From assembly GCF_000407165.1 (NCBI RefSeq), contig NZ_KE136479.1, positions 2,243,464-2,307,463 of the forward strand: a stretch of DNA of 64,000 bases, in the 5' to 3' direction. Positions 1 to 64,000 of this stretch are shown one piece after another. This DNA comes from Enterococcus haemoperoxidus ATCC BAA-382. GTDB lineage: Bacteria; Bacillota; Bacilli; Lactobacillales; Enterococcaceae. The position numbers were made by a program, and so were the translations under genes. Each line of letters starts with the position of its first letter. The stretch's first letter is position 1. The notes beneath the pieces are model-generated. The model was given only the letters and a program-made list of their open reading frames with translations, was not told the origin of the DNA and searched no databases.

Positions 1-1201
1 TTTGAAATTCTTGATAATTTGAGAGTGCCAATAAATTTATTAATCCCAGTGTATTTTGATCTTCTTCCTGTCCAATTTTAAGATGAAATTGGCTACCCGT
101 CAACTTATAATTTAATGTGACTAGTGAATCAATTTTTGTATCCGGTTCCTTTTCAATTATTTGCGCTATTTTTTCAAAATCATTCTCAGCCACGATAAAG
201 TCAGTCGGTGCTGTTGTGTTTACGGAATTCATCCCTATAGTATAAATAGAAGCCGCACCACCGATCATGCCTAAAGCAATGGCAATAAAAACAGTCACAG
301 CAGATAATGTATTTCCGCCTCTTTTAATATGAAGTTTTGTATTTCCTAAAGCGAGCATATTTAAATTTCGATAGTAGTTGAATTTACTTTTCCCAAATAA
401 AAATGCAATTAGGTACATTGTGTATTTAAAAAATAAATACGTTCCTACTATACAGATAAACATGATGACCAAAGGAGCAATCAAAAAACCAGAAAACCCC
501 AATCTCGTATGCAGTAACAGTGTACCAAAATGAATAACATTATAGGATAAAAAATAGCCAGTACAGATAAGTATTACACCAAGGATACCTAAAAAAATCT
601 TTGCGATAGATTGTTTGTTTGAATGGATCGTATTTTTTCCGACTGGTTTAAGCAAATTGGTTACTTGATAGCGGTAGATCAACCAACTGCTTCGAATAGA
701 AACCATTACTAACATAAAAACAAACACTAAACTTGTTTGGATCATGGAAGGAACCGAAACAAAAAAGAGACTTTCTACTTGTAAAAACATCGCTTTTGCT
801 AGAATCATCGAAAATAACTTAGAAAAAACAATCCCTAAGAGAATCCCAGTAACTAACGAAACTGCGCCTAAAATCAGCGTTTCTACAAAAAATAAAAAAG
901 AAATCTGTCCTTTACGCATCCCAATTAAATGATATAAACCAATTTCTTTTCCCCTTTTTAATAAGAAGAAATGATTTGCCGCAAACATAAAGCCTAAAAT
1001 CATGACTACAACCAGAATACCACCTAAGTTCATCGCACCATTGATATGAACCTCTTGTCCGACTCTGTTAGCCAGTGATCGATTATAAGTAATCGCACTA
1101 AAACAATAGTAAACAACCACGGCAAACGTCATACTGACAAAATAAACTAAATAATTAAGAAATTGTCCTTTGAAATTTTTCCAAGACAAATTAAAAATCA
1201 T
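1..1201 (-). CDS. FtsX-like ABC transporter permease, partial (C-terminus off the window)
   Basis: The reverse strand reads open from an ATG at 1201 to the window edge, so about 400 N-terminal residues are visible. The product starts MIFNLSWKNFKGQFLNY and then gives alternating hydrophobic helices, including one with the motif KRGKEIGLYHLIGMRKGQI, which is typical of FtsX/BceB-type permeases. A large non-membrane stretch begins near the truncated end, as expected for the extracellular loop of BceB-like exporters. The start overlaps the last 11 bp of the ATPase gene, so the two are translationally coupled and form one exporter. BceAB-type pairs usually export or sense peptide antibiotics; the substrate here is unknown. 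Confidence 0.85.
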   Translation of the reverse strand, partial: MIFNLSWKNFKGQFLNYLVYFVSMTFAVVVYYCFSAITYNRSLANRVGQEVHINGAMNLGGILVVVMILGFMFAANHFFLLKRGKEIGLYHLIGMRKGQISFLFFVETLILGAVSLVTGILLGIVFSKLFSMILAKAMFLQVESLFFVSVPSMIQTSLVFVFMLVMVSIRSSWLIYRYQVTNLLKPVGKNTIHSNKQSIAKIFLGILGVILICTGYFLSYNVIHFGTLLLHTRLGFSGFLIAPLVIMFICIVGTYLFFKYTMYLIAFLFGKSKFNYYRNLNMLALGNTKLHIKRGGNTLSAVTVFIAIALGMIGGAASIYTIGMNSVNTTAPTDFIVAENDFEKIAQIIEKEPDTKIDSLVTLNYKLTGSQFHLKIGQEEDQNTLGLINLLALSNYQEFQ

Positions 1202-1958
1202 TGGCACGGCCACCTCCGCCAATCGTTGCCTGCATATCGATCACCCGATTAAAGAATTCTTTTCTTGAACCTTGACGAACAACTTCTGAAAAAATCACCC
1301 CATCTTTAATAAATAAGATGCGATTGCAATAACTTGCTGTATACGGATCATGAGTAACCATCATGATCGTTGCATCATCTTGTAAATTCATAGTTGTCAT
1401 ATATTGAAGTAACTCGGCAGCTGATTTTGAATCCAGTGATCCAGTAGGTTCATCTGCAAATATGATTTTAGGTTTGGTGATCAATGCTCGTGCTGCGGCC
1501 ACACGTTGTTTTTGCCCAACAGAAATCATATTAGGGTAAGCAGTCAATAACTGATCGATTCCTAAAATGTTGGCAACATGAGTTAGACGTTGTTCCATTT
1601 CAACTAATGGCATTCGATCAACAGCCAACGGTAACAAGATATTATCTTTCACCGTCAACGTATCCATTAAATTAAAATTCTGAAAAATAAACCCTAACTT
1701 TTTACGACGAAAATCGCTAATTTGATGGTCCCGCATTTTCAAAATATCTTGACCATCGATTTGAACACTTCCAGTTGTTGGTAATGCGATTGTTGAAATA
1801 GTACTCAATAATGTTGATTTTCCTGCACCACTTGGACCCATGATTCCCACAAATTCACCTTGATCAACAGAAAAGGAAATATTATTTAAAACTTGTACTT
1901 TATTACTTCGATACCCATAAGATTTGCTTAAATGGTTCACTTCTAAAATTTTTTTCAT
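1191..1958 (-). CDS. ABC transporter ATP-binding protein, BceA/LolD-like
   Basis: 255 residues, normal length for this family. Walker A is GPSGAGKST at residues 41-49, Walker B with the following loop is IIFADEPTGSLDS, and the switch histidine is in MMVTHDP. The ABC signature reads ISVGQKQR rather than LSGGQ, so the first signature glycine is valine. It is the first gene of a leftward pair with the FtsX-like permease and overlaps it by 11 bp. It likely powers an antimicrobial-peptide type exporter; no two-component genes are visible next to it in this window. Confidence 0.9.
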   Translation of the reverse strand: MKKILEVNHLSKSYGYRSNKVQVLNNISFSVDQGEFVGIMGPSGAGKSTLLSTISTIALPTTGSVQIDGQDILKMRDHQISDFRRKKLGFIFQNFNLMDTLTVKDNILLPLAVDRMPLVEMEQRLTHVANILGIDQLLTAYPNMISVGQKQRVAAARALITKPKIIFADEPTGSLDSKSAAELLQYMTTMNLQDDATIMMVTHDPYTASYCNRILFIKDGVIFSEVVRQGSRKEFFNRVIDMQATIGGGGRANDF

Positions 1959-2148
1959 CTATTTCTCTCCAGTTTAGTCATTGTCCTTATTCTACCAATA
2001 TTTTGCACAACTGAACATCGTTTCCTCTTACAATTAAGTAATAATAAAAATTTTTTTAGTAATCATTTATTTTTCTAAGCAAGAATGTTGTGACAATTTC
2101 CACAAACCTTTCAGGGAGTTGTTTTCACTATATTTTCATTTCTCATAA

Positions 2149-2206
2149 ACACTATATGTAGTTATTCAAAAGGAATAAAAATTAAATTTCACACTACATA
2201 TAGTTG
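2149..2206 (+). promoter_or_regulatory. Pair of NrdR boxes upstream of nrdD
   Basis: Two 16-bp sites close to the NrdR consensus acaCwAtATaTwGtgt are visible: acactatatgtagtta at 2149-2164 and acactacatatagttg at 2191-2206. Their starts are 42 bp apart, about four helical turns, so they lie on the same face of the DNA. The second box overlaps the -35 hexamer of the nrdD promoter. NrdR represses ribonucleotide reductase genes when (d)ATP is plentiful. No NrdR gene is in the window. Confidence 0.85.
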
Positions 2207-2232
2207 AAAGATTCAATAGATTGTTTTATGAT
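2204..2232 (+). promoter_or_regulatory. Promoter of nrdDG
   Basis: TTGAAA at 2204-2209 and TATGAT at 2227-2232 are separated by exactly 17 bp. The -35 hexamer lies in the downstream NrdR box. The leader to the nrdD ATG is short and contains a GAGGAG ribosome binding site. The rest of the 310-bp gap back to the ABC gene holds nothing else recognisable. Confidence 0.75.
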
Positions 2233-2268
2233 AAGGAAGGAATAAATCTATGAGGAGATGGGTAGCAA

Positions 2269-4461
2269 ATGATGGAAATAAAGCAAGCCAATAATGAAGT
2301 GAGTTCTACTGATTCAACCTTGAATACGATGAAAATCGTTAAAAGAGATGGACGTTTAGTTGATTTTGATGATCGAAAAATTTATGATGCTTTGATCAAA
2401 GCTGAACAAAAAATCCGAGGTTCTTTAGACCCGCTTGCTCATGAACGGATTCAAGAAATCGTAGAAAGAATTGATCAAGAAATTTCAGATCGTTTCGCTG
2501 AAGATGTAAAGATTTATGAGATTCAAAACATTGTCGAACATATTTTACTGGCAAAAAATGAATATGAACTAGCTGAAGAATATATCAACTACCGCACCCG
2601 TCGTGATTTTGAACGCAGTAAAGCGACTGACATCAATTTTACGATCAGTAAATTAATCAATAAGGATCAGTCAGTGGTAAACGAAAATGCGAATAAGGAC
2701 AGTGATGTTTTCAACACTCAACGAGACTTAACTGCTGGAATCGTAGGTAAATCGATTGGCTTAAAAATGTTACCTCCCCATGTTGCAAATGCACACCAAA
2801 AAGGTGATATCCATTATCATGACTTAGATTATCATCCATATACACCGATGACTAACTGTTGTTTGATTGATTTTAAAGGAATGCTCAACGATGGTTTTAA
2901 AATTGGTAATGCTGAAGTTGAATCCCCTAAATCGATTCAAACGGCTACAGCCCAAATTTCTCAAATTATTGCAAATGTCGCTTCTAGTCAATACGGCGGC
3001 TGTTCAGCTGACCGCGTAGATGAATTATTAGCTCCATTTGCTGAACTAAATTATCAAAAACATTTAGCTGATGCAAAAGAATGGATCGATGGATCTGAAC
3101 GTCAGAAGGAATATGCAAAAGCTAAAACTCAAAAAGATATTTACGATGCAATGCAAAGTTTAGAGTATGAAATCAATACATTATTTACATCTAACGGACA
3201 AACACCGTTTACTTCTTTAGGGTTTGGATTAGGACTAAGTTGGTTTGAAAGAGAAATTCAACGAGCAATCTTACAAATCAGAATCAATGGTTTAGGTAGT
3301 GAAAAGAGAACGGCAATTTTTCCTAAATTAATATTCACTTTGAAACGCGGGGTAAACTTAAATGAAACAGATCCAAACTACGATGTAAAACAACTAGCAT
3401 TAGAGTGTGCCACGAAACGAATGTACCCTGATGTTTTAAATTACGATAAATTAGTCGATTTGACTGGCAGCTTTAAGGTCCCAATGGGATGTCGTTCTTT
3501 TTTACAAGGATGGAAAGATGAACAAGGCAAGGAAATCAATGTCGGCCGTATGAACTTGGGTGTTGTCACCTTGAATCTTCCTAGAATCGCAATAGAAGCT
3601 CATGGAGATGTGGATAAGTTCTGGACTCTTTTAGCCGAGCGTCTTGAAACGATGAAAGATGCTTTAGTCTATCGCGTTGAACGCTGCAAAGAAGCAACAC
3701 CTGCAAATGCGCCGATTCTTTATATGTATGGTGCTTTTGGAAAACGATTATCTAAAAAAGAATCAGTCAATGAATTATTCAAAAATAAACGTGCTACTGT
3801 TTCACTCGGCTATATTGGGTTGTACGAAGTCGCTTCTGCTTTTTACGGTGGAGAATGGGAAACGAATCCTGAGGCAAAAGACTTTACCATTGCGATTTTA
3901 AAAGATTTAAAAGCTCATGCAGATAAATGGGGCGATACTTATGGTTATCACTTTAGCGTTTATTCTACACCAAGTGAGAGTTTAACTGATCGTTTCTGTC
4001 GTTTAGATACTGAAAAGTTTGGCGTGGTAGAGAATATCACCGATAAAGATTATTACACAAATAGTTTCCATTATGATGTTCGTAAAAATCCAACACCTTT
4101 TGAAAAATTAGATTTTGAGAAAGATTATCCACAATATTGTTCTGGCGGTTTTATCCACTATTGTGAATACCCAGTCCTACAACAAAATCCCAAAGCGTTA
4201 GAATCTGTTTGGGACTATGCTTATGATCGTGTTGGCTATCTCGGAACAAATACACCGATTGATCATTGCTATGAGTGTAACTTTGAAGGAGATTTCAATC
4301 CAACAGAACGCGGTTTTGAATGTCCACAGTGTGGCAACCACGATCCAAAATCATGTGATGTTGTCAAACGTACCTGTGGATATCTAGGCAATCCACAAGC
4401 TAGACCAATGGTTCACGGAAGGCACAAAGAAATATCTTCCCGTGTGAAACATATGAAATAA
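2269..4461 (+). CDS. nrdD: Anaerobic (class III) ribonucleoside-triphosphate reductase
   Basis: 730 residues. It reduces ribonucleotides to deoxyribonucleotides under anoxia using a glycyl radical. An ATP-cone allosteric domain (KIVKRDGRLVDFD onwards) occupies roughly residues 22-115. The catalytic barrel follows. The C-terminal zinc site is CYEC...CPQC, and the radical glycine is in RTCGYLG near residue 704. The start ATG is 10-15 bases after GAGGAG; a second ATG follows immediately and could also be used. The partner activase nrdG lies 694 bp downstream, beyond a tandem repeat array that begins on the last base of this stop codon. NrdR boxes upstream indicate nucleotide-responsive repression. 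Confidence 0.97.
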   Translation: MMEIKQANNEVSSTDSTLNTMKIVKRDGRLVDFDDRKIYDALIKAEQKIRGSLDPLAHERIQEIVERIDQEISDRFAEDVKIYEIQNIVEHILLAKNEYELAEEYINYRTRRDFERSKATDINFTISKLINKDQSVVNENANKDSDVFNTQRDLTAGIVGKSIGLKMLPPHVANAHQKGDIHYHDLDYHPYTPMTNCCLIDFKGMLNDGFKIGNAEVESPKSIQTATAQISQIIANVASSQYGGCSADRVDELLAPFAELNYQKHLADAKEWIDGSERQKEYAKAKTQKDIYDAMQSLEYEINTLFTSNGQTPFTSLGFGLGLSWFEREIQRAILQIRINGLGSEKRTAIFPKLIFTLKRGVNLNETDPNYDVKQLALECATKRMYPDVLNYDKLVDLTGSFKVPMGCRSFLQGWKDEQGKEINVGRMNLGVVTLNLPRIAIEAHGDVDKFWTLLAERLETMKDALVYRVERCKEATPANAPILYMYGAFGKRLSKKESVNELFKNKRATVSLGYIGLYEVASAFYGGEWETNPEAKDFTIAILKDLKAHADKWGDTYGYHFSVYSTPSESLTDRFCRLDTEKFGVVENITDKDYYTNSFHYDVRKNPTPFEKLDFEKDYPQYCSGGFIHYCEYPVLQQNPKALESVWDYAYDRVGYLGTNTPIDHCYECNFEGDFNPTERGFECPQCGNHDPKSCDVVKRTCGYLGNPQARPMVHGRHKEISSRVKHMK

Positions 4462-5070
4462 AAAGCGGATTGAACCGTTTAGATCTTGAACAAATTAGGA
4501 AAATGATGTAAAGATGCTTTTTATCTTTACAAGCGTTTTATCTATTTGTTGAAGGATCTGGTTCATGTAGCTAGATTCAATAAAAAGCGGGTTGAACCGT
4601 TTAGATCTTGAACAAATTAGGAAAATGATGTAAAGATGCTTTTTATCTTTACAAGCATTTTATCTATTTGTTGAAAGATCTGGTTCATGTAGCTAGATTC
4701 AATAAAAAGCGGATTGAACCGTTTAGATCTTGAACAAATTAGGAAAATGATGTAAAGATGCTTTTTATCTTTACAAGCATTTTATCTATTTGTTGAAAGA
4801 TCTGGTTCATGTAGCTAGATTCAATAAAAAGCGGATTGAACCGTTTAGATCTTGAACAAATTAGGAAAATGATGTAAAGATGCTTTTTATCTTTACAAGC
4901 ATTTTATCTATTTGTTGAAAGATCTGGTTCATGTAGCTAGATTCAATAAAAAGCGGATTGAACCGGTTAGATCTTGAACAAATTAGGAAAATGATGTAAA
5001 GATGCTTTTTATCTTTACAAGCATTTTATCTATTTGTTGAAAGATCTGGTTCATGTAGCTAGATTCGATA
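4461..5070 (+). repeat. Five tandem 122-bp fold-back repeats between nrdD and nrdG
   Basis: AAAAGCGG/AAAAGCGGG unit starts lie at 4461, 4583, 4705, 4827 and 4949, with constant 122-bp spacing, and a degenerate sixth start at 5071. The units are nearly identical; differences are single bases, mostly in the first and last copies. Each unit is a long imperfect palindrome around a central GCTTTTT loop: TGTAAAGAT pairs with ATCTTTACA, GAACAAAT with ATTTGTT, AGATCTT with AAGATCT, and TGAACC with GGTTCA. Each unit ends GTAGCTAGATTCAAT. The array fills the nrdD-nrdG gap and starts on the nrdD stop codon. It is not coding. See the similar arrays at 29382 and 32235. Confidence 0.95.
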
Positions 5071-5094
5071 AAAAGTGGAATATGTTAATTCCAA

Positions 5095-5134
5095 AAAAAC
5101 GGTATCCCCTGCAATTTTAGCAAGCATCGTTTTT
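5095..5134 (+). terminator. Weak hairpin with T-rich tail just before nrdG
   Basis: AAAAACG at 5095-5101 can pair with CGTTTTT at 5128-5134 around a 26-base interior that includes TGC/GCA. It could attenuate readthrough from nrdD into nrdG, but the stem is short and the call is tentative. Confidence 0.3.
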
Positions 5135-5155
5135 ATTTGAAAGGATGACTAAAAA

Positions 5156-5758
5156 ATGAGAAATCCTAAACCGCAAGAATGGTTGGCTAAAGAACTTAGT
5201 CAAAACTATATTGCAGATTATAAATCATTTAACTTTGTGGATGGCGAAGGCGTGCGCAATAGTCTATATGTTAGTGGATGCCTTTTTGCTTGTGAAGGTT
5301 GTTTTAACCAAGCTGTGCAAAGTTTTCGCTATGGTAAACCGTTCACAAAAGAATTAGAAGATAAAATCATCGAAGATTTGTCTCACGATTATGTACAAGG
5401 GCTTACCTTATTGGGTGGAGAACCTTTTTTAAATACAGCTGTTTGCTTGACTGTTGTCGATCGAATACACAAAGAATTTGGATTAAATAAAGATATCTGG
5501 TCTTGGTCAGGATATACTTTTGAAGAACTGTTACTAGAATCTGAAGATAAACTTGAACTATTAAACAAAATTGATATCTTAGTAGATGGTCGTTTTGAAT
5601 TAGCTAAGAAGAACTTAAACCTTCAATTCAGAGGCAGTAGTAACCAACGAATCATTGATGTCAAAAAATCATTAGCTACTGGAAAAGCTGTCATTTGGGA
5701 TAAATGCCATGATGCTGAACAAACCTATGAACAAATAAAAAAAGGGAACTTAATTTAA
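5156..5758 (+). CDS. nrdG: Anaerobic ribonucleotide reductase activating protein
   Basis: 200 residues. This radical-SAM enzyme makes the glycyl radical on NrdD by reductive cleavage of S-adenosylmethionine. The cluster motif is C42-x3-C46-x2-C49 (CLFACEGC), and LLGGEPF further on is the usual SAM-contact GGE motif. AAAGGATG lies about 8 bases before the ATG. It is the second gene of the nrdDG unit, but the intergenic repeats put it almost 700 bp from nrdD, so its expression relative to nrdD may depend on readthrough or on a local promoter. Confidence 0.96.
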   Translation: MRNPKPQEWLAKELSQNYIADYKSFNFVDGEGVRNSLYVSGCLFACEGCFNQAVQSFRYGKPFTKELEDKIIEDLSHDYVQGLTLLGGEPFLNTAVCLTVVDRIHKEFGLNKDIWSWSGYTFEELLLESEDKLELLNKIDILVDGRFELAKKNLNLQFRGSSNQRIIDVKKSLATGKAVIWDKCHDAEQTYEQIKKGNLI

Positions 5759-5778
5759 TCGATCACATCAATTCTTAC

Positions 5779-5822
5779 CACTGCAGCTGTAGAATAATTT
5801 CTCATGGCTGTAGTGTTTTTTA
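5779..5822 (+). terminator. Rho-independent terminator after nrdG
   Basis: CACTGCAGCT (5779-5788) pairs, with two G-U pairs, with GGCTGTAGTG (5806-5815), followed by a T run. Confidence 0.75.
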
Positions 5823-5938
5823 GTTAAATCCACTACCTTATCGAATTATTGGCTCATCTTTTATATGTATATTACAATAAAAAAATAGAATAATTCGTTC
5901 TTGAATACACTCAAACAAAAAATAAGGAGGAAACTATT

Positions 5939-6727
5939 ATGACAAAAAATCAGTCATCATCTGTAAAAAAAGCGATCATCACGGGGGCTGCTTCGGGAAT
6001 TGGTTATGCTACAGCCAAATTATTTATCGAAAAAGGATTTATCGTAGGTTTAATTGACGCTGACAAAAAACGGTTAGAAACCATTTCTAAAGATTTTAAG
6101 CAAAGCGGTCATGAATGCTACTACAGAAGTGTGGATGTAACCGATGAAGTTAGCTTAAAAAAAGCAATTGACGAATTAACTGATAGTCTAGAAGGCTTGG
6201 ATATCTTTTTCAGTAATGCAGGAATAAATGGAACTTGGGCTCCCATCGAAACCTTAACAATTGATGAATGGGATCGTACAATAAACACTAATTTGCGTAG
6301 TACTTTTTTATGCATAAAATTTGCGATTCCCCATATGAAAGAGAACGGTGGCTCAATTATTATCACAAGTTCTATCAACGGGACTAGAATTTTTAATAAT
6401 TTTGGTGCATCAGCGTACAGTGCTTCAAAAGCTGGGCAAGTTGCCTTTACAAAGATGGCTGCCCTAGAACTTGCGCGTTATAACATTCGGGTCAATGCCA
6501 TCTGTCCTGGTGCTATCGACACAGCCATCAATGAAAAAACAACCTATTCAGATGAATTAAAAGAAGTTGAAATCAAAGTGGAATTTCCTGAAGGCAATCG
6601 TCCTTTAAAAAATAAAACTGGAACTAGTAAACAAGTTGCGCAATCTGTTTTATTTTTGGCAACTGATGCATCGGCTAATATTTCTGGAACTGAGCTTTAC
6701 GTAGATGGAGCAGAATCTTTACTTTAA
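5939..6727 (+). CDS. Short-chain dehydrogenase/reductase (SDR) family protein
   Basis: 262 residues, classical SDR length. The dinucleotide-binding motif TGAASGIG is at 15-22, SNAG at 92-95, Asn118, Ser144/145, and the YSASK catalytic motif has Tyr160 and Lys164. It is a cytosolic NAD(P)(H)-dependent oxidoreductase; the substrate cannot be deduced. GVGIGG-type sugar or sterol specificity markers are not obvious. The start follows a strong AAGGAGGAA site. It stands alone, convergent with the photolyase. Confidence 0.9.
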   Translation: MTKNQSSSVKKAIITGAASGIGYATAKLFIEKGFIVGLIDADKKRLETISKDFKQSGHECYYRSVDVTDEVSLKKAIDELTDSLEGLDIFFSNAGINGTWAPIETLTIDEWDRTINTNLRSTFLCIKFAIPHMKENGGSIIITSSINGTRIFNNFGASAYSASKAGQVAFTKMAALELARYNIRVNAICPGAIDTAINEKTTYSDELKEVEIKVEFPEGNRPLKNKTGTSKQVAQSVLFLATDASANISGTELYVDGAESLL

Positions 6728-6734
6728 TATGGAA

Positions 6735-6790
6735 AAAAGTGTTTAGCTCCCGGAAATAAGGTGAAATTTATTTCTAGGAGCTACTTTTTC
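6735..6790. terminator. Bidirectional terminator between the SDR gene and phr
   Basis: TAGCTCC (6744-6750) pairs with GGAGCTA (6777-6783), and GAAATAA (6753-6759) with TTATTTC (6768-6774), flanked by GAAAAAA and TTTTTC. It ends both convergent genes. Its AAAAAGTG start and palindromic layout recall the longer fold-back repeats elsewhere in the window, but it is much shorter. Confidence 0.8.
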
Positions 6791-6847
6791 TCGCTGTTTA
6801 ATCGAATTTAGTGCGCGCAACAAAACTAACTGACTTTTTCTTTCATC

Positions 6848-8266
6848 CTAAGATGAAGCTGTCTTGAAAAATGCAAGAATCTCTGAACGAATTTTGCTAT
6901 GATCAACGATTGGATCAGGGTAATCTTCACCCATAGAAACATTTATGGCATTTTGGAGTTCCGCTGGCATCTTACTTGGCTCATGAATATATTTATTTGG
7001 CACATCTTTTAATTCTGGAATAAACTGACGGATAAACTCTCCATGAGGATCGAATTTTTCACTTTGTGTTGTGGGATTGAATATTCGAAAGTAAGGAACT
7101 GCATCTGTTCCTGTAGACGCTGCCCATTGCCAACCACCAATATTACTTGCAGCATCATAATCGATTAATTTTTGCTGGAAATATTCTTCTCCCATCCGCC
7201 AATCAATCATTAAATCTTTCGTCAGGAATGATGCCACGATCATTCGCAAACGGTTATGCATCCACCCCGTTTGATTGAGCTGTCTCATTCCAGCATCAAC
7301 GATTGGAAAACCTGTCTTTCCTTCTTTCCATCGCTCAAACGATTCTCGATTATAACTCCATTGCAGTTGTCGATATTTCTCTTTGATCTCTTGTGTTTTT
7401 TGTTTAGGATTTTCAAAATAAATCATATTATAAAAATCACGCCAGCATAGTTCTGAGATAAATGTTTGACGACCATCCGAATCTGGTTCAGCATTTAGAG
7501 CATACCAAACTTTGCGAATGGATAATTCCCCTGTTCTTAAAAACCTTGATAGTTTACTTGTTTGATTTGAAAAAGGATAGTCTCTCCCTTTTTGATAATT
7601 ATGTAAGTGACTTTTTATAAATTCTTTCAGATAAGCCTCAGCTGCAACTTCTCCACATTCATAATCAAAGGGTAATTCTATTTTTTCAACAATCTGGTTA
7701 AAGTGTTTTTTTCCCTCATCAAATAATGGGTGCTTCAGCTTTTTAAATGACCGATCATTCTTCGTTGTTCGTTGATACATTCGTTTAGGCATTGTTAGCC
7801 ATTTTCTGAAATAAGGTGTAAAAACTTTGTAGCTTTCACCTGTTGGCTTTTTAATTTCTTCAACACCATGGATATGACTATCTTGAAATGAACACACTTG
7901 AATCTGGTTCTTTTCAAAAAAAGTAGTCATTATCTGATCCCGTTCTCTGCCGAAACCACGTTCATCTTTATTGAAATATACTGTATTCCAATCTTGAAAA
8001 GCATTCTTTAATTCTGCAAATTTTTCTTCCACATTCCCGTATAAAAAATGGAGCTCTATATTATTTGTTTTAGCATGTTCATAAAATGTTGATAACGTGT
8101 AGAAAAAAGCATCATGATTGTAACTATCTTCTAAAAATTGCAACGGATTCAATTGAAAAAGACAAATTAGTTCCTCTGTATCATGACTATCTTCTAGCAT
8201 CTTATTAAATGCTGTATTATCATCTAAACGAAGGTCTTTACGAAACCACATAATTGTTTTGCTCAT
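6848..8266 (-). CDS. phrB: Deoxyribodipyrimidine photo-lyase
   Basis: 472 residues from the ATG at 8266. The frame stays open 31 codons further upstream, but MSKTIMWFRKDLRLDDNTAF is the classical photolyase N-terminus and AAAGGAA lies 8 bases before this ATG. The N-terminal alpha/beta antenna-binding domain is followed by the FAD-binding domain with WCRDFYNM-like and WMHNRLRM motifs and the IGGWQWAASTGTDA motif of CPD photolyases. It repairs UV pyrimidine dimers with blue light. It is the last gene of the leftward HD hydrolase-dinB-phr run, which has a LexA-type box at its head. Confidence 0.94.
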   Translation of the reverse strand: MSKTIMWFRKDLRLDDNTAFNKMLEDSHDTEELICLFQLNPLQFLEDSYNHDAFFYTLSTFYEHAKTNNIELHFLYGNVEEKFAELKNAFQDWNTVYFNKDERGFGRERDQIMTTFFEKNQIQVCSFQDSHIHGVEEIKKPTGESYKVFTPYFRKWLTMPKRMYQRTTKNDRSFKKLKHPLFDEGKKHFNQIVEKIELPFDYECGEVAAEAYLKEFIKSHLHNYQKGRDYPFSNQTSKLSRFLRTGELSIRKVWYALNAEPDSDGRQTFISELCWRDFYNMIYFENPKQKTQEIKEKYRQLQWSYNRESFERWKEGKTGFPIVDAGMRQLNQTGWMHNRLRMIVASFLTKDLMIDWRMGEEYFQQKLIDYDAASNIGGWQWAASTGTDAVPYFRIFNPTTQSEKFDPHGEFIRQFIPELKDVPNKYIHEPSKMPAELQNAINVSMGEDYPDPIVDHSKIRSEILAFFKTASS

Positions 8267-8374
8267 TGAATTTTTCCTTTCGTGTTTCTGAATAAATCGT
8301 AACATAGATATTGATTTATCACGAAAATTTAAAGCTGTTTGATTTAAAAATATCAGCATAAATTAGTCTTTAAG

Positions 8375-9511
8375 CTATTCGTCCTCTTCAGTCTGTATCT
8401 TTTCCCATAAAGGCAATACCATGTTTTCATAAGCCATCGGATCAAGATTAGTCAACGTTATCCCTAGTAACCGAATCCCTTGTTCGAGACCAAGTATTTC
8501 CTCCCAAATCAAGTTAGCTTGATAATATAATTCTTCTTTTTTTGAAATATATTCTGGCAGAGTCCGACGTTTCGTCACTGTTGTATAATCAGCATAACGA
8601 ACTTTTAAAACGACTGTTTTTCCATGTTTTTGGACCCGCTCTAACGACTCTTCTACTCGTTGTGCTAGTTGTCTTAATTGAGCAGTTACTTGTGCTTCAG
8701 TCGTTAACGGTGTTCCATATGTATGCTCCTTGCCCACAGATTTACGGTCTCTTGTTATGTTTACCGGTGAATCATGGATTCCACGAACTTTCCGATAAAG
8801 AGAATACCCCATTTTACCAAAATTACGGATCAATTCCATCTCATCTTGTTTATAAAGATCTTCCCCAGTATAAATACCTAAATCATGCATTTTAGGAACT
8901 GTTTTTTTTCCTACTCCGTGAAATGCTTCAATCGGTAAAGCTTTTAAAAAAGTTTCTGCATCATCTGGCATCACAACCGTTAGACCTTTAGGTTTTTGAA
9001 AATCAGACGCTAATTTTGCTAAAAACTTGTTGTAGCTGACACCTGCTGAACAAGTTAAATGCAATTCGTTCCAGATATCATACTGAATCAATTTAGCAAT
9101 CTTTATTGCTGATTTACTATCGATTTTATTTGTTGTGACATCTAAATACGCCTCGTCTATTGAAACGGGTTCGATAATATCTGTATAGCGATGAAAAATC
9201 TCTCGAATTTGCTTAGAAATTTCAGAATATTTTTCATAATTTCCTGGTTTAAAAATAGCATCTGGACATAATTCATACGCTTTTTGAGCGCTCATTGCAG
9301 AATGGATTCCGAATTTACGCGCTTCATAATTTGCAGTAGTCACAACACCTTTACCACCTGTATCACTTGGATGGCGTGCGATCACTAATGGGTGTCCGAC
9401 TAATTCTGGATGGTCACGTTCTTCTACAGAAGCAAAAAAAGCATCCATGTCGATATGAATAATCTTACGAGAAGTATCCTTCTTTAAAGGAAAACGTAAT
9501 TCACTTATCAT
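8375..9511 (-). CDS. dinB: DNA polymerase IV (Y-family translesion polymerase)
   Basis: 378 residues. Catalytic acidic residues are in IHIDMDAFFASVE near the N-terminus and in SIDEAYLD; the helix-hairpin-helix and little-finger domains follow. It copies past DNA lesions in an error-prone manner. AAAGGAGG lies before the ATG. It is 43 bp after the HD-domain gene and 108 bp before the photolyase start, so the three probably share the promoter at 10570-10598, where a LexA-type box suggests damage induction. Confidence 0.95.
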   Translation of the reverse strand: MISELRFPLKKDTSRKIIHIDMDAFFASVEERDHPELVGHPLVIARHPSDTGGKGVVTTANYEARKFGIHSAMSAQKAYELCPDAIFKPGNYEKYSEISKQIREIFHRYTDIIEPVSIDEAYLDVTTNKIDSKSAIKIAKLIQYDIWNELHLTCSAGVSYNKFLAKLASDFQKPKGLTVVMPDDAETFLKALPIEAFHGVGKKTVPKMHDLGIYTGEDLYKQDEMELIRNFGKMGYSLYRKVRGIHDSPVNITRDRKSVGKEHTYGTPLTTEAQVTAQLRQLAQRVEESLERVQKHGKTVVLKVRYADYTTVTKRRTLPEYISKKEELYYQANLIWEEILGLEQGIRLLGITLTNLDPMAYENMVLPLWEKIQTEEDE

Positions 9512-9554
9512 ACTCGCCAGCCTCCTTTCAACTAGGTCGGTGTACTTTTATTCC

Positions 9555-10532
9555 TTAATCAAATTTAATAAAAATTCCCTTTTTACTCTCATTAAGCATT
9601 TTATCAATCTTTACCTGAGCCGTTTTTGAAACCTTTGATACTGGAACAATCTTATCAGGCAATCTTACCAAGGGATCGACAAACCTTATTTTCTTTTGCT
9701 GCTGGATATCGTAATCATCCTCACTGGAACAAACCCGATATTCCGGTGGATGATCCATATTGCCCAATAATTGCAGGATTTCAGTTGAACCTGTTGATTT
9801 TAACTTCTTGAGAAAAGCTGAATCTGTCATCATCAAATCATCTAAGATAATTTCTTCATTTGCTAGTCCAAGCTGGATTGCCTTTGACATCCACTCATAG
9901 CTGCAACTGTTTTGAGGATCATAAAAAAAGTCGATTACTACTTTTCGATACTGCTCTATAAACCAATCAGCCCAATAAACTGACTCTAAAACAATTTGCT
10001 TCTTAATGATTTTGATTGAATTCAAAAAATACTGAATTTCTTGTAATGGAACGGAAAAATAGCGATAAACTTCACGTAAGGTATAATCAATCCGATCAAA
10101 ACATAGTAACGGTGCTTTTTGTTCCAATAATCCCCATTGTTCGTCATCAAATAAAATCTGCCGATAATCAAATCCATATTGGTTTAATAAGGCAGGAATT
10201 GCAGAATCTTCAATCAATTGTGCTTTGATTTGCTCATGATAATCGTCTGTTTTATTAGATAAAACCAAATCGATCACATGTGAAAATGCGGTATGAGACA
10301 CATCATGTAGCAGCCCTGCAATTTGTTCTTCTATTGTTCCACCAAATCTTTTGATTAACAACATAACACCAATAGAATGCTCATATCTGGTTTCATTCCA
10401 AGTTGGATTAATCAAAAATGCTGGTCCTGCCATATGAACATCTTTTAAACGTTGAATCTCTTCTGATAAAATCAATCTTGCTAGAACTTCTTCAACTTCA
10501 TATGAACCATATAGAACATCCTCAACAATCAT
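9555..10532 (-). CDS. HD-domain phosphohydrolase
   Basis: 325 residues. The HD metal site is visible: His in RYEHSIGVM, then HD in GLLHDVSHTAFSH. It resembles the YwfO/YdhJ group of dGTPase-like hydrolases, which act on nucleotides. The start follows AAAGGAG. It is the first gene of the leftward HD-dinB-phr run and lies directly behind a promoter carrying a LexA-type box. A nucleotide-cleaning role during DNA damage would fit this context, but that is inference. Confidence 0.85.
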   Translation of the reverse strand: MIVEDVLYGSYEVEEVLARLILSEEIQRLKDVHMAGPAFLINPTWNETRYEHSIGVMLLIKRFGGTIEEQIAGLLHDVSHTAFSHVIDLVLSNKTDDYHEQIKAQLIEDSAIPALLNQYGFDYRQILFDDEQWGLLEQKAPLLCFDRIDYTLREVYRYFSVPLQEIQYFLNSIKIIKKQIVLESVYWADWFIEQYRKVVIDFFYDPQNSCSYEWMSKAIQLGLANEEIILDDLMMTDSAFLKKLKSTGSTEILQLLGNMDHPPEYRVCSSEDDYDIQQQKKIRFVDPLVRLPDKIVPVSKVSKTAQVKIDKMLNESKKGIFIKFD

Positions 10533-10569
10533 TTTTTTCTCCTTTAAAAATCAGCTATATTTTATACAC

Positions 10570-10598
10570 ATTATATACGAACGTTTGTTCATTTACAA
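10570..10598 (-). promoter_or_regulatory. LexA-controlled promoter of the HD-dinB-phr run
   Basis: On the minus strand, TTGTAA (10593-10598) and TATAAT (10570-10575) are 17 bp apart. The spacer contains TGAACAAACGTTCG (10578-10591), which matches the Gram-positive SOS box CGAACRNRYGTTCG at all but the first base. A repressor bound there would block RNA polymerase directly. Confidence 0.8.
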
Positions 10599-10618
10599 CT
10601 TATTTTATTTGAATAAAA

Positions 10619-10650
10619 AAAGGAATAGTGCCCTTTCAGCTCTACTCCTT
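10619..10650 (-). terminator. Terminator after the PII gene
   Basis: AAGGAATAG and CTACTCCTT form a stem with one mismatch; the minus strand then runs into seven T. It closes the amt-PII pair. Confidence 0.65.
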
Positions 10651-10663
10651 AAGTAAAAATAAT

Positions 10664-11005
10664 TTATATTGCTTGTGCGCCACGTTCACCCGTTCTAATC
10701 CGAATCGCTTCTTCTACATTGTAAACGAAGATTTTACCGTCTCCTACTTCTCCAGTCTGGCAAATAGCCAAAATCAAAGAAATAATCTCTTCCACTTCCT
10801 CGTCTAAAACAACAAAACTGACTTTCACTTTAGGCAACAGTGTTGTAATGATTTCTTGACCACGAACAAATTCTTTTAACCCTTTTTGGTTTCCAAATCC
10901 TAAAACTTGGCTTACGGTCATTCCTAGTGCTTCAAAACTATCAGCCATTTTAACTTTCAGCTCTTCTAGTTTTTCCTGCTGGATGATTGCTTCTACTTTT
11001 TTCAT
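10664..11005 (-). CDS. glnK: PII-family nitrogen regulatory protein (GlnK-like)
   Basis: 113 residues, the usual PII length. PII trimers bind ATP/ADP and 2-oxoglutarate and plug the ammonium channel AmtB. The C-terminal signature VGDGKIFVYNVEEAIRIRTGERG is present. The T-loop reads KEFVRGQEIITTLLP, so neither loop tyrosine of the enterobacterial proteins remains: the Tyr46 position is Val and the Tyr51 uridylylation position is Ile. Control by uridylylation is therefore unlikely. The gene starts 11 bp after amt, and the pairing with amt supports GlnK function. Confidence 0.92.
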   Translation of the reverse strand: MKKVEAIIQQEKLEELKVKMADSFEALGMTVSQVLGFGNQKGLKEFVRGQEIITTLLPKVKVSFVVLDEEVEEIISLILAICQTGEVGDGKIFVYNVEEAIRIRTGERGAQAI

Positions 11006-11016
11006 CTGTTTTCCTC

Positions 11017-12234
11017 CTATGAATCTAGTCCCATAAATGTCGGATAAGCTGTTTCGTCATGTTCGATTCGATCCAATCCCAGTGCTTCTTCTTTTGCAGA
11101 AACTCGAATCGGCATGAATAATTGAATCCCTTTGATAATAAGAAAACTAGCGACCCCAGCAAATACAATCGTAAAAGCAATGCTAGCGACTTGGGCCACA
11201 AATAGTTCCGTTCCACCATAGATCAATCCAGTTTTACCTCCAACAGCAGGATCTGCAAATAGTCCAGTCATGACCCCACCAAAAATTCCACCGACACCAT
11301 GGCAACCGAATGCATCAAGTGCATCATCATACCCAAATTTATGTTTAACAAATGAAATAAAATAATAACAAAACGGACTGACTAATGCGCCTAGAACAAA
11401 TGAACTCCAAAGAGAAACAAAACCAGCACCTGGCGTAATCGCAACTAGGCCCACGACAGCACCTGTACAAGCACCGACTACTGTAGGTTTTCCAATCGCC
11501 AATTTTTCAATCAGCATCCATGAAAGCATCCCGCTTGCGGCTGCTGTATTTGTCGTAAGCATTGCGTGGATCGCCAACCCGTCGGCTGCTAATGCAGACC
11601 CAGCATTAAACCCGAACCAGCCAAACCAAAGTAAACCAGCACCTAAAACAACAAACGGTATGTTATGTGGACGATACTCTGTTTGGCGATATTCACGACG
11701 TTGCCCTAAAACAATAGCTAGTACAAGCCCTGAAATCCCTGAACTAATATGAACCACATTTCCCCCCGCAAAATCGATCGATCCTATTTCATCTAAAAAG
11801 CCTCCGCCCCAAACCATATGGGCCATTGGGTAATACACAACGATCGACCAGATAGCAATAAATAGAAAAATCGCAGAAAAACGCATCCGCCCAACCACAG
11901 CACCTGTAATAATTGCTGTAGTAATCAACGCAAACATCATTTGAAAACCAGCAAATAATCCTTCTGGAATCTTATCCCCTTTCGTCATTGAAACTTGATT
12001 AAAAAATAGCTTATCAAAGTTACCAACAAATAAGTTATCCCCACTAAAAGACATCGAATAACCTAGTATGATCCAAAGAACTGAAGCCAATCCCATCACG
12101 CAAATCACCATCATCATTGTGTTGAGAATATTTTTTCTTCGTTCTAACCCGCCATAAAAAAATGCTAAAGCTGGTGTCATCAAAAAGACCATCGTAGAAC
12201 AAATCATGATAAATGCAATATTTCCTGCTTCCAT
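11017..12234 (-). CDS. amt: Ammonium channel/transporter
   Basis: 405 residues with about 11 membrane helices. The start at 12234 (MEAGNIAFIMICS) is chosen because GGAGGGG lies 6 bases upstream; the frame also has an ATG 13 codons earlier, before that site. Family landmarks include FFYGGLERRKN, HMVWGGGFLDE, GGNVVHISSG, and the pore region DALDAFGCHGVGG. It conducts ammonium or ammonia into the cell and is cotranscribed with the PII gene that would gate it. Confidence 0.95.
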   Translation of the reverse strand: MEAGNIAFIMICSTMVFLMTPALAFFYGGLERRKNILNTMMMVICVMGLASVLWIILGYSMSFSGDNLFVGNFDKLFFNQVSMTKGDKIPEGLFAGFQMMFALITTAIITGAVVGRMRFSAIFLFIAIWSIVVYYPMAHMVWGGGFLDEIGSIDFAGGNVVHISSGISGLVLAIVLGQRREYRQTEYRPHNIPFVVLGAGLLWFGWFGFNAGSALAADGLAIHAMLTTNTAAASGMLSWMLIEKLAIGKPTVVGACTGAVVGLVAITPGAGFVSLWSSFVLGALVSPFCYYFISFVKHKFGYDDALDAFGCHGVGGIFGGVMTGLFADPAVGGKTGLIYGGTELFVAQVASIAFTIVFAGVASFLIIKGIQLFMPIRVSAKEEALGLDRIEHDETAYPTFMGLDS

Positions 12235-12442
12235 AACAAACCCCTCCAATTCAAAAATTAAGCCAACCTTCATTTTAGCTTTGTCGGTTATTTTAGCATC
12301 GTTTTTTAAATTATCCTAGTAAAAATCTCTTGATCAAGTAAAATAATTTCATTTTTCTGACAATTCGCGTTATAAAAAATAACATCTATACCAATATAAC
12401 ACTTTCAACATATTATCAAGCTCAAGCGAACAAACCAATTAT

Positions 12443-12485
12443 GGGATAAAAAAATAAACTGATTTTTGACATCAGCTTATTTCCC
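12443..12485 (-). terminator. Terminator after rsmI
   Basis: GGGATAA/AATAA/CTGAT pair with ATCAG/TTATT/CCC in one stem of about 15 bp around an 8-base loop. The gap to amt (12235-12442) holds the amt promoter region but no clear operator. Confidence 0.75.
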
Positions 12486-12495
12486 AGTATTCAAT

Positions 12496-13362
12496 TTAAT
12501 CTACATGAAACTCTTTATAGACATCCTGTTTTTTCAATCCGCGAAGTTTAGCAACTTCTTTGATTGCTTCTTTAGAAGAACTTCCTGTATTCATCAATAC
12601 TTCGATATGTTCCTTGATCGAAAGTTCTAAATCGACATTTTCTGCTGATTCCGCTCCGTCAGCCCCTTCGATTAAAATACAGCATTCTCCCTTTAATGTG
12701 TGTTCCGCCAAGTAATCCCTCAATTCAGCCAACGTACCACGAAGATATTCTTCATGGAGCTTCGTCAATTCACGGCAAATCACAGCCTTCCGTTCTTCAC
12801 CAAAAACTTCTGAAAAATGCTTTATTGTTGTGGCAATTCGATGAGGTGATTCGTAAAAAATTTGCGTTGGTACTGCTGTTTTTAACTTATCTAAAACCTC
12901 AATTTGTTCTTTTTTCTTTCGAGGTAAAAAGCCATAAAATGTAAATGGCTGCGGTGACAGTCCTGAAGCAATCAGTGCTGTGATTCCTGCTGTCGGTCCA
13001 GGTAAAGCGATCACTTTGATTCCAGCTTCGATACATGCCTCAACCAATTCATGACCTGGATCACTAATGGAAGGCATCCCCGCATCACTGACTTGAGCAA
13101 TCATTTCACCAGCCTCTAAACGTTCTATAAACTGTGGAATCCGTTCTTTATAATTATGCTCATGAAAACTAATTTGAGGAGTTGTGATCTCAAAGTGATT
13201 TAGTAATTTTTGCGTATTTCTGGTATCTTCACTCGCAATGATCGTTGCCTCTTTTAAGATATTAATACAGCGAAAGCTCATATCCTCTAGGTTTCCGATT
13301 GGTGTGGGCACCAAATATAGTTGCCCAATGCTAGATGAATCAAAACTTTTTTGTTTTTGCAT
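12496..13362 (-). CDS. rsmI: 16S rRNA (cytidine1402-2'-O)-methyltransferase
   Basis: 288 residues. The tetrapyrrole-methylase-like fold starts with LYLVPTPIGNLEDMSFR. SEDTRNT, SDAGMPSISDPG and ALPGPTAGITALIASG are characteristic RsmI motifs. It methylates the ribose of C1402 in the decoding centre using S-adenosylmethionine. It is the last gene of the tmk-darA-holB-ricT-yabA-rsmI block, the same order as in Bacillus and its relatives. Confidence 0.96.
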   Translation of the reverse strand: MQKQKSFDSSSIGQLYLVPTPIGNLEDMSFRCINILKEATIIASEDTRNTQKLLNHFEITTPQISFHEHNYKERIPQFIERLEAGEMIAQVSDAGMPSISDPGHELVEACIEAGIKVIALPGPTAGITALIASGLSPQPFTFYGFLPRKKKEQIEVLDKLKTAVPTQIFYESPHRIATTIKHFSEVFGEERKAVICRELTKLHEEYLRGTLAELRDYLAEHTLKGECCILIEGADGAESAENVDLELSIKEHIEVLMNTGSSSKEAIKEVAKLRGLKKQDVYKEFHVD

Positions 13363-13397
13363 AATTACTCCTTTTCAGCGCTTCGGTTAATCTCAAA

Positions 13398-13428
13398 AGA
13401 GGCTGAGACAGATTTTGTCACAGCCTCT
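13398..13428 (-). terminator. Hairpin between yabA and rsmI
   Basis: GAGGCTGAGACA (13399-13410) pairs almost fully with TGTCACAGCCTC (13416-13427). The minus strand ends TTTT, so it may partly terminate the block before rsmI. Confidence 0.65.
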
Positions 13429-13448
13429 AAATTTGATTTGTTTAACAT

Positions 13449-13796
13449 TTATTTGTATCGTTCACCATAAATAACATCTAAACAAAATGCACATTCTTCA
13501 TCATTCTCACGGCGTGAACCATATAAAATGTTGCAGACATGAAACCCCTCTTCGTAAAGTTTTTCCAAATTCATTCGAGATTTAGATAACTCCTGCTTAG
13601 CTGGATCATTTGAGTCGCTGGCTAGTTTAGTCAATTCCTGCAAATGTTCCCGTAAGCGTTGATTCTCGATTTCAAGTGTCGTATTTTTTTCAACTAACTC
13701 GTGAAGTGCTTCTTTAATTTCTGATAATTGTCCCAAAGTTCCTTGTAGATCCGTCTCTAAAGAACTCAGACCATCGTATAAAGAACGTTTATCCAT
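13449..13796 (-). CDS. yabA: DNA replication initiation control protein YabA
   Basis: 115 residues from MDKRSLYDG at 13796; the frame opens 20 codons earlier, inside ricT. The N-terminal half is a leucine-rich coiled coil that tetramerises. The C-terminal zinc domain is [11 protein letters not shown]...CAFC. YabA binds DnaA and the DnaN clamp and limits re-initiation. The ATG overlaps the end of ricT by 8 bp, so the two are translationally coupled, with AAGGTGATCACA as the binding site. Confidence 0.95.
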
Positions 13797-14628
13797 TGTG
13801 ATCACCTTTTTCGGCTTGAGCTTTTTGTGTTGCTTCTTTGATCTCTTCATAATCATATTCTACTGCTATTTCACGTCCAACTAAACGGACTTTGATGATA
13901 CGGCTCAATAAATTCAAACCGACTACTCGGCCTTTTCCATCTGGTGTGATCACATCTTTACCGTAATCAGGTAACTCTTTTTTCGCTGCTTCATATTCAT
14001 CATTTTCGTATTTTAAACAACACATCAAGCGCCCACATAAACCAGAAATTTTTACTGGATTCAACGATAAGCCTTGATCTTTTGCCATTTTGATCGATAC
14101 TGGCATAAAGTCACCTAAAAAAGTCGAACAGCATAACTGTCTACCACACGGACCGATCCCACCTAAAATCTTCGCTTCGTCTCTGACACCGATTTGACGC
14201 AATTCAATCCTCGTACGGAAAATTGCTGCTAAATCTTTGACTAGCTCACGAAAGTCGATTCGACCATCTGCTGTAAAATAAAAAACCATCTTGCTGCGGT
14301 CAAACGTATATTCAACACGAATCAATTTCATTTCTAATTCATGTGCTCGGATTTTTTCTTTGGCCACACTTAATGCAGCTTTGGCATCATCTACATTCTT
14401 TTGTTCTTTTTCTAAATCTGTTTCTGATGCTTTATTTAAAATGGGTTTTAATTCCTCAGGTAAATCTTCCGGATCAATAGATTTTTTCGGTATCGCAACT
14501 GTGGCAAGCTGTTTAGACTGCTGTGATTCCACAAGTACTTTATCATTGTAAAAATACTCTGATTTTCCAGGAGCAAAATAATAGATATGACCTGCTTCAC
14601 GGAAGCGAACTCCTACTACTTCTACCAT
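13789..14628 (-). CDS. ricT: PSP1-domain protein RicT (YaaT)
   Basis: 279 residues. I place the start at 14628 (MVEVVGVRF) because AGGAGG ends 6 bases upstream; the ATG two codons earlier abuts that site. PSP1-domain cysteine motifs CGRQLCC and CGRLMCC are present. In Bacillus, RicT with RicA and RicF forms the Y-complex, which binds iron-sulfur clusters and directs RNase Y mRNA cleavage. Overlap with yabA and tight packing with holB match the standard Firmicute order. Confidence 0.92.
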
Positions 14629-14642
14629 TTTCATCCTCCTAT

Positions 14643-15593
14643 TTATGTTTTAGGGTGAATCATTCGTATTACTAATTGCTCGCAAACACTTTGAAAGCTG
14701 ACATTCGCTTCCCACTTTTGACGTGCTTTTAAAATCAGTTCCACTCGCTGTGCCTGTTGCTCTGTCACACGTTTGAGCTGACCAGTTGCTACACTTTCAG
14801 TGAGTTGTTTACGGTAATAGGCAAGTAATAAATCGAAACTCAACGCTTGTTGATCTTTTTCTTTAAAGACCTTAATCATCTTTTTTTGAACGTAGACAAA
14901 AGCTTGCAAATCATCTTTTGTCATGTAATCAAACCACTGTTGAGTAATTTCCCTAGCTTCATTAAACCATTCATCTTGAGAGATTTCAACTGCTTTGTCA
15001 AAACTATTGGTGAGTTCTGCCAAAAGAATCGCTGTATTTTTGTTGATTCCAGATCCTATCAAAGCATGAACTAGTTTTTCTTTAACTAAAGGTTGAAAAT
15101 GAAGGACCTGACAACGTGATTGGATCGTTGGTAAAATTTTTGCTAACGACGTCGTCTCTAAAATCGCTAAGACTTTTCCTTCTGGTTCTTCCAGAAATTT
15201 TAATAAGCTGTTTGCTGCACCAATACTCATCTTATCTGCCTGTTCAATCAGAAAAACTTTCTGAGCCGTCTCTACACCGCTTTTGCTGAACTCTGCCTTC
15301 AATGCTCTGATTTGATCGACCTTGATCGTTTGGCCATCTGGAGCGACTCGTAATACGTCAGGATGCTCATTCTCATTGATCCTCAAGCAATTGTTGCATT
15401 GATTACAAGGATTGTTATCTATTCGATTGGTACAGAAAATGTGTTTTGCCATCCATAAACCAAATTCTTTTTTACCAGTTCCTGTATCGCCTTCAAAAAG
15501 ATAAGCATGGGCAAGACGACCATGCTCAAAACTTTTTTGAAGTTGCTGGTAAAGCAACGGTTGTTGTTCCTTTAATACTTGTGCTTCATTCAT
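14643..15593 (-). CDS. holB: DNA polymerase III delta-prime subunit
   Basis: 316 residues. A degenerate AAA+ clamp-loader subunit with GDTGTGKKE at the Walker A position, the zinc cysteines CNQCNNC, and EEPEGKVLAILETTS in the arginine-finger region. It works with DnaX and HolA to load the DnaN clamp. The start ATG follows the darA stop codon by a single base, so translation is coupled. Confidence 0.95.
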   Translation of the reverse strand: MNEAQVLKEQQPLLYQQLQKSFEHGRLAHAYLFEGDTGTGKKEFGLWMAKHIFCTNRIDNNPCNQCNNCLRINENEHPDVLRVAPDGQTIKVDQIRALKAEFSKSGVETAQKVFLIEQADKMSIGAANSLLKFLEEPEGKVLAILETTSLAKILPTIQSRCQVLHFQPLVKEKLVHALIGSGINKNTAILLAELTNSFDKAVEISQDEWFNEAREITQQWFDYMTKDDLQAFVYVQKKMIKVFKEKDQQALSFDLLLAYYRKQLTESVATGQLKRVTEQQAQRVELILKARQKWEANVSFQSVCEQLVIRMIHPKT

Positions 15594-15594
15594 C

Positions 15595-15924
15595 TTAATA
15601 TTGATGGAATCCTTCTACTGGAAGAACAAAGACTGTTGCGCCTCCCACCTCAACCTCGACAGGATAAGGGACTTGTCCATCCATCGTAATATCTAGTGTT
15701 ACAGGAGTTGACACGTATTGTTTACGAGACTGGCATGTTTTTTTGATTAATTCCAATGCTTCTTCCACACGATCATCATCGATTCCGACGATAAATGTGC
15801 TGTTTCCTGCTTTTAAAAAGCCACCTGTTGATGAAAGTTTGGTTGCACGAATATTGGCATCAATAAATTCATTGGCTAAACGGTTACTATCTTTGTCTTG
15901 GACAATCGCTAAAATAATTTTCAT
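15595..15924 (-). CDS. darA: Cyclic-di-AMP receptor (PII-like DarA/PstA)
   Basis: 109 residues. It starts MKIILAIVQDKDSNRLAN and has the FVGIDDDRVEEAL-type central motif and C-terminal GGATVFVLPVEGFHQY of the family. DarA trimers bind cyclic di-AMP, a signal for potassium and cell-wall balance; the downstream partner is not settled. It lies between tmk and holB, its conserved position. Confidence 0.93.
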   Translation of the reverse strand: MKIILAIVQDKDSNRLANEFIDANIRATKLSSTGGFLKAGNSTFIVGIDDDRVEEALELIKKTCQSRKQYVSTPVTLDITMDGQVPYPVEVEVGGATVFVLPVEGFHQY

Positions 15925-15938
15925 ATTCGGTCACCTTC

Positions 15939-16583
15939 CTATTTTCTAAAGTATTCTGGATAACGGGTTACGATTGCTTGAAAGGTTGCCTCAACAACAT
16001 CTTCCAAACTCATTCTGGCATCGATTTTGGTAATTCTTTCTGGATTTTCTTCTACTAATTTTAAATATTCGTGGCGAACTCGTTGATGGAATTCAAGCCC
16101 CTCTGAATCTAATCGGTCAATTTGTTGTTGGCGATGATTTTTGATTCGGTTCAATCCTGTATCTGAATCTACATCTAAATAGATCGTAAAGTCAGGTACG
16201 GTTCCTTCGATCGCAAATTCATTGATTGTAGCTATTGCTTCAACACCAATCCGTCGGCCTGCGCCTTGATAGGCTAAAGAACTGTCTACGAAGCGGTCAC
16301 ACAAAACGATTTTACCTTCTTCCAAAGCCGGCAAAACCTTTTCCATCAAATGCTGACGTCTAGCAGCCGCATAAAGCAACGCCTCTGTCCGCTCATCCAT
16401 CTCTTGATTTTTCGGGTCTAGGATGATTTGACGAATTTTCTCAGCAATGGGAATTCCGCCAGGTTCTCTTGTTTTAATAATGCTTCTTTCTGCTGCCAGA
16501 TCCAGCCTTGGATATAACTCATTCAATACACTTGTCTTTCCTGCGCCATCTGGTCCTTCGATCGTTATAAAAATACCTTGCAC
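15939..16583 (-). CDS. tmk: Thymidylate kinase
   Basis: 214 residues. P-loop EGPDGAGKTS, the DR(F/Y) motif in LCDRFVDSSLAYQGAGR, and KTREPGG are diagnostic. It phosphorylates dTMP to dTDP. The start codon is GTG at 16583, preceded by AAGGGG with about 8 bases of spacing. It is the first gene of the leftward replication block. Confidence 0.96.
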   Translation of the reverse strand: MQGIFITIEGPDGAGKTSVLNELYPRLDLAAERSIIKTREPGGIPIAEKIRQIILDPKNQEMDERTEALLYAAARRQHLMEKVLPALEEGKIVLCDRFVDSSLAYQGAGRRIGVEAIATINEFAIEGTVPDFTIYLDVDSDTGLNRIKNHRQQQIDRLDSEGLEFHQRVRHEYLKLVEENPERITKIDARMSLEDVVEATFQAIVTRYPEYFRK

Positions 16584-16689
16584 TTTACTAATCCCCTTAC
16601 TTACTTTGATTCCTTTTATCTATTATACTTTATCTACTACAATGAGTCTAATTGAATTCCTTATTATTAAAAATTTCCTGATAAAATAT

Positions 16690-16728
16690 AAAACTGAGCT
16701 AAATTTTAATAGACTTTAGCTCAGTTTT
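16690..16728. terminator. Terminator after the adhesin gene
   Basis: AAAACTGAGCTAAA and TTTAGCTCAGTTTT form a perfect stem around an 11-base loop. It works on either strand and isolates the adhesin gene from tmk. Confidence 0.85.
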
Positions 16729-16748
16729 ATATTTTCTATTTGCCTTAC

Positions 16749-18491
16749 TTACATTCTTTTACTTTTTTTAAAAAGAATAACAACTATAGTACTCAAACAA
16801 AGGCTGCCAAGGAAGAATAAATAATTCATAGTGATTTCCCCAGCTTTAGGCAAGGTCTTGTCTTTTGGCACACTGTTATTATTTTTCTCTACAGGATTAT
16901 TCTCACTGCTATCTTGTGGAGGTTTAGGTGTTTCTGCTTTTTTATTTTCGACGATGACTTCTAATGGTCCCGCTTGTTCCGACGTAATTTCAAAAGGAAT
17001 TGGTTCTTTTGTTGAAATATAGCCTGTTAAAGCCTGTGTTTCAATAAATTGATATTTCCCAAGTGCTAGATCTTGAACGATCAGCTGACCATTTTTATCT
17101 GTCGTAAATCCAGTTTGAAGTGTATTTCCATTATGATCTTGAAGCTCAAATACAACACCTGCTAAGGCTTCTTTCGTCATTTGATCGATTTTTAGCAGTT
17201 GGACACTCCCTCGGACTGCTTCAGCTTTATTGATCACTTTTTTTAAAGCTATTTTATTTTGAAAATCACTTGAAGAAATATGAATCGGCGTGGTGTCTAT
17301 TATAAAACCAATTGGTGCTTTCGTCTCTATCAAGGTATAGTCTTCCTGTAGTAAATTAGTGATTTCCCCCACACCTTGTTCATTCGTGATGATTTGACCA
17401 ATTTGCTCGTTAGTTGAATCTTTATAGACATCAAATTCAGCACCTGCTAAAACAGCACCCTCCTCTGATATTTTCAATAGTTGAATAGTGAATACTTCAC
17501 CTGTTCCAGTTCCACTTCCATCGGAATACTGTGTTTTAGACTCTTTTGAATCGATTGTTACTTGATTACTTTCTAAAGTAGCAAGATTAGAAAATTCTTC
17601 TTGATCTTGTACTTGATGATCGATCGTCGTATCGTAAGAAATAAGATAACCGATTCCTTTAGGCATATCACCAAAATCGACCGTAAAGCCACTTGACAGA
17701 TACTTGATTGTTACTTGATCTGTAATATCTGTTTTATTCACTGGATTATCAAAAATGCCTTTATCAGCATCTGGAAATTCTGCTGACGTTACTTTAATCG
17801 ATCCCGGAACTAACGTATAGTTATCCGTTTTAAATGTATCTGTAACTACAGCGTTAGGAAATTCCTGTCCACTAGCGTTTACTCGAACTTCCCAATACAG
17901 TGTACGCGAATCTGATGAGAACCAAGACCATTTATTGATGACTTCATTTGGATCATCGGTTGCTTCTTCCACTTCTATTTCAGTAGACACTTCAGTTGTT
18001 TTGTTGATAGGAAAAACAAGTTTGATCGTACCATATTCATCGATCATCTGTTTATCGAAACGGGTTAAAAATTGCAACGTTCCTTTAACATTGGAATGCG
18101 TTTCAACAAAATCAGTATAGGTTAATAAGACTGTTTTTGAGCCTTTGTCCGCAACAGCAGTGGCTACAACCGAGCCATTTTCATCCAGCACATCAAAAGA
18201 CAAACTATTTACCAAATCTAATGCATCAGGCAGCTCGATCAATGTTGTATCCCCTGCTTTGGCACTTCCATTTGGAATACTCCAGTCCATATGAACCTGA
18301 ATAATATCCCATGATTTAAATGAGGTTTGATCTTCTCCCTTTTCATTGGTGATTTTCACATTTTGAATCACATCATCCAGTTCTTTTCCTTGAGCGTTTG
18401 TTTCGAAAAACACAACTGAACTAATCAAAGCAAAAAATAAAGTGACAATAAAAATAAAAGTCATCCCTAGTTTATTATACTTTTTTCCCAT
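16749..18491 (-). CDS. Sortase-anchored Cna_B-type surface adhesin
   Basis: 580 residues. The start at 18491 is chosen because AGGGAG lies 7 bases upstream; an ATG 6 codons earlier precedes that site. A hydrophobic signal peptide covers about residues 8-32. An N-terminal adhesin region of roughly 300 residues is followed by two SpaA/Cna_B-like domains, one from about QLLKISEEGAVLAGAEFDVY and one from QLLKIDQMTKEALAGVVFEL. Next come a Pro/Asn-rich wall spacer and a sorting signal at 547-580, LPKAGE plus helix plus KKSKRM. The sorting motif has Ala in place of Thr. It interrupts the recR-tmk neighbourhood of the replication block. Confidence 0.88.
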   Translation of the reverse strand: MGKKYNKLGMTFIFIVTLFFALISSVVFFETNAQGKELDDVIQNVKITNEKGEDQTSFKSWDIIQVHMDWSIPNGSAKAGDTTLIELPDALDLVNSLSFDVLDENGSVVATAVADKGSKTVLLTYTDFVETHSNVKGTLQFLTRFDKQMIDEYGTIKLVFPINKTTEVSTEIEVEEATDDPNEVINKWSWFSSDSRTLYWEVRVNASGQEFPNAVVTDTFKTDNYTLVPGSIKVTSAEFPDADKGIFDNPVNKTDITDQVTIKYLSSGFTVDFGDMPKGIGYLISYDTTIDHQVQDQEEFSNLATLESNQVTIDSKESKTQYSDGSGTGTGEVFTIQLLKISEEGAVLAGAEFDVYKDSTNEQIGQIITNEQGVGEITNLLQEDYTLIETKAPIGFIIDTTPIHISSSDFQNKIALKKVINKAEAVRGSVQLLKIDQMTKEALAGVVFELQDHNGNTLQTGFTTDKNGQLIVQDLALGKYQFIETQALTGYISTKEPIPFEITSEQAGPLEVIVENKKAETPKPPQDSSENNPVEKNNNSVPKDKTLPKAGEITMNYLFFLGSLCLSTIVVILFKKSKRM

Positions 18492-18716
18492 TTTACATCT
18501 CCCTGTCATCTAGTTTTCTATCATTTTCATTCCAAAAATATATTTTCTTTCTTATTTTAAATCAAATGAAAACGAATTCCACTTATAACATTAATTATAA
18601 AACAATAAAAAGCATATAATGTATTTATTTTATTAAAAAAACAAATTATAAAAACATCTATAGTATATCTTCATTTAGTTTAGGCATAAAACATTGTATT
18701 CCTAGTATTTTAAACA

Positions 18717-18725
18717 TGCTATAAT
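18717..18725 (+). promoter_or_regulatory. Extended -10 promoter of the O-methyltransferase gene
   Basis: TGCTATAAT is a perfect extended -10 element (TG at 18717, TATAAT at 18720-18725) about 40 bp before the start codon. No good -35 hexamer is needed or seen. Confidence 0.6.
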
Positions 18726-18763
18726 CACTGTAGAAACACCAATAAAAACTGGGAGTGATTTAT

Positions 18764-19429
18764 TTGGACAAATTATTTGCAGCAGTTGATGATTATTTTA
18801 TTGAAAAACTGGTTGAGAATGATCCTATTTTTGATCAAATTTTGGCTAATAACCAAAAATACCAGTTACCTCCTCATGACGTATCCCCTTCTCAAGGGAA
18901 ATTTTTGTATCTTCTTGCGAAAATCAAAGGAGCAAAGCGTATTTTAGAAATTGGCACACTTGGTGGGTACAGTACACTTTGGTTTGCGAAAGCGTTAAGT
19001 CACGATGGAGAAGTAATCTCACTTGAATTTGACACAAAACATGCTGAAGTGGCGAAAGAAAATTTAGCTCTTGCAGGTGTTTCTGATAAAACGAACATTT
19101 TAGTAGGTGCAGCTTCTGACAGCTTAGAAAAAATGGTACAAGCTCAGACACCTGCTTTCGATTTAATTTTTATTGATGCAGATAAAGAAAATAACTCCGT
19201 TTATTTGAAATATGCACTACAACTCGCACGTCCTGGTACTATTATCATTGGTGACAATGTTGTGCGGGATGGTGCTGTTATTGATACAACTAGTTCTGAT
19301 GGAAGAGTGAATGGCGTCCGATCTTTTGTGGATGATTTGAGCAATTCTTCAAGATTGACTTCGACTGCTATAGAAACCGTTGGTGTAAAAGGTTACGATG
19401 GTTTTACTATTAGTATTGTTGAAAAATAA
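18764..19429 (+). CDS. SAM-dependent O-methyltransferase (family 3)
   Basis: 221 residues from a TTG start at 18764. GGGAGTGA at 18751-18758 is the ribosome binding site; the in-frame GTG at 18755 lies inside it and is rejected. The Rossmann SAM motif is ILEIGTLGGYSTLW, followed by acidic ISLEFD and DLIFIDADKENN. It belongs with catechol/caffeoyl-CoA-type O-methyltransferases; the substrate is unknown. It is convergent with recR and separate from the adhesin gene. Confidence 0.88.
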   Translation: MDKLFAAVDDYFIEKLVENDPIFDQILANNQKYQLPPHDVSPSQGKFLYLLAKIKGAKRILEIGTLGGYSTLWFAKALSHDGEVISLEFDTKHAEVAKENLALAGVSDKTNILVGAASDSLEKMVQAQTPAFDLIFIDADKENNSVYLKYALQLARPGTIIIGDNVVRDGAVIDTTSSDGRVNGVRSFVDDLSNSSRLTSTAIETVGVKGYDGFTISIVEK

Positions 19430-19434
19430 AGAAT

Positions 19435-19482
19435 AAAAAAACAGCTTCAGTTATGCGTCGTCCACATAACTGAAGCTGTTTT
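19435..19482. terminator. Bidirectional terminator between the O-methyltransferase and recR
   Basis: ACAGCTTCAGTTATG (19441-19455) is perfectly complementary to CATAACTGAAGCTGT (19465-19479), with A and T runs outside. Confidence 0.9.
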
Positions 19483-19490
19483 CTATTCTT

Positions 19491-20087
19491 TTAAAGTTCA
19501 CGACGTCCTTCTACGGCTTTAAGTAATGTCACTTCATCTGCGTATTCAATATCACTACCAACAGACAAGCCATGAGCCAACCTTGTGACAGTGATTCCAG
19601 CCGGTTTAATCAAACGAGAAAGATACATTGCTGTGGCTTCACCTTCTGTTGTAGCGTTGGTTGCGATGATTACTTCTTTGACTTCATCATCATGTAGCCT
19701 TTGGATCAATGAAGCAATATTGATATCTTCCGGACCAGTCCCTTCCATCGGTGATAATACACCGTGAAGAACATGATACAACCCATGATACTCACGCATT
19801 TTCTCCATTGCCATAACATCTTTAGGTTCTTCGACTACTAAAATAATACTACGATCCCTCGTTGTATCTTGGCAAATTTCACAAGGATCTTCCTCCGTAA
19901 TGTTGCCGCAAATACTACAAAAGTGCAAATCACGTTTTACACTGATCAACGCTTTGGCAAATGCATTTACGTCTTCTTCTTTCATATCTAATGTATAAAA
20001 AGCTAAACGAACAGCCGTTTTTTGGCCGATTCCTGGCAATTTCATGTAGCTTTCAACTAGTTTGGCGATGGGTTCTGGATAATGCAT
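19491..20087 (-). CDS. recR: Recombination mediator protein RecR
   Basis: 198 residues from [19 protein letters not shown] at 20087, the standard RecR start and length; a TTG four codons earlier also fits the frame. It contains a helix-hairpin-helix, the C4 zinc finger [16 protein letters not shown], and a Toprim domain with [12 protein letters not shown]. It works with RecO/RecF to load RecA on gaps. It normally follows ebfC directly; here a 1.4-kb stretch of decayed mobile DNA separates them. Confidence 0.95.
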
Positions 20088-20109
20088 AATTTCTAACAAT
20101 TCCTTTCAT

Positions 20110-20404
20110 AACAAGCATCCACAGAATGATTCTTTTGTTAAGGTAACAAACAGGGTAACAAAACAATGAATATAATTCAAGTCCATTCGTGTCATTTTCT
20201 TGTATTTTATCGAGATAGTAACGCATAGTTATTTTAGCATTCTCATGTCTAAGCTGATTGTCTTTCTCTTTTTCATTTTTTACGTAATTCTAAGTTACAA
20301 CCTTTTTCTACCAATGTATATTCCTTTGCACTTCAGAAAATTCTTCTTGCTTGTGTTTAGTTAAAACCATAGCTCTCAATATCTTTTATAGTTATGGTTT
20401 TCAT
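20110..20404 (-). pseudogene. Relic of a DUF3173 gene fused to an integrase C-terminal tail
   Basis: On the minus strand from ATG 20404, one frame reads MKTITIKDIESYGFN, stop, TQARRIF, stop, SAKEYTLVEKGCNLELR. This resembles the small DUF3173 protein that accompanies tyrosine integrases of Tn916/ICE-like elements. After a frame change, LRHENAKITMRYYLDKIQEND follows, with the layout of an integrase C-terminus including a possible active-site tyrosine. AAAGGTGTGG precedes the ATG. Most of the integrase is deleted. The family assignment is from memory and untested. Confidence 0.55.
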
Positions 20405-20431
20405 TTTACCACACCTTTCAGTTAAAAATAA

Positions 20432-20458
20432 AAAAGCTTCCTTTTTAAGATAGCTTTT
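20432..20458 (-). terminator. Terminator in the relic region
   Basis: AAAAGCT and AGCTTTT pair with further inner complementarity, with a T-rich run on the minus strand. The surrounding 20459-20640 stretch shows no gene. Confidence 0.5.
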
Positions 20459-20640
20459 CGTTCTATAAAAAGTAATTATTATCCTTATTCGATATAGTTG
20501 GTATTTTCAACACCATTAAAAATCATTAAGCATCACATTAATATATTACTAACTAAGGCAACAAATAATTTACTACTATAGACCATTTCAACTATTTTTT
20601 TCTTAATCAATCCTCCAAATTTCCATGAGCAATAATAAAA

Positions 20641-20668
20641 ATAGCCTTTCCTTTTTTGAAAAGACTAT
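20641..20668 (-). terminator. Terminator after the frameshifted membrane gene
   Basis: On the minus strand ATAGTCTTTTC pairs with GGAAAGGCTAT around AAAAAA, then TTTTTATT. Confidence 0.6.
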
Positions 20669-20682
20669 CTAAATAATACTAT

Positions 20683-21113
20683 TTACTCGAAAAAATTATC
20701 ATGCTCAGTAGTGATAAACTCCGTTTTACTCCATCTTGTACCATAAGGAAGATATTCACTACTAAATTTATACTTCTGCTTTCCTTCACTTGTTTTATAT
20801 ACTAGAACAAGATTTCCATCACTAGGTATTGCCTTATCATAATACAACGTTTTTTTATCCCCAACTTTTAACTTAGGACAACTTACAAGAAGTGTATCAT
20901 TTGAAGTAATTGTCAAGTTGGATTCAGATACTGTTAAACTTTGATATATCATTACATCTTTGATTTCATGTGACGACTCATTTATGATAATAAATTTATT
21001 ATCAACTGGGAAGATTTCTGCATGAAAGAGACGTAGATACTTGTATAAAAATATTGAGAATACTATTACTATAACCATTACGAATAAATTTTTTTTGATT
21101 TAAATACCTTCAT
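20683..21113 (-). pseudogene. Membrane-anchored hypothetical protein, frameshifted in an A8 tract
   Basis: The open frame 20683-21078 gives 131 residues that begin inside a membrane helix. A well-placed start lies at 21113: AAAGGTGAT then ATG, reading MKVFKSKK before a run of eight A (T8 at 21089-21096 on the plus strand). With nine A the frame would join exactly to NLFVMVIVIVFSIFLY and the rest, giving a 143-residue protein with one N-terminal anchor and an extracellular domain. As written the gene is broken. This could be a sequencing error, a real mutation, or phase variation. No family is recognised. Confidence 0.6.
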
Positions 21114-21125
21114 CCTATCACCTTT

Positions 21126-21399
21126 CTACTGATGATAAACGGTTCCCGTAAATCCTGCTCCTGTTGTTGCGATTAATCCTGTACGAGAACTATTCAATTT
21201 ATACAAACGTCTGTTAAATATCATCTTTACAGTGCACTCAGCCATGTCTTTGGCTACAGGTCTTCTTCCTTACATACCTAATGCGTGAAGCTATTAAAAC
21301 AACTGAAGACTATTTAATCCAACAAGCTGGGACAAACCGTTCAATAAATTAATCGATCATCTAAAGAAAATTTCTAACTATTTAAAAGAAGCTGATTAG
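21126..21399. other. Decayed coding fragments between ebfC and recR
   Basis: On the minus strand 21269-21126 is open for 47 codons (ending GLIATTGAGFTGTVYHQ) without a start or binding site. On the plus strand from 21281, MREAIKTTEDYLIQQAGTNRS shifts frame into NKLIDHLKKISNYLKEAD and stops at 21399. Both look like gene ends left by deletion. I cannot name either. They lie between the ebfC 3' end and the DUF3173/integrase relic. Confidence 0.4.
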
Positions 21400-21426
21400 T
21401 TTTTATTCTAAAGTCAAAAAAAAGCC

Positions 21427-21455
21427 GAGACAAATGCTTGAACAGCATTTATCTC
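21427..21455 (-). terminator. Terminator after ebfC
   Basis: GAGACAAATGCT and AGCATTTATCTC pair with one mismatch around five bases. The minus strand continues into a T run. Confidence 0.65.
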
Positions 21456-21481
21456 AACTTCATTTATCGCTATTCCCTGTC

Positions 21482-21796
21482 CTAAAATCCAGGCATTCCT
21501 TTAGCATATTTCCCCATAGTTGCTTCAGTTTCTTTTTCTACTTTCGTCAATGCATCATTTACTGCCATGATCACAAGATCTTGCAGCATTTCTACATCTT
21601 CTGGGTCCACAACATCTTCTTTGATCGAGATGTCTTTCATTTTACGATCACCAGTAAAAGTGGCTGTTACTAATTGATTTGTTGCTTCACCAACAAATTC
21701 ACGCACATTTAATTCCGCTTGTGCTTTTTCCATATCTTTTTGCATTTTTTGGACTTGTTTCATCATTCCTTGCATATTTCCCATGCCTCGCATCAT
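21482..21796 (-). CDS. ebfC: Nucleoid-associated protein YbaB/EbfC
   Basis: 104 residues, full length. It is a methionine/glutamine-rich coiled coil starting [19 protein letters not shown] and ending [11 protein letters not shown]. The family forms DNA-binding dimers. It follows dnaX by 15 bp, as in most bacteria. The expected next gene, recR, is displaced by the relic region. Confidence 0.95.
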
Positions 21797-21811
21797 AACT
21801 ATCGTCTCCTC

Positions 21812-23566
21812 TTAATCGTTTATTACTTCAACAAGCGCTTCGCCAAACATCGCGATCGCTTCGTCTACTACTTGATTGTTTACTTGTGCTGCCGGTTCTT
21901 CTTCTGTCAGTAAATGATTTTCTTCATTACTAATAGGTCGATCTTCATTTGCTGGATCTCCCGGTGTTTCTTTATTTTGACTGATAAATGACTGGCGTAG
22001 CTTTGGCCAGCTTTCTTTTGTGATACAAACCATATCTGGTGCATAATTGTTCACCAAACGGCTTAAATTATTATGAACTGCTAACTGCATTTCCTCATCT
22101 TCCATGGCTCGGCCACAGACGATTTCATACTCAAATGCAATGACTATACCATTTGGACTAGCTGCAACTGGCTCACTTGCTTTGAGCATAGCTCTTTGGG
22201 TCACAGACATCATTTGCAATAAATCATCCCAAACATTTTTTACGTTCAATAAATGATCTTTTGTCGCTTCATTCAACACTTTGTACACAAGCTCAGTTGG
22301 AATCCGTAATGCATTTTTACTACTTGTAGCTCGTACTGCTTTAACAGGTTCCGCTTCTTTGGCCACAACACCAGTTTTCTTCAACTCTGTTAATTCTTTT
22401 TGCAACTGTTCGATTTGCTGCTGTAATCCGCTGATCTCAGCTGTTGAGATTGGTTGTACCTCATCCAATATTTCTACTGTTTTTTTTACATTTTTTGCCA
22501 GCTTAACAGTTGCTACTTCTAGATAAATATTCGCATTGTTCGTAAAGCGGATATCATTTTGAGTATCACTTAAAATTTGGATCAATTGGTAAATTTTCTC
22601 AGCTGCAGTTTGACCTGCTATTTCTTTGAATTTTTCTGTTAGATTTCCGACTTTTTCTGCTAAAAGATTTGGTGCTTGCTGAAACATAAGTAAATCACGA
22701 CAATATAATAACAAATCTTCTAAAAATCTTCGTGCCTCTTTACCAGAGCTAAGAATAGTCTCTAATTGTTCTAATGCTTGTTCAACGTCACCTGTTACAC
22801 AGCTTGAAATATAGTGATCCATCATTTCATACGTTAAACTACCAGTTACTTGCATCGCATCTTTTAATGTAACTTTTTCATCGCTAAATGAAATCGTCTG
22901 ATCCAAAATACTTAAAGCATCCCGCATCCCGCCTTCAGCCGCTCGTCCGATTACATATAAAGCCTGCTCTTCAAAATCAACATCGATCTGTTTTAGAATA
23001 TAGCCTAGATGATCCACAATATCTTGTGTACTGATTCGTTTAAAATCAAAACGTTGCGTTCTTGAAATAATCGTTAACGGAATCTTATGTGGCTCTGTTG
23101 TCGCTAAAATAAAAATAACATTTTGTGGTGGTTCTTCTAATGTCTTTAATAACGCATTAAACGCCCCTGTCGACAACATATGTACTTCATCGATGATATA
23201 CACTTTGTATTCAGCTTGTGTCGGCGCGTATTTTGCTTTATCACGGATATCACGAATTTCTTCTACCCCGTTATTGCTCGCCGCATCGATCTCGATTACA
23301 TCATTCAAACGTCCTTCTGTGATTGCAACACAGGTTTCACATTCATTACACGGTTCTCCATCTACGCTATGTTTACAGTTGATTGCTTTAGCAAAAATTT
23401 TCGCCGCACTTGTCTTTCCTGTTCCTCTTGGGCCGGTAAACAAATAGGCATGTGAGGTTTTCTTTTGGATGATCGCATTTTTTAACGTCTGCGTGATTGC
23501 TTTTTGTCCAACAACATCATCAAAACGCTGTGAACGCCAAACACGATACAAAGCTTGATAAGCCAT
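21812..23566 (-). CDS. dnaX: DNA polymerase III gamma/tau subunit
   Basis: 584 residues. AAA+ clamp-loader ATPase with Walker A GPRGTGKTS near 45-53, the four zinc cysteines in CKHSVDGEPCNECETC, the box YIIDEVHMLSTGAFNALLKTLEEPP, and sensor ILATTEPHKIP. The tau-specific C-terminal third has a coiled coil near QQQIEQLQKELTELKK and the polymerase/helicase-binding domain. An acidic tail ends the protein. It starts after GGGAGGGG. The 134 bp upstream hold no SRP RNA, which sits here in some Bacilli. Confidence 0.96.
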   Translation of the reverse strand: MAYQALYRVWRSQRFDDVVGQKAITQTLKNAIIQKKTSHAYLFTGPRGTGKTSAAKIFAKAINCKHSVDGEPCNECETCVAITEGRLNDVIEIDAASNNGVEEIRDIRDKAKYAPTQAEYKVYIIDEVHMLSTGAFNALLKTLEEPPQNVIFILATTEPHKIPLTIISRTQRFDFKRISTQDIVDHLGYILKQIDVDFEEQALYVIGRAAEGGMRDALSILDQTISFSDEKVTLKDAMQVTGSLTYEMMDHYISSCVTGDVEQALEQLETILSSGKEARRFLEDLLLYCRDLLMFQQAPNLLAEKVGNLTEKFKEIAGQTAAEKIYQLIQILSDTQNDIRFTNNANIYLEVATVKLAKNVKKTVEILDEVQPISTAEISGLQQQIEQLQKELTELKKTGVVAKEAEPVKAVRATSSKNALRIPTELVYKVLNEATKDHLLNVKNVWDDLLQMMSVTQRAMLKASEPVAASPNGIVIAFEYEIVCGRAMEDEEMQLAVHNNLSRLVNNYAPDMVCITKESWPKLRQSFISQNKETPGDPANEDRPISNEENHLLTEEEPAAQVNNQVVDEAIAMFGEALVEVIND

Positions 23567-23661
23567 AATTTACCCCTCCCTCGAAATTTCACTATATTCT
23601 ATTATACGTGATTTTTATGGATAAGGCATTAAAAAAAGCGAACTCATTAAAAAATTCTTTC

Positions 23662-23690
23662 AAAAAAAGCCCCGACTCCTGTCAGGACTT
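23662..23690 (-). terminator. Terminator after the YiaA/B-like gene
   Basis: On the minus strand AAGTCCTGAC pairs with GTCGGGGCTT (two U-G pairs) around a 4-base loop, then seven T. Confidence 0.75.
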
Positions 23691-23700
23691 TCTTTATTTA

Positions 23701-23979
23701 TTAAATATGAGTATCTGTTTCTTCTTTTTTTATTACTCCATCGTTCGCTCGGAACATTTGATTGTAACGTTCTTCGTCTTCTTGATTGTCTCTGATCACT
23801 TTTGAAAGTGTAAAAGAGGAAGAAATCAATCCAACTGATCCCATCAAATAGTAGCCTTTAACCATTAACGGCTCTTTTAATGTGTATAACCCAATCAACA
23901 TCAATGCCACGAAAAAGGCAAATGATCCCCAACTTAGAAAGACAAATGCAGGTGTGTTTCTGTATGCTTTCTTTTTCAT
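23701..23979 (-). CDS. YiaA/YiaB two-helix membrane protein
   Basis: 92 residues with two membrane helices, about 10-32 and 40-60. The pattern RNTPAFVFLSWGSFAFFVALMLIGL ... KGYYLMGSVGLISSSFTLSKVIRD matches the yiaA/B two-helix domain, ending in the conserved K-x-RD. The tail is acidic and cytoplasmic. Function is unknown for the family. It is a single gene with its own terminator. Confidence 0.75.
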   Translation of the reverse strand: MKKKAYRNTPAFVFLSWGSFAFFVALMLIGLYTLKEPLMVKGYYLMGSVGLISSSFTLSKVIRDNQEDEERYNQMFRANDGVIKKEETDTHI

Positions 23980-24098
23980 AATTCTCTCCTTTAAATATAA
24001 TAATACTTTTTTAGTATAACATTACTATTTATTAAATGACAATCATTATTTTAATTTCAAAAAAATAATTAAATTGGAGAATTAATTCAAATAACAGA

Positions 24099-25592
24099 TC
24101 AAACATTTAAATAAGCAATATCTTTAGGCAAAACTAATCGTCTTTTATCGATATATTTTCGTAGGTCCGTAATATTTTTAAATGACGGGATGTCTTCTAC
24201 AATCATGTTGACCTCTTCTGCTACCGTTTCAATTGCATAATTTGACACATACAAATCATAATTTTGACCAGATCCGACCACTAGCTGATCATAAAAATGA
24301 CTCTCTTGGACAAAAAGATTAACCTTGTTTCGAAAGTTTTCTTTCAGAACAGAACTCAGTAACTGAGCATGCTCCTTCCCCAAATCGCTCAAAACCAAAA
24401 CAGATAATTGATGCCTCATTTCATCTGTAAGTTTGCTAAGGTCTTGCCAACGGATTGCCATTTCATGAAGAATACTATCTAAATACATACTTTTCCATGG
24501 GAATTTCATTTTATCTTCCAACACACCTAATGCTTTTTTGACAACCTCTGTAAAAACAATAAAGTTCTGTTTGATTGCTCGGCTAGAATATAAGTAACGA
24601 TCATAGACCATAAATTTTTTATAGGGAAACATCTTGTGTTTTGCATAGATGTACTCGATCAAACGAACAATACTTACTCTACTTTGTTCTGAAATAGAGA
24701 TAGAAAGTGCTTCTTTAATTGTCGTTACCAAATTTTCCGCTTGATGAATAACATTTAACTTCTCCTGTTCATTATCCCAACCAAAATCCCACCAAAAAAT
24801 AGAATAACAAAAATCTTCATACCAATTATCAGGAAGAACGACATTTAATGGTGCTGCAATCTCTTCTACATCAGCTTGATACTTCTTCACATCAATCGTC
24901 GTTTTTACAAAGCTATTGATTGGATCTTTTCTATTTTGAATCAAAAATCCTTGTCTTTCTCTAATAATAGTAACAGCAATTGAATACGCTAAATGGACGA
25001 TTTGACTATCATTCAATTCTAGTTCGAATTTTTTATTGATCTTATTCGACAACCTAAAGACCTTCTCTCGATCTAGATGAAAGGGCCATTCTCGAATTCC
25101 ATATACCTCAATAAAATAGCAAGTAAAAAAATAGCGAATCTGTCGTTCGTCTTTACCATGAACAAAATAAGGTGAACGACTCATTTGAATATTGCGATCT
25201 TTTAACGCTGAACTAATTATATTGGACAAACGATATAAACTAGAATTGCTTAAAAATAAATTTTTCTCCCAGAATGATGCAGGCTGCATGGGATCAAAAA
25301 AAATTGACTCTAATAAGGAAAAAGCATTTGACTCTTGCATAATTTCAATATAAATTTCATGAATTGAACGATGTGGCGAAGTGATCAAACGAATACCATG
25401 TTTTCTTGACGTTTCTATCGTCAGATAATCTGACCAGCGATCTTCTATGTACTGACAATCCAACATGATCGTTTTTTTTGAGCAATTGATACTTTCAGCT
25501 AAATAATCCGAGGTGACCCAGCTTTTTGGTCCATTTAACAAGTTCAACAACAAGACTCTTCGATGCATAGATGGTGATAATAATCTTTCCAT
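24099..25592 (-). CDS. Mga-type helix-turn-helix transcriptional regulator
   Basis: 497 residues from the ATG at 25592, chosen for GAGGAGA 5 bases upstream. An N-terminal winged-helix region (WVTSDYLAESINCSKKTIMLDCQYIEDRW) is followed by a long PRD/Mga-like helical body and a C-terminal EIIB-like segment near LSVLVLSDLGKEHAQLLSSVLKENF. This is the layout of the Mga/AtxA virulence regulators, which respond to sugar-PTS phosphorylation. It is divergent from the secreted Ig/sortase-like gene at 25833, its most likely target. Confidence 0.85.
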   Translation of the reverse strand: MERLLSPSMHRRVLLLNLLNGPKSWVTSDYLAESINCSKKTIMLDCQYIEDRWSDYLTIETSRKHGIRLITSPHRSIHEIYIEIMQESNAFSLLESIFFDPMQPASFWEKNLFLSNSSLYRLSNIISSALKDRNIQMSRSPYFVHGKDERQIRYFFTCYFIEVYGIREWPFHLDREKVFRLSNKINKKFELELNDSQIVHLAYSIAVTIIRERQGFLIQNRKDPINSFVKTTIDVKKYQADVEEIAAPLNVVLPDNWYEDFCYSIFWWDFGWDNEQEKLNVIHQAENLVTTIKEALSISISEQSRVSIVRLIEYIYAKHKMFPYKKFMVYDRYLYSSRAIKQNFIVFTEVVKKALGVLEDKMKFPWKSMYLDSILHEMAIRWQDLSKLTDEMRHQLSVLVLSDLGKEHAQLLSSVLKENFRNKVNLFVQESHFYDQLVVGSGQNYDLYVSNYAIETVAEEVNMIVEDIPSFKNITDLRKYIDKRRLVLPKDIAYLNV

Positions 25593-25709
25593 TTTGTCTC
25601 CTCTTTTCACCTTTTTTTATTTTTCTTCAAATTTTTCCAGTAGTTAAGATTTTTTTGAAGAAATCCCTATCTAACAATAATTATAGCATCTTCCTACCCT
25701 TTTTTGAAC

Positions 25710-25737
25710 TAAACCAAAGCGCAACTCAATTGGTTTA
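25710..25737. promoter_or_regulatory. Inverted repeat between the Mga regulator and the Ig/sortase-like gene
   Basis: TAAACCAA (25710-25717) and TTGGTTTA (25730-25737) are perfect 8-bp arms, 12 bp apart, in the 240-bp divergent intergenic region. They could be a regulator binding site. No T run follows, so a terminator is unlikely. Confidence 0.45.
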
Positions 25738-25832
25738 TTTAAAAGTGGGTCTTATTATAAAAATATAAAAGCGCGGATTTAAAATTTATCGATAAATGGA
25801 AAATCTCACCACAATTTTTGGAGGGGTTCTAC

Positions 25833-26858
25833 ATGAAAAAAAACACAATTAAACACACCATTCTCATTGGCTTCATCAGCATTTTAGGCATTACTTTATT
25901 TATTGGCGGCTATATTTTCACTGACGCATCCAATAGAGCAAACAACAATAATAGTGCAACAAAAAAAGCGAACGTTACTTTAGTTAAAAACGTGCCAACA
26001 GACAAAGAATTAGTTAAACTAGCAACTCCTGTAAAGCAAAAACAAGCGAAAGAAAAAATTGTTGCCGTGAATGCCACTAAAGATACTGTTGCACCAACGA
26101 TAAATGTACCTGAAGAAACTGTTGAACAAAATGCTCAAGTTAATATCTATGAAGAAGTCACTGCTACTGACAATAAAGATGGAGATGTCACAGAAAAAGT
26201 AACCGCAAATCAAACGCTAGATACCTCCGTTGTAGGTACACAAACTATACATTTTACAGCTACTGATACTAGCGGAAATACTGGTGCTGCAGATAGAACA
26301 TTCCACATTGTTCCAAAGAGTGAACCAACAACTACGCCAATCGTGGAACAAACGCCTGTAGAAGAAGCTCCTACGCCTATTGAAACAGCTACAGATCAAG
26401 CTGCACCTATCAGTGCACCCGCCGCTCCAGCAGAGCCTTCATATAGCGCAATGACGCTTACTCTAAACGGTCAAACGATTCCTTATCAAAATGGCGGACA
26501 AGGGAGTGGCCAAAGTGTAATTGATTCAAATCCTGGGGGTGTTGCCTCAACATGGGGCGGTGCAGCTGTTCAATCTGGCGATGATGGACAAAACACACAT
26601 TTTATCGGCCACAATCCAGGTGTATTCTCTACTGTTTTCTCACTAGGAGCAGGCAGTCAAATTGTTGTAACCGACGCAAATGGTGCACCTACAACTTACA
26701 CAGTTCGTACATTGTTACAATTAGATGACTATGGAACTGAAGTAGGAACAGGAACCAACTATTGGGATCTTACAGTAGGCACCGGTGGAGGAGAACGTAT
26801 CACCTTACAAAGTTGTGTTAATGATGATATCAACTTATTTGTGATTGCTTATAAATAG
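25833..26858 (+). CDS. Secreted Ig-like protein with a C-terminal sortase-like domain
   Basis: 341 residues from the ATG at 25833, 6 bases after GGAGGGG. An N-terminal signal/anchor helix (HTILIGFISILGITLFIGGYIF) is followed by a lysine-rich linker. Next is one DUF5011-type Ig-like domain, about 85-155 (TVAPTINVPEE ... FTATDTSGNTGAADRTFHI). A Pro/Thr/Glu/Ala-rich linker, about 158-200, leads to a C-terminal domain with FIGHNPG (His260) and ITLQSC (Cys328). These resemble the sortase TLxGH and TLxTC motifs, but no arginine follows the cysteine, so transpeptidase activity is doubtful. Confidence 0.7.
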   Translation: MKKNTIKHTILIGFISILGITLFIGGYIFTDASNRANNNNSATKKANVTLVKNVPTDKELVKLATPVKQKQAKEKIVAVNATKDTVAPTINVPEETVEQNAQVNIYEEVTATDNKDGDVTEKVTANQTLDTSVVGTQTIHFTATDTSGNTGAADRTFHIVPKSEPTTTPIVEQTPVEEAPTPIETATDQAAPISAPAAPAEPSYSAMTLTLNGQTIPYQNGGQGSGQSVIDSNPGGVASTWGGAAVQSGDDGQNTHFIGHNPGVFSTVFSLGAGSQIVVTDANGAPTTYTVRTLLQLDDYGTEVGTGTNYWDLTVGTGGGERITLQSCVNDDINLFVIAYK

Positions 26859-26862
26859 TTTA

Positions 26863-27886
<1,024 letters not shown>

Positions 27887-29368
27887 TTATAAACTGTCAA
27901 TAAATCGTTTAAAGGCTGCTTGTCCTTCTGGTGTTCGCTTATAAACCCCAGCATCAGCTAAAACTTGAGCAAAAATTTGTCCTACTTCCTTTTGAATAAG
28001 TTCTTTTGCATTTTTTTTATTAAAAGAATAGATTTCTTTCATCTGATCTGCCCATTTTTTATGGTAATCTGCAATCTGATTTTCTTTTTCTAAAACATAT
28101 TTTTCTACTTCTTCCAATTCACTACCTAGTCGTGGGGGCAATACTGCTAAGCCCATCACTTCGATCAAACCAATATTTTCCTTTTTAATATGCTGAACTG
28201 CTTTATGAGGATGAAAAATTCCGTCTGGGTATTCTGTAGAGACATTGTTATCACGTAAAACTAAATCCAGTTCAAATAACTGTCCTTTGCGACGAGCAAT
28301 CGGCGTAATAGTATGATGAGGAGTTCCATCTTCTGAAAAAGCTCGAATTGATACGTCTTCATCAGAATAATTACGCCACTTTTCTAGAATCAACGATGCC
28401 GCTTCAACGAGGTCTTCTGAATTTGGGCTTTGCAAACGAATCACAGACATTGGCCACTTGACAATTCCTGCATTCATTAGAGGAAAATCGCTCAACTCAA
28501 AATATTGTTCGATTTCTGCTTTCTCCATTGGGAAAACATGTCGTCCAGCTTGATAATGATCATGGGTTAAAATCGAACCACCTACAATTGGTAGATCCGC
28601 ATTAGAACCAACAAAATAGTGAGGTAATACTTCAACAATTCTAATCAAGCGACGAAATGTTTCTTTTGAAATAACCATTGGACAATGTTCTTCAGACAAA
28701 ATAATCGAGTGTTCATTGTAGTAAGCATATGGTGAATACTGAAAGCCCCAGCTCTCTCCATCTAAGTTCATCCGAATAATTCGGTGATTGGTCCTAGCTG
28801 GATAATTAGTACGTCCTTTGTAGCCTTCGTTTTCCATGCACAAGACACATTTAGGATAATCCACCTGTGCTGCTTGACGTTCAGCAGCAATTTGTTTAGG
28901 ATCTTTTTCGGGTCTTGATAAATTGATCGTAATCTCAAGCTGGCCATATTCTGTTTCTGCTGGGAAAACAATATTTTTAGCAATTGCTCGAGTTTTGATG
29001 TAATCATTTTCTTGACTTAATTTAAAGAAATAATCAGTCGCATCAGCTGGATCTTTTTCATAATGTTGCGCAAAAAGAGCGTTCACCACTGAAGGTGGAG
29101 GTGTGAGAAAATCCATCAACTGTGCTTCAAAAATCTCTAAATCCATTGCTTCTTCTTTAACCGTACCATTTGCTACTGCTTGAGCCACTAATTCATCCAA
29201 CAATTCTAAGGATGTCTTTTTTACGACTGTTGGAGAAATGGACTCTAATGATTCTTCACCGATCATTGCAAGTACACGATTTTGTAAATAAAGACGATCC
29301 AACTCCATCCAACCACCAGCTTGAATCGCTAAGGTTACAAAATCAGTAATAGTTTGACTAATAGACAC
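27887..29368 (-). CDS. galT: UDP-glucose-hexose-1-phosphate uridylyltransferase
   Basis: 493 residues, the long Firmicute GalT family (class II). It swaps UMP between UDP-glucose and galactose-1-phosphate in the Leloir pathway. Recognisable stretches are CVLCMENEGYKGRTNYPARTNHRI and the active-site region LTHDHYQAGRHVFPME. The start codon is GTG at 29368, after AGGAGGAAATGTT; the ATG inside that stretch is out of frame. A fold-back repeat begins next to this ribosome binding site. Confidence 0.95.
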   Translation of the reverse strand: MSISQTITDFVTLAIQAGGWMELDRLYLQNRVLAMIGEESLESISPTVVKKTSLELLDELVAQAVANGTVKEEAMDLEIFEAQLMDFLTPPPSVVNALFAQHYEKDPADATDYFFKLSQENDYIKTRAIAKNIVFPAETEYGQLEITINLSRPEKDPKQIAAERQAAQVDYPKCVLCMENEGYKGRTNYPARTNHRIIRMNLDGESWGFQYSPYAYYNEHSIILSEEHCPMVISKETFRRLIRIVEVLPHYFVGSNADLPIVGGSILTHDHYQAGRHVFPMEKAEIEQYFELSDFPLMNAGIVKWPMSVIRLQSPNSEDLVEAASLILEKWRNYSDEDVSIRAFSEDGTPHHTITPIARRKGQLFELDLVLRDNNVSTEYPDGIFHPHKAVQHIKKENIGLIEVMGLAVLPPRLGSELEEVEKYVLEKENQIADYHKKWADQMKEIYSFNKKNAKELIQKEVGQIFAQVLADAGVYKRTPEGQAAFKRFIDSL

Positions 29369-29381
29369 AACATTTCCTCCT

Positions 29382-29553
29382 AGTTTAAAAGCTGAACAGG
29401 CTCATTCGGAGCTAGCCTGCGAAGCTAGATAAGTTTAAAAGCTGAAAAAGCTCATTCAGCCTTGACAGGAAAAAGATAAAAAATAACTGAGACTCTCTTT
29501 GGCTCATTTATTTTTTATCTTTTCCCCAAAAGGCTAGCTCTTGAAGCTAGATA
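29382..29553 (+). repeat. Fold-back repeat pair in the galE-galT gap
   Basis: A short unit (29382-29431, 50 bp) is followed by a full unit (29432-29553, 122 bp). Both begin AGTTTAAAAGCTGAA and end GAAGCTAGATA. In the full unit AAAAGC (29437) to the end of AGCTAGAT (29552) is exactly 116 bp, the same as in the arrays at 4461 and 32235. The arms pair: AAAAGATAAAAAATAA with TTATTTTTTATCTTTT, and CTGAG with CTCA. The central loop differs (ACTCTCTTTGG). The short unit looks like a full unit with its middle deleted. Confidence 0.85.
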
Positions 29554-29606
29554 ATGCGTGGTAACAACGTTCCGCTTTGCTTCACCTTATACTATAACAA
29601 AATTAC

Positions 29607-30593
29607 TTATTCATATCCTTTTGGATGACTGACATGCCAATCCCAAGCCGTTTTGATAATCTGTTTGATATCTGTGACTTGAGGCTGCCAACCCAAAATT
29701 GTTTTGGCTTTTTCACTTGAGGCTACCAGTTTACTTGGATCGCCTAAACGACGAGGTAATACTTTGGCCGGAATTTCTTTTCCAGTCACTTCTCTAGCTG
29801 CTTCAAGCATTTCTTTAACCGAATAGCCAGTATTACTGCCTAGATTGAAAATATTGCTTTCGTTGCCTTTTTGTAAATACTCCAACGCCGCAATATGAGC
29901 CGCAATCAAGTCTTCAATATAAACATAGTCACGAATACAAGTGCCATCTGGTGTATCATAATCATCACCATAAATTCCTAAATACGCTCTTTGTCCTAAA
30001 GCTGTTTGCAAAATGATGGGGATCAAATGAGTTTCTGGATCATGATCTTCACCAATAGAGGCATCTGATTTAGCCCCAGCAACATTGAAATAACGTAATG
30101 CAACATAACGCATACCATAAGCTTCGTCACACCATTTCATCATTTTTTCCATCATTAATTTGCTTTCGCCATACGGATTTTCTGGATTTGTGGGCATCGT
30201 TTCTACGATTGGCATCTCTTTAGGCTCTCCGTAGGTAGCAGCCGTTGAAGAGAAGACAATATGTTTAACGCCGAACTCCTCCATTACTTCCAATAGGATT
30301 TGGGTTCCGTAGACATTGTTATTGAAATACATCAATGGTTTTTCTACCGATTCACCAACTAGTGAACTTGCAGAAAAATGAATCACACCATCGATCTTTT
30401 CATTTTTGAACACATCCTGCATAAACACTTTATCTCGAATATCACCTTGATAAAATTGAGCTTTTTTATGAATTGATTGTTTATGACCCGTCTGAAGATT
30501 ATCAACAACAATTACCTCATACCCTTTATTGACTAATTGATCTACTGCATGAGATCCGATGTAGCCAGCTCCACCTAAAACTAAAATAGACAT
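29607..30593 (-). CDS. galE: UDP-glucose 4-epimerase
   Basis: 328 residues. An extended SDR: NAD-binding GGAGYIGSH at the N-terminus, FSSTAATYG with the catalytic serine, the YGESK motif (Tyr and Lys), and DYVYIEDLI. It interconverts UDP-galactose and UDP-glucose. It lies between galK and galT, with a 238-bp gap to galT that holds the fold-back repeats. Confidence 0.97.
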
Positions 30594-30657
30594 GTTACTG
30601 CCTCCTTATCTGAATGTATTAGAAATTAAAATCTATTTTTTTAACGTATTCTTTATT

Positions 30658-31818
30658 CTACAGCTTTCTTGCTCCATCATCAACATTTGCAATATAAAAA
30701 TCTGCCGGATAGCCAATTTTTTCTTGATAGGTTTGTCCTACTTGTTTAATAAAATAATCCATCTCTGTTTCTTTGACTAAAGCAATTGCACAACCGCCAA
30801 ATCCGGCGCCTGTCATTCGGGCCCCTAAGACACCTGGGAATTTCTGTGCTTCCTCTACTAATGTATCCAGTTCAATTCCAGTTACTTCATAATCATCTTT
30901 TAAAGAGGCATGTGAATCATTCAACAATTGACCAAAACTTGATAAATCATTTTCTGCAAGGAATTTTTTTGCTTTAATTGTTCGCTGATTTTCAGTGACA
31001 GCGTGTTTTGCTCGTTTAATCAAACATTCATCTGCAATGACTTCTTTATTTTGCTCAAATCGTTCTACTGTTAATTCTCCCAAAGATTCAACCGGTAAAA
31101 CACTTTGTAAACGGCTCAAAGCCAATTCACATTCTGCTCGACGTTCGTTATATTTTGAATCCGCTAGTTCTCTACGTTTGTTTGTATTCATGATTGCAAT
31201 CGCATACTCGCCAAATTCTGCTGGTACCAATTCGAAATCGAGTGTATTTGTATCTAATAAAATTGCATGATCTCGCTTCCCCATACCGATCGCAAACTGA
31301 TCCATGATCCCTGAATTTACCCCAATAAATTGATTTTCTACACGCTTACCAGTGACCACCAAGTCTAGCATTTTAACGTTTAAAGCAAATTGATTATTTA
31401 AAATAACTCCAATTAATAATTCGATTGAAGCTGAGGAAGAAAGTCCTGCTCCATTTGGGATCGTGCCATAAAAAAGAATGTCCAACCCTTGATTGATTGC
31501 ATAGCCCTGTTCGATCAGGTAATGGATCATACCTTTAGGATAATTCGCCCACGCATCTTCTTTTTTATATGCTAAATCATTTAAAGAAAGTTCAATAATT
31601 CCTAATTCTGAAAAATTTTCTGAATAAAGACGAAACGTTTGATCTTCACGTTTTCTAGCTACCCCGTACGTTCCAATCGTAATGGCTGCTGGAAAAACAT
31701 GACCACCATTATAATCAGTGTGTTCTCCAATCAAATTGATTCTTCCAGGAGCAAAATAGATTTCTTTTGACTCTGTTCCAAATACGGAATGAAATCGTTC
31801 TTTCAATTCGTTTTCCAC
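30658..31818 (-). CDS. galK: Galactokinase
   Basis: 386 residues from a GTG start at 31818, preceded by AGAGGTGATAAAC; an ATG seven codons earlier lies upstream of that binding site and is rejected. GHMP kinase motifs are present: galactose-binding GRINLIGEHTDYNGG, ATP loop PNGAGLSSSASIE, and GARMTGAGFGGCAIAL. It phosphorylates galactose at C1. First gene of the galKETR operon. Confidence 0.96.
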   Translation of the reverse strand: MENELKERFHSVFGTESKEIYFAPGRINLIGEHTDYNGGHVFPAAITIGTYGVARKREDQTFRLYSENFSELGIIELSLNDLAYKKEDAWANYPKGMIHYLIEQGYAINQGLDILFYGTIPNGAGLSSSASIELLIGVILNNQFALNVKMLDLVVTGKRVENQFIGVNSGIMDQFAIGMGKRDHAILLDTNTLDFELVPAEFGEYAIAIMNTNKRRELADSKYNERRAECELALSRLQSVLPVESLGELTVERFEQNKEVIADECLIKRAKHAVTENQRTIKAKKFLAENDLSSFGQLLNDSHASLKDDYEVTGIELDTLVEEAQKFPGVLGARMTGAGFGGCAIALVKETEMDYFIKQVGQTYQEKIGYPADFYIANVDDGARKL

Positions 31819-31839
31819 GTTTATCACCTCTTGCTTCAT

Positions 31840-31902
31840 TTTAGTAAATTAATTATAAAACATTTACTAAAAATTTACAACTTTTTTTGTAAAACGATTA
31901 CA
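31840..31902 (-). promoter_or_regulatory. galKETR promoter with operator-like repeats
   Basis: On the minus strand, TTGTAA (31875-31880) and TATAAT (31852-31857) are 17 bp apart. TTTAGTAAA and TTTACTAAA elements at 31840-31848 and 31863-31871 flank the -10 as an inverted pair. Just upstream, TGTAATCGTTTTACA (31888-31902) is a near-palindrome with a central CG, the form of a LacI-family operator or an off-consensus cre. From here to 32062 there is no other feature. Confidence 0.65.
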
Positions 31903-32062
31903 TTCCTTTATAACCTTTCCTGATAATATCTTAGAAAAAAGGAAAATTCTACTTTTCTGACATAACTAATTGAACTTGCTATACTTTTACTACAATCTAT
32001 TGGATTTTTTTCTTACTTTAGTACATAATGGAAGTGTCTAAATAACTGAGAGGAGAATGTAT

Positions 32063-32230
32063 ATGAAAAAATTTATTTCAGGAATGCTTGTGGGAACAGC
32101 CGTAACTTGCGCTGCTGTTGTCGGATTTGCAGCTACTATCAAAAAAACTGTTCTTGATCCAATCGAAGAAAAAGAAGATATGATTGAGGAAAACCGTAAA
32201 AAAGCAATGCGTAAACGTATTTCTCGATAA
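32063..32230 (+). CDS. DUF3042 family small membrane protein
   Basis: 55 residues after GAGGAGAATGTAT. The sequence MKKFISGMLVGTAVTCAAVVGF gives one N-terminal membrane helix. It is followed by a charged tail with DPIEEKEDMIEENRKKAMRKRIS, which fits the Lactobacillales-specific DUF3042 family of unknown function. It is too short for many gene finders. A 122-bp repeat array begins 4 bp after its stop codon. Confidence 0.85.
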   Translation: MKKFISGMLVGTAVTCAAVVGFAATIKKTVLDPIEEKEDMIEENRKKAMRKRISR

Positions 32231-32234
32231 TACG

Positions 32235-32718
32235 AAAAGTGGAACAAACCCGCTTAACTCTAACAGAAAAATAGGAAATCCTGTTTGTGATGCTTTTTAT
32301 CACGATCAGGATTTATCTTTTTTCCGAAGAGTTGGTTTGTATAGCTAGATCATACGAAAAGCGCAACAATCCCGCTTAACTCTGACAGAAAAATAGGAAA
32401 TCCTGTTTGTGATGCTTTTTATCACGATCAGGATTTATCTTTTTTCCGAAGAGTTGGTTTGTGTAGCTAGATCATACGAAAAGCGGAACAAACCCGCTTA
32501 ACTCTGACAGAAAAATAGGAAATCCTGTTTGTGATGCTTTTTATCACGATCAGGATTTATCTTTTTTCCGAAGAGTTGGTTTGTATAGCTAGATCATGAA
32601 AAGCGCAACAAACCCGCTTAACTCTGACAGAAAAATAGGAAATCCTGTTTGTGATGCTTTTTATCACGATCAGGATTTATCTTTTTTCCGAAGAGTTGGT
32701 TTGTGTAGCTAGATCATG
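32235..32718 (+). repeat. Four tandem 120-122-bp fold-back repeats
   Basis: Unit starts (AAAAGYGS) lie at 32235, 32357, 32479 and 32599, with a degenerate fifth at 32719, giving periods of 122, 122, 120 and 120. Each unit folds on a central GATGCTTTTTATC: GTGAT with ATCAC, AAATCCTG with CAGGATTT, AACTCT with AGAGTT, and ACAAACC with GGTTTGT. AGCTAGAT ends the core at 116 bp in the first unit. The ends and loop match the nrdDG array while the arms differ. Units 1 and 3 and units 2 and 4 share small variants. Confidence 0.93.
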
Positions 32719-32750
32719 AAAAGCGGCATAAACTCTCTAACTCTAATTAA

Positions 32751-32798
32751 AAAAACAAAAGAGAAACAACAGTTCATTTGTTGTTCTCTTTTGTTTTT
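32751..32798 (-). terminator. Terminator overlapping the stop codon of the FAD protein gene
   Basis: AAAAACAAAAGAGAA pairs with TTCTCTTTTGTTTTT and, past a one-base bulge, CAACA with TGTTG. The TGA stop (32774-32776) is in the loop, so the last codons form the ascending arm. Confidence 0.8.
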
Positions 32799-34636
32799 AG
32801 TTTACCTTCAAAAATAGTTTGGGCAATCACATCTGCTTCCCTTAGATTCCATGGATCAGTTCCAGGTCGAGAAGTAGCTGCTGTTAACCAATGAATTCCT
32901 TCTGTTGGAATACCATAACAAAATAATCCACTAATAACTTCACCTGTTTTTGACTGTATTTGATTCGTTTGTCGTTCTACTAAAAGTGCACCCGTCTGAT
33001 AGATTTCACCTGAGGCTAAGTTCAATTGATGTAAACAGGCCGTTTCATCTCTTAAAAGTTGCTGTACTAATGGATTTAAACTGAATTGATTTGCCGTTTT
33101 CGGTAATCTTGCTTCAATTAAAAAATGAGTTTTATATTTTTGAATCGGGTCTTTTCGAGAAGAACCAATAAACCAACCTGCATCTGTTGCTATTTCCATT
33201 TCAGGGCTAAGAAGCGTTACGATTCCGGCTTTAATCAACGCTTTCAACTCTGCTATTCTTTCTAAAGGAGGACCGATTGATAAAAAGGCATTCAGCGGAG
33301 TGAACCAATCCCACAGCCATTTTTTATACTCATCATTTGTAAATAATTCATGATCCATCATAAAACGAACTTCATCTCGCAAATCTTTCAAACTATCTAA
33401 TGCCGCTGCAAAAGGTCCTAAGATTGTGCCTTTTTTTGCCTGTTCAAAATCCCAATGCAAATAATCGCTAATAAATTTCTGAAAAGAATCTACTGCTTCC
33501 ACGCTCTGATCTGGATGTTGCAGCGCCGACCAGTCCCAAAAGTCTTTTTGAAGAATACCATATTTTGCCAAGACTGAGTCAGCACCTTTTGTTCGGATAA
33601 ATTCCTCATTGAAACGAGTCTGATTTACTTTGGGATAATTAGTAGCGACCAGCGCTGAATAATAAGCAAATTCTACTTCTTTTTTTAATAGTTCAAAAAA
33701 TTGCTCAGCCGAAAAATTGCCTTTTCTTTTAAACTTATTCAAACTTTTTTCTTTTAGAAAACGCGGCTGATATTCTTCGCCATACCCTTTCTGATTTACA
33801 CCTCTAGCATGGTAAGGAATGCCTCTACCTGATCCTGCAATAATTTTAGGTTCTTTTCCAGAAGGATAGTAAATAAGTTCTCCGTTTTGCTCTTTAAATA
33901 TGCCTCCGCGTTCGCTCGTTAGCAAGTTAAGATAGTCGAAAAAAACCAACCCTAATCCTCTGATTAAAACTGATGTATTCTCTGTGATTGCTTCAAGATA
34001 AGCATCTGCTGCATTTTTAGGAGAGGAGTAAAATAAGCGATGCTCACTAGCATAATGAGCTAACTCTTTTTCGTTTCCAGTTAGTTCATTTTCTTGATGC
34101 CCTAATGCTAAGATAACTTTATCCACCGTTGTCTCTACTGCTTTGGTATAAACTAAAAAATTTTCATCCTGCATTTTTACAGCTCGAACCGTATCTTTAA
34201 AGAATTTTACCGATGTCTGTTCAGTCATTCTCATCTGAATATATTCATAGAACCATTTTTGATATAACCCATAAAAGACTCGGGAACAGTGATCATTTGG
34301 CCCTAAGTTTTCGCACTCTTCCAACAATGCCACCCTATTTTCAAAATTGTGTTTCTTGATAAAAGCGATAGCTTCTCCTTGTGCCCATTCATATAAATTG
34401 GGCCCCTTTGCTATAGGACCTTTCGTACTTAACGTTTCATCTGTAAATAAAGTGACGTGGGAAGCAACTGAATTCATTAACAAAGATAATGGCTGGTCTT
34501 CTCGCCAGACTTTACCTCCTGGTCCATAAGGATCGAACATTGTAATTTGAATCACCTGTTCATCTCTTGACCACTCAACAATTCTCTCTAAAACAGAAAG
34601 CCCGCGAGGACCACCGCCAACAATCGCGATTTTCAT
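32774..34636 (-). CDS. FAD/NAD(P)-binding domain protein
   Basis: 620 residues. The N-terminus KIAIVGGGPRGLSVLERI is a dinucleotide-binding loop of the NAD_binding_9 type, followed by FDPYGPGGKVWR. Later glycine-rich stretches include VILALGHQENE. Proteins of this kind occur singly in Lactobacillales; the reaction is unknown, and resemblance to amino-acid N-oxygenases or acyl transferases cannot be judged by eye. No signal peptide. It is 37 bp after the DUF488 gene, so the two may be cotranscribed. Confidence 0.8.
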   Translation of the reverse strand: MKIAIVGGGPRGLSVLERIVEWSRDEQVIQITMFDPYGPGGKVWREDQPLSLLMNSVASHVTLFTDETLSTKGPIAKGPNLYEWAQGEAIAFIKKHNFENRVALLEECENLGPNDHCSRVFYGLYQKWFYEYIQMRMTEQTSVKFFKDTVRAVKMQDENFLVYTKAVETTVDKVILALGHQENELTGNEKELAHYASEHRLFYSSPKNAADAYLEAITENTSVLIRGLGLVFFDYLNLLTSERGGIFKEQNGELIYYPSGKEPKIIAGSGRGIPYHARGVNQKGYGEEYQPRFLKEKSLNKFKRKGNFSAEQFFELLKKEVEFAYYSALVATNYPKVNQTRFNEEFIRTKGADSVLAKYGILQKDFWDWSALQHPDQSVEAVDSFQKFISDYLHWDFEQAKKGTILGPFAAALDSLKDLRDEVRFMMDHELFTNDEYKKWLWDWFTPLNAFLSIGPPLERIAELKALIKAGIVTLLSPEMEIATDAGWFIGSSRKDPIQKYKTHFLIEARLPKTANQFSLNPLVQQLLRDETACLHQLNLASGEIYQTGALLVERQTNQIQSKTGEVISGLFCYGIPTEGIHWLTAATSRPGTDPWNLREADVIAQTIFEGKLKTKENNK

Positions 34637-34673
34637 TTTCTTCCCCCTTTTTACCTATTTTCTTGAGTTAATT

Positions 34674-35030
34674 TTACTCATTTTTTTCTAAAACTTCTTT
34701 TAATACTCTCGCATTATTATGCACTTCATCCTTTGCACTATAAATCAGCGTAATCACAGGATACTCTTTTATAATTTTTAAAAGTTCTTGAAATGCAACA
34801 AGTGTTTCACCCGATTGTAATTCAGTCAGATATTGTTCTTTGAATAGAGGAAATTTATCTGGTTCATGATTAAACCACTTTCTGAGCTCATTACTTGGCG
34901 CAATGTCTTTAAGCCATACATTCAACTGTTCTTTTTCTTTTGACATTCCTCTAGGCCATATGCGATCGACTAATACACGAAAACCATCATCAGGACTTAC
35001 ATTTTCATATGCTCTTTTAGTTTGAATCAT
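34674..35030 (-). CDS. DUF488 family protein
   Basis: 118 residues from the ATG at 35030, after GGAGGTGACAAAC; a GTG three codons earlier sits in the binding site. The motif FRVLVDRIWPRGMSKEK, then WFNHEPDKFPLFKEQY and ITLIYSAKDEVHNNA, are typical of the short DUF488 (YeaO-like) family. Function is unknown. It precedes the FAD protein gene. Confidence 0.9.
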   Translation of the reverse strand: MIQTKRAYENVSPDDGFRVLVDRIWPRGMSKEKEQLNVWLKDIAPSNELRKWFNHEPDKFPLFKEQYLTELQSGETLVAFQELLKIIKEYPVITLIYSAKDEVHNNARVLKEVLEKNE

Positions 35031-35106
35031 GTTTGTCACCTCCTCTTTATTTTATCCTAATTGATAAAAAAAGAAACGATTTACGATTTTTATTCAGAAA
35101 CAAAAA

Positions 35107-35158
35107 ACACAGAGAAGTAAACGTTGTCCATCTTTCGAACCGTCGTTTCTCTCTGTGC
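35107..35158 (-). terminator. Terminator after the rhodanese-like gene
   Basis: ACACAGAGAAGTAAACGTTG pairs imperfectly with CGTCGTTTCTCTCTGTGC; T run on the minus strand. It closes the yqg/glcK operon. Confidence 0.75.
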
Positions 35159-35166
35159 TTTATTGA

Positions 35167-35565
35167 TTAAGCATTTTTCTTTTTCGTTTTGCCAGTCCAG
35201 CCTTCATAGCCGCCCTTTAAAATATAAAGATCTTTATAGCCATTTTTACGCAATTGATTTGCTGTACGAATACTTAATGATTTTTTTTGATCATAAATAT
35301 AGACAGGTTGATCCTTACGAATTGAATTCAACGTTGTTTTGATCGTTGTATAAGGCATGCTGCGCGCACCAAGAATATGGCCTGCATCGAATGAGTCTTT
35401 TTCACGAACATCAATGATTTGCGCTTTTCTCATACCTTCTTTAAATTCTTCTTCTGTAATCGTTTTGGCAGAGCGTTTTGCCATGATTCTAAGGTATAGC
35501 TCATTGATCCCCATTGCTAATAAAATTGTTAATAAAACACCGTTGATAATCCATAAAACGTTCAT
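35167..35565 (-). CDS. Membrane-anchored rhodanese-like protein without the catalytic cysteine
   Basis: 132 residues. One N-terminal helix (about 4-22) anchors a rhodanese domain: IIDVREKDSFDAGHILGARSMPY, then the loop VYIYDQKKSLSIR and LKGGYEGW. The loop has Asp92 where sulfurtransferases have the active-site Cys, so sulfur transfer is unlikely. It is probably a binding or regulatory domain. It starts 15 bp after glcK, matching the position of yqhL/yqgS-type genes near glcK in relatives. Confidence 0.85.
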   Translation of the reverse strand: MNVLWIINGVLLTILLAMGINELYLRIMAKRSAKTITEEEFKEGMRKAQIIDVREKDSFDAGHILGARSMPYTTIKTTLNSIRKDQPVYIYDQKKSLSIRTANQLRKNGYKDLYILKGGYEGWTGKTKKKNA

Positions 35566-35580
35566 TCTAAAATCCCTTTC

Positions 35581-36552
35581 TTACTCTTTCTCCATGAATT
35601 GTAATGCAAGTGAGGCAGCACCGATAACGCCTGCTTCATTGCCTAACTCAGCAAGTTTGACTTGCGTGCTAGTACGAACTTCTGGGAAAGTAAATTCTTC
35701 AAAATAGGTTTGAACACGACTACGTAAAAACTCACCAGCAGCAGAAACTCCGCCGCCAATTACCACGCTAGACGGATTCAAAGTATTTCCTACATTACCG
35801 ATTGCAAGTCCTAAGAAATAACACACGCGATCCACTACCATCAAAGCAAATGGATCATCTGCTTTGGCATAGTCAAAGACATCTTTACTTGAAACATCTT
35901 GGCCATCATCGATCGCTTGTTTTAGCTTAGAATCACCTGCATATTCTTCTGACATATGTCGAGCAACCCGAACAACTCCTGTTGCACTGGAAACAGTTTC
36001 TAGACACCCCCGTTTACCACAAGTACATTCAAATCCACCAGGATCAACTGTTACATGACCAATTTCACCAGCACAGCCGTTAACACCGTGTAATAAATTG
36101 CCCTCTGCAATAATACCACCGCCAACGCCTGTACCAAGTGTGATGAAAACAACATCTGGATTGTTTTCACCAGCGCCTTTCCAACGTTCACCTAAAGCGG
36201 CCACATTGGCATCATTATCTAAAACAAAAGGAATACCTGTTGCTTCTTCGATTTGCGCTTTTACATTTTGTTTTTTCGTCCAGTTAAGATTATAAGCCCC
36301 GACTACAGTCCCTTTTTTAATATCGACACTACCTGGAGTGCCCATGCCGATCCCGATAAAATCTTCATGTTTCATCTCATAAAGAGAGATTCGGTGATTG
36401 ATTGATTCGATGATATCCGGTACGATATGACGGCCTTCATCCAGAATATTGGTTTCAATACTCCATTTTTGCTGAATATCTCCGTTAGTTGTTAAAATCG
36501 CAAACTTAATCGTTGTTCCGCCTAAATCAATCCCAATCAATTTCTTATCCAT
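35581..36552 (-). CDS. glcK: ROK-family glucokinase
   Basis: 323 residues. ATP motif IGIDLGGTTIKFAI, EIGHVTVDPGG, and the ROK zinc site CTCGKRGCLE are visible. It phosphorylates glucose to glucose-6-phosphate, feeding glycolysis with sugars that enter without the PTS, including glucose from disaccharides. Its start codon follows the yqgQ stop directly, as in Bacillus yqgQ-glcK. Confidence 0.95.
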   Translation of the reverse strand: MDKKLIGIDLGGTTIKFAILTTNGDIQQKWSIETNILDEGRHIVPDIIESINHRISLYEMKHEDFIGIGMGTPGSVDIKKGTVVGAYNLNWTKKQNVKAQIEEATGIPFVLDNDANVAALGERWKGAGENNPDVVFITLGTGVGGGIIAEGNLLHGVNGCAGEIGHVTVDPGGFECTCGKRGCLETVSSATGVVRVARHMSEEYAGDSKLKQAIDDGQDVSSKDVFDYAKADDPFALMVVDRVCYFLGLAIGNVGNTLNPSSVVIGGGVSAAGEFLRSRVQTYFEEFTFPEVRTSTQVKLAELGNEAGVIGAASLALQFMEKE

Positions 36553-36771
36553 TTACTCGGTTCCTTTCTCAGTTGCTCTGCTTTCTTCAATTCGATGTTC
36601 TCGTTGCAAAACACTTCTCGCATGGAGGTAAGTGTCTCGATCAATTAAGTGACCTTCATAAATATTTTTCAATTCGATCATCATCAACTCGATATCATAA
36701 ATTCTAGCACCTACATAAATGTAAATACCGAACTGTTTAAATAACTGCTGCACATCATATAGCGTTTCCAT
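36553..36771 (-). CDS. yqgQ: YqgQ family protein (DUF910)
   Basis: 72 residues from METLYDVQQLFKQFGIYIYVG at 36771; the frame opens 24 codons earlier but AAGGAAGTG lies 8 bases before this ATG. It is a small helical protein found next to glcK in many Bacilli; some members bind nucleic acid in crystal work, but the role is unknown. Its binding site is part of the right-hand copy of the 16-bp direct repeat that flanks the palindromic insertion. Confidence 0.88.
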   Translation of the reverse strand: METLYDVQQLFKQFGIYIYVGARIYDIELMMIELKNIYEGHLIDRDTYLHARSVLQREHRIEESRATEKGTE

Positions 36772-36777
36772 TAAATG

Positions 36778-36962
36778 CACTTCCTTATTATACGAGAGGC
36801 TGAGAAAAAAGCGTCTAACTCCGAGAAATAAGAAAAAATTCATAGAAATTGCTTTTCAAATTTTTATGAATTTCTTCTTATTTCCGAAGGAGTTGCATTT
36901 TTCTCACCGTTTATCCAGATTAGAGTGAGTGAAGCATTGCTTCACTCACTTCCTTATTATAC
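36778..36962. mobile_element. Palindromic miniature element with 16-bp flanking direct repeats
   Basis: CACTTCCTTATTATAC occurs at 36778-36793 and again at 36947-36962, offset 169 bp. Between them are two palindromes. The large one, about 36803-36910, has stem pieces AACTCC/GGAGTT, GAAATAAGAA/TTCTTATTTC and ATTCATA/TATGAAT with a TGCTTTTCA loop. The small one is GTGAGTGAAGC-ATT-GCTTCACTCAC at 36925-36949. Removing the insert and one repeat joins the gluP stop codon to the yqgQ ribosome binding site. This looks like insertion with target duplication. Confidence 0.75.
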
Positions 36963-37667
36963 AAGTAAACCGAATTTTTTAAAACCCAAGACTAGGCAAA
37001 CACCTAACAAAAATACGAAAATGATTCCAGCTATGATTCGTTCGTGGATATTGAACTCTTCTGAACGATCCGGTACAGCTAAAGCAGATGCTACTAAAAG
37101 CCCTCCAATCAAGCCACCGATATGGCCCATGATATCAACTGAACTGCTAAATAAATTAAAAATCAAGTTGATACCAATAAACGTTGCATAACGCTGAACC
37201 ATAAATGAGATCGCCGGATTATTTCTAAAATGACGACCTAAGATAATAAAGGCGCCAAATAAACCAAATAGAGATGTACTTGCACCCGCTGAAATACTGT
37301 TTGGGGAACCAAAAGTAAAACTAATAATATTTCCAGCTACACCACTCAGTAAATAGATAAGAAGATAACGCCAGTGACCATAAACACTCTCAACTTGTGA
37401 TCCTACATAATACAATGTCACCATATTTACCACAAAATGCAACCAACCGATATGCAAAAACATCGGAGTAAAAAAGCGCCAATATTCATGTAAATAAAGA
37501 ATCTCGCCTCGTGACATCGCTCCCCAGTTAACCAAAACCTGCCCGTTTTCTGACCCACCAGTCAGTTCCATCCCTAGAAACACAATCGTCGTGATTCCAA
37601 GTAACAGATATGTCACTAACGGTTGTTTCAATATTCTTTTTATTTTCATTTGTGTTTGATAATTCAT
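36957..37667 (-). CDS. gluP: Rhomboid intramembrane serine protease
   Basis: 236 residues with about seven hydrophobic segments. The rhomboid motifs are HIGWLHFVVNM in an early helix, the catalytic Ser130 in ISAGASTSLFG, and the catalytic His in IMGHIGGLIGG. It cleaves membrane proteins within the bilayer. The Bacillus counterpart (YqgP/GluP) lies in the same gene order. The stop codon forms part of the 16-bp direct repeat of the adjacent insertion. Confidence 0.94.
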   Translation of the reverse strand: MNYQTQMKIKRILKQPLVTYLLLGITTIVFLGMELTGGSENGQVLVNWGAMSRGEILYLHEYWRFFTPMFLHIGWLHFVVNMVTLYYVGSQVESVYGHWRYLLIYLLSGVAGNIISFTFGSPNSISAGASTSLFGLFGAFIILGRHFRNNPAISFMVQRYATFIGINLIFNLFSSSVDIMGHIGGLIGGLLVASALAVPDRSEEFNIHERIIAGIIFVFLLGVCLVLGFKKFGLLV

Positions 37668-37676
37668 ACGGTCCTC

Positions 37677-38216
37677 CTAGCTGATAAATAATCGTTTTAC
37701 AGGTAAATCGAAAGATTCTGGCTGCCAATTTTCCTGAATTTGTTCACTGAATACCAAACTGCACGTTTCACCATGATAATTTTGAAGAAAACGATCATAA
37801 AAACCTCCACCAAAACCAATTCGAAACCCTTCATGCGTAAACACAATCCCCGGTACAACTAATAAATCGATTTTTTCAGCAGCTACAACTGGTGCTGCCA
37901 CCGGCTCAGCCACACCAAATGCGGTCTTTTCAAATTTAGTTTCAGACGTTACAGAGTGAAACGTCAGCTGCCGATCACTGCCAGTGATCGGCATCAACAC
38001 TTGTTTTTCTTCCAACAAACCTTTATCAAGCAAAATATGCGTATCAAATTCAAAGTCTAGTGGTTTAGTGATTGCGATCGTTTTTGCCTTTTTCCAATAA
38101 GGATCATTGAACAAAGCTTGACTAATAGCTTGTTCTTTTTGCTTTTTTAATAGTGGATGCTCATAAAGCCATTTTAAGTTTGTTAAACCTAGTTTCCTTA
38201 ACCGTGCTTTTTCCAC
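37677..38216 (-). CDS. fau: 5-formyltetrahydrofolate cyclo-ligase
   Basis: 179 residues from a GTG start at 38216, which has GGAGGG 6 bases upstream; an ATG two codons earlier abuts that site. MPITGSDRQLTFH and the glycine-rich VPGIVFTHEGFRIGFGGGFYDRFL are family motifs. It converts 5-formyl-THF to 5,10-methenyl-THF using ATP. It heads the operon fau-gluP-yqgQ-glcK-rhodanese, the Bacillus yqgN-yqgP-yqgQ-glcK order. Confidence 0.92.
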   Translation of the reverse strand: MEKARLRKLGLTNLKWLYEHPLLKKQKEQAISQALFNDPYWKKAKTIAITKPLDFEFDTHILLDKGLLEEKQVLMPITGSDRQLTFHSVTSETKFEKTAFGVAEPVAAPVVAAEKIDLLVVPGIVFTHEGFRIGFGGGFYDRFLQNYHGETCSLVFSEQIQENWQPESFDLPVKRLFIS

Positions 38217-38318
38217 ATGCATCCCTCCACACAATAAATCGCTTTGATTTTCACTTAAATACCTTTTTAACCTTACCTTGTAGTTTATAGAAAAAACCAC
38301 TAAATAGCAAACAGATTT

Positions 38319-39251
38319 CTAGTCTTTTGTATCAGAATCAAGTCTTTTTTGTAACCAAGCACCGATTGCTTTATAGACTTCTTTTTTTTCATTTTCCAAT
38401 AAAATTTCATGGCGCAGTTCTGCAAATAAAACAAGTGAAACATCCTTGATTCCAGCCTCATCCAATTCTTTCGCGACCTTTCTAGGCCCTTTACCAAAAT
38501 CTCCTACTGGATCTTGTTCACCGCTGATAACCAAGATTGGTAAATCCTGATCGATATTCTGTGCCCAACCATCGCGATTCGCTCCATCAACTAAACGGAA
38601 TAACGTATAAAAACCATTATTCGTGAAAGTAAAACCAGTTAATGGATCCTCTTCATATTCCCTTACATTATCTTGATTTTTACTTAGCCAATTAAAACTA
38701 CCTGTTTCTGGAAATTGTTTGCTAAAAGAACCAAAGGCCATATGATCCAGCCATTTATTTTGTTTTTCTGGCGCCGCTAAATTTAATCCTTTAGTTAAAG
38801 AAAGAGCTAATGGGAGCATTGCAGCATTTTTACCCGTTCCCATAAAAATAGCACCACTGATTTCCGATCTATATAATTGTAAATAATTACGTAAAGCAAA
38901 TGAACCCATACTATGTCCCAACATAAAATGCGGTAAGTCTGGATAATTTTTCCCAATCCATTCTTTGACCTGATGAATATCTTCTAGTACAAAGCTAACT
39001 GACTCTCCTTTGCCGAAATACCCATGTTTTGGTTCATCTTCTGTAACAGATTCACCGTGCCCTAAATGATCATGACCTACAACAATAAAGCCTAAATCAT
39101 TTAGATACTTGGCAAAATCATGATAACGTTCAATATATTCCGCCATTCCATGAATAATCTGGAAAGTTCCGATTGCCTTACGTTCAGGCTCCCAGCAGAT
39201 AAAATGACTCGTTGTTTTTTGATCCGATGACAAAAAAGTATTGTGCTTCAT
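38319..39251 (-). CDS. Alpha/beta hydrolase, monoacylglycerol-lipase-like
   Basis: 310 residues from the ATG at 39251, after AGAGGGAAGAAT. The nucleophile elbow is LGHSMGSFALRN, preceded by HGMAEYIERY and GHDHLGHGES. The acid and histidine are likely in ISGEQDPVGD and ELRHEIL. It resembles PldB/monoglyceride lipases, probably acting on lysophospholipid or monoacylglycerol in the cytosol. It may be transcribed into the fau operon. Confidence 0.88.
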   Translation of the reverse strand: MKHNTFLSSDQKTTSHFICWEPERKAIGTFQIIHGMAEYIERYHDFAKYLNDLGFIVVGHDHLGHGESVTEDEPKHGYFGKGESVSFVLEDIHQVKEWIGKNYPDLPHFMLGHSMGSFALRNYLQLYRSEISGAIFMGTGKNAAMLPLALSLTKGLNLAAPEKQNKWLDHMAFGSFSKQFPETGSFNWLSKNQDNVREYEEDPLTGFTFTNNGFYTLFRLVDGANRDGWAQNIDQDLPILVISGEQDPVGDFGKGPRKVAKELDEAGIKDVSLVLFAELRHEILLENEKKEVYKAIGAWLQKRLDSDTKD

Positions 39252-39367
39252 ATTCTTCCCTCTTCTCAATTGATAGTTTTTATTATAAAGTATTCTTACG
39301 TAAATGAAATAGTCAAATGTTCAATTTTTTATTATTGTTCCTTTTATGAAAGAACTGGAGGAGAAAA

Positions 39368-39904
39368 ATGAAAATTCAAATTATCGGAGCATCTGGGACA
39401 GGGAAAAGTACCTTAGAAAATTATATAGCCGAAAAAGAAAAAGTGAAGTGGATCGATACTGATTGTTATATTTGGAAAGACGAGACCTTTTCAGAAAATT
39501 ATCCAATCGATCAGCGACTAAAAATGTACGCCAACGATCGGGAAAAATACAATCGATTTGTTGTTTCTGGCTCTGTATTTGCATGGAATCCTACTGGCTT
39601 TAACGATCGAGATTTATTGGTTTTTCTCACTTTGGATGACAAACTACGATTCCAACGCCTAAGACAACGAGAGATAGAGAGGACTGGTGAATCTTCTTTG
39701 TGGTTAGACATGCACGGAAATCAAACTAATGACTTTTTAGATTGGTGTAAAACATATTATACTGCTAACGATCCATCCAAAATTGGAACATTTGCGGAAC
39801 ATACTTACCAAATGAACCATTCTAGTAGTCCTGTTTTAAAAGTAAACAGTGATCAGTCCTTAGAAGAACTTTACCAAACAATCATGCGGTTCGTAATAAA
39901 ATAG
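39368..39904 (+). CDS. P-loop nucleotide kinase-like protein
   Basis: 178 residues. Walker A GASGTGKST near 8-16, then WIDTDCYIWKDETFSENYPIDQRL, and basic RLRQREIERTG as a lid-like stretch. It resembles the adenylate-kinase/FlaR-like or shikimate-kinase-like small ATPases; substrate unknown. GGAGGAG precedes the ATG. It is convergent with the Na/Pi cotransporter gene. Confidence 0.75.
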   Translation: MKIQIIGASGTGKSTLENYIAEKEKVKWIDTDCYIWKDETFSENYPIDQRLKMYANDREKYNRFVVSGSVFAWNPTGFNDRDLLVFLTLDDKLRFQRLRQREIERTGESSLWLDMHGNQTNDFLDWCKTYYTANDPSKIGTFAEHTYQMNHSSSPVLKVNSDQSLEELYQTIMRFVIK

Positions 39905-39911
39905 CAAAAAA

Positions 39912-39953
39912 AGCCTTTTATGACACGTTTTTTAACAAAGGTCATAAAAAGCT
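39912..39953. terminator. Bidirectional terminator between convergent genes
   Basis: AGCCTTTTATGAC pairs with GTCATAAAAAGCT; A and T runs on both sides. Confidence 0.8.
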
Positions 39954-39958
39954 CTTTC

Positions 39959-41692
39959 TTATTCTTGCGGCTGTACTGTAATAACAGGATTCACCGAGTT
40001 CTCCACTGTGATTTCTTCGGTTCCGTAACGTTTACCTAAAACATACTTCGCTATGTGGATTGTACGATCGCTCATCCGTTCTAAATTAGAGGCCGTATCA
40101 ATAAACAATACTCCATCGGCAGCACGACCTTTGCCGCTATTCATAATCAAAATGTATTTTTTACGGAGTAATTTAACCATTTGATCGATTTTTTCTTCCC
40201 GAGCTAACATATGCTCTGCCATTTTTTTATCATCATGCTCAAAAACAATCAATGAATCACGGATATTCTTCAATACTTTTTCAAATAAATCTACCACATC
40301 TTCATCATATAAAATCAACGTGTCTCGATCTGAAACTTTACCAGCTTTTTTTTCTTTGGCTTTTTGTTTTTTTTCAAGATAGATCGCTTCATTAAGATTT
40401 TGAATAATATTACGACAATGATCGCCAATGCGCTCTAAATCTTTTGTCAATTCTAACATCATAGTTTGTTCATGACTTTCAGAAATCGTCAATTCTGTAG
40501 CTGAAAGCTGGACTAAGTATTCTGTCAAACGGTTGTCCATATCATTGATTGCCGTTTCATACTGATTGGCATTTTCCTTATCGATACTATCTTGTTTTTC
40601 ATAATATGCTTTCGTTGCTTCAAAAGCTCCTAAAACATAATCCCCCATCTGTAATAACTCGATTTTAGCTTGATTCAACGCTAAGGTAGTCGAGCTTTGT
40701 ATGATCGATTCATTTAAATTAGAGGGTTTAAAATCAATACTTTTGTCTTTTCCTGGAATGATTTTTCTTACAAGCAACTCTATTTTATCAATAAACCAAA
40801 ATTGAATCAGCAAATTAGAGATATTGAATAACCCATGAGCAACGGCAATCTGCATTGCTGGTTTTAGCTGTAACACATCAGAAATACGGACCACAACTGC
40901 TGTAAACGGCGTTAAAAGTGTTGTGAAGATAATTGCTCCTACTAGATTGAAAATCACGTGAGACGCTGCTGTCCGCTTAGCAGCAACACTGACCCCCAAA
41001 GCAGCAATAACTGCTGTGATCGTAGTTCCTATATTATCCCCAAACAAAATCGGTAATACAGACTCAATTGCCAAACTACCTTGACTATAAAGCTGCTGTA
41101 AAATCCCAATTGTTGCACTAGAACTCTGTAAAACCATCGTAAGCAATGTGCCGATTCCAACACCTAGCACCGGATGATGCGAAACATCTACCATTAAATC
41201 AGCAAACTGTGGTAAATCACTCAATGGAGCCATCCCATCACCCATTAATTTTAGCCCGTAAAATAAACAACCAAATCCAAATAAAATTTGTCCGACATTA
41301 TTCACTCGTTCTCTTTTTGAAAAGAAAAGTAGGATCGATCCAACACCAATAATCGGTAATGAATAGGAGCTTAGATTAAATCCAATAATAAAAGCTGTAA
41401 CTGTTGTCCCTACATTTGCCCCCATGATGACACCGATTGCTTGGCGTAAAGACATGAAGCCCACACTAACCAATCCTACAGTCAATACAGTTGTACCTGA
41501 ACTACTTTGAATAATAGCCGTAACGATTAACCCAGCCAAAACTGAGCGCAACGGTGTAGATGTAAACGTGTTTAAAATTTCCCTTAATGAATCACCTGCA
41601 GACTTTTGCAGACCATCCCCCATATACTTCATACCAAATAGAAAAATCCCTAATCCTCCGAGAAAAGGAAATAACATTTCTTGATAGGACAC
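39959..41692 (-). CDS. Na+/phosphate cotransporter family protein with PhoU-like tail
   Basis: 577 residues. Two inverted repeats of membrane helices each carry a QSSS motif (IIQSSSGTTVLTVG and VLQSSSATIGILQQ), the signature of NptA/SLC34-type carriers. A C-terminal cytosolic PhoU-like helical domain, about 330-550, includes MLELTKDLERIGDHCRNI and ASNLERMSDRTIHIAKYV. It probably moves phosphate with sodium. It is a single-gene unit. Confidence 0.92.
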   Translation of the reverse strand: MSYQEMLFPFLGGLGIFLFGMKYMGDGLQKSAGDSLREILNTFTSTPLRSVLAGLIVTAIIQSSSGTTVLTVGLVSVGFMSLRQAIGVIMGANVGTTVTAFIIGFNLSSYSLPIIGVGSILLFFSKRERVNNVGQILFGFGCLFYGLKLMGDGMAPLSDLPQFADLMVDVSHHPVLGVGIGTLLTMVLQSSSATIGILQQLYSQGSLAIESVLPILFGDNIGTTITAVIAALGVSVAAKRTAASHVIFNLVGAIIFTTLLTPFTAVVVRISDVLQLKPAMQIAVAHGLFNISNLLIQFWFIDKIELLVRKIIPGKDKSIDFKPSNLNESIIQSSTTLALNQAKIELLQMGDYVLGAFEATKAYYEKQDSIDKENANQYETAINDMDNRLTEYLVQLSATELTISESHEQTMMLELTKDLERIGDHCRNIIQNLNEAIYLEKKQKAKEKKAGKVSDRDTLILYDEDVVDLFEKVLKNIRDSLIVFEHDDKKMAEHMLAREEKIDQMVKLLRKKYILIMNSGKGRAADGVLFIDTASNLERMSDRTIHIAKYVLGKRYGTEEITVENSVNPVITVQPQE

Positions 41693-42118
41693 ACTTTTTC
41701 CTCCTTATTAAAACCAATGCAGTTTACTACGATGCTCATTCTTAAAAATTGAATAAGAACTTCCTTTTAAGAGTACAAAAAAATAAGCACCTTGTAAATA
41801 AAATGTTGATATTTCTCACTATAATCTTTGATAATTCGTATATTCAAACAAACAACAATAACTGATTTAACTTGTTGAAAATAGTTCATTACTAACCATT
41901 TTTAAAAGCATTTATAAAATGTAAGCATTACTTTTTCAAAATAATAGAGAGCACGAAACAAAACTAAAAATCAGTTTTGTTTCGTGCTCTAAATCAGAAT
42001 AAACGTTTTTTCTCAGTCTCTGTTCCACATTTCCCAAATGCATAATGGAGTCAAAAAGAAATCCTTCTTATTTTTCAAATTTAATGCTTTTATTTTCAAC
42101 TGACATCCCAACTGTCAA
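41693..42118. other. Intergenic region with a long perfect hairpin
   Basis: 425 bp without a gene between the phosphate carrier and glpF. The one clear structure is an 18-bp perfect stem, 41948-41965 with 41973-41990 (AGAGCACGAAACAAAACT arm), with a 7-base loop. It is a probable terminator for the glp genes about 130 bp past glpF. The rest is AT-rich, including the expected carrier promoter, with no confident hexamers. Confidence 0.75.
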
Positions 42119-42838
42119 TCAAACCATCAACATATAAACACCTGATGCCACTAACGCACCAATGACAGGCCCAACAATTGGTACCCATGAATAACTCCAA
42201 TCAGAGTCCCCTTTAGTCGAAATCGGTAATATTTGATGTGCTAAACGAGGACCAAAATCACGTGCTGGATTGATTGCATAGCCTGTAGGTCCCCCTAAAG
42301 ACAAACCAATTGATAAGATTAACGCTCCGACAACTAACGGATTTAGACCATCTGTAAAACTATGTTGTGAAAACGAAAGTAAACCTAAAACTAAAACAAA
42401 TGTCCCAATCACTTCCGTTACCATATTCGCTGGATAATTACGAATCGCAGGACCGGTAGCAAATGTCCCTAAAATAGCACCTTGATCTTCTGTTACTTGC
42501 CAGTGAGGCAAATAGGCTAACCAAACTAAAACCGCTCCGACAATTGCTCCCAGCACTTGTGCTAAAATAAACGGTACAACCAAACTCCATTCAAAACTTC
42601 CCGTCATTGCCATCGCGATTGTCACCGCTGGATTCAAATGAGCAGGTCCCATATAGCCTGCAACGTAAACTGCAATCGTTACAGCCATCGCCCAACCAAA
42701 TGCAATCACGATCCACCCCGATGCTGCAGACTTACTTTTCTTTAAATTAACGCCTGCACAGACGCCGTCCCCCAAAAGAATCAAAATCATTGTCCCTAAA
42801 AACTCACTGAAAATCTGTGTCATATTTGAAGTATCCAT
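42119..42838 (-). CDS. glpF: Glycerol uptake facilitator (aquaglyceroporin)
   Basis: 239 residues, six helices. The two pore motifs are HLNPAVTIAM and YAINPARDFGPR; the Arg-Asp pair after the second NPA and neighbouring glycines favour a glycerol channel over a water-only aquaporin. It lies 1 bp after glpO and is the last gene of glpK-glpO-glpF. It lets glycerol enter for phosphorylation by GlpK. Confidence 0.95.
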   Translation of the reverse strand: MDTSNMTQIFSEFLGTMILILLGDGVCAGVNLKKSKSAASGWIVIAFGWAMAVTIAVYVAGYMGPAHLNPAVTIAMAMTGSFEWSLVVPFILAQVLGAIVGAVLVWLAYLPHWQVTEDQGAILGTFATGPAIRNYPANMVTEVIGTFVLVLGLLSFSQHSFTDGLNPLVVGALILSIGLSLGGPTGYAINPARDFGPRLAHQILPISTKGDSDWSYSWVPIVGPVIGALVASGVYMLMV

Positions 42839-42839
42839 T

Positions 42840-44675
42840 TTACTTCGTCCCTTCTTTCAATGTACTCAAGTCAGATTCTGCAATTAATTGATTTAGCTCG
42901 TTTGTATAGCGCTCTTTTTGTTCGTTGGACCAATCATGATAATGACTCATTTCTGAAATTACCCCTTGTTTGACTTCATCTAGCGTATCTCTCATAAAGA
43001 GCAGATGATTTGTTCTACGCACAAGATAATCTGCTGGTGTCAGTACCATCTCATTATCTAAAGCATAATGTAATGCTAATGTTTCAGCTAAACTTAAACC
43101 TGATACAGGTTCAGTTGTTTTGATTCTTTCAAAAAGTTCTGTCACATTTGAACCATATAAATGAACAAGATATTCTGCTTCTTCTTGGCTCAGCCCTTTT
43201 TCCACGCCTAATGTTGCAAGATTATTTAATTCTGTCTCCACATTTGCTGCATCCAGATTTCCACCTGAAACAGGATATGTTTTAGAATCAATCAACTCAA
43301 ACGTACAATTAAATTCTTCTTTCAAAATACGTTGGATTTCTTTTAACGCACCTTCTGCCATCTTACGATAATCTGTAATTTTACCGCCAGATAATGTCAA
43401 TAAGCCATCTTCTGAACGTTCTAGTAAACTACCACGTGAAACTGCTGAAGGATTTTCTTTGCTTTCTGCTAATGAATCTTCTAGATGATTCAAGACATTT
43501 TCTACATCGAAACGGGTTGCTTGCTGATTTCTATACTTATCAACGATATCAATGACTTGATTGAAACTATCATCAGACACTTTGCCGTTATTGCCGCCGT
43601 TATAATCTGATCCGCCATTTTCTGAAATCAATGGTCTAAGGCCGGCCCAGCTTGCTTCGATATCATCGATCGTCACATGTGCTTTAGGATAATGACTGTT
43701 GACGATTTCTAGCAAGTAATCGACATCTTCTTGAGTAACAGTAGGATGCTCATAATCTCCTGTATAATCCGTGTCTGTCGTACCAAAATAGGTTTTCTTT
43801 TCTCTAGGAACAACGAAAACCATCCGTCCATCATGTTTGCCTGTATCAAAATAAGTTGGTTGAGGTACATATAGTTTGCTGCTATCGACAACAAGATGGA
43901 CTCCCTTTGTGGGGCGCATTTGCGGTACTAGATTTTCTTTCGTATCCAAACCACGAACTTTATCTGACCAGGGTCCCGTCGTATTGATAACGACTTTAGC
44001 TTTGATTTCAAATTGTTCACCTGTCAGTAAATCTTCTGCTTTTACACCAATGATTTTACCTTGTTTATTTTGTATGAAGCCCACAGCTTTAACTTTACTG
44101 AGCATCAACCCACCATCGAAAGCTGCTCTCTTAATATTTTCGATCACAAGTCGAGCATCATTATTTCTAAAATCTAGATAGACACCACCGCCTTGTAATC
44201 CTTCACTTTTCAATTGAGGTTCTCTTTCTAGCACTTCTTCTTTTGTCAGTGTATAATTCTCATATTTCGTGCCGATCACATTTGCTAAGCGGTCATAAAG
44301 ATCCATTGCCACTTTGACCGAAAACATATTGAACGTTGCTTTTGGCTCATCATAAATTGGTAAAAGCATTGGATCAGGTTTTGGAATATGTGGTGCAATT
44401 GCTTGAACAACAGCACGTTCTTGGACTGTATCTGCGACGACTTCTACATCAAAATTTTTCAAATAACGAATTCCGCCGTGTACTAATTTAGTTGAACGAG
44501 ATGATGTGCCTTCTGCAAAATCCTGCATTTCGATCAAACCCGTTTTCATACCAGCAGCACTAGCTTGTAAGGCAACACCTGCGCCTGTAATACCACCGCC
44601 AATGATCAATAAATCTAATTCTTCAGACTTCATCTTTTCAATAGACGCTTGTCTCGTTTTAATTGAAAATGACAT
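42840..44675 (-). CDS. glpO: Alpha-glycerophosphate oxidase
   Basis: 611 residues from MSFSIKTRQASIEKMKSEELD at 44675; a GTG three codons earlier is an alternative. FAD loop LLIIGGGITGAGVALQA, TSSRSTKLVHGGIRYLK, and TYFGTTDTDYTGDYEHP match GlpO/GlpD. The segment around GGSDYNGGNNGKVSDDSFNQVIDIV is the extra stretch typical of oxidases rather than quinone-linked dehydrogenases. It oxidises glycerol-3-phosphate with oxygen, giving dihydroxyacetone phosphate and hydrogen peroxide. Confidence 0.95.
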   Translation of the reverse strand: MSFSIKTRQASIEKMKSEELDLLIIGGGITGAGVALQASAAGMKTGLIEMQDFAEGTSSRSTKLVHGGIRYLKNFDVEVVADTVQERAVVQAIAPHIPKPDPMLLPIYDEPKATFNMFSVKVAMDLYDRLANVIGTKYENYTLTKEEVLEREPQLKSEGLQGGGVYLDFRNNDARLVIENIKRAAFDGGLMLSKVKAVGFIQNKQGKIIGVKAEDLLTGEQFEIKAKVVINTTGPWSDKVRGLDTKENLVPQMRPTKGVHLVVDSSKLYVPQPTYFDTGKHDGRMVFVVPREKKTYFGTTDTDYTGDYEHPTVTQEDVDYLLEIVNSHYPKAHVTIDDIEASWAGLRPLISENGGSDYNGGNNGKVSDDSFNQVIDIVDKYRNQQATRFDVENVLNHLEDSLAESKENPSAVSRGSLLERSEDGLLTLSGGKITDYRKMAEGALKEIQRILKEEFNCTFELIDSKTYPVSGGNLDAANVETELNNLATLGVEKGLSQEEAEYLVHLYGSNVTELFERIKTTEPVSGLSLAETLALHYALDNEMVLTPADYLVRRTNHLLFMRDTLDEVKQGVISEMSHYHDWSNEQKERYTNELNQLIAESDLSTLKEGTK

Positions 44676-44692
44676 ACCACTCACTTCTTCCT

Positions 44693-46270
<1,578 letters not shown>

Positions 46271-46395
46271 AAAAACGTCATCTTTTTTTTTATTTCAAAA
46301 ATAAATGAAAGTTTTTCAATATAACCTTGTCTTATCAATAAAAAAGACCAAAAATAAAATAGTACATCTTTTTATCTTTGGACTTTCTATTCAAT

Positions 46396-47868
46396 TTATC
46401 TTTTATTATGCAACGCCCGAATTTTCATTCTGATTTGGTTGATATCATAAGTTGAGCCAAGTTCCGATAATACATAAACTTCTTTGGCAGAGCGATACGT
46501 ATTGGGCTTCATAACATTTGTAATCATCAAATCATAAGTTCTTTTTGAGTCAAATGGTTCAATCGTTAAACCATTTAAATTTTTCAAACTCAAAACCAAG
46601 ACCTGAGTCATTACTTCTTTATATAAATGATCCATCTTTAAATCAATCCCAATCCGAGTTTCACCAACAATTTCAAAATCAATGATTGCTAATACACTAA
46701 GATACTTCACCAATGACCATTCATACAAACTATTCCCCTTTTCATACTTTTCCCCAAAACACTCTAAACTTTTATCTAAAAGAACACGAGAAAAATCTGC
46801 CAGTCGATGGCTGGAAAGGCTCTGCTCTTTTTGCCAAATGTTCTCTCGGTCAAATAACTCCAGTTCTCCTTTAAAAAAATATAACCGACTATGAATTTGA
46901 GAGAAATAATAAAAGATCTTTTTTTCTAATTCAGGGAAAAATTTTTGCGGGCGATAATACAAAATTACATGTTCTAAGACAAACGTATCTGCTAGTGATG
47001 TTGGTGTCCGGCGACCACGAATCAAACTATACGCGGCAAAATCTGACTCCTCTAAAACCGACATACTCGTCAAAAAAATAAAATGTAGTAAACTTTCTTC
47101 TTCATCGATTTCAAGTGGATATCGACTAAAAAAGCGTATAACAAAAGAGCGCAATGTTTTAAAAAAAGGATCCTGTTCATAGGCTTGGCTTTTACCATAC
47201 AATTCTTTAAAATTTTTTGGCTGTACTACGATTCTTTTTTTACTGATGGTCAACCATAAGCTGAGCTTCAGCTTGCCATGTTCTTCAAAAGAAAGAGACA
47301 ATGCTTTCTCTAAAGCCTCAATGATCCTAGAATTTTGAATGGTCAGTGTTTTTTCTTGATGGATGTCATAAGGTGTCAAAAACCAATAAATTTGAAAGTA
47401 AAAGTAGCGAATTTGCAGTTCCTCACCTTTTAATTGACCGTTGCGGATTTTAAGATCAAATTCTTTTAACAACGAATTAAGCTCTTTGATTTTTCTAAAT
47501 AAAGAAGACTCACTGATCATAAATTTTGTCGTAAGCTGAGCAATAGTAAATTCACGATAATGAAATAAATAATCAATCAGTTGAAACTTGATTGACGCCC
47601 GAACATAATCATCTAAAATTTTACTAATAGAAAATTGGTCTGACATATGGATGACTACCCATTGTCCATCATAAAATAGCGAACAGTCTTTTTCATATGG
47701 TTTTAAGTAATAGCCTAGTTCCTTTAAATCACTTTCAAAAGAAGCCTTTGAAACTCCTAAATAATCTAGCAACTCGGTATCCTTGACTCGACCACCAGCC
47801 AAAATTACTTTTTTTAAAATACCGACTTCCCTTGCTTCTTTTTTATCTAACAATTCTTCAATTTTCAT
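46396..47868 (-). CDS. Mga-type helix-turn-helix regulator at the glycerol locus
   Basis: 490 residues from the ATG at 47868 after GGAGTGAAGCAG. Two N-terminal winged-helix regions (VKDTELLDYLGVSKASFESDLKEL and FTIAQLTTKFMISESSLFRKIKEL) precede a long helical Mga body. The start overlaps the FAD-protein gene by 11 bp, so the two are cotranscribed. Position directly upstream of glpKOF suggests it controls those genes or its partner gene; this is inference. Confidence 0.85.
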   Translation of the reverse strand: MKIEELLDKKEAREVGILKKVILAGGRVKDTELLDYLGVSKASFESDLKELGYYLKPYEKDCSLFYDGQWVVIHMSDQFSISKILDDYVRASIKFQLIDYLFHYREFTIAQLTTKFMISESSLFRKIKELNSLLKEFDLKIRNGQLKGEELQIRYFYFQIYWFLTPYDIHQEKTLTIQNSRIIEALEKALSLSFEEHGKLKLSLWLTISKKRIVVQPKNFKELYGKSQAYEQDPFFKTLRSFVIRFFSRYPLEIDEEESLLHFIFLTSMSVLEESDFAAYSLIRGRRTPTSLADTFVLEHVILYYRPQKFFPELEKKIFYYFSQIHSRLYFFKGELELFDRENIWQKEQSLSSHRLADFSRVLLDKSLECFGEKYEKGNSLYEWSLVKYLSVLAIIDFEIVGETRIGIDLKMDHLYKEVMTQVLVLSLKNLNGLTIEPFDSKRTYDLMITNVMKPNTYRSAKEVYVLSELGSTYDINQIRMKIRALHNKR

Positions 47869-49192
47869 CTGCTTCACTCCACAAACCTTCAAAACCTAAT
47901 TGGTTCGTGATATCTATCACGCTAGAATAATAAGGATGGTACAAAAAATCTTTCTGATAAAATTCTTCTAAAGTCTGACCCATTTGAATGCCAAGTGCTA
48001 ATGTGTTGATTTTTTCTAGAATATTAGCTTTTGAGACTAATTGTGCCCCTAAAATTTTATGACTGTCTTTTTCAAAAATAATTTTCCCACTAACTTTTTC
48101 ATTTCCAGAAAATAAAGAACTTCTTTGGTGAACATGGGTAACAGAAATCGGCTGCTCATGAAACAAACCTTCTGCCTCCGTTAATCCAGTACTGGCTACA
48201 TAATAATCGACCAATTTTGTACCGATCGTGCGGATCGAGCCAACGAATGGCGTCGTAGGCTCTACAAGATTTTGAGCCACAACTAATCCCGTCCTTACTG
48301 CATTATTCACCAGCGGGATATAAAATGACTCTTTAGATAAACTATAAGGCACTTGAATACAATCACCGATTGCAAAAATATCCTCTTGAGAAGTTTGCAA
48401 ATACTCATTTACAAAAACAGTTTGATCCGTATGCTTTTGGATCTGTTCGTCTAAATAGCGTAAATCTGGACGGACATTCATTGCAAAAATAGCACTATCA
48501 CATAACAATTGAGACTTCTTCGTTTCAATCAAAAGTGCTTTACCGGTATCTGTTACTTTTTCAACAGTCTCATTAAAATGGAAAATGACCCCTCGAGCGC
48601 TCATTTCTGCTTGTACGGGCCGGATCATTTCTTCATCAAAATACTTGAATAATAAATAATCCATCCGTTCAAACAGATGCACTTCTTTGCCTTTTTTCAG
48701 CAAAGTATCAGCCGCTTCCCCACCTATTTGGCCACCGCCGATCAATGCGACTGTATTACTATTTTCCAAACGTTCGATTGCGTTTACTACTCCTTGTAAA
48801 AATTTATATTTTAAAACCTTTTCTGAATCACTACCGAGAATTTTCTGGGACCACTGACTAGAACCTGTTGCTAAAATCAGTTTGTCAAATGACATAAAAA
48901 AGTCAGATTCTTGTTTTTCATACTTAATGATACGCTGTTTTGAATCCATACTGACGACTTCTGCGTTTAACAACAAAGAAATACCGTTATCTACTAGCTG
49001 TTCTTCTGAAATGAACTGAGCTGTTTCAATAGGACCGATCGTTTCATTGAAATACAGATTGATTCCTCCAGGCAAATAACCTATTGTTTGTTGCTTATCA
49101 ATTAAATGGATTTCAGCCTTGGGATGTTTTTTTCTAATCGCTAAAGCAGCAGATACTCCCGCAAATGAAGCCCCTATAATCACGACTTTCAT
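47858..49192 (-). CDS. FAD-dependent pyridine nucleotide-disulfide reductase-like protein
   Basis: 444 residues from MKVVIIGASFAGVSAA at 49192 (AAGGATTCTACT upstream). FAD loop GASFAG (7-12), NAD loop VALIGGGQIGGEAADTL, and second FAD motif IFAIGDCIQVPY are all present, in the order seen in NADH oxidases and CoA-disulfide reductases. The redox cysteine expected at about position 42 is missing: the segment reads IGYLPGGINLYF. It is therefore unlikely to be a standard water-forming NADH oxidase. It is coupled to the Mga-type regulator gene. Confidence 0.85.
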   Translation of the reverse strand: MKVVIIGASFAGVSAALAIRKKHPKAEIHLIDKQQTIGYLPGGINLYFNETIGPIETAQFISEEQLVDNGISLLLNAEVVSMDSKQRIIKYEKQESDFFMSFDKLILATGSSQWSQKILGSDSEKVLKYKFLQGVVNAIERLENSNTVALIGGGQIGGEAADTLLKKGKEVHLFERMDYLLFKYFDEEMIRPVQAEMSARGVIFHFNETVEKVTDTGKALLIETKKSQLLCDSAIFAMNVRPDLRYLDEQIQKHTDQTVFVNEYLQTSQEDIFAIGDCIQVPYSLSKESFYIPLVNNAVRTGLVVAQNLVEPTTPFVGSIRTIGTKLVDYYVASTGLTEAEGLFHEQPISVTHVHQRSSLFSGNEKVSGKIIFEKDSHKILGAQLVSKANILEKINTLALGIQMGQTLEEFYQKDFLYHPYYSSVIDITNQLGFEGLWSEADEN

Positions 49193-49298
49193 AGTAGAAT
49201 CCTTCTTTCTAAAATAGTAAACCGTTTTCTTAAAGAATAGCATACGCAAGCTATTATCGCATAGGAAAAAGCTAATTTGTTTGAGTATTATACAAAAA

Positions 49299-49338
49299 AA
49301 CTCGTCTACTCACTCTGTAAGAGAGCAAACGAATTTTT
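49299..49338 (-). terminator. Terminator after the LytR-CpsA-Psr gene
   Basis: On the minus strand TCGTTTGCTCTCT pairs with AGAGTGAGTAGACGA (with U-G pairs and a bulge), followed by TTTTTTT. Confidence 0.65.
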
Positions 49339-49357
49339 TAATTGTACAATTGTATTT

Positions 49358-50272
49358 TTAATTATCCTTCATGAACTCCTGAATCGCTTCAGCATTCTTC
49401 TGTTCATCAAGCTCGATCACGCTTCCAGATTCAGTATAATCATTAAAGTTCCATGTTCCCTCTACAGGAACTGATAATGATTTTAACGGCTTCACTTTTC
49501 CAGAAAGAAAATCTTTCGCCAAATCGATCAATAAACTTGTTGGTACATTTGTATCAATTTTCCCAACCATTTTTCCAGCAACTTGAGGTAGTTCCCATAC
49601 TGGAATCAAATCTTTAGACTGCTCAACTAAAGCATCCATCACTTGTTGTTGACGTCTAATCCGACCAAAGTCACCTTCTTCATCCATCCTAAAACGAGCA
49701 TACTGCAATAAACTATTCCCATGCAAAGTTTGCTTTCCTTTAAGAATGTCTACACCGTCTAAATTAATATCTTTTTCAGCATCGATTGTGACCCCTTTTG
49801 GATAAAGTTCATCAATGATGTCACTAAACTCTTTAAAATCCATTACCACATAGTAATTGATTGGTAAATCAAAGTTGGTTTTCAACACATCTTTAGTCAT
49901 TTGTGCGCCGCCATATGCGTATGCTGCATTTATTTTATCTTGTCCACCATCAGGAAATGTTACATAACTATCTCTCATGATTGAAATCAATTTAGGCTGT
50001 TTCGTTTTTCCATCATAGTGAGCCACCATCAACGTATCTGAACGACCTTGATCCTCGTCATCATCTCTCGAATCATTCCCAACGACCATAACAGTTATTT
50101 GTTTATCGCTCGTTTGTTCATCTCCAGTAAAATTTTCATTTTTATTGGAAAGTTTTGATTCACTCTTTTCTTTGGCTGTTTGGAATGAAATCGCCGCATA
50201 ACAGCCTACACTCACAACTACAAGTAGAATTGATAATAATGTAATCGTCACTATTTTTACAGATTTTTTCAT
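49358..50272 (-). CDS. LytR-CpsA-Psr (LCP) family wall-polymer ligase
   Basis: 304 residues. One N-terminal membrane helix (about 8-30), then the extracellular LCP domain: VGNDSRDDDEDQGRSDTLMVAHYD, SIMRDSYVTFPDG, DKINAAYAYGG, and ARFRMDEEGDFGRIRRQQQVM. LCP enzymes join teichoic acid or other glycopolymers to peptidoglycan. GAAAGGAAT precedes the ATG. The only upstream elements are a terminator hairpin and an M-box-like leader, so expression may depend on magnesium. Confidence 0.93.
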   Translation of the reverse strand: MKKSVKIVTITLLSILLVVVSVGCYAAISFQTAKEKSESKLSNKNENFTGDEQTSDKQITVMVVGNDSRDDDEDQGRSDTLMVAHYDGKTKQPKLISIMRDSYVTFPDGGQDKINAAYAYGGAQMTKDVLKTNFDLPINYYVVMDFKEFSDIIDELYPKGVTIDAEKDINLDGVDILKGKQTLHGNSLLQYARFRMDEEGDFGRIRRQQQVMDALVEQSKDLIPVWELPQVAGKMVGKIDTNVPTSLLIDLAKDFLSGKVKPLKSLSVPVEGTWNFNDYTESGSVIELDEQKNAEAIQEFMKDN

Positions 50273-50355
50273 TGTTTATTCCTTTCTAAACATAAAAATT
50301 GAATCGATTTGTTTAATCTTGACTAAAATTAGATAATTGCATTTTTTCTTAGCTA

Positions 50356-50395
50356 AAAGAAAAAATCCCTCACCAAGAATACTCAGCGAAGGGAT
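50356..50395 (-). terminator. Leader terminator between the M-box and the LCP gene
   Basis: On the minus strand ATCCCT pairs with AGGGAT, with partial pairing inside, then TTTTTTC. It follows the aptamer by about 60 bases, where a riboswitch expression platform is expected. Confidence 0.7.
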
Positions 50396-50454
50396 CAGAA
50401 TACGACGACTTAAACACATGGCATTCGCCATGAATTTGCAATTTATCTAGATCT

Positions 50455-50612
50455 TCTCTTCGTTGAGTTTTAGCACTATATAACGTAAAAAGCATTGCCT
50501 TTAGCTACTTTGAAAAACGCCTTAATTCGACGAATCTTGTCCTACCCGTACCTGTCTTTCGACATTTCTGAGCAGTAGCCTGTGTTTATATAGGAGCCTC
50601 ACCTAACAAGTA
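50455..50612 (-). ncRNA. M-box (ykoK-type) magnesium riboswitch aptamer
   Basis: On the minus strand the leader reads TTAGGTGAGGCTCCTATAT, then CTGCTCAGAAATGTCGAAAGAC, and later TATAGTGCTAAAACTCAACGAAG. These are the conserved blocks of the ykoK leader as I know them, in order and at natural spacing. The ends CTTGTT and AACGAAG can pair as P1. A terminator follows at 50356-50395. M-boxes usually control Mg2+ transporters; here the next gene is an LCP wall enzyme. Confidence 0.8.
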
Positions 50613-50627
50613 TTTAATTCATTTTAA

Positions 50628-50656
50628 ACTATAAGCGTATCGAATCACAAAGTCAA
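50628..50656 (-). promoter_or_regulatory. Promoter of the M-box/LCP transcript
   Basis: On the minus strand TTGACT (50651-50656) and TATAGT (50628-50633) are 17 bp apart, placing the transcription start just before the aptamer. Further upstream to 50882 the region is AT-rich with no other gene. Confidence 0.8.
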
Positions 50657-50882
50657 ATTAAATTTTATAAATGCTGTTCAATTTAAAACTAAGTTATTAA
50701 AATATAACTATTCTGTACCTAACACTGCAGTGAAAGTAAATTATGACAACACCTATTTTAAATGAAAAAATCTTTACATTTTCTTAAAAAATACCTATTT
50801 CGCTTTAAAAAGCAACTTTAGATAGACATTCCTCCCTTTATCTGTTTCAATGTTTAAAAGACAGAACACTTGGAGGATACGC

Positions 50883-51380
50883 ATGGAACACTTTTTAGAA
50901 AAACAACAAGAGTACTTTTTTAATTTTTTAACCGATAGCATCGACAACTTTTTATTAGATCATTCCGACGAAACCTTTTATGCATTTGCATTAGACTGTA
51001 ATATTTATGAAGAAGGTGAAATAAACCTTTGTTTTAATACTGTAGATCTTTGGCAAGAAACAACAAATTATTATGCAAGTAGAGGTCACAGCAACATACA
51101 ATTAGAAGAAATGAAATACAATTCCAGTGACTGGGATGAAAATCAACGTTTTGCCTCCCTTCACCTATTTGATGATTGGGTGGAAGATGAGCAAGATATT
51201 GAAATGGTTCTTGAATGGCTTTGTCAGCAAATAATCCTCTTGACTGACAGCGAAACGTTCGAACGAATCCCAAAAACAGAAGATTTTAAGCTATTGGTTT
51301 ACGATCATGACGAAACACCTTCTGACTCACAAGAAAGATTTGAAAAAATCGGAATGTCAGAACTTTTTCAAATAGAATAA
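50883..51380 (+). CDS. Hypothetical acidic protein, DUF4303-like
   Basis: 165 residues from the ATG at 50883, 7 bases after GGAGGA. No signal peptide or membrane segment. Rich in Asp/Glu and aromatic residues, with FYAFALDCNIYEEGEINLCFNTVDLW resembling the core of DUF4303 (SMI1-neighbourhood) proteins, some of which act as toxin immunity proteins. No toxin gene is next to it. The assignment is tentative. Confidence 0.6.
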   Translation: MEHFLEKQQEYFFNFLTDSIDNFLLDHSDETFYAFALDCNIYEEGEINLCFNTVDLWQETTNYYASRGHSNIQLEEMKYNSSDWDENQRFASLHLFDDWVEDEQDIEMVLEWLCQQIILLTDSETFERIPKTEDFKLLVYDHDETPSDSQERFEKIGMSELFQIE

Positions 51381-51381
51381 C

Positions 51382-51423
51382 AAAAAAATGCTTGTTTTTA
51401 AGGTTAAAAACAAGCATTTTTTT
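51382..51423. terminator. Perfect bidirectional terminator
   Basis: A 20-bp perfect palindrome, AAAAAAATGCTTGTTTTTAA followed by its complement around GG, directly after the stop codon of the acidic hypothetical gene. Confidence 0.9.
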
Positions 51424-51469
51424 GTATCTAGTTTCTAAATAAAGCTATGATATCATTCGTTAAAGTAGT

Positions 51470-51862
51470 TTAAAAACAAAACGCCAATTCTTCCACATTA
51501 AAAAAAGCTACTAATATTTCATTCACCTTTTCCACTAATTTCTTCTCGTCCGTAATTTGATCCCTTGTTTCAATTGCCACTGCCCCATTTGTATACGTCA
51601 GAAAATCATATTCTTCTTTGAGCGTAACTTGATGATCCTCTTTTTTATATAACGTATAATCATCGATAACATCTATCTCGTATTCACGTTTGTAGCCATT
51701 TTTTAACGCTATTGCAGTTATCAAAGAATTGACTGTCAATGCTTCTAAAGGAATAACTTGTTCGTCTATCGTCAATGTATAATTTTCATCCTCAATAATT
51801 CCACAAGCATTGCAACCACCATCTAATAAATTCACTGTTTTACTAATTAATGCTTTTTTCAT
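51470..51862 (-). CDS. Hypothetical protein with a GGCNACG motif
   Basis: 130 residues, not recognised. A CxxC-like motif (NLLDGGCNACGIIEDENYTL) is near the N-terminus; a mixed alpha/beta pattern follows with no membrane segment. The C-terminus ends ELAFCF. It starts after AAGGATCTGT-like sequence with a moderate binding site. It is a stand-alone leftward gene between the acidic hypothetical gene and the WxL cluster. Confidence 0.6.
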   Translation of the reverse strand: MKKALISKTVNLLDGGCNACGIIEDENYTLTIDEQVIPLEALTVNSLITAIALKNGYKREYEIDVIDDYTLYKKEDHQVTLKEEYDFLTYTNGAVAIETRDQITDEKKLVEKVNEILVAFFNVEELAFCF

Positions 51863-52020
51863 TCTTACAGATCCTTTCTTACGCCTCTAACTATTTCCTT
51901 ATCTATTATATCAAAAATGAAGAGACAATAAAGCAACTAATTGCTATTAAACATTATGAATAACCACTACAAAAAGGACCAGTTGACGACAAGACGCAAG
52001 TTAAATTCAAACTAAAATAG

Positions 52021-52058
52021 ACATCTCCATCCTCTACTCATGCAGAAAACAGAGATGT
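52021..52058 (-). terminator. Terminator after the WxL cluster
   Basis: ACATCTC and GAGATGT pair around a 24-base loop, then TAT/T-rich on the minus strand. Confidence 0.5.
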
Positions 52059-52062
52059 TTAT

Positions 52063-53112
52063 TTATTCCACTCGTTTCTTCCTTCGCCACAAAATATACG
52101 TTTGTATCATTACCAATAAAACCAACAGTATAATCACAAAAATCAACCAAATCGGAACTTGACTGACAACCTTAGTTTCTTTATTTTCTTCATTGATTAT
52201 CTTCGCTTGTTCCCTAGTAATCTCAAATTCATTCTCAAATTCCCATTTTTTCCCATCTTGATTGATTAGCGTTTTACTGATATATTTTCCAGGTTCTAAC
52301 TGTCTTTTGATTGGTACTGGAAAATCCATCACAGAATCCGGTGCCATTTCCAGCGCTTCTTTTTCTAACTTGATCAAAGGAGTTTTTTTCCCTTTTTTTT
52401 GAATCGCAAATTTTAGATCCATTTTCTTTGAAATTGCTGCATTTTTATTGCGAATCGAATGAATCACTGCTATTTTTTTCCCTTGTTTGGATCTCGCTAC
52501 GTTTACTGTATCCATTTCATAATCAGGTAAAACAGATGTACCCGTCTCATTCAAGACAACACCTACCACATAATGAAAGCGTTGTTTAATGGTCACATCT
52601 TTATTTTTGGTTTCACTTTCAGCTAAATTTTTAGTAAAACGCAATCCTCCTACAATAACACCATCATATCTTTCCTTTGGCATCTTCACCTGAAAACGAG
52701 CAATTTTTGTTTCATACGGCTGCAATGAAATATTCGTTTCTAAAACCTTGATCAGCGATTCAAAAGGATAAACCAACGTTTTATCTTTGATTCCTTTTAC
52801 TGTATAGTCGATCATTCCCTCTTCCGTTGTCGATGCATTTATTGCATTAATTGAAACAGAAATAGGAGCATCCTCTGGATTAACCAATCTAACTTGTAAC
52901 TCTTGTTCTTCTTGTGGCAACATCACTAAATCAAAATATGATTTAGTGCTATCAACTTGATTCTGCGGAATAACTGCTTGTACATAGAAACTGTTTGTTT
53001 CTTCACTTTTTTCTTGTGCAAAAGCAGTTTTTACATTCAATAAACTAACAAAAAAAATAAGTCCGGTAAAAAATAATACATGAATCCCATTTAACTTAGA
53101 ACAACCACTCAT
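52063..53112 (-). CDS. DUF916/DUF3324 WxL-associated membrane protein
   Basis: 349 residues. Signal peptide to about 33 (ending NVKTAFA), then the DUF916 domain (VDSTKSYFDLVMLPQEEQELQVRLVN) and the DUF3324 domain (FTKNLAE, DYEMDTVNVARSKQGKKIAVIHSIRNKNAA). A C-terminal helix WLIFVIILLVLLVMIQTYIL and a basic tail anchor it. Proteins of this type bind peptidoglycan and partner with WxL proteins at the cell surface. Third gene of the leftward cluster; a hairpin precedes it. Confidence 0.93.
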   Translation of the reverse strand: MSGCSKLNGIHVLFFTGLIFFVSLLNVKTAFAQEKSEETNSFYVQAVIPQNQVDSTKSYFDLVMLPQEEQELQVRLVNPEDAPISVSINAINASTTEEGMIDYTVKGIKDKTLVYPFESLIKVLETNISLQPYETKIARFQVKMPKERYDGVIVGGLRFTKNLAESETKNKDVTIKQRFHYVVGVVLNETGTSVLPDYEMDTVNVARSKQGKKIAVIHSIRNKNAAISKKMDLKFAIQKKGKKTPLIKLEKEALEMAPDSVMDFPVPIKRQLEPGKYISKTLINQDGKKWEFENEFEITREQAKIINEENKETKVVSQVPIWLIFVIILLVLLVMIQTYILWRRKKRVE

Positions 53113-53152
53113 CTAAATCACTCCTTAACTTAATCAGAAAAAAGAGTGGAAT

Positions 53153-53174
53153 AAATACTACTCATCCCACTCTC
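53153..53174 (-). terminator. Internal hairpin between the WxL gene and the DUF916 gene
   Basis: On the minus strand AGAGTGG pairs with CCACTCT, followed by TTTTTT. It may reduce readthrough to the DUF916 gene. Confidence 0.65.
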
Positions 53175-53192
53175 TTAAATCATCCTTTGGTT

Positions 53193-53795
53193 CTATGGGG
53201 CATCCGCCAATGTCCAGTCAATCGTAGAGGTATGTTTACCAAGTGTTGCCATTGCAGCTGGCACATCTAGTGTCACACCTTTGCTTTCAGCATCTGGCCA
53301 CGTAAACGTCCATGTTCCGGCACCTGCTCCTGCTGCTGCCGTTGCAAATGGTGTTGCAGTTGCAGCACCGCTCGTTAACTTGACTGTATTAACTGGTATT
53401 GGTGCATCCGCATCACTGTTTGTTCCTGCTTGTGTATTTTTAAAATTCAAGCTGGCGTTTGGTAAAGATGCGGTAGCAGAACTATCTTTGAACCCATTTA
53501 ATTTTCCGCTAAGCTTCCAGCCTGCATTTGTTCCTCTGGCATCTGATACAACAACATTGATCGCATCAGGATTAGTGGGAATATATGAGGCATCATTGAC
53601 TGAAATCGTTTGTGACGCATAGCTAATCGTAGAAACAGCTTCTAACGTTAACGCACCTGGTGTAAAAGTGACATCCAAATCAGTTGCCTTATTAATATCA
53701 GCAGCTGACGCAGATTGACCTAAAAATAATGGAGCAAAAACAACCGATAATAATAAAACTTTTGAACTAGTAATAACAAACGTTGAACTCTTCAT
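53193..53795 (-). CDS. WxL-domain surface protein
   Basis: 200 residues from the ATG at 53795, after GAGAGGGTG. Signal peptide ending at about GQSASA-AD. The two WxL motifs are GTWTFTWP and STIDWTL near the C-terminus, the non-covalent wall-binding pattern found in enterococci and lactobacilli. The body is Ala/Thr/Asn-rich beta structure. It follows the large repeat protein by 35 bp and forms a cluster with it and with the DUF916 protein. Confidence 0.92.
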   Translation of the reverse strand: MKSSTFVITSSKVLLLSVVFAPLFLGQSASAADINKATDLDVTFTPGALTLEAVSTISYASQTISVNDASYIPTNPDAINVVVSDARGTNAGWKLSGKLNGFKDSSATASLPNASLNFKNTQAGTNSDADAPIPVNTVKLTSGAATATPFATAAAGAGAGTWTFTWPDAESKGVTLDVPAAMATLGKHTSTIDWTLADAP

Positions 53796-53830
53796 TTTAT
53801 ACACCCTCTCTTTATTAGTAAAGCTTATCG

Positions 53831-56329
53831 TTATTTGGCACCGACAGAAACAATAATTCTACCGCTCGCTGCTGTCTCAGTACCAAGTGTTGCCGCTGTA
53901 TTAAAGGTAATCGACGTACCCGCCATTAACTGACGACTAGAAATATCTAGTGAAAAAGTACCATCTGCATTAACTGGTGCTTCTTCATAAACATTTCCTG
54001 GGAATCTCACTCTAACTTTAAATTGAGTTCCTTCTGGAGGATTTGTGATTTTAACTGATCCTTTGATTAGCCCATCGCCAACAAAGATTGGCGCTACAAC
54101 TGGTGTAGGGACTACATAACCTTCTAAAGACGGAACCTTGCCAACTGCAAAAACCACACTGTCACTTTCTTTCCCTTTCAACGATTGAGCATGTTCTGCA
54201 ATGGTTACTAATCTTAGTGGATCACCTTCTTTTAAATTTTTATCCGCTACAGGAATCGTAAAAGTGCCATCATTTCCAATCGCTACTTTTCTCACAGACC
54301 CATCAGGAAATTGAACTTGCATAAATAATTTAGCTTCTGTTGGAACGTTCGTTAACGTAATTGAACCTGTGATAAACTTGCTTCCTTCATTTACAGTTTT
54401 AAACTGTGGTTTTGGAACCTGATAGTTCTTTAACGGATCGACAATCACTTGTTTGACTTCCGGCTCACTGACATTGGTTCGCGTACCATCACTCGCCTCA
54501 ACTATTACTTTCAGTATGTCGTTTCCTTGAGGTTGATATTTACCAAATGGAACCGTAAAACTACCATCTTCATTGATTGAACCAGTTAAATTCGTGCCAT
54601 CAGGTAATGTCACTTTAGCGATAAAAGTGACACCTTTTGGAACCGGCTGAGTTACATCAACACTACCACTAAGACTAGATGAACCTTCTAAAACATCACT
54701 AATCACTGGTTTTGTAACCACATAGTGTAAAAATGGATCTGCTAAGACCAGTTTGATTTCCGGTTCACTGACTTTGATCTGTTTTCCATTACTTGCTTCG
54801 ACTACCACTTTTAATTGATCATTGCTTTGTGGTTCATAGTTACCAAATGGAATCGTAAAATCACCATTTTCATCAACGAAACTTGTCAGGCTTGTTCCAT
54901 CAGGTAACTCAACTTTTGCTTTAAATATCACGCCATCTGGTGCTGGCTGAACGATTGCTACATTTCCAGTAAGGCTTGCTCCGCCTTCTATAACGTCTCC
55001 AACAACTGGTTTTGCGATCGTGTATTGAACAAATGGATCTGCTATTACTTGTTTGAATGTCGGATCACTGACTTTCGTGTACTTATCTACACTGGCTTCG
55101 ATCACTATTTTTAGCTGGTCATTCCCTTGAGGCTTGTAGTCACCAAACGGAATCGAAAAAGTGCCATCTTCATTGACTGTTTCAGCTAAAGTTTTCCCAT
55201 TAGGCAATTCGACTTTCGCTTTAAATGTCACACCTTCTGGCACTGGCTGTGTAACCACTACGCTTCCATTAAGACTCGTCACACCTTCTAAAATGTCTTC
55301 AACAACTGGTTTTGCAACTGAATAATTGACTAATGGATCTTCTTCTATTTTATCGAAATAGAGATTGATTGCATCCCCATTTGCATGAATCGTATTCAGT
55401 AATTCTAAATCAATAACAGGTTTATTGACCGCCATCGCAGTCACTTTTGCTTTTTCAGCAGTTATATCAGAAACTTTAGTGGAAAAATTAAAATCAACAT
55501 CACCAAGTACATTGGCTTGCAACGCTTGTGTTAACACATCAGATGTTCCATTGGCAATTTTTCCTACTAGATCAAGCAAACCATTAACAGCTGGTTTCAA
55601 TAGATCAAGAACAGGATTCAATATAGCAAGAAGTCCGGTAAATTTTAATCCAGCAACTGCTTCTTTCAGCGGATCGAACAACTTTGCGTAGGTCGTACGA
55701 ACATATTGTCCTAATCCGTCCGTAAAATCGACCATCACATATTTACCATCTGGTGATAATTTGCCTTCAACTGTTGCTTGATAGCTACCTAAATCTTGAA
55801 GCGAGTTAAGCCCTTCAAAAGCCTTTTCCAACGAATCTAGTTGTAATCCTAATGGTTTCGCCAACCCAAGGAGTCTTGTTACAAGTCCCCCTACTTTTAA
55901 GACCAAATCTTTGACCACTGGAACATCTCCTGGCACGATTGGAAGTAACTTAGCGCTGGCATTAATCAAAATCGGTCCATCGATTTTCCCTCGTAATTCA
56001 TCTGGAATCGCAAAAACAATAACTTTTGGTGACACTAAACCAACATCTGCAACCGCGGTTCCTTTAAATGAAAGATCTAAATCATATGTAGAATCTGCAT
56101 TTTTTTCCAACTTGACGCCATCATTGATAACGGTTCCATTATTGGAAGATAACTGTGTTCCTTTTAAAATACTGACATCTGCTAAATCCGCAGCATTTAC
56201 TGATTCAGTAGCATCCGCTTCATACTGACGATTGTCCCCAAAAAATAGTAGCGAATTTGGAATAACTGCAGCTGATAATAAGACTGTAGTTCCCACTAAC
56301 GTAATGATAGAACGATAATTCTTTTTCAT
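53831..56329 (-). CDS. Large secreted repeat protein of the WxL cluster
   Basis: 832 residues. A signal peptide (residues about 6-40) is followed by a unique region of about 290 residues. Five Ig-like repeats of about 100 residues then begin near 330, 430, 530, 630 and 735. The first four open DP-x4-Y and the first three have EGxxSLxGxVxxxQPxPxGVxFxAKVxLPxG. There is no LPXTG, WxL or C-terminal helix, so it is presumably held at the surface through partner proteins. AAAGGAGG precedes the ATG. First gene of the leftward WxL cluster. Confidence 0.85.
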   Translation of the reverse strand: MKKNYRSIITLVGTTVLLSAAVIPNSLLFFGDNRQYEADATESVNAADLADVSILKGTQLSSNNGTVINDGVKLEKNADSTYDLDLSFKGTAVADVGLVSPKVIVFAIPDELRGKIDGPILINASAKLLPIVPGDVPVVKDLVLKVGGLVTRLLGLAKPLGLQLDSLEKAFEGLNSLQDLGSYQATVEGKLSPDGKYVMVDFTDGLGQYVRTTYAKLFDPLKEAVAGLKFTGLLAILNPVLDLLKPAVNGLLDLVGKIANGTSDVLTQALQANVLGDVDFNFSTKVSDITAEKAKVTAMAVNKPVIDLELLNTIHANGDAINLYFDKIEEDPLVNYSVAKPVVEDILEGVTSLNGSVVVTQPVPEGVTFKAKVELPNGKTLAETVNEDGTFSIPFGDYKPQGNDQLKIVIEASVDKYTKVSDPTFKQVIADPFVQYTIAKPVVGDVIEGGASLTGNVAIVQPAPDGVIFKAKVELPDGTSLTSFVDENGDFTIPFGNYEPQSNDQLKVVVEASNGKQIKVSEPEIKLVLADPFLHYVVTKPVISDVLEGSSSLSGSVDVTQPVPKGVTFIAKVTLPDGTNLTGSINEDGSFTVPFGKYQPQGNDILKVIVEASDGTRTNVSEPEVKQVIVDPLKNYQVPKPQFKTVNEGSKFITGSITLTNVPTEAKLFMQVQFPDGSVRKVAIGNDGTFTIPVADKNLKEGDPLRLVTIAEHAQSLKGKESDSVVFAVGKVPSLEGYVVPTPVVAPIFVGDGLIKGSVKITNPPEGTQFKVRVRFPGNVYEEAPVNADGTFSLDISSRQLMAGTSITFNTAATLGTETAASGRIIVSVGAK

Positions 56330-56790
56330 GATTGCCTCCTTTTGCTTCTAGGTTAACTCAGGTAAATACATCCGTAATACATGATTGCAATGTAAAGAAT
56401 ACTATCTATATAATTTTATTTCAAATAATTGGATTGTAATTTGTGTTGAAAAATATATTTAAATGGTTAAAATTACACGACGTTTTTATTCATTAAAAAT
56501 GTTGTGTAAAAGGCTTGTTGTTTATTTCCAAAATTAAGAATTATTTTGATGATTTTCATTTGGAAATCCCAGTATTTTTTTCAGTTAGTTAAGTGAGAGA
56601 CAACAAATCCAACTTTATTTATAGACAGGTAAATCACTTTTTGAATAAATAAAATAACAATGATTTTCTAAATAAAAATTTCATTATTTTAAATTATATA
56701 TTGGAAAATAAAATGCCCTACTTAGCTTGTATACCCGTTCTTATGATAGAATAAGGCTATAGTAGCTTACTAAAAAATGGAGGGCACATT
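56330..56790. other. AT-rich divergent intergenic region
   Basis: 460 bp between the leftward WxL cluster and the rightward DUF924 gene. It must hold both promoters. Very AT-rich with many possible -10 elements; I see no gene, repeat or clear operator. Confidence 0.6.
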
Positions 56791-57330
56791 ATGGACTATC
56801 AAGAAATACTTGCATTCTGGTTTGAGGAATGTGAACCTAGCCAGTGGTTTAAAAAGGACTTGGCTTTTGATGATCTTATCAAGGAAAGATTTTCAATGAT
56901 CCATACCCAAGTAGCTCAAGGAGAAAAATCTATTTGGCGTAAAACCATTGAAGGACGATTGGCTGAAATTATTGTATTAGATCAATTTTCTCGAAATTTA
57001 TTTAGAGGTGATCCAGAATCTTTTGCCTATGATGGCATGGCTTTGGTTTTAACACAAGAAGCGATCGCTACAGACGACTTGGACCAATTGACATCTCAGC
57101 AACGATCCTTTCTATTTATGCCGTTAATGCATTCTGAATCTTTAATTATTCACGAAGAAGCATTAAAACGCTTTGCTGAAAAAGGCATGGAGCACAATCT
57201 TGAGTTTGAAAACAAACACCGTGATATTTTAGTTCGTTTTGGCCGTTATCCACATCGCAATACACTATTGGGTAGATGTTCAACAGAAGAAGAAATCACC
57301 TTTTTAAAAGAACCAGGCTCTTCATTTTAA
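56791..57330 (+). CDS. DUF924 family protein
   Basis: 179 residues after ATGGAGGGCAC. It begins MDYQEILAFWFEE and has RLAEIIVLDQFSRNLFRGDPESFAYD, FLFMPLMHSESLIIHEEA and FGRYPHRNTLLGR, all typical of the helical DUF924 (TPR-like) family. Function unknown. Single-gene unit. Confidence 0.92.
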   Translation: MDYQEILAFWFEECEPSQWFKKDLAFDDLIKERFSMIHTQVAQGEKSIWRKTIEGRLAEIIVLDQFSRNLFRGDPESFAYDGMALVLTQEAIATDDLDQLTSQQRSFLFMPLMHSESLIIHEEALKRFAEKGMEHNLEFENKHRDILVRFGRYPHRNTLLGRCSTEEEITFLKEPGSSF

Positions 57331-57344
57331 TAAAAATAAAAAGT

Positions 57345-57384
57345 GAGCCTGAAACAAAACTAAAAACAGTTTTGTTTCAGGCTC
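57345..57384 (+). terminator. Terminator after the DUF924 gene
   Basis: 17-bp perfect stem, GAGCCTGAAACAAAACT with its complement, 6-base loop. The arm is almost the same as the hairpin at 41948, with compensating changes at two positions. Confidence 0.85.
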
Positions 57385-57559
57385 CAAATCCGAAAAAACA
57401 GATTATAGATATTTTTCACATTTTAATCAAATTTATCCAAATCCAAACATTTAATTTTGAAGTTATTTATTTGACATCCTCCATCATTTAAATAACCAAG
57501 AACAGAATAATTCACTCTAAAAATATCATTCGTTTTATCTGAGCTTTTTTTTGATAACA

Positions 57560-58321
57560 TCATCTAAACAATTCTTTTTCAAAAAATGCTGCCACAACAT
57601 CCATCATTTCACCTTTGACTAAGTGCCCTTCACCTTCGCCTGTAATGAACTGACTATTCTCAGCATAAGACTCACCTTCGATCATTTGATAAAATTCCGC
57701 CATATCTTCATAAGGAATTTTAGGATCTTTTGTTCCATGCCAAAATAAAACCGGACGCTGCGCTAACTTTTCTGGCGCTTCTGAAAGATCATACTTAGCT
57801 ACCCAGCTAAGTAATAAAGGTAAATCACGTGGCACAAAAAAGTCCATTTCCGCTGATCGTTCCATCACTCGTTCAATATAGCGCTGTGGGGCTGGTGTTC
57901 CCATCATGCACGCTGCTGTTTTGATTTCTGGATGTTGGGTTAGTAAAGCGCATGTCGTGATACCTCCCATTGAAACACCGCCAACACCGATTTTTCCTGA
58001 ATCAATCAACTCTTGTTTCTCAAAGTGACGCACCAACTGTGTAAACTCAATAATATTATATTGAATACTCGACCAAAATGTCACTGAAGGTATCGGCGAT
58101 ATCGGGCCTGTTTTTCGTTCCCCATGATTCATTGCATCAGGTAAAATCACACGTATTCCTTTTTTCGCTAATTTCCTAGCCTGAGTCAGTGATAATTCCT
58201 TCGCCGATTGCCAGCCATGATAATAAATAACTAAGGGTAACGTGCTATTTTTATGTTTTTCTGGAACAACTTCCAAAACTGGAATTTTCTTTATATATCG
58301 ATGTCTAATACTAATTTTCAT
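57560..58321 (-). CDS. Alpha/beta hydrolase (YitV-like esterase)
   Basis: 253 residues from the ATG at 58321 after GGAGTGAGCAAC; the GTG three codons earlier is in the binding site. Oxyanion region YYHGWQSAKELS, DAMNHGER, nucleophile elbow GVGGVSMGGITTCAL, and WHGTKDPKIPYE with the acid. Similar to prolyl-oligopeptidase-type esterases of Bacilli. No signal peptide. Substrate unknown. Confidence 0.87.
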   Translation of the reverse strand: MKISIRHRYIKKIPVLEVVPEKHKNSTLPLVIYYHGWQSAKELSLTQARKLAKKGIRVILPDAMNHGERKTGPISPIPSVTFWSSIQYNIIEFTQLVRHFEKQELIDSGKIGVGGVSMGGITTCALLTQHPEIKTAACMMGTPAPQRYIERVMERSAEMDFFVPRDLPLLLSWVAKYDLSEAPEKLAQRPVLFWHGTKDPKIPYEDMAEFYQMIEGESYAENSQFITGEGEGHLVKGEMMDVVAAFFEKELFR

Positions 58322-58430
58322 GTTGCTCACTCCTAAAAGACAATTATTCTTTGTTTAAGTATACACCCTAAACAAAAATTCACTGCTGTTTTAGCCTTAG
58401 CTATTAAATAGAATAAAAAAACAAAACACG

Positions 58431-59354
58431 TTATTGTCTATTTCTTTTCAAAACTCTTCTTCTTTTTCGTCTCTTTAAAAGGACTCTTAATCGTAATAAT
58501 GTTAGCAGTATCACGATGATACCTAACATTCGACTAAAAATAACTACAACTAATTTAGGAAGATCGTTTTCATTTTTGTTGACCTGATAACTTTCTTCAA
58601 TTGCCTTCAGATCATCCGGTTTAACAGGATAACGTGTACTTCCTAGTTTTTCAATATCACTTGCATCTGCATAATTTCCTAAGCCATCACTTGCCCTAAG
58701 ATACATTTCTCCTTGGATACCTTCTCGATTTAAATCAATACTAAATAAGCCATTTTTATCCGCCGAAGTTTCCTGATAGTGGTACTCCTTATTATCTGTA
58801 TAAAAAAGTTCGATTTGATAAGTATTTTTTGATGCAGGCATTTTAATTTCACCAGATATCGTTTTATTTTCTTTATTAAAATTGATTTCTGAAAAGAAGG
58901 TTGTTGGCTTATCACTACTAACTAGATATGGAACATTTTTGTAATGATAAATAACACCATCTTCAGAAGTAAAGCATAAGTCGGTTGAATAAATCCCTAT
59001 TTTATCTGTTTGGACTGGATCGTTTTCATAGTACATATCTTTGATCTTGATCTTATCTCGATAAAAAATCGTTGCGATAAACCCACCATACTCATTCGTT
59101 GGACCATTCAATACAAAACTTGCAAAACTTACATAGGGCCTATTTTTGAAGGGAAACTCCAAATAAACCTCTTCTTTTTCCTTTTTAATACTTGTTGTTT
59201 TACCATTTAAAACTTGTTTTCGAGCATAGTGACGCGACAATTCATTTGAAGCATCATAACTTGATTCAGTAGAAGACTCCCCAATATCTTCTCCATAGCA
59301 ACTCGTAGGTAAAAATAAAAACAACAAGTTAACAACCAACACCATTTTTTTCAT
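58431..59354 (-). CDS. Secreted, C-terminally anchored hypothetical protein
   Basis: 307 residues from the ATG at 59354, after GAGGAG; the frame opens 15 codons earlier. N-terminal signal peptide (MVLVVNLLFLFLPTSCYG; TSCYG could be a lipobox-like cleavage site). Extracellular beta-rich body, then a C-terminal helix (LVVVIFSRMLGIIVILLTLL) and a highly basic tail RVLLKRRKRRRVLKRNRQ. Not recognised. It borders the rpmG island. Confidence 0.7.
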   Translation of the reverse strand: MKKMVLVVNLLFLFLPTSCYGEDIGESSTESSYDASNELSRHYARKQVLNGKTTSIKKEKEEVYLEFPFKNRPYVSFASFVLNGPTNEYGGFIATIFYRDKIKIKDMYYENDPVQTDKIGIYSTDLCFTSEDGVIYHYKNVPYLVSSDKPTTFFSEINFNKENKTISGEIKMPASKNTYQIELFYTDNKEYHYQETSADKNGLFSIDLNREGIQGEMYLRASDGLGNYADASDIEKLGSTRYPVKPDDLKAIEESYQVNKNENDLPKLVVVIFSRMLGIIVILLTLLRLRVLLKRRKRRRVLKRNRQ

Positions 59355-59541
59355 AAAAAACTCCTCTAACAACTTCATAACATAAATGACATATTGCACA
59401 CGTCATTTAGAGATTTTTAAATTATTCTTAACTATTAGCTATTAAATAAATCAGTTATCTTTTATAAAGTATAAAGAATACAAGTTAAAAAGAAAAGTTT
59501 TTTTTATATTCCGGATTGATTTTACTATAAAAGTAACAAAA

Positions 59542-59578
59542 AAACTCTGAATCCATGTATGAACTGGGCTCAGAGTTT
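59542..59578 (-). terminator. Terminator at the left edge of the rpmG island
   Basis: AAACTCTGA and TCAGAGTTT pair, T run on the minus strand. It may be the original rpmG terminator, now cut off from rpmG by the island. Confidence 0.7.
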
Positions 59579-59589
59579 CGAGTTAAAAC

Positions 59590-59609
59590 CTTATTTTGTT
59601 TCACGGTGT
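59590..59609. repeat. Left attachment-site copy (displaced rpmG 3' end)
   Basis: CTTATTTTGTTTCACGGTGT. On the minus strand the flanking frame encodes ...LNTEHRETK-stop, ending like L33. 59610-59824 otherwise holds no gene. Confidence 0.8.
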
Positions 59610-59824
59610 TCTGTGTTTAGCGAACCACCACGCAACATAAAGCACCAAATAGAAAAGTTTCTTCCATTATATGGTATTTTTGAACCATTAAAAAGCACTA
59701 TAAAAAATATTTCCGTATTCAAAATCGGATTCAACAAAAAACTCAATTACCACGGGCAAGTTACATTTTTACAAAAAAACTAGCGAAAACAAATAAATGT
59801 TTCACTAGTTCTGAATACTACATA

Positions 59825-60169
59825 TTATTCATTCTCAAGTTCGGGATTCTGCTGTGTTGATAAACCAATATCTAAAATATCCGCCAACTCACCAGAACTC
59901 AAAAACCTTCCTCGGCTAATTATTTCATCGTTTAAAAGCACTAAAGGAAAAACACTCACATCATTTTCATCATAATACTTCTGAACTTTTCTATTATTCA
60001 CTAACGATTTCTTATCTTCATCAAGGAAAATAATATGTGTTTCTAAACTTTCACCTTTTATTAAAAAATAGTTTTCTTTAAAGACATTGTTATTTATGCT
60101 TTCAAAAATTTCAAAATCAATATTACTACTAAAATTTTCACTTAGAATAAAACATTCTAATTTTATCAT
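59825..60169 (-). CDS. ArsD-like thioredoxin-fold protein
   Basis: 114 residues from the ATG at 60169, which overlaps the stop of the preceding gene as ATGA. The C-terminal half, VSVFPLVLLNDEIISRGRFLSSGELADILDI, matches the layout of ArsD metallochaperones. The N-terminus (KLECFILSEN) lacks the CC pair that binds arsenic. It is therefore an ArsD-fold protein of other function, probably tied to the secreted protein encoded just upstream. No ars genes are nearby. Confidence 0.65.
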   Translation of the reverse strand: MIKLECFILSENFSSNIDFEIFESINNNVFKENYFLIKGESLETHIIFLDEDKKSLVNNRKVQKYYDENDVSVFPLVLLNDEIISRGRFLSSGELADILDIGLSTQQNPELENE

Positions 60170-60711
60170 TTTCCTATTGTCATCCCACCAGCAGAACAAG
60201 ACGTTGAACCAGAACCCCATGTAGTAGTATATTGTGCTTGCAATCTATACCCCTGATACCCTCTTTTTCCTGAATAGAAAGAATAAATCCCACCAGAATA
60301 ACCATAAGTTCCCTTATATGGAGTAACATTTGAAGTAAAAGATTTCACTGATCCAACATTAAGCTTCATGTTAATCTTTGTAAATGGTGCTTGTGTGGCA
60401 GTAATTATATACGACGTATACCCCGTTGTATTATCAACTTTCTTTGTACCAGCAGTTAAAGTTATAACGTTCACTGCCCGAGCTTGAACACCGTTCGATT
60501 TCGGCGGAGTTTGAATGATCGTTTCCGTATAATATTCATCATTTTCACTAAAACCCTCCGACTCAAAATGTTCGATAGCTTCATCTGATAAAGAATTCAA
60601 ATCAACAGACTGTACAGACGACAACGGCGCAACCTCATCAGCATTCACCACAGTAGAACCCACAAATAACAACCCTAAACTCAATGCAACGAAAAGAACA
60701 TATTTTTTCAT
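60166..60711 (-). CDS. Secreted hypothetical protein of the rpmG island
   Basis: 181 residues after AGGAGGCG. Clear signal peptide MKKYVLFVALSLGLLFVGSTVVNA-DE. A pro-like acidic stretch, about 30-75, precedes a Gly/Tyr/Thr/Ser-rich beta domain (PYKGTYGYSGGIYSFYSGKRGYQGYR) and a single late cysteine (STSCSAGG). No wall anchor. Not recognised; a bacteriocin-like or surface role is possible but unsupported. Translation couples to the ArsD-like gene. Confidence 0.7.
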   Translation of the reverse strand: MKKYVLFVALSLGLLFVGSTVVNADEVAPLSSVQSVDLNSLSDEAIEHFESEGFSENDEYYTETIIQTPPKSNGVQARAVNVITLTAGTKKVDNTTGYTSYIITATQAPFTKINMKLNVGSVKSFTSNVTPYKGTYGYSGGIYSFYSGKRGYQGYRLQAQYTTTWGSGSTSCSAGGMTIGK

Positions 60712-60815
60712 ATAATTCGCCTCCTAATATTTTGTTAATCATATTATAATTTAAAACTCATTAAATGTAAATATTTCAATACAAATAAATATATTATTTT
60801 TATTTTTAGATCATT

Positions 60816-60998
60816 TTATTTATCACCCTTTAAAATTAACATATCACCTTTTATGTTTATACCTTCTAAACTTTGAGAACGTCCATCTTCATATCTAAAA
60901 TCCCTCATTGCATCCACTTTATATTCCTGAACAGATACACGCACTTCAATATCATCATCTAATGACGATAACAAATTTCTTAGTTGTTCTAGTTTCAT
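60816..60998 (-). CDS. Small hypothetical protein
   Basis: 60 residues after AAGGAGAATGTA, a good binding site. MKLEQLRNLLSSLDDDIEVRVSVQEY, then a short beta-rich end (GINIKGDMLILKGDK). Acidic, soluble. Similar short proteins occur in integrative elements; no function known. Leftward, in the rpmG island, divergent from the integrase relic. Confidence 0.6.
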   Translation of the reverse strand: MKLEQLRNLLSSLDDDIEVRVSVQEYKVDAMRDFRYEDGRSQSLEGINIKGDMLILKGDK

Positions 60999-61022
60999 TA
61001 CATTCTCCTTATTTTAAAAATT

Positions 61023-61436
61023 TATTACATCTCTACCACTAAAACTGAAAAATCAAATCGTACTATCACAATAGACGAAAAAACCATTTTTACCTTAAAA
61101 AAATGGCGCTTAAAACAGCGTGAACTACTCCTAGCAAACGGCGTAACATAAACAAATTTCATTTTTACTGACATTAACGGAAAAATGATTTATCGTACCG
61201 ATATATACCAGCGTTCAAAAAGGTTAGCTGAAAAAGCCAATTTACCTAATATAGGTTGTCACGGATTTCGTCATACTCATGCTACCTTATTATTTGAAGC
61301 CAAAGTAACTGCTAAAGAAATACAAGAAAGATTGGGACATTCTGAAATATCCATGACATTAGATATTTACACACACATCACAAAAGAAGTAGAAAAAGAA
61401 ACTGTAAAAAAACTTACCAATCACATATCATTCTAG
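61023..61436 (+). pseudogene. Tyrosine integrase, C-terminal remnant with an in-frame stop
   Basis: One frame runs from about 61023 with TTKTEKSNRTITIDEKTI, through a TAA at 61149-61151, to a normal end at 61436. Catalytic-domain motifs remain: CHGFRHTHATLLF (HxxR), RLGHSEISMTLDIYTH (His and active-site Tyr). The N-terminal and core DNA-binding part is missing. From the ATG at 61185, 83 residues could still be made, but not an active recombinase. It points at rpmG, as integrases usually do relative to their attachment site. Confidence 0.85.
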
Positions 61437-61494
61437 TTTTTTTCTTAAACGTATTCAATTTAGGATTCAAATTTCAGCAAACTAAATAAAAAGA

Positions 61495-61527
61495 AGCTAG
61501 AATCCTTATGCAACAAGGATTCTAGCT
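61495..61527 (-). terminator. Terminator after rpmG
   Basis: 13-bp perfect stem AGCTAGAATCCTT with AAGGATTCTAGCT, 7-base loop, T-rich on the minus strand. It lies inside the island and may have replaced the original terminator. Confidence 0.85.
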
Positions 61528-61540
61528 CATTATTAAAATT

Positions 61541-61560
61541 CTTATTTTGTTTCACGGTGT
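61541..61560. repeat. Right attachment-site copy within the rpmG 3' end
   Basis: CTTATTTTGTTTCACGGTGT, identical to 59590-59609; includes the rpmG stop codon. Confidence 0.85.
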
Positions 61561-61691
61561 AAAGTAACTTTTCTTTCACGTGGACAATATTTTTGTTTTT
61601 CCAAACGATCAGGATTGTTACGTTTATTTTTGCTTGTTAGGTAGTTACGTTCTTTACAAGAAGTACATTCTAAAGTAATGTTTACGCGCAT
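61542..61691 (-). CDS. rpmG: 50S ribosomal protein L33
   Basis: 49 residues: [21 protein letters not shown], ending [14 protein letters not shown]. The first zinc pair CTSC is present; the second has only one cysteine (KYCPRE), so zinc binding is partial or lost, as in some paralogs. GGAGGG lies upstream. Its 3' end is the integration site of the adjacent island and is kept intact. Confidence 0.95.
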
Positions 61692-61789
61692 GTGTTTTCC
61701 CTCCTATATCTAATTTCGTATTCCTAAGATATTTCTTAGCCTCAAATATCATATCATGTTTATTCAAGAATTTCTACCCTTTTGACGAA

Positions 61790-61817
61790 ATTTGTAAAGG
61801 AAAACTACTTTACAAAT
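61790..61817. terminator. Terminator after the PBP gene
   Basis: ATTTGTAAAG and CTTTACAAAT form a perfect 10-bp stem around an 8-base loop next to the PBP stop codon. Confidence 0.65.
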
Positions 61818-61819
61818 TT

Positions 61820-63940
61820 TTATTGTTGTTTATAATCTGCATACGCATCTACAATGGCTTTAGCCATCAATTGATTTGGTCTGGTACTTTCACTTGTTAA
61901 ATGAGGTAAAATCACGCTGACAGCAATCTCAGGGTCATTGTACGGTGCATATGCAACCACATTACTGTTGTATGTAGCATGCTCCCCTACATTTGTCTCA
62001 GCAGTACCCGTTTTCGCAGCCATGTCTAATTTTGCCCCTTGCATATATTGTCCTGTAGTAAATGCACCTGAACCATGAACAACATCATAAAATCCTTGCT
62101 GAATGATATTCATTTGAGCTGGTGTAATATCAACTTTGTTTAATTCTTTTGGTGCAATTTCTTTTTTTAGATCACCGATTGCACCATCTGGATTATTATT
62201 GTAAATTCCCTGAACCAGATGCGGAGCAAATCGAGTGCCGCCATTTGCAACAGTTGAAGCATATTGAGCTAGTTGCATTGCTGTATACGTATCATATTGA
62301 CCGAAAGACAAATCAAGTAAATGACCCGGCATTGGCGCTAATTTAGGATCATCAAATGCAGTATTCGAAATCCCTGTAGATTCTCCTGGTAAATCGATCC
62401 CAGTCGAAACACCCATCCCATACTCACCAAATGTTTTGCGTAAAACATCAAATAAAGTACGATCTCCAGTTTGATAAGGGAGTTTCATATTATATTGATA
62501 GTCTGTTTTCATCATTTTTAATACCAGTTTCATCATATACGCATTCGATGAGTACTCCAATGCTTGTTCTGCGTTAAGCTGTATTTGATTTCCTGGAATC
62601 CTATTGAAAACAGAAGATTTCTGTTCACTTCCATATATTTGCAATGGTTCATCTATCAGAACATCGTTCCCAGTGATCACACCTTGTTCGTATCCTGCTG
62701 AAATCGTGGCTCCCTTAACGACAGAACCAGGTTCAAACGCTTTATTAATGGTTGCTAAAGGATTGGATGTTAATTCATTGGTTGCTAGATCTCGATCTAA
62801 AGCGACCATAGCCATGACAGCACCCGTTTTAGGATTCATAACCACTACATAAGCACCATCTGAATAATTAGCGTTTCCTGTGCCTAATAATTGTTGATAC
62901 TGCGACCGAACAACTTCTTCAATTTTTGTTTGAAAGCCTAAATCGATGGTTAATTTTAAATTATCCCCTTTTTCCCCTTCAGATAAAGGCTTTTGTGTAA
63001 CGATTTTTCCGTTACTATCTAACGTTACTTCTGATTCAGCTTTTTTCCCTTGAAGAACATCTTCGTATTGTTTTTCCAAATAGCTTGTTCCTACACGGTC
63101 ATTTCTTTCGTATCCTTTAGCTAAATACTCATCTGCTTCTTCTGCAGGTAATCCAGCTTTTTCTGAAGAAACTTTCCCTAAGATGCTTTTTAAAGCCATA
63201 TCTTGCGGATAATCACGATCCCAATCCATCCCTGTAGAAACACCAGCGATTTCTGAGGTGTGCTCACCAATTATGGCGATTTCGTCTTGCGTTACACCTT
63301 CATTTTTGATAAAAGCAGTATTCAGCTCAGACACAGCATTCATCCGTTTAAATATCGTCGCCGCTTTCATCGTATGCTCATCAAAATTTATTTCCTCGGG
63401 GGTTACTTTATCTACTGTTAATACGTATAAAGTACCCTGATCAGTGATTTTATTTCCTTTTTCATCTTGCTTATCTTGATCTGTTAAACGATCTTGAGCA
63501 ACTTTTAGGTTGTCAGGATTGGCTAACCAAAAATCTTTTTTGTCTCGTTCAGTTAATTCATCTGCCGGAACATCAATCAGATCATTTACTTTATTTGCAA
63601 CGGCCAATAGTTCTTCAGTCTTAACTTTCTTACCTCGTGTATATGTGATTGCCAGATTTGATTTATTTCCGACTAATACATTCCCAGAAGCGTCATAAAT
63701 TTGTCCTCTTGGTGCGCTGCTTTTGATTTTCAACGTAGAATTGGCATCCGCTTTTTCAGAAAATTGCTGTCCTTCCGCAATCTGCAAGTAGCCCAAGCGA
63801 ACAATCAATGCCACAAACAAACCAAAAATCACAAAAAACAATAAGTTCAAGCGGAACGGTATATGTGATTTTTTACTCTTTTGCGTCATTGGTTCTTCAT
63901 TATCTTTTTTTAATTTATCTAAAAAGCTCATTTTTTTCAT
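61820..63940 (-). CDS. pbpA: Class B penicillin-binding protein (PBP2b type)
   Basis: 706 residues. A cytosolic tail and one membrane helix (about 29-53) precede the dimerisation domain (PRGQIYDASGNVLVGN) and the transpeptidase domain. The transpeptidase motifs are SVVK in EPGSVVKG, SSN in EYSSNAYMM, and KTGTAET. It crosslinks peptidoglycan. Position beside rpmG resembles E. faecalis pbpA; the symbol rests on that resemblance. GGAGG is 11 bases before the ATG. The 60 bp beyond are the start of its upstream region. Confidence 0.92.
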   Translation of the reverse strand: MKKMSFLDKLKKDNEEPMTQKSKKSHIPFRLNLLFFVIFGLFVALIVRLGYLQIAEGQQFSEKADANSTLKIKSSAPRGQIYDASGNVLVGNKSNLAITYTRGKKVKTEELLAVANKVNDLIDVPADELTERDKKDFWLANPDNLKVAQDRLTDQDKQDEKGNKITDQGTLYVLTVDKVTPEEINFDEHTMKAATIFKRMNAVSELNTAFIKNEGVTQDEIAIIGEHTSEIAGVSTGMDWDRDYPQDMALKSILGKVSSEKAGLPAEEADEYLAKGYERNDRVGTSYLEKQYEDVLQGKKAESEVTLDSNGKIVTQKPLSEGEKGDNLKLTIDLGFQTKIEEVVRSQYQQLLGTGNANYSDGAYVVVMNPKTGAVMAMVALDRDLATNELTSNPLATINKAFEPGSVVKGATISAGYEQGVITGNDVLIDEPLQIYGSEQKSSVFNRIPGNQIQLNAEQALEYSSNAYMMKLVLKMMKTDYQYNMKLPYQTGDRTLFDVLRKTFGEYGMGVSTGIDLPGESTGISNTAFDDPKLAPMPGHLLDLSFGQYDTYTAMQLAQYASTVANGGTRFAPHLVQGIYNNNPDGAIGDLKKEIAPKELNKVDITPAQMNIIQQGFYDVVHGSGAFTTGQYMQGAKLDMAAKTGTAETNVGEHATYNSNVVAYAPYNDPEIAVSVILPHLTSESTRPNQLMAKAIVDAYADYKQQ

Positions 63941-64000
63941 TTATCATTAATCCTCCATATGAGAAAAGTCTCGCTTCTCTATTGTAACGAAAAAATACAA

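Follow-up and report, generated by a model that had tools for sequence, protein, structure and literature searches.

The question raised by this locus is what kind of element is represented by the fold-back repeats that recur within a 64-kb stretch of enterococcal DNA (hereafter, the window). Ten full units of 116 nt are present at three loci, in 5, 1 and 4 copies, together with one mini-copy of 44 nt and a pair of bare left ends. The initial annotation had placed units at 4461-4576, 29437-29552 and 32235-32350, each exactly 116 bp long, and our covariance model R1, to which all unit bit scores refer, returned identical coordinates. At two of the loci, arrays A and C, 5 and 4 units, respectively, follow one another in tandem with a period of 120-122 nt, and all the units and partial copies lie on the + strand.

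Array A starts at the stop codon of nrdD, encoding an anaerobic ribonucleotide reductase (2269..4461, +; Pfam PF13597, 3.1e-191). Unit 1 (4461..4576, 82.6 bits) begins inside this codon and is followed by units 2 (4583..4698, 81.2 bits), 3 (4705..4820, 85.7 bits), 4 (4827..4942, 85.7 bits) and 5 (4949..5064, 84.4 bits) and, after a 6-nt spacer, by a bare left end, AAAAGTG (5071..5077), which is read as the decayed last copy of the array. The NrdG-like gene downstream (5156..5758, +; 4Fe-4S/radical SAM, Pfam PF13353, 1.3e-54) presumably encodes NrdG, a name suggested by its context. At the second locus the mini-copy (29387..29430, 37.2 bits), consisting of the outer stems and both ends only, adjoins the Shine-Dalgarno sequence of an opposing galT-like gene of the galactose-1-phosphate uridylyltransferase family (27887..29368, −; Pfam PF01087, 4.5e-40, and PF02744, 2.2e-29). 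Next to it is the single full unit (29437..29552, 99.6 bits), which sits between the galT-like gene and an epimerase gene (29607-30593, −). Array C begins four bases past the stop codon of a 55-aa ORF (32063-32230), smaller than the limit set for ORFs in the context analysis below, and comprises units 1 (32235..32350, 108.7 bits), 2 (32357..32472, 111.3 bits), 3 (32479..32594, 115.3 bits) and 4 (32599..32714, 115.1 bits). It is closed, after a 4-nt spacer, by another bare left end, AAAAGCG (32719..32725), again read as a decayed last copy. A partial left end also closes arrays in several other species. The self-pairing arms reported earlier, TGAACC/GGTTCA and ACAAACC/GGTTTGT, are both present, and the loop said to be common to two loci, GATGCTTTTTATC, was seen in the first and third arrays (A and C).

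The earlier observation holds, and the family is larger than first described. A search with the end-to-end pattern yielded 57 matches in the organism's own genome, about 5 of them apparent chance matches in coding DNA, and 3 for the reversed control; the family is therefore not a product of chance. At least 134 matches to the covariance model were found in the same genome, where 150 candidates were scored, and thus the many unlinked copies that had been named as a test of the family do exist. Model matches were present in all 22 genomes of the genus, own genome included, and in at least 51 of 299 sampled Bacilli genomes (a sixth), representing 26 of 118 genera, with up to 150 candidates scored per genome in the former set and up to 12 in the latter; for 10 of the 51 positive Bacilli genomes the best E-value was only 1e-6 to 1e-4. 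The set from outside the genus that is considered below consists of 102 model matches from Bacillota loci and other genomes of the class Bacilli; a few of these loci belong to Pilibacter, to Defluviitaleaceae or to the same family. The length of 116 bp, earlier taken to be fixed, survives as the modal value and not as a strict rule: most matches in the own genome measure 105-118 nt and a few span 55 to 152 nt, while kin elsewhere reach 180 nt and some longer forms contain a second, nested module. Among 1403 pairs of unlinked copies, drawn from 55 of 116 units, the best pair showed 94% identity, with a median of 70%, and none was near-identical, which implies that movement was old, slow or of a kind that changes the arms. 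No blastn match was found in plasmids with the two units tried or in phages with the one unit tried, and 12 pattern matches in viral contigs included none with a model match. A description of the family was not found in literature searches that included the end sequence and a related Bacillales repeat, most subscription journals lying outside the search.

Each unit folds into an imperfect hairpin whose ends, AAAAGC ... AGCTAGAT, are fixed; it has a short stem at the base, an internal loop and a bulge of 4-5 nt on one side only. The bulge and loop motifs are common to units inside and outside the genus. Covariation, the second test named at the outset, was judged against shuffled and slid controls. 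In an alignment (A1) of 62 units, drawn from 78 non-redundant units after 16 had been omitted by hand on grounds of size and diversity, 90.7% of the cells were paired, as against 66.8% when shuffled and 32-45% when slid, and both sides had changed in 27 of 30 pairs. All 78 of these units had passed a folding filter. A filter-free set of 24 units from the own genome gave 93.3% paired cells, compared with 82.9% (shuffled) and 35-51% (slid), with changes on both sides in 27 of 40 pairs. The arms thus covary strongly in both sets.

Palindromes are prone to intrastrand template-switch copying, and covariation might arise without selection on the fold if such switching, or hairpin repair, rewrote both arms. 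This would fit the paired changes with few G-T intermediates, as well as one orthologous site (site 4) at which the inner arms differ while the flanks are alike. Nevertheless, rewriting towards a perfect palindrome would do away with both the bulge on one side and the internal loops, which units within the genus share with those beyond it, and a copying mechanism on its own, as the initial annotation had offered for one alternative, leaves these features unexplained; we consider it unlikely.

Its other alternative, selection on the folded form, is in keeping with the strong covariation, but the form selected is apparently not RNA. A structured RNA maintained because its transcript folds, whether as a 5' leader, a 3' UTR element or a small RNA, would account for the covariation and for units adjoining ribosome-binding sites or following stop codons, where transcripts may run. 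It would be expected to tolerate G-U and not A-C, as do the M-box riboswitches of the genus, which served as a control and gave 199 G-T and 1 A-C; the corresponding counts were 75 and 26 for the own units and 57 and 31 for other units. Given this share of A-C, unlike that of the RNA control, pairing seems to be kept mainly as DNA. The forward strand gives the better fold in 63 of 78 units, and on it G-T pairs still outnumber A-C pairs 1.6 to 3 fold; a one-strand role, even as RNA, may therefore exist. Against a transcript, at most sites of the own genome the strand that folds better is antisense to the left-end gene, and Rfam yielded no unit match at gathering score in the window and none at E<=1 in the four loci searched. 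A functional RNA on the forward strand had been favoured by a first strand count, and was weakened by a fairer recount and by the M-box control; tRNA was dropped as a control for G-U counting when only 10 genes were found. A structured RNA is accordingly given a low probability. The comparison of G-T with A-C pair counts provides a simple test that helps to tell DNA-level from RNA-level covariation.

The units lie with their AAAAGC end flush against genes. Context could be read, from automatic ORF calls, for 61 or 62 of the 78 own sites; at 50 of the 62 an opposing gene has its start codon 10-26 nt away, and the unit adjoins the Shine-Dalgarno sequence of that gene. The core of the anti-SD motif occurs within 16 nt in 48 of 61 own sites compared with 17 of 366 control windows, and in other Enterococcus 23 of 42 first units are 10-26 nt from an opposing start. 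Outside the genus the anti-SD enrichment is absent (4/47 versus 10/235), and no single address can thus be assigned to the whole superfamily; there, a same-strand stop codon is found within 12 nt of 20 of 46 first units compared with 20 of 460 random positions. The sites show a bias with respect to replication, 61 of 78 running against the fork. This was rejected as the cause of the orientation and appears to be a by-product of gene orientation, since at with-fork sites the left-end gene is again opposite in 11 of the 12 with context.

Placement could reflect selection after insertion. In the extreme case the units would be inert palindromic remnants that spread long ago and were positioned by purifying selection only, as the divergence of unlinked copies (identity of 94% at most) and the occurrence of decayed copies might suggest. 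Yet 30 own sites have over 100 nt of free space at the far side, and 24 of these are still located 15-22 nt from the start codon; moreover, orthologous sites in related species can hold different units. We therefore think this explanation improbable. Turnover is also apparent at the nrdD site, where the model matches in 13 of 22 loci (weakly in one) and where inspection by eye gave a short remnant in one further locus and nothing in 8. Similarly, at 27 orthologous loci of three relatives, the Shine-Dalgarno sites were filled, empty or decayed. The sign of target duplication is weak: there is an excess over permutation (p 0.004), but an exact flanking repeat of 5-6 nt is present at only 4 of 33 first units, and these 33 were selected by sequence pattern only, a few of them probably being chance matches in coding DNA. 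Polar growth of arrays was suggested by the decayed left ends on the far side and was not retained; among model-detected units the higher score belongs to the left one in 14 of 26 arrays, by a hand tally that includes weaker matches, and this gives no support.

No mover was found. A single strict stem pattern, run over 2.37 Mb of DNA (overlaps included), detected no cargo-bearing copy, and no neighbour gene was common to four or more loci except an ABC-transporter cluster. Mobilisation by a RAYT, a single-copy Y1 transposase acting on REP-like elements, would agree with the GTAG-like foot of the units and with the presence of one or two diverged Y1 genes in several unit-bearing genomes. Nonetheless, no unit was present in the 1.5 kb to either side of any of 29 Y1 loci, the sole Y1 match in the own genome is a fragment with two stops, and a hand count gave Y1 in 33 of the 51 genomes with units and in 130 of the remaining 248. 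A RAYT was rejected as the mover and we consider it very unlikely.

The units probably constitute an old and widespread superfamily of non-autonomous, non-coding, folded-DNA elements that are MITE- or REP-like, a conclusion held with some reserve because units in the genus are placed differently from those outside it, and because some preference for one strand persists. An enzyme encoded elsewhere would move the units as hairpins, possibly single-stranded, and insert them at the edges of Shine-Dalgarno sequences or stop codons with the left end towards the gene. Repeated insertion at the same point beside an older copy would leave the spacer of 4-7 nt, arrays may grow by tandem duplication as well, and the arms would be free to drift provided that both sides change together. 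If this is correct, an apparently undescribed hairpin superfamily occupies the junctions between genes in enterococci and other Bacilli, and its address, the edge of the ribosome-binding site, is unusual; hundreds of natural variants could then be used to learn which features of folded DNA the putative enzyme reads. It would also offer a way to test the effect of a hairpin beside the ribosome-binding site on expression of neighbours, for example nrdD and its downstream partner or the epimerase/galT-like pair.

Among known systems, the EFAR elements of E. faecalis, reportedly described by Venditti et al. in 2007, are said to range from 42 to 650 bp, the typical form being 170 bp with two hairpins in an L shape and small stem-loops as targets. 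Compared with that description, both families are palindromic, modular and intergenic in enterococci, without coding capacity, and the 44-bp mini-copy and the array of about 600 bp resemble that size range, whereas the modal unit here is one 116-nt hairpin, flush with Shine-Dalgarno or stop codons, and not an L-shaped pair of 170 bp. EFAR perhaps belongs to the hairpin superfamily. Among the 22 genomes of the genus, none matched an E. faecalis ddl primer exactly. A study of triplex repeats notes an abundance of A/T triplex motifs in E. faecalis D32 (PMC4666352). Another source lists EFAR among the MITEs of Enterococci and also names RUP, NEMIS, ERIC and Bcr1 as MITEs (PMC3733652). Like these last four, the units are short, non-coding, multi-copy and gene-adjacent, with presence or absence varying between relatives; they differ in that their ends, AAAAGC and AGCTAGAT, are inverted only over 3 bp (AGC/GCT), falling short of terminal inverted repeats, and in that their arms diverge with compensation. 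The same source gives REPs as 20-40 bp, with RAYT genes flanked by GTAG repeats or TIRs (PMC3733652). The likeness to the units lies in high-copy extragenic palindromes near genes with an unpaired GTAG tag at one foot, and the difference in units of about 116 nt, in arrays of one orientation and in their absence beside the Y1 loci. Integron attC sites form a folded single strand in which the arms vary, the feet are conserved and some bases are extrahelical, and they occur in same-orientation arrays. The units resemble them in these features but have no cassette genes between neighbouring copies. A tentative extension of our reading, possible rather than probable, is that the units are attC-like, being read by shape via conserved extrahelical bases and inserted again and again, always in the same orientation, where coding regions begin or end (Shine-Dalgarno or stop codon) by a putative enzyme that builds arrays at gene junctions.

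The hairpin units belong to a genuine repeat family, extensive and ancient, whose members are probably kept as folded DNA. In the window, the three units named in the initial annotation are present, each exactly 116 bp long, and two of them head tandem arrays, one of five units (array A, 4461-5064) 3' of nrdD and one of four (array C, 32235-32714) 3' of a 55-aa ORF, while the single unit (29437-29552) is preceded by a 44-bp mini-copy (29387-29430). Both arrays are closed by a bare left end, and neighbouring units within them are 92-99% alike. A second repeat module (GGTAACAACGTTCCGCTTCGC... CACTGTGTTTCAAAGC) directly adjoins several units (29553-29592 of the window and unit flanks at loci L288, L294, L297 and L300), and some intact or decayed units contain within their 3' arm a third hairpin module (CTTCAATCCTTAGAGCTTTAGCTCTTAGGAATTG...), which produces longer forms (loci L293, L299, L279 and L157). 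The window also carries a second, weakly related hairpin (36806-36901, +; 27.7 bits, model positions 10-106) that lacks the conserved ends, and at other positions of the genome eight more partial matches of this sort (model 10/11-105/106) were obtained. Three tandem 300-nt repeats (54432-55331), two of them showing 67-69% likeness to the first, are located in a long minus-strand ORF (53831-56329) which probably encodes a repeat-domain protein.

The consensus unit starts with AAAAGC and a 3-bp foot helix, pairing with GCT, followed by a 3x3 internal loop, a 6-7 bp stem, a 4-5 nt bulge around GTT on the 5' side only, and a 6-bp stem. Further in, GACAG faces CCGA across an internal loop, inner stems lead to a GCTTTTTGC-like loop, and the 3' terminus is AGCTAGAT. 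Among 62 aligned units, 27 of 30 pairs had changed on both sides, and 90.7% of cells were paired against 66.8% after shuffling and 32-45% for slid partners. Since all of these units had passed a folding filter, the count was repeated on 24 units of the genome for which the sole selection criteria were the ends, a 116-nt length and divergence from one another; here 93.3% of cells were paired (82.9% shuffled, 35-51% slid partners), with change on both sides in 27 of 40 pairs, above every one of 500 shuffles. The earlier claim that the arms diverge while each continues to pair with itself is borne out in both sets.

A folded RNA tolerates G-U and not A-C, and in a palindrome kept as DNA the two would be expected in more equal numbers. 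In the genus, M-box riboswitches (28 sequences) gave 199 G-T and 1 A-C; one of six matches to this magnesium riboswitch in the genome lies at 50449-50617 (-) of the window (RF00380, 141 bits). By the identical procedure, the E. haemoperoxidus units (32 sequences) gave 75 G-T and 26 A-C and other units (46 sequences) 57 and 31, with reverse-strand values of 49/28 and 20/33, respectively. Relative to the M-box, the pairing therefore seems to be maintained mainly as DNA, with a modest forward-strand preference. A clear forward-strand excess in the first count was overstated because it was based on minimum-energy folds; model-based alignments yielded 96/60 in 90 Enterococcus units and 76/25 in 94 units from outside the genus.

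Many unlinked copies, which the initial annotation had associated with a mobile or functional family, are indeed found throughout the 3.58 Mb, two-contig genome. The end-to-end pattern gave 57 matches, against 3 for a reversed control, and a covariance model trained on 62 units gave at least 134 at E<=0.01 (150 candidates scored). The 116 stronger model matches fall at 78 sites, of which 55 are single, 13 double, 6 triple, 3 quadruple and 1 quintuple. Between different sites, units were at most 94% identical (median 70%; 55 of the 116 compared), and given these values the unlinked copies are old. All 22 genomes of the genus examined, this one included, carry matches (4 to at least 150 copies each), as do at least 51 of 299 genomes of the class, in 26 of 118 genera (strict filters, 12 candidates scored per genome), the best E-value being only 1e-6 to 1e-4 in 10 of the 51. 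Model-recognised units occur in named Enterococcus species, Pilibacter, Sporosarcina, Pseudalkalibacillus, Defluviitaleaceae and other Bacillota. The exact junction pattern occurred in 103 stretches among named genomes, and many of those in unrelated phyla look like chance.

The units show two preferred addresses, both with the left end turned towards the coding sequence. At 58 of 61 sites (those of the 78 with context, by automatic ORF calls) the gene beside the AAAAGC end has the opposite orientation to the unit. The first unit has a CCTCC-like core, complementary to a Shine-Dalgarno (SD) sequence, no more than 16 nt to its left at 48 of 61 sites, compared with 17 of 366 control windows, and at 36 of the 48 it starts 5-6 nt past the core; an opposing gene's start codon, accompanied by an SD-like signal, lies at a distance of 10-26 nt at 50 of 62 sites. 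Intergenic space does not explain this tight spacing, because 24 of the 30 sites with more than 100 nt free on the far side still lie 15-22 nt from the start codon. The core precedes 25 of 44 first units in other Enterococcus loci (control 11/220) and 4 of 47 outside the genus (control 10/235). The second address, a same-strand stop codon within 12 nt, was found for 20 of 46 units outside the genus (random positions 20/460), 8 of 42 in other enterococci (20/420) and 7 of 62 in E. haemoperoxidus (16/620), and it covers two of the three window loci, nrdD and the 55-aa ORF.

Orthologous sites reveal turnover. Ten SD sites were set against 27 orthologous loci in three relatives, and filled, empty and decayed states were observed at the identical point; the SD-like core was present in the empty sites read and was therefore not brought by the unit. 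At one of these loci (L298, position 1690) a bare AAAAGCTAGAT stands alone and looks like the product of a clean hairpin loss between the two terminal AGC repeats. The sequences flanking first units on the left and on the right resemble each other more than permuted pairs do (p 0.004 and 0.01), exact flank repeats of 5-6 nt occur at only 4 of 33, and target duplication is possible. At the nrdD stop codon, 13 of 22 genomes gave model matches, one at 30 bits only, and inspection by eye revealed a short remnant in one further genome, none in eight, and at least three arm types, mixed inside some arrays and differing among species.

IS200-type (Y1/RAYT) transposases were considered as possible movers. 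Of 299 genomes, 163 contain PF01797; by hand count, these comprise 33 of the 51 genomes that have units and 130 of the 248 that lack them. The sole match in this genome (contig 1, 754208-754429) is fragmentary and carries two TGA stops in frame. No unit lay within 1.5 kb of the 29 Y1 loci examined, a strict stem pattern run over the DNA searched detected no unit with internal cargo, and the only neighbours in common were those of an ABC-transporter cluster, at 10 of 88 loci. No units were found on plasmids or phages (blastn, units tried) or on viral contigs (pattern and model).

In the literature searched we found no published account of the family's broad distribution in Bacilli, of its DNA-type covariation or of the SD and stop-codon address. 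EFAR elements of E. faecalis, named earlier as the closest known counterpart, are reportedly 42 to 650 bp long, mostly 170 bp, and L-shaped, with small stem-loops as their reported insertion sites. They agree with the hairpin family in size range, host genus and modularity, a likeness that tips the balance towards EFAR being its E. faecalis branch. EFAR is listed among the MITEs of enterococci in PMC3733652, where REP/RAYT systems are also described. The family is best read as a variant of this MITE/REP kind, with an unusual address at the edge of SD sequences and stop codons.
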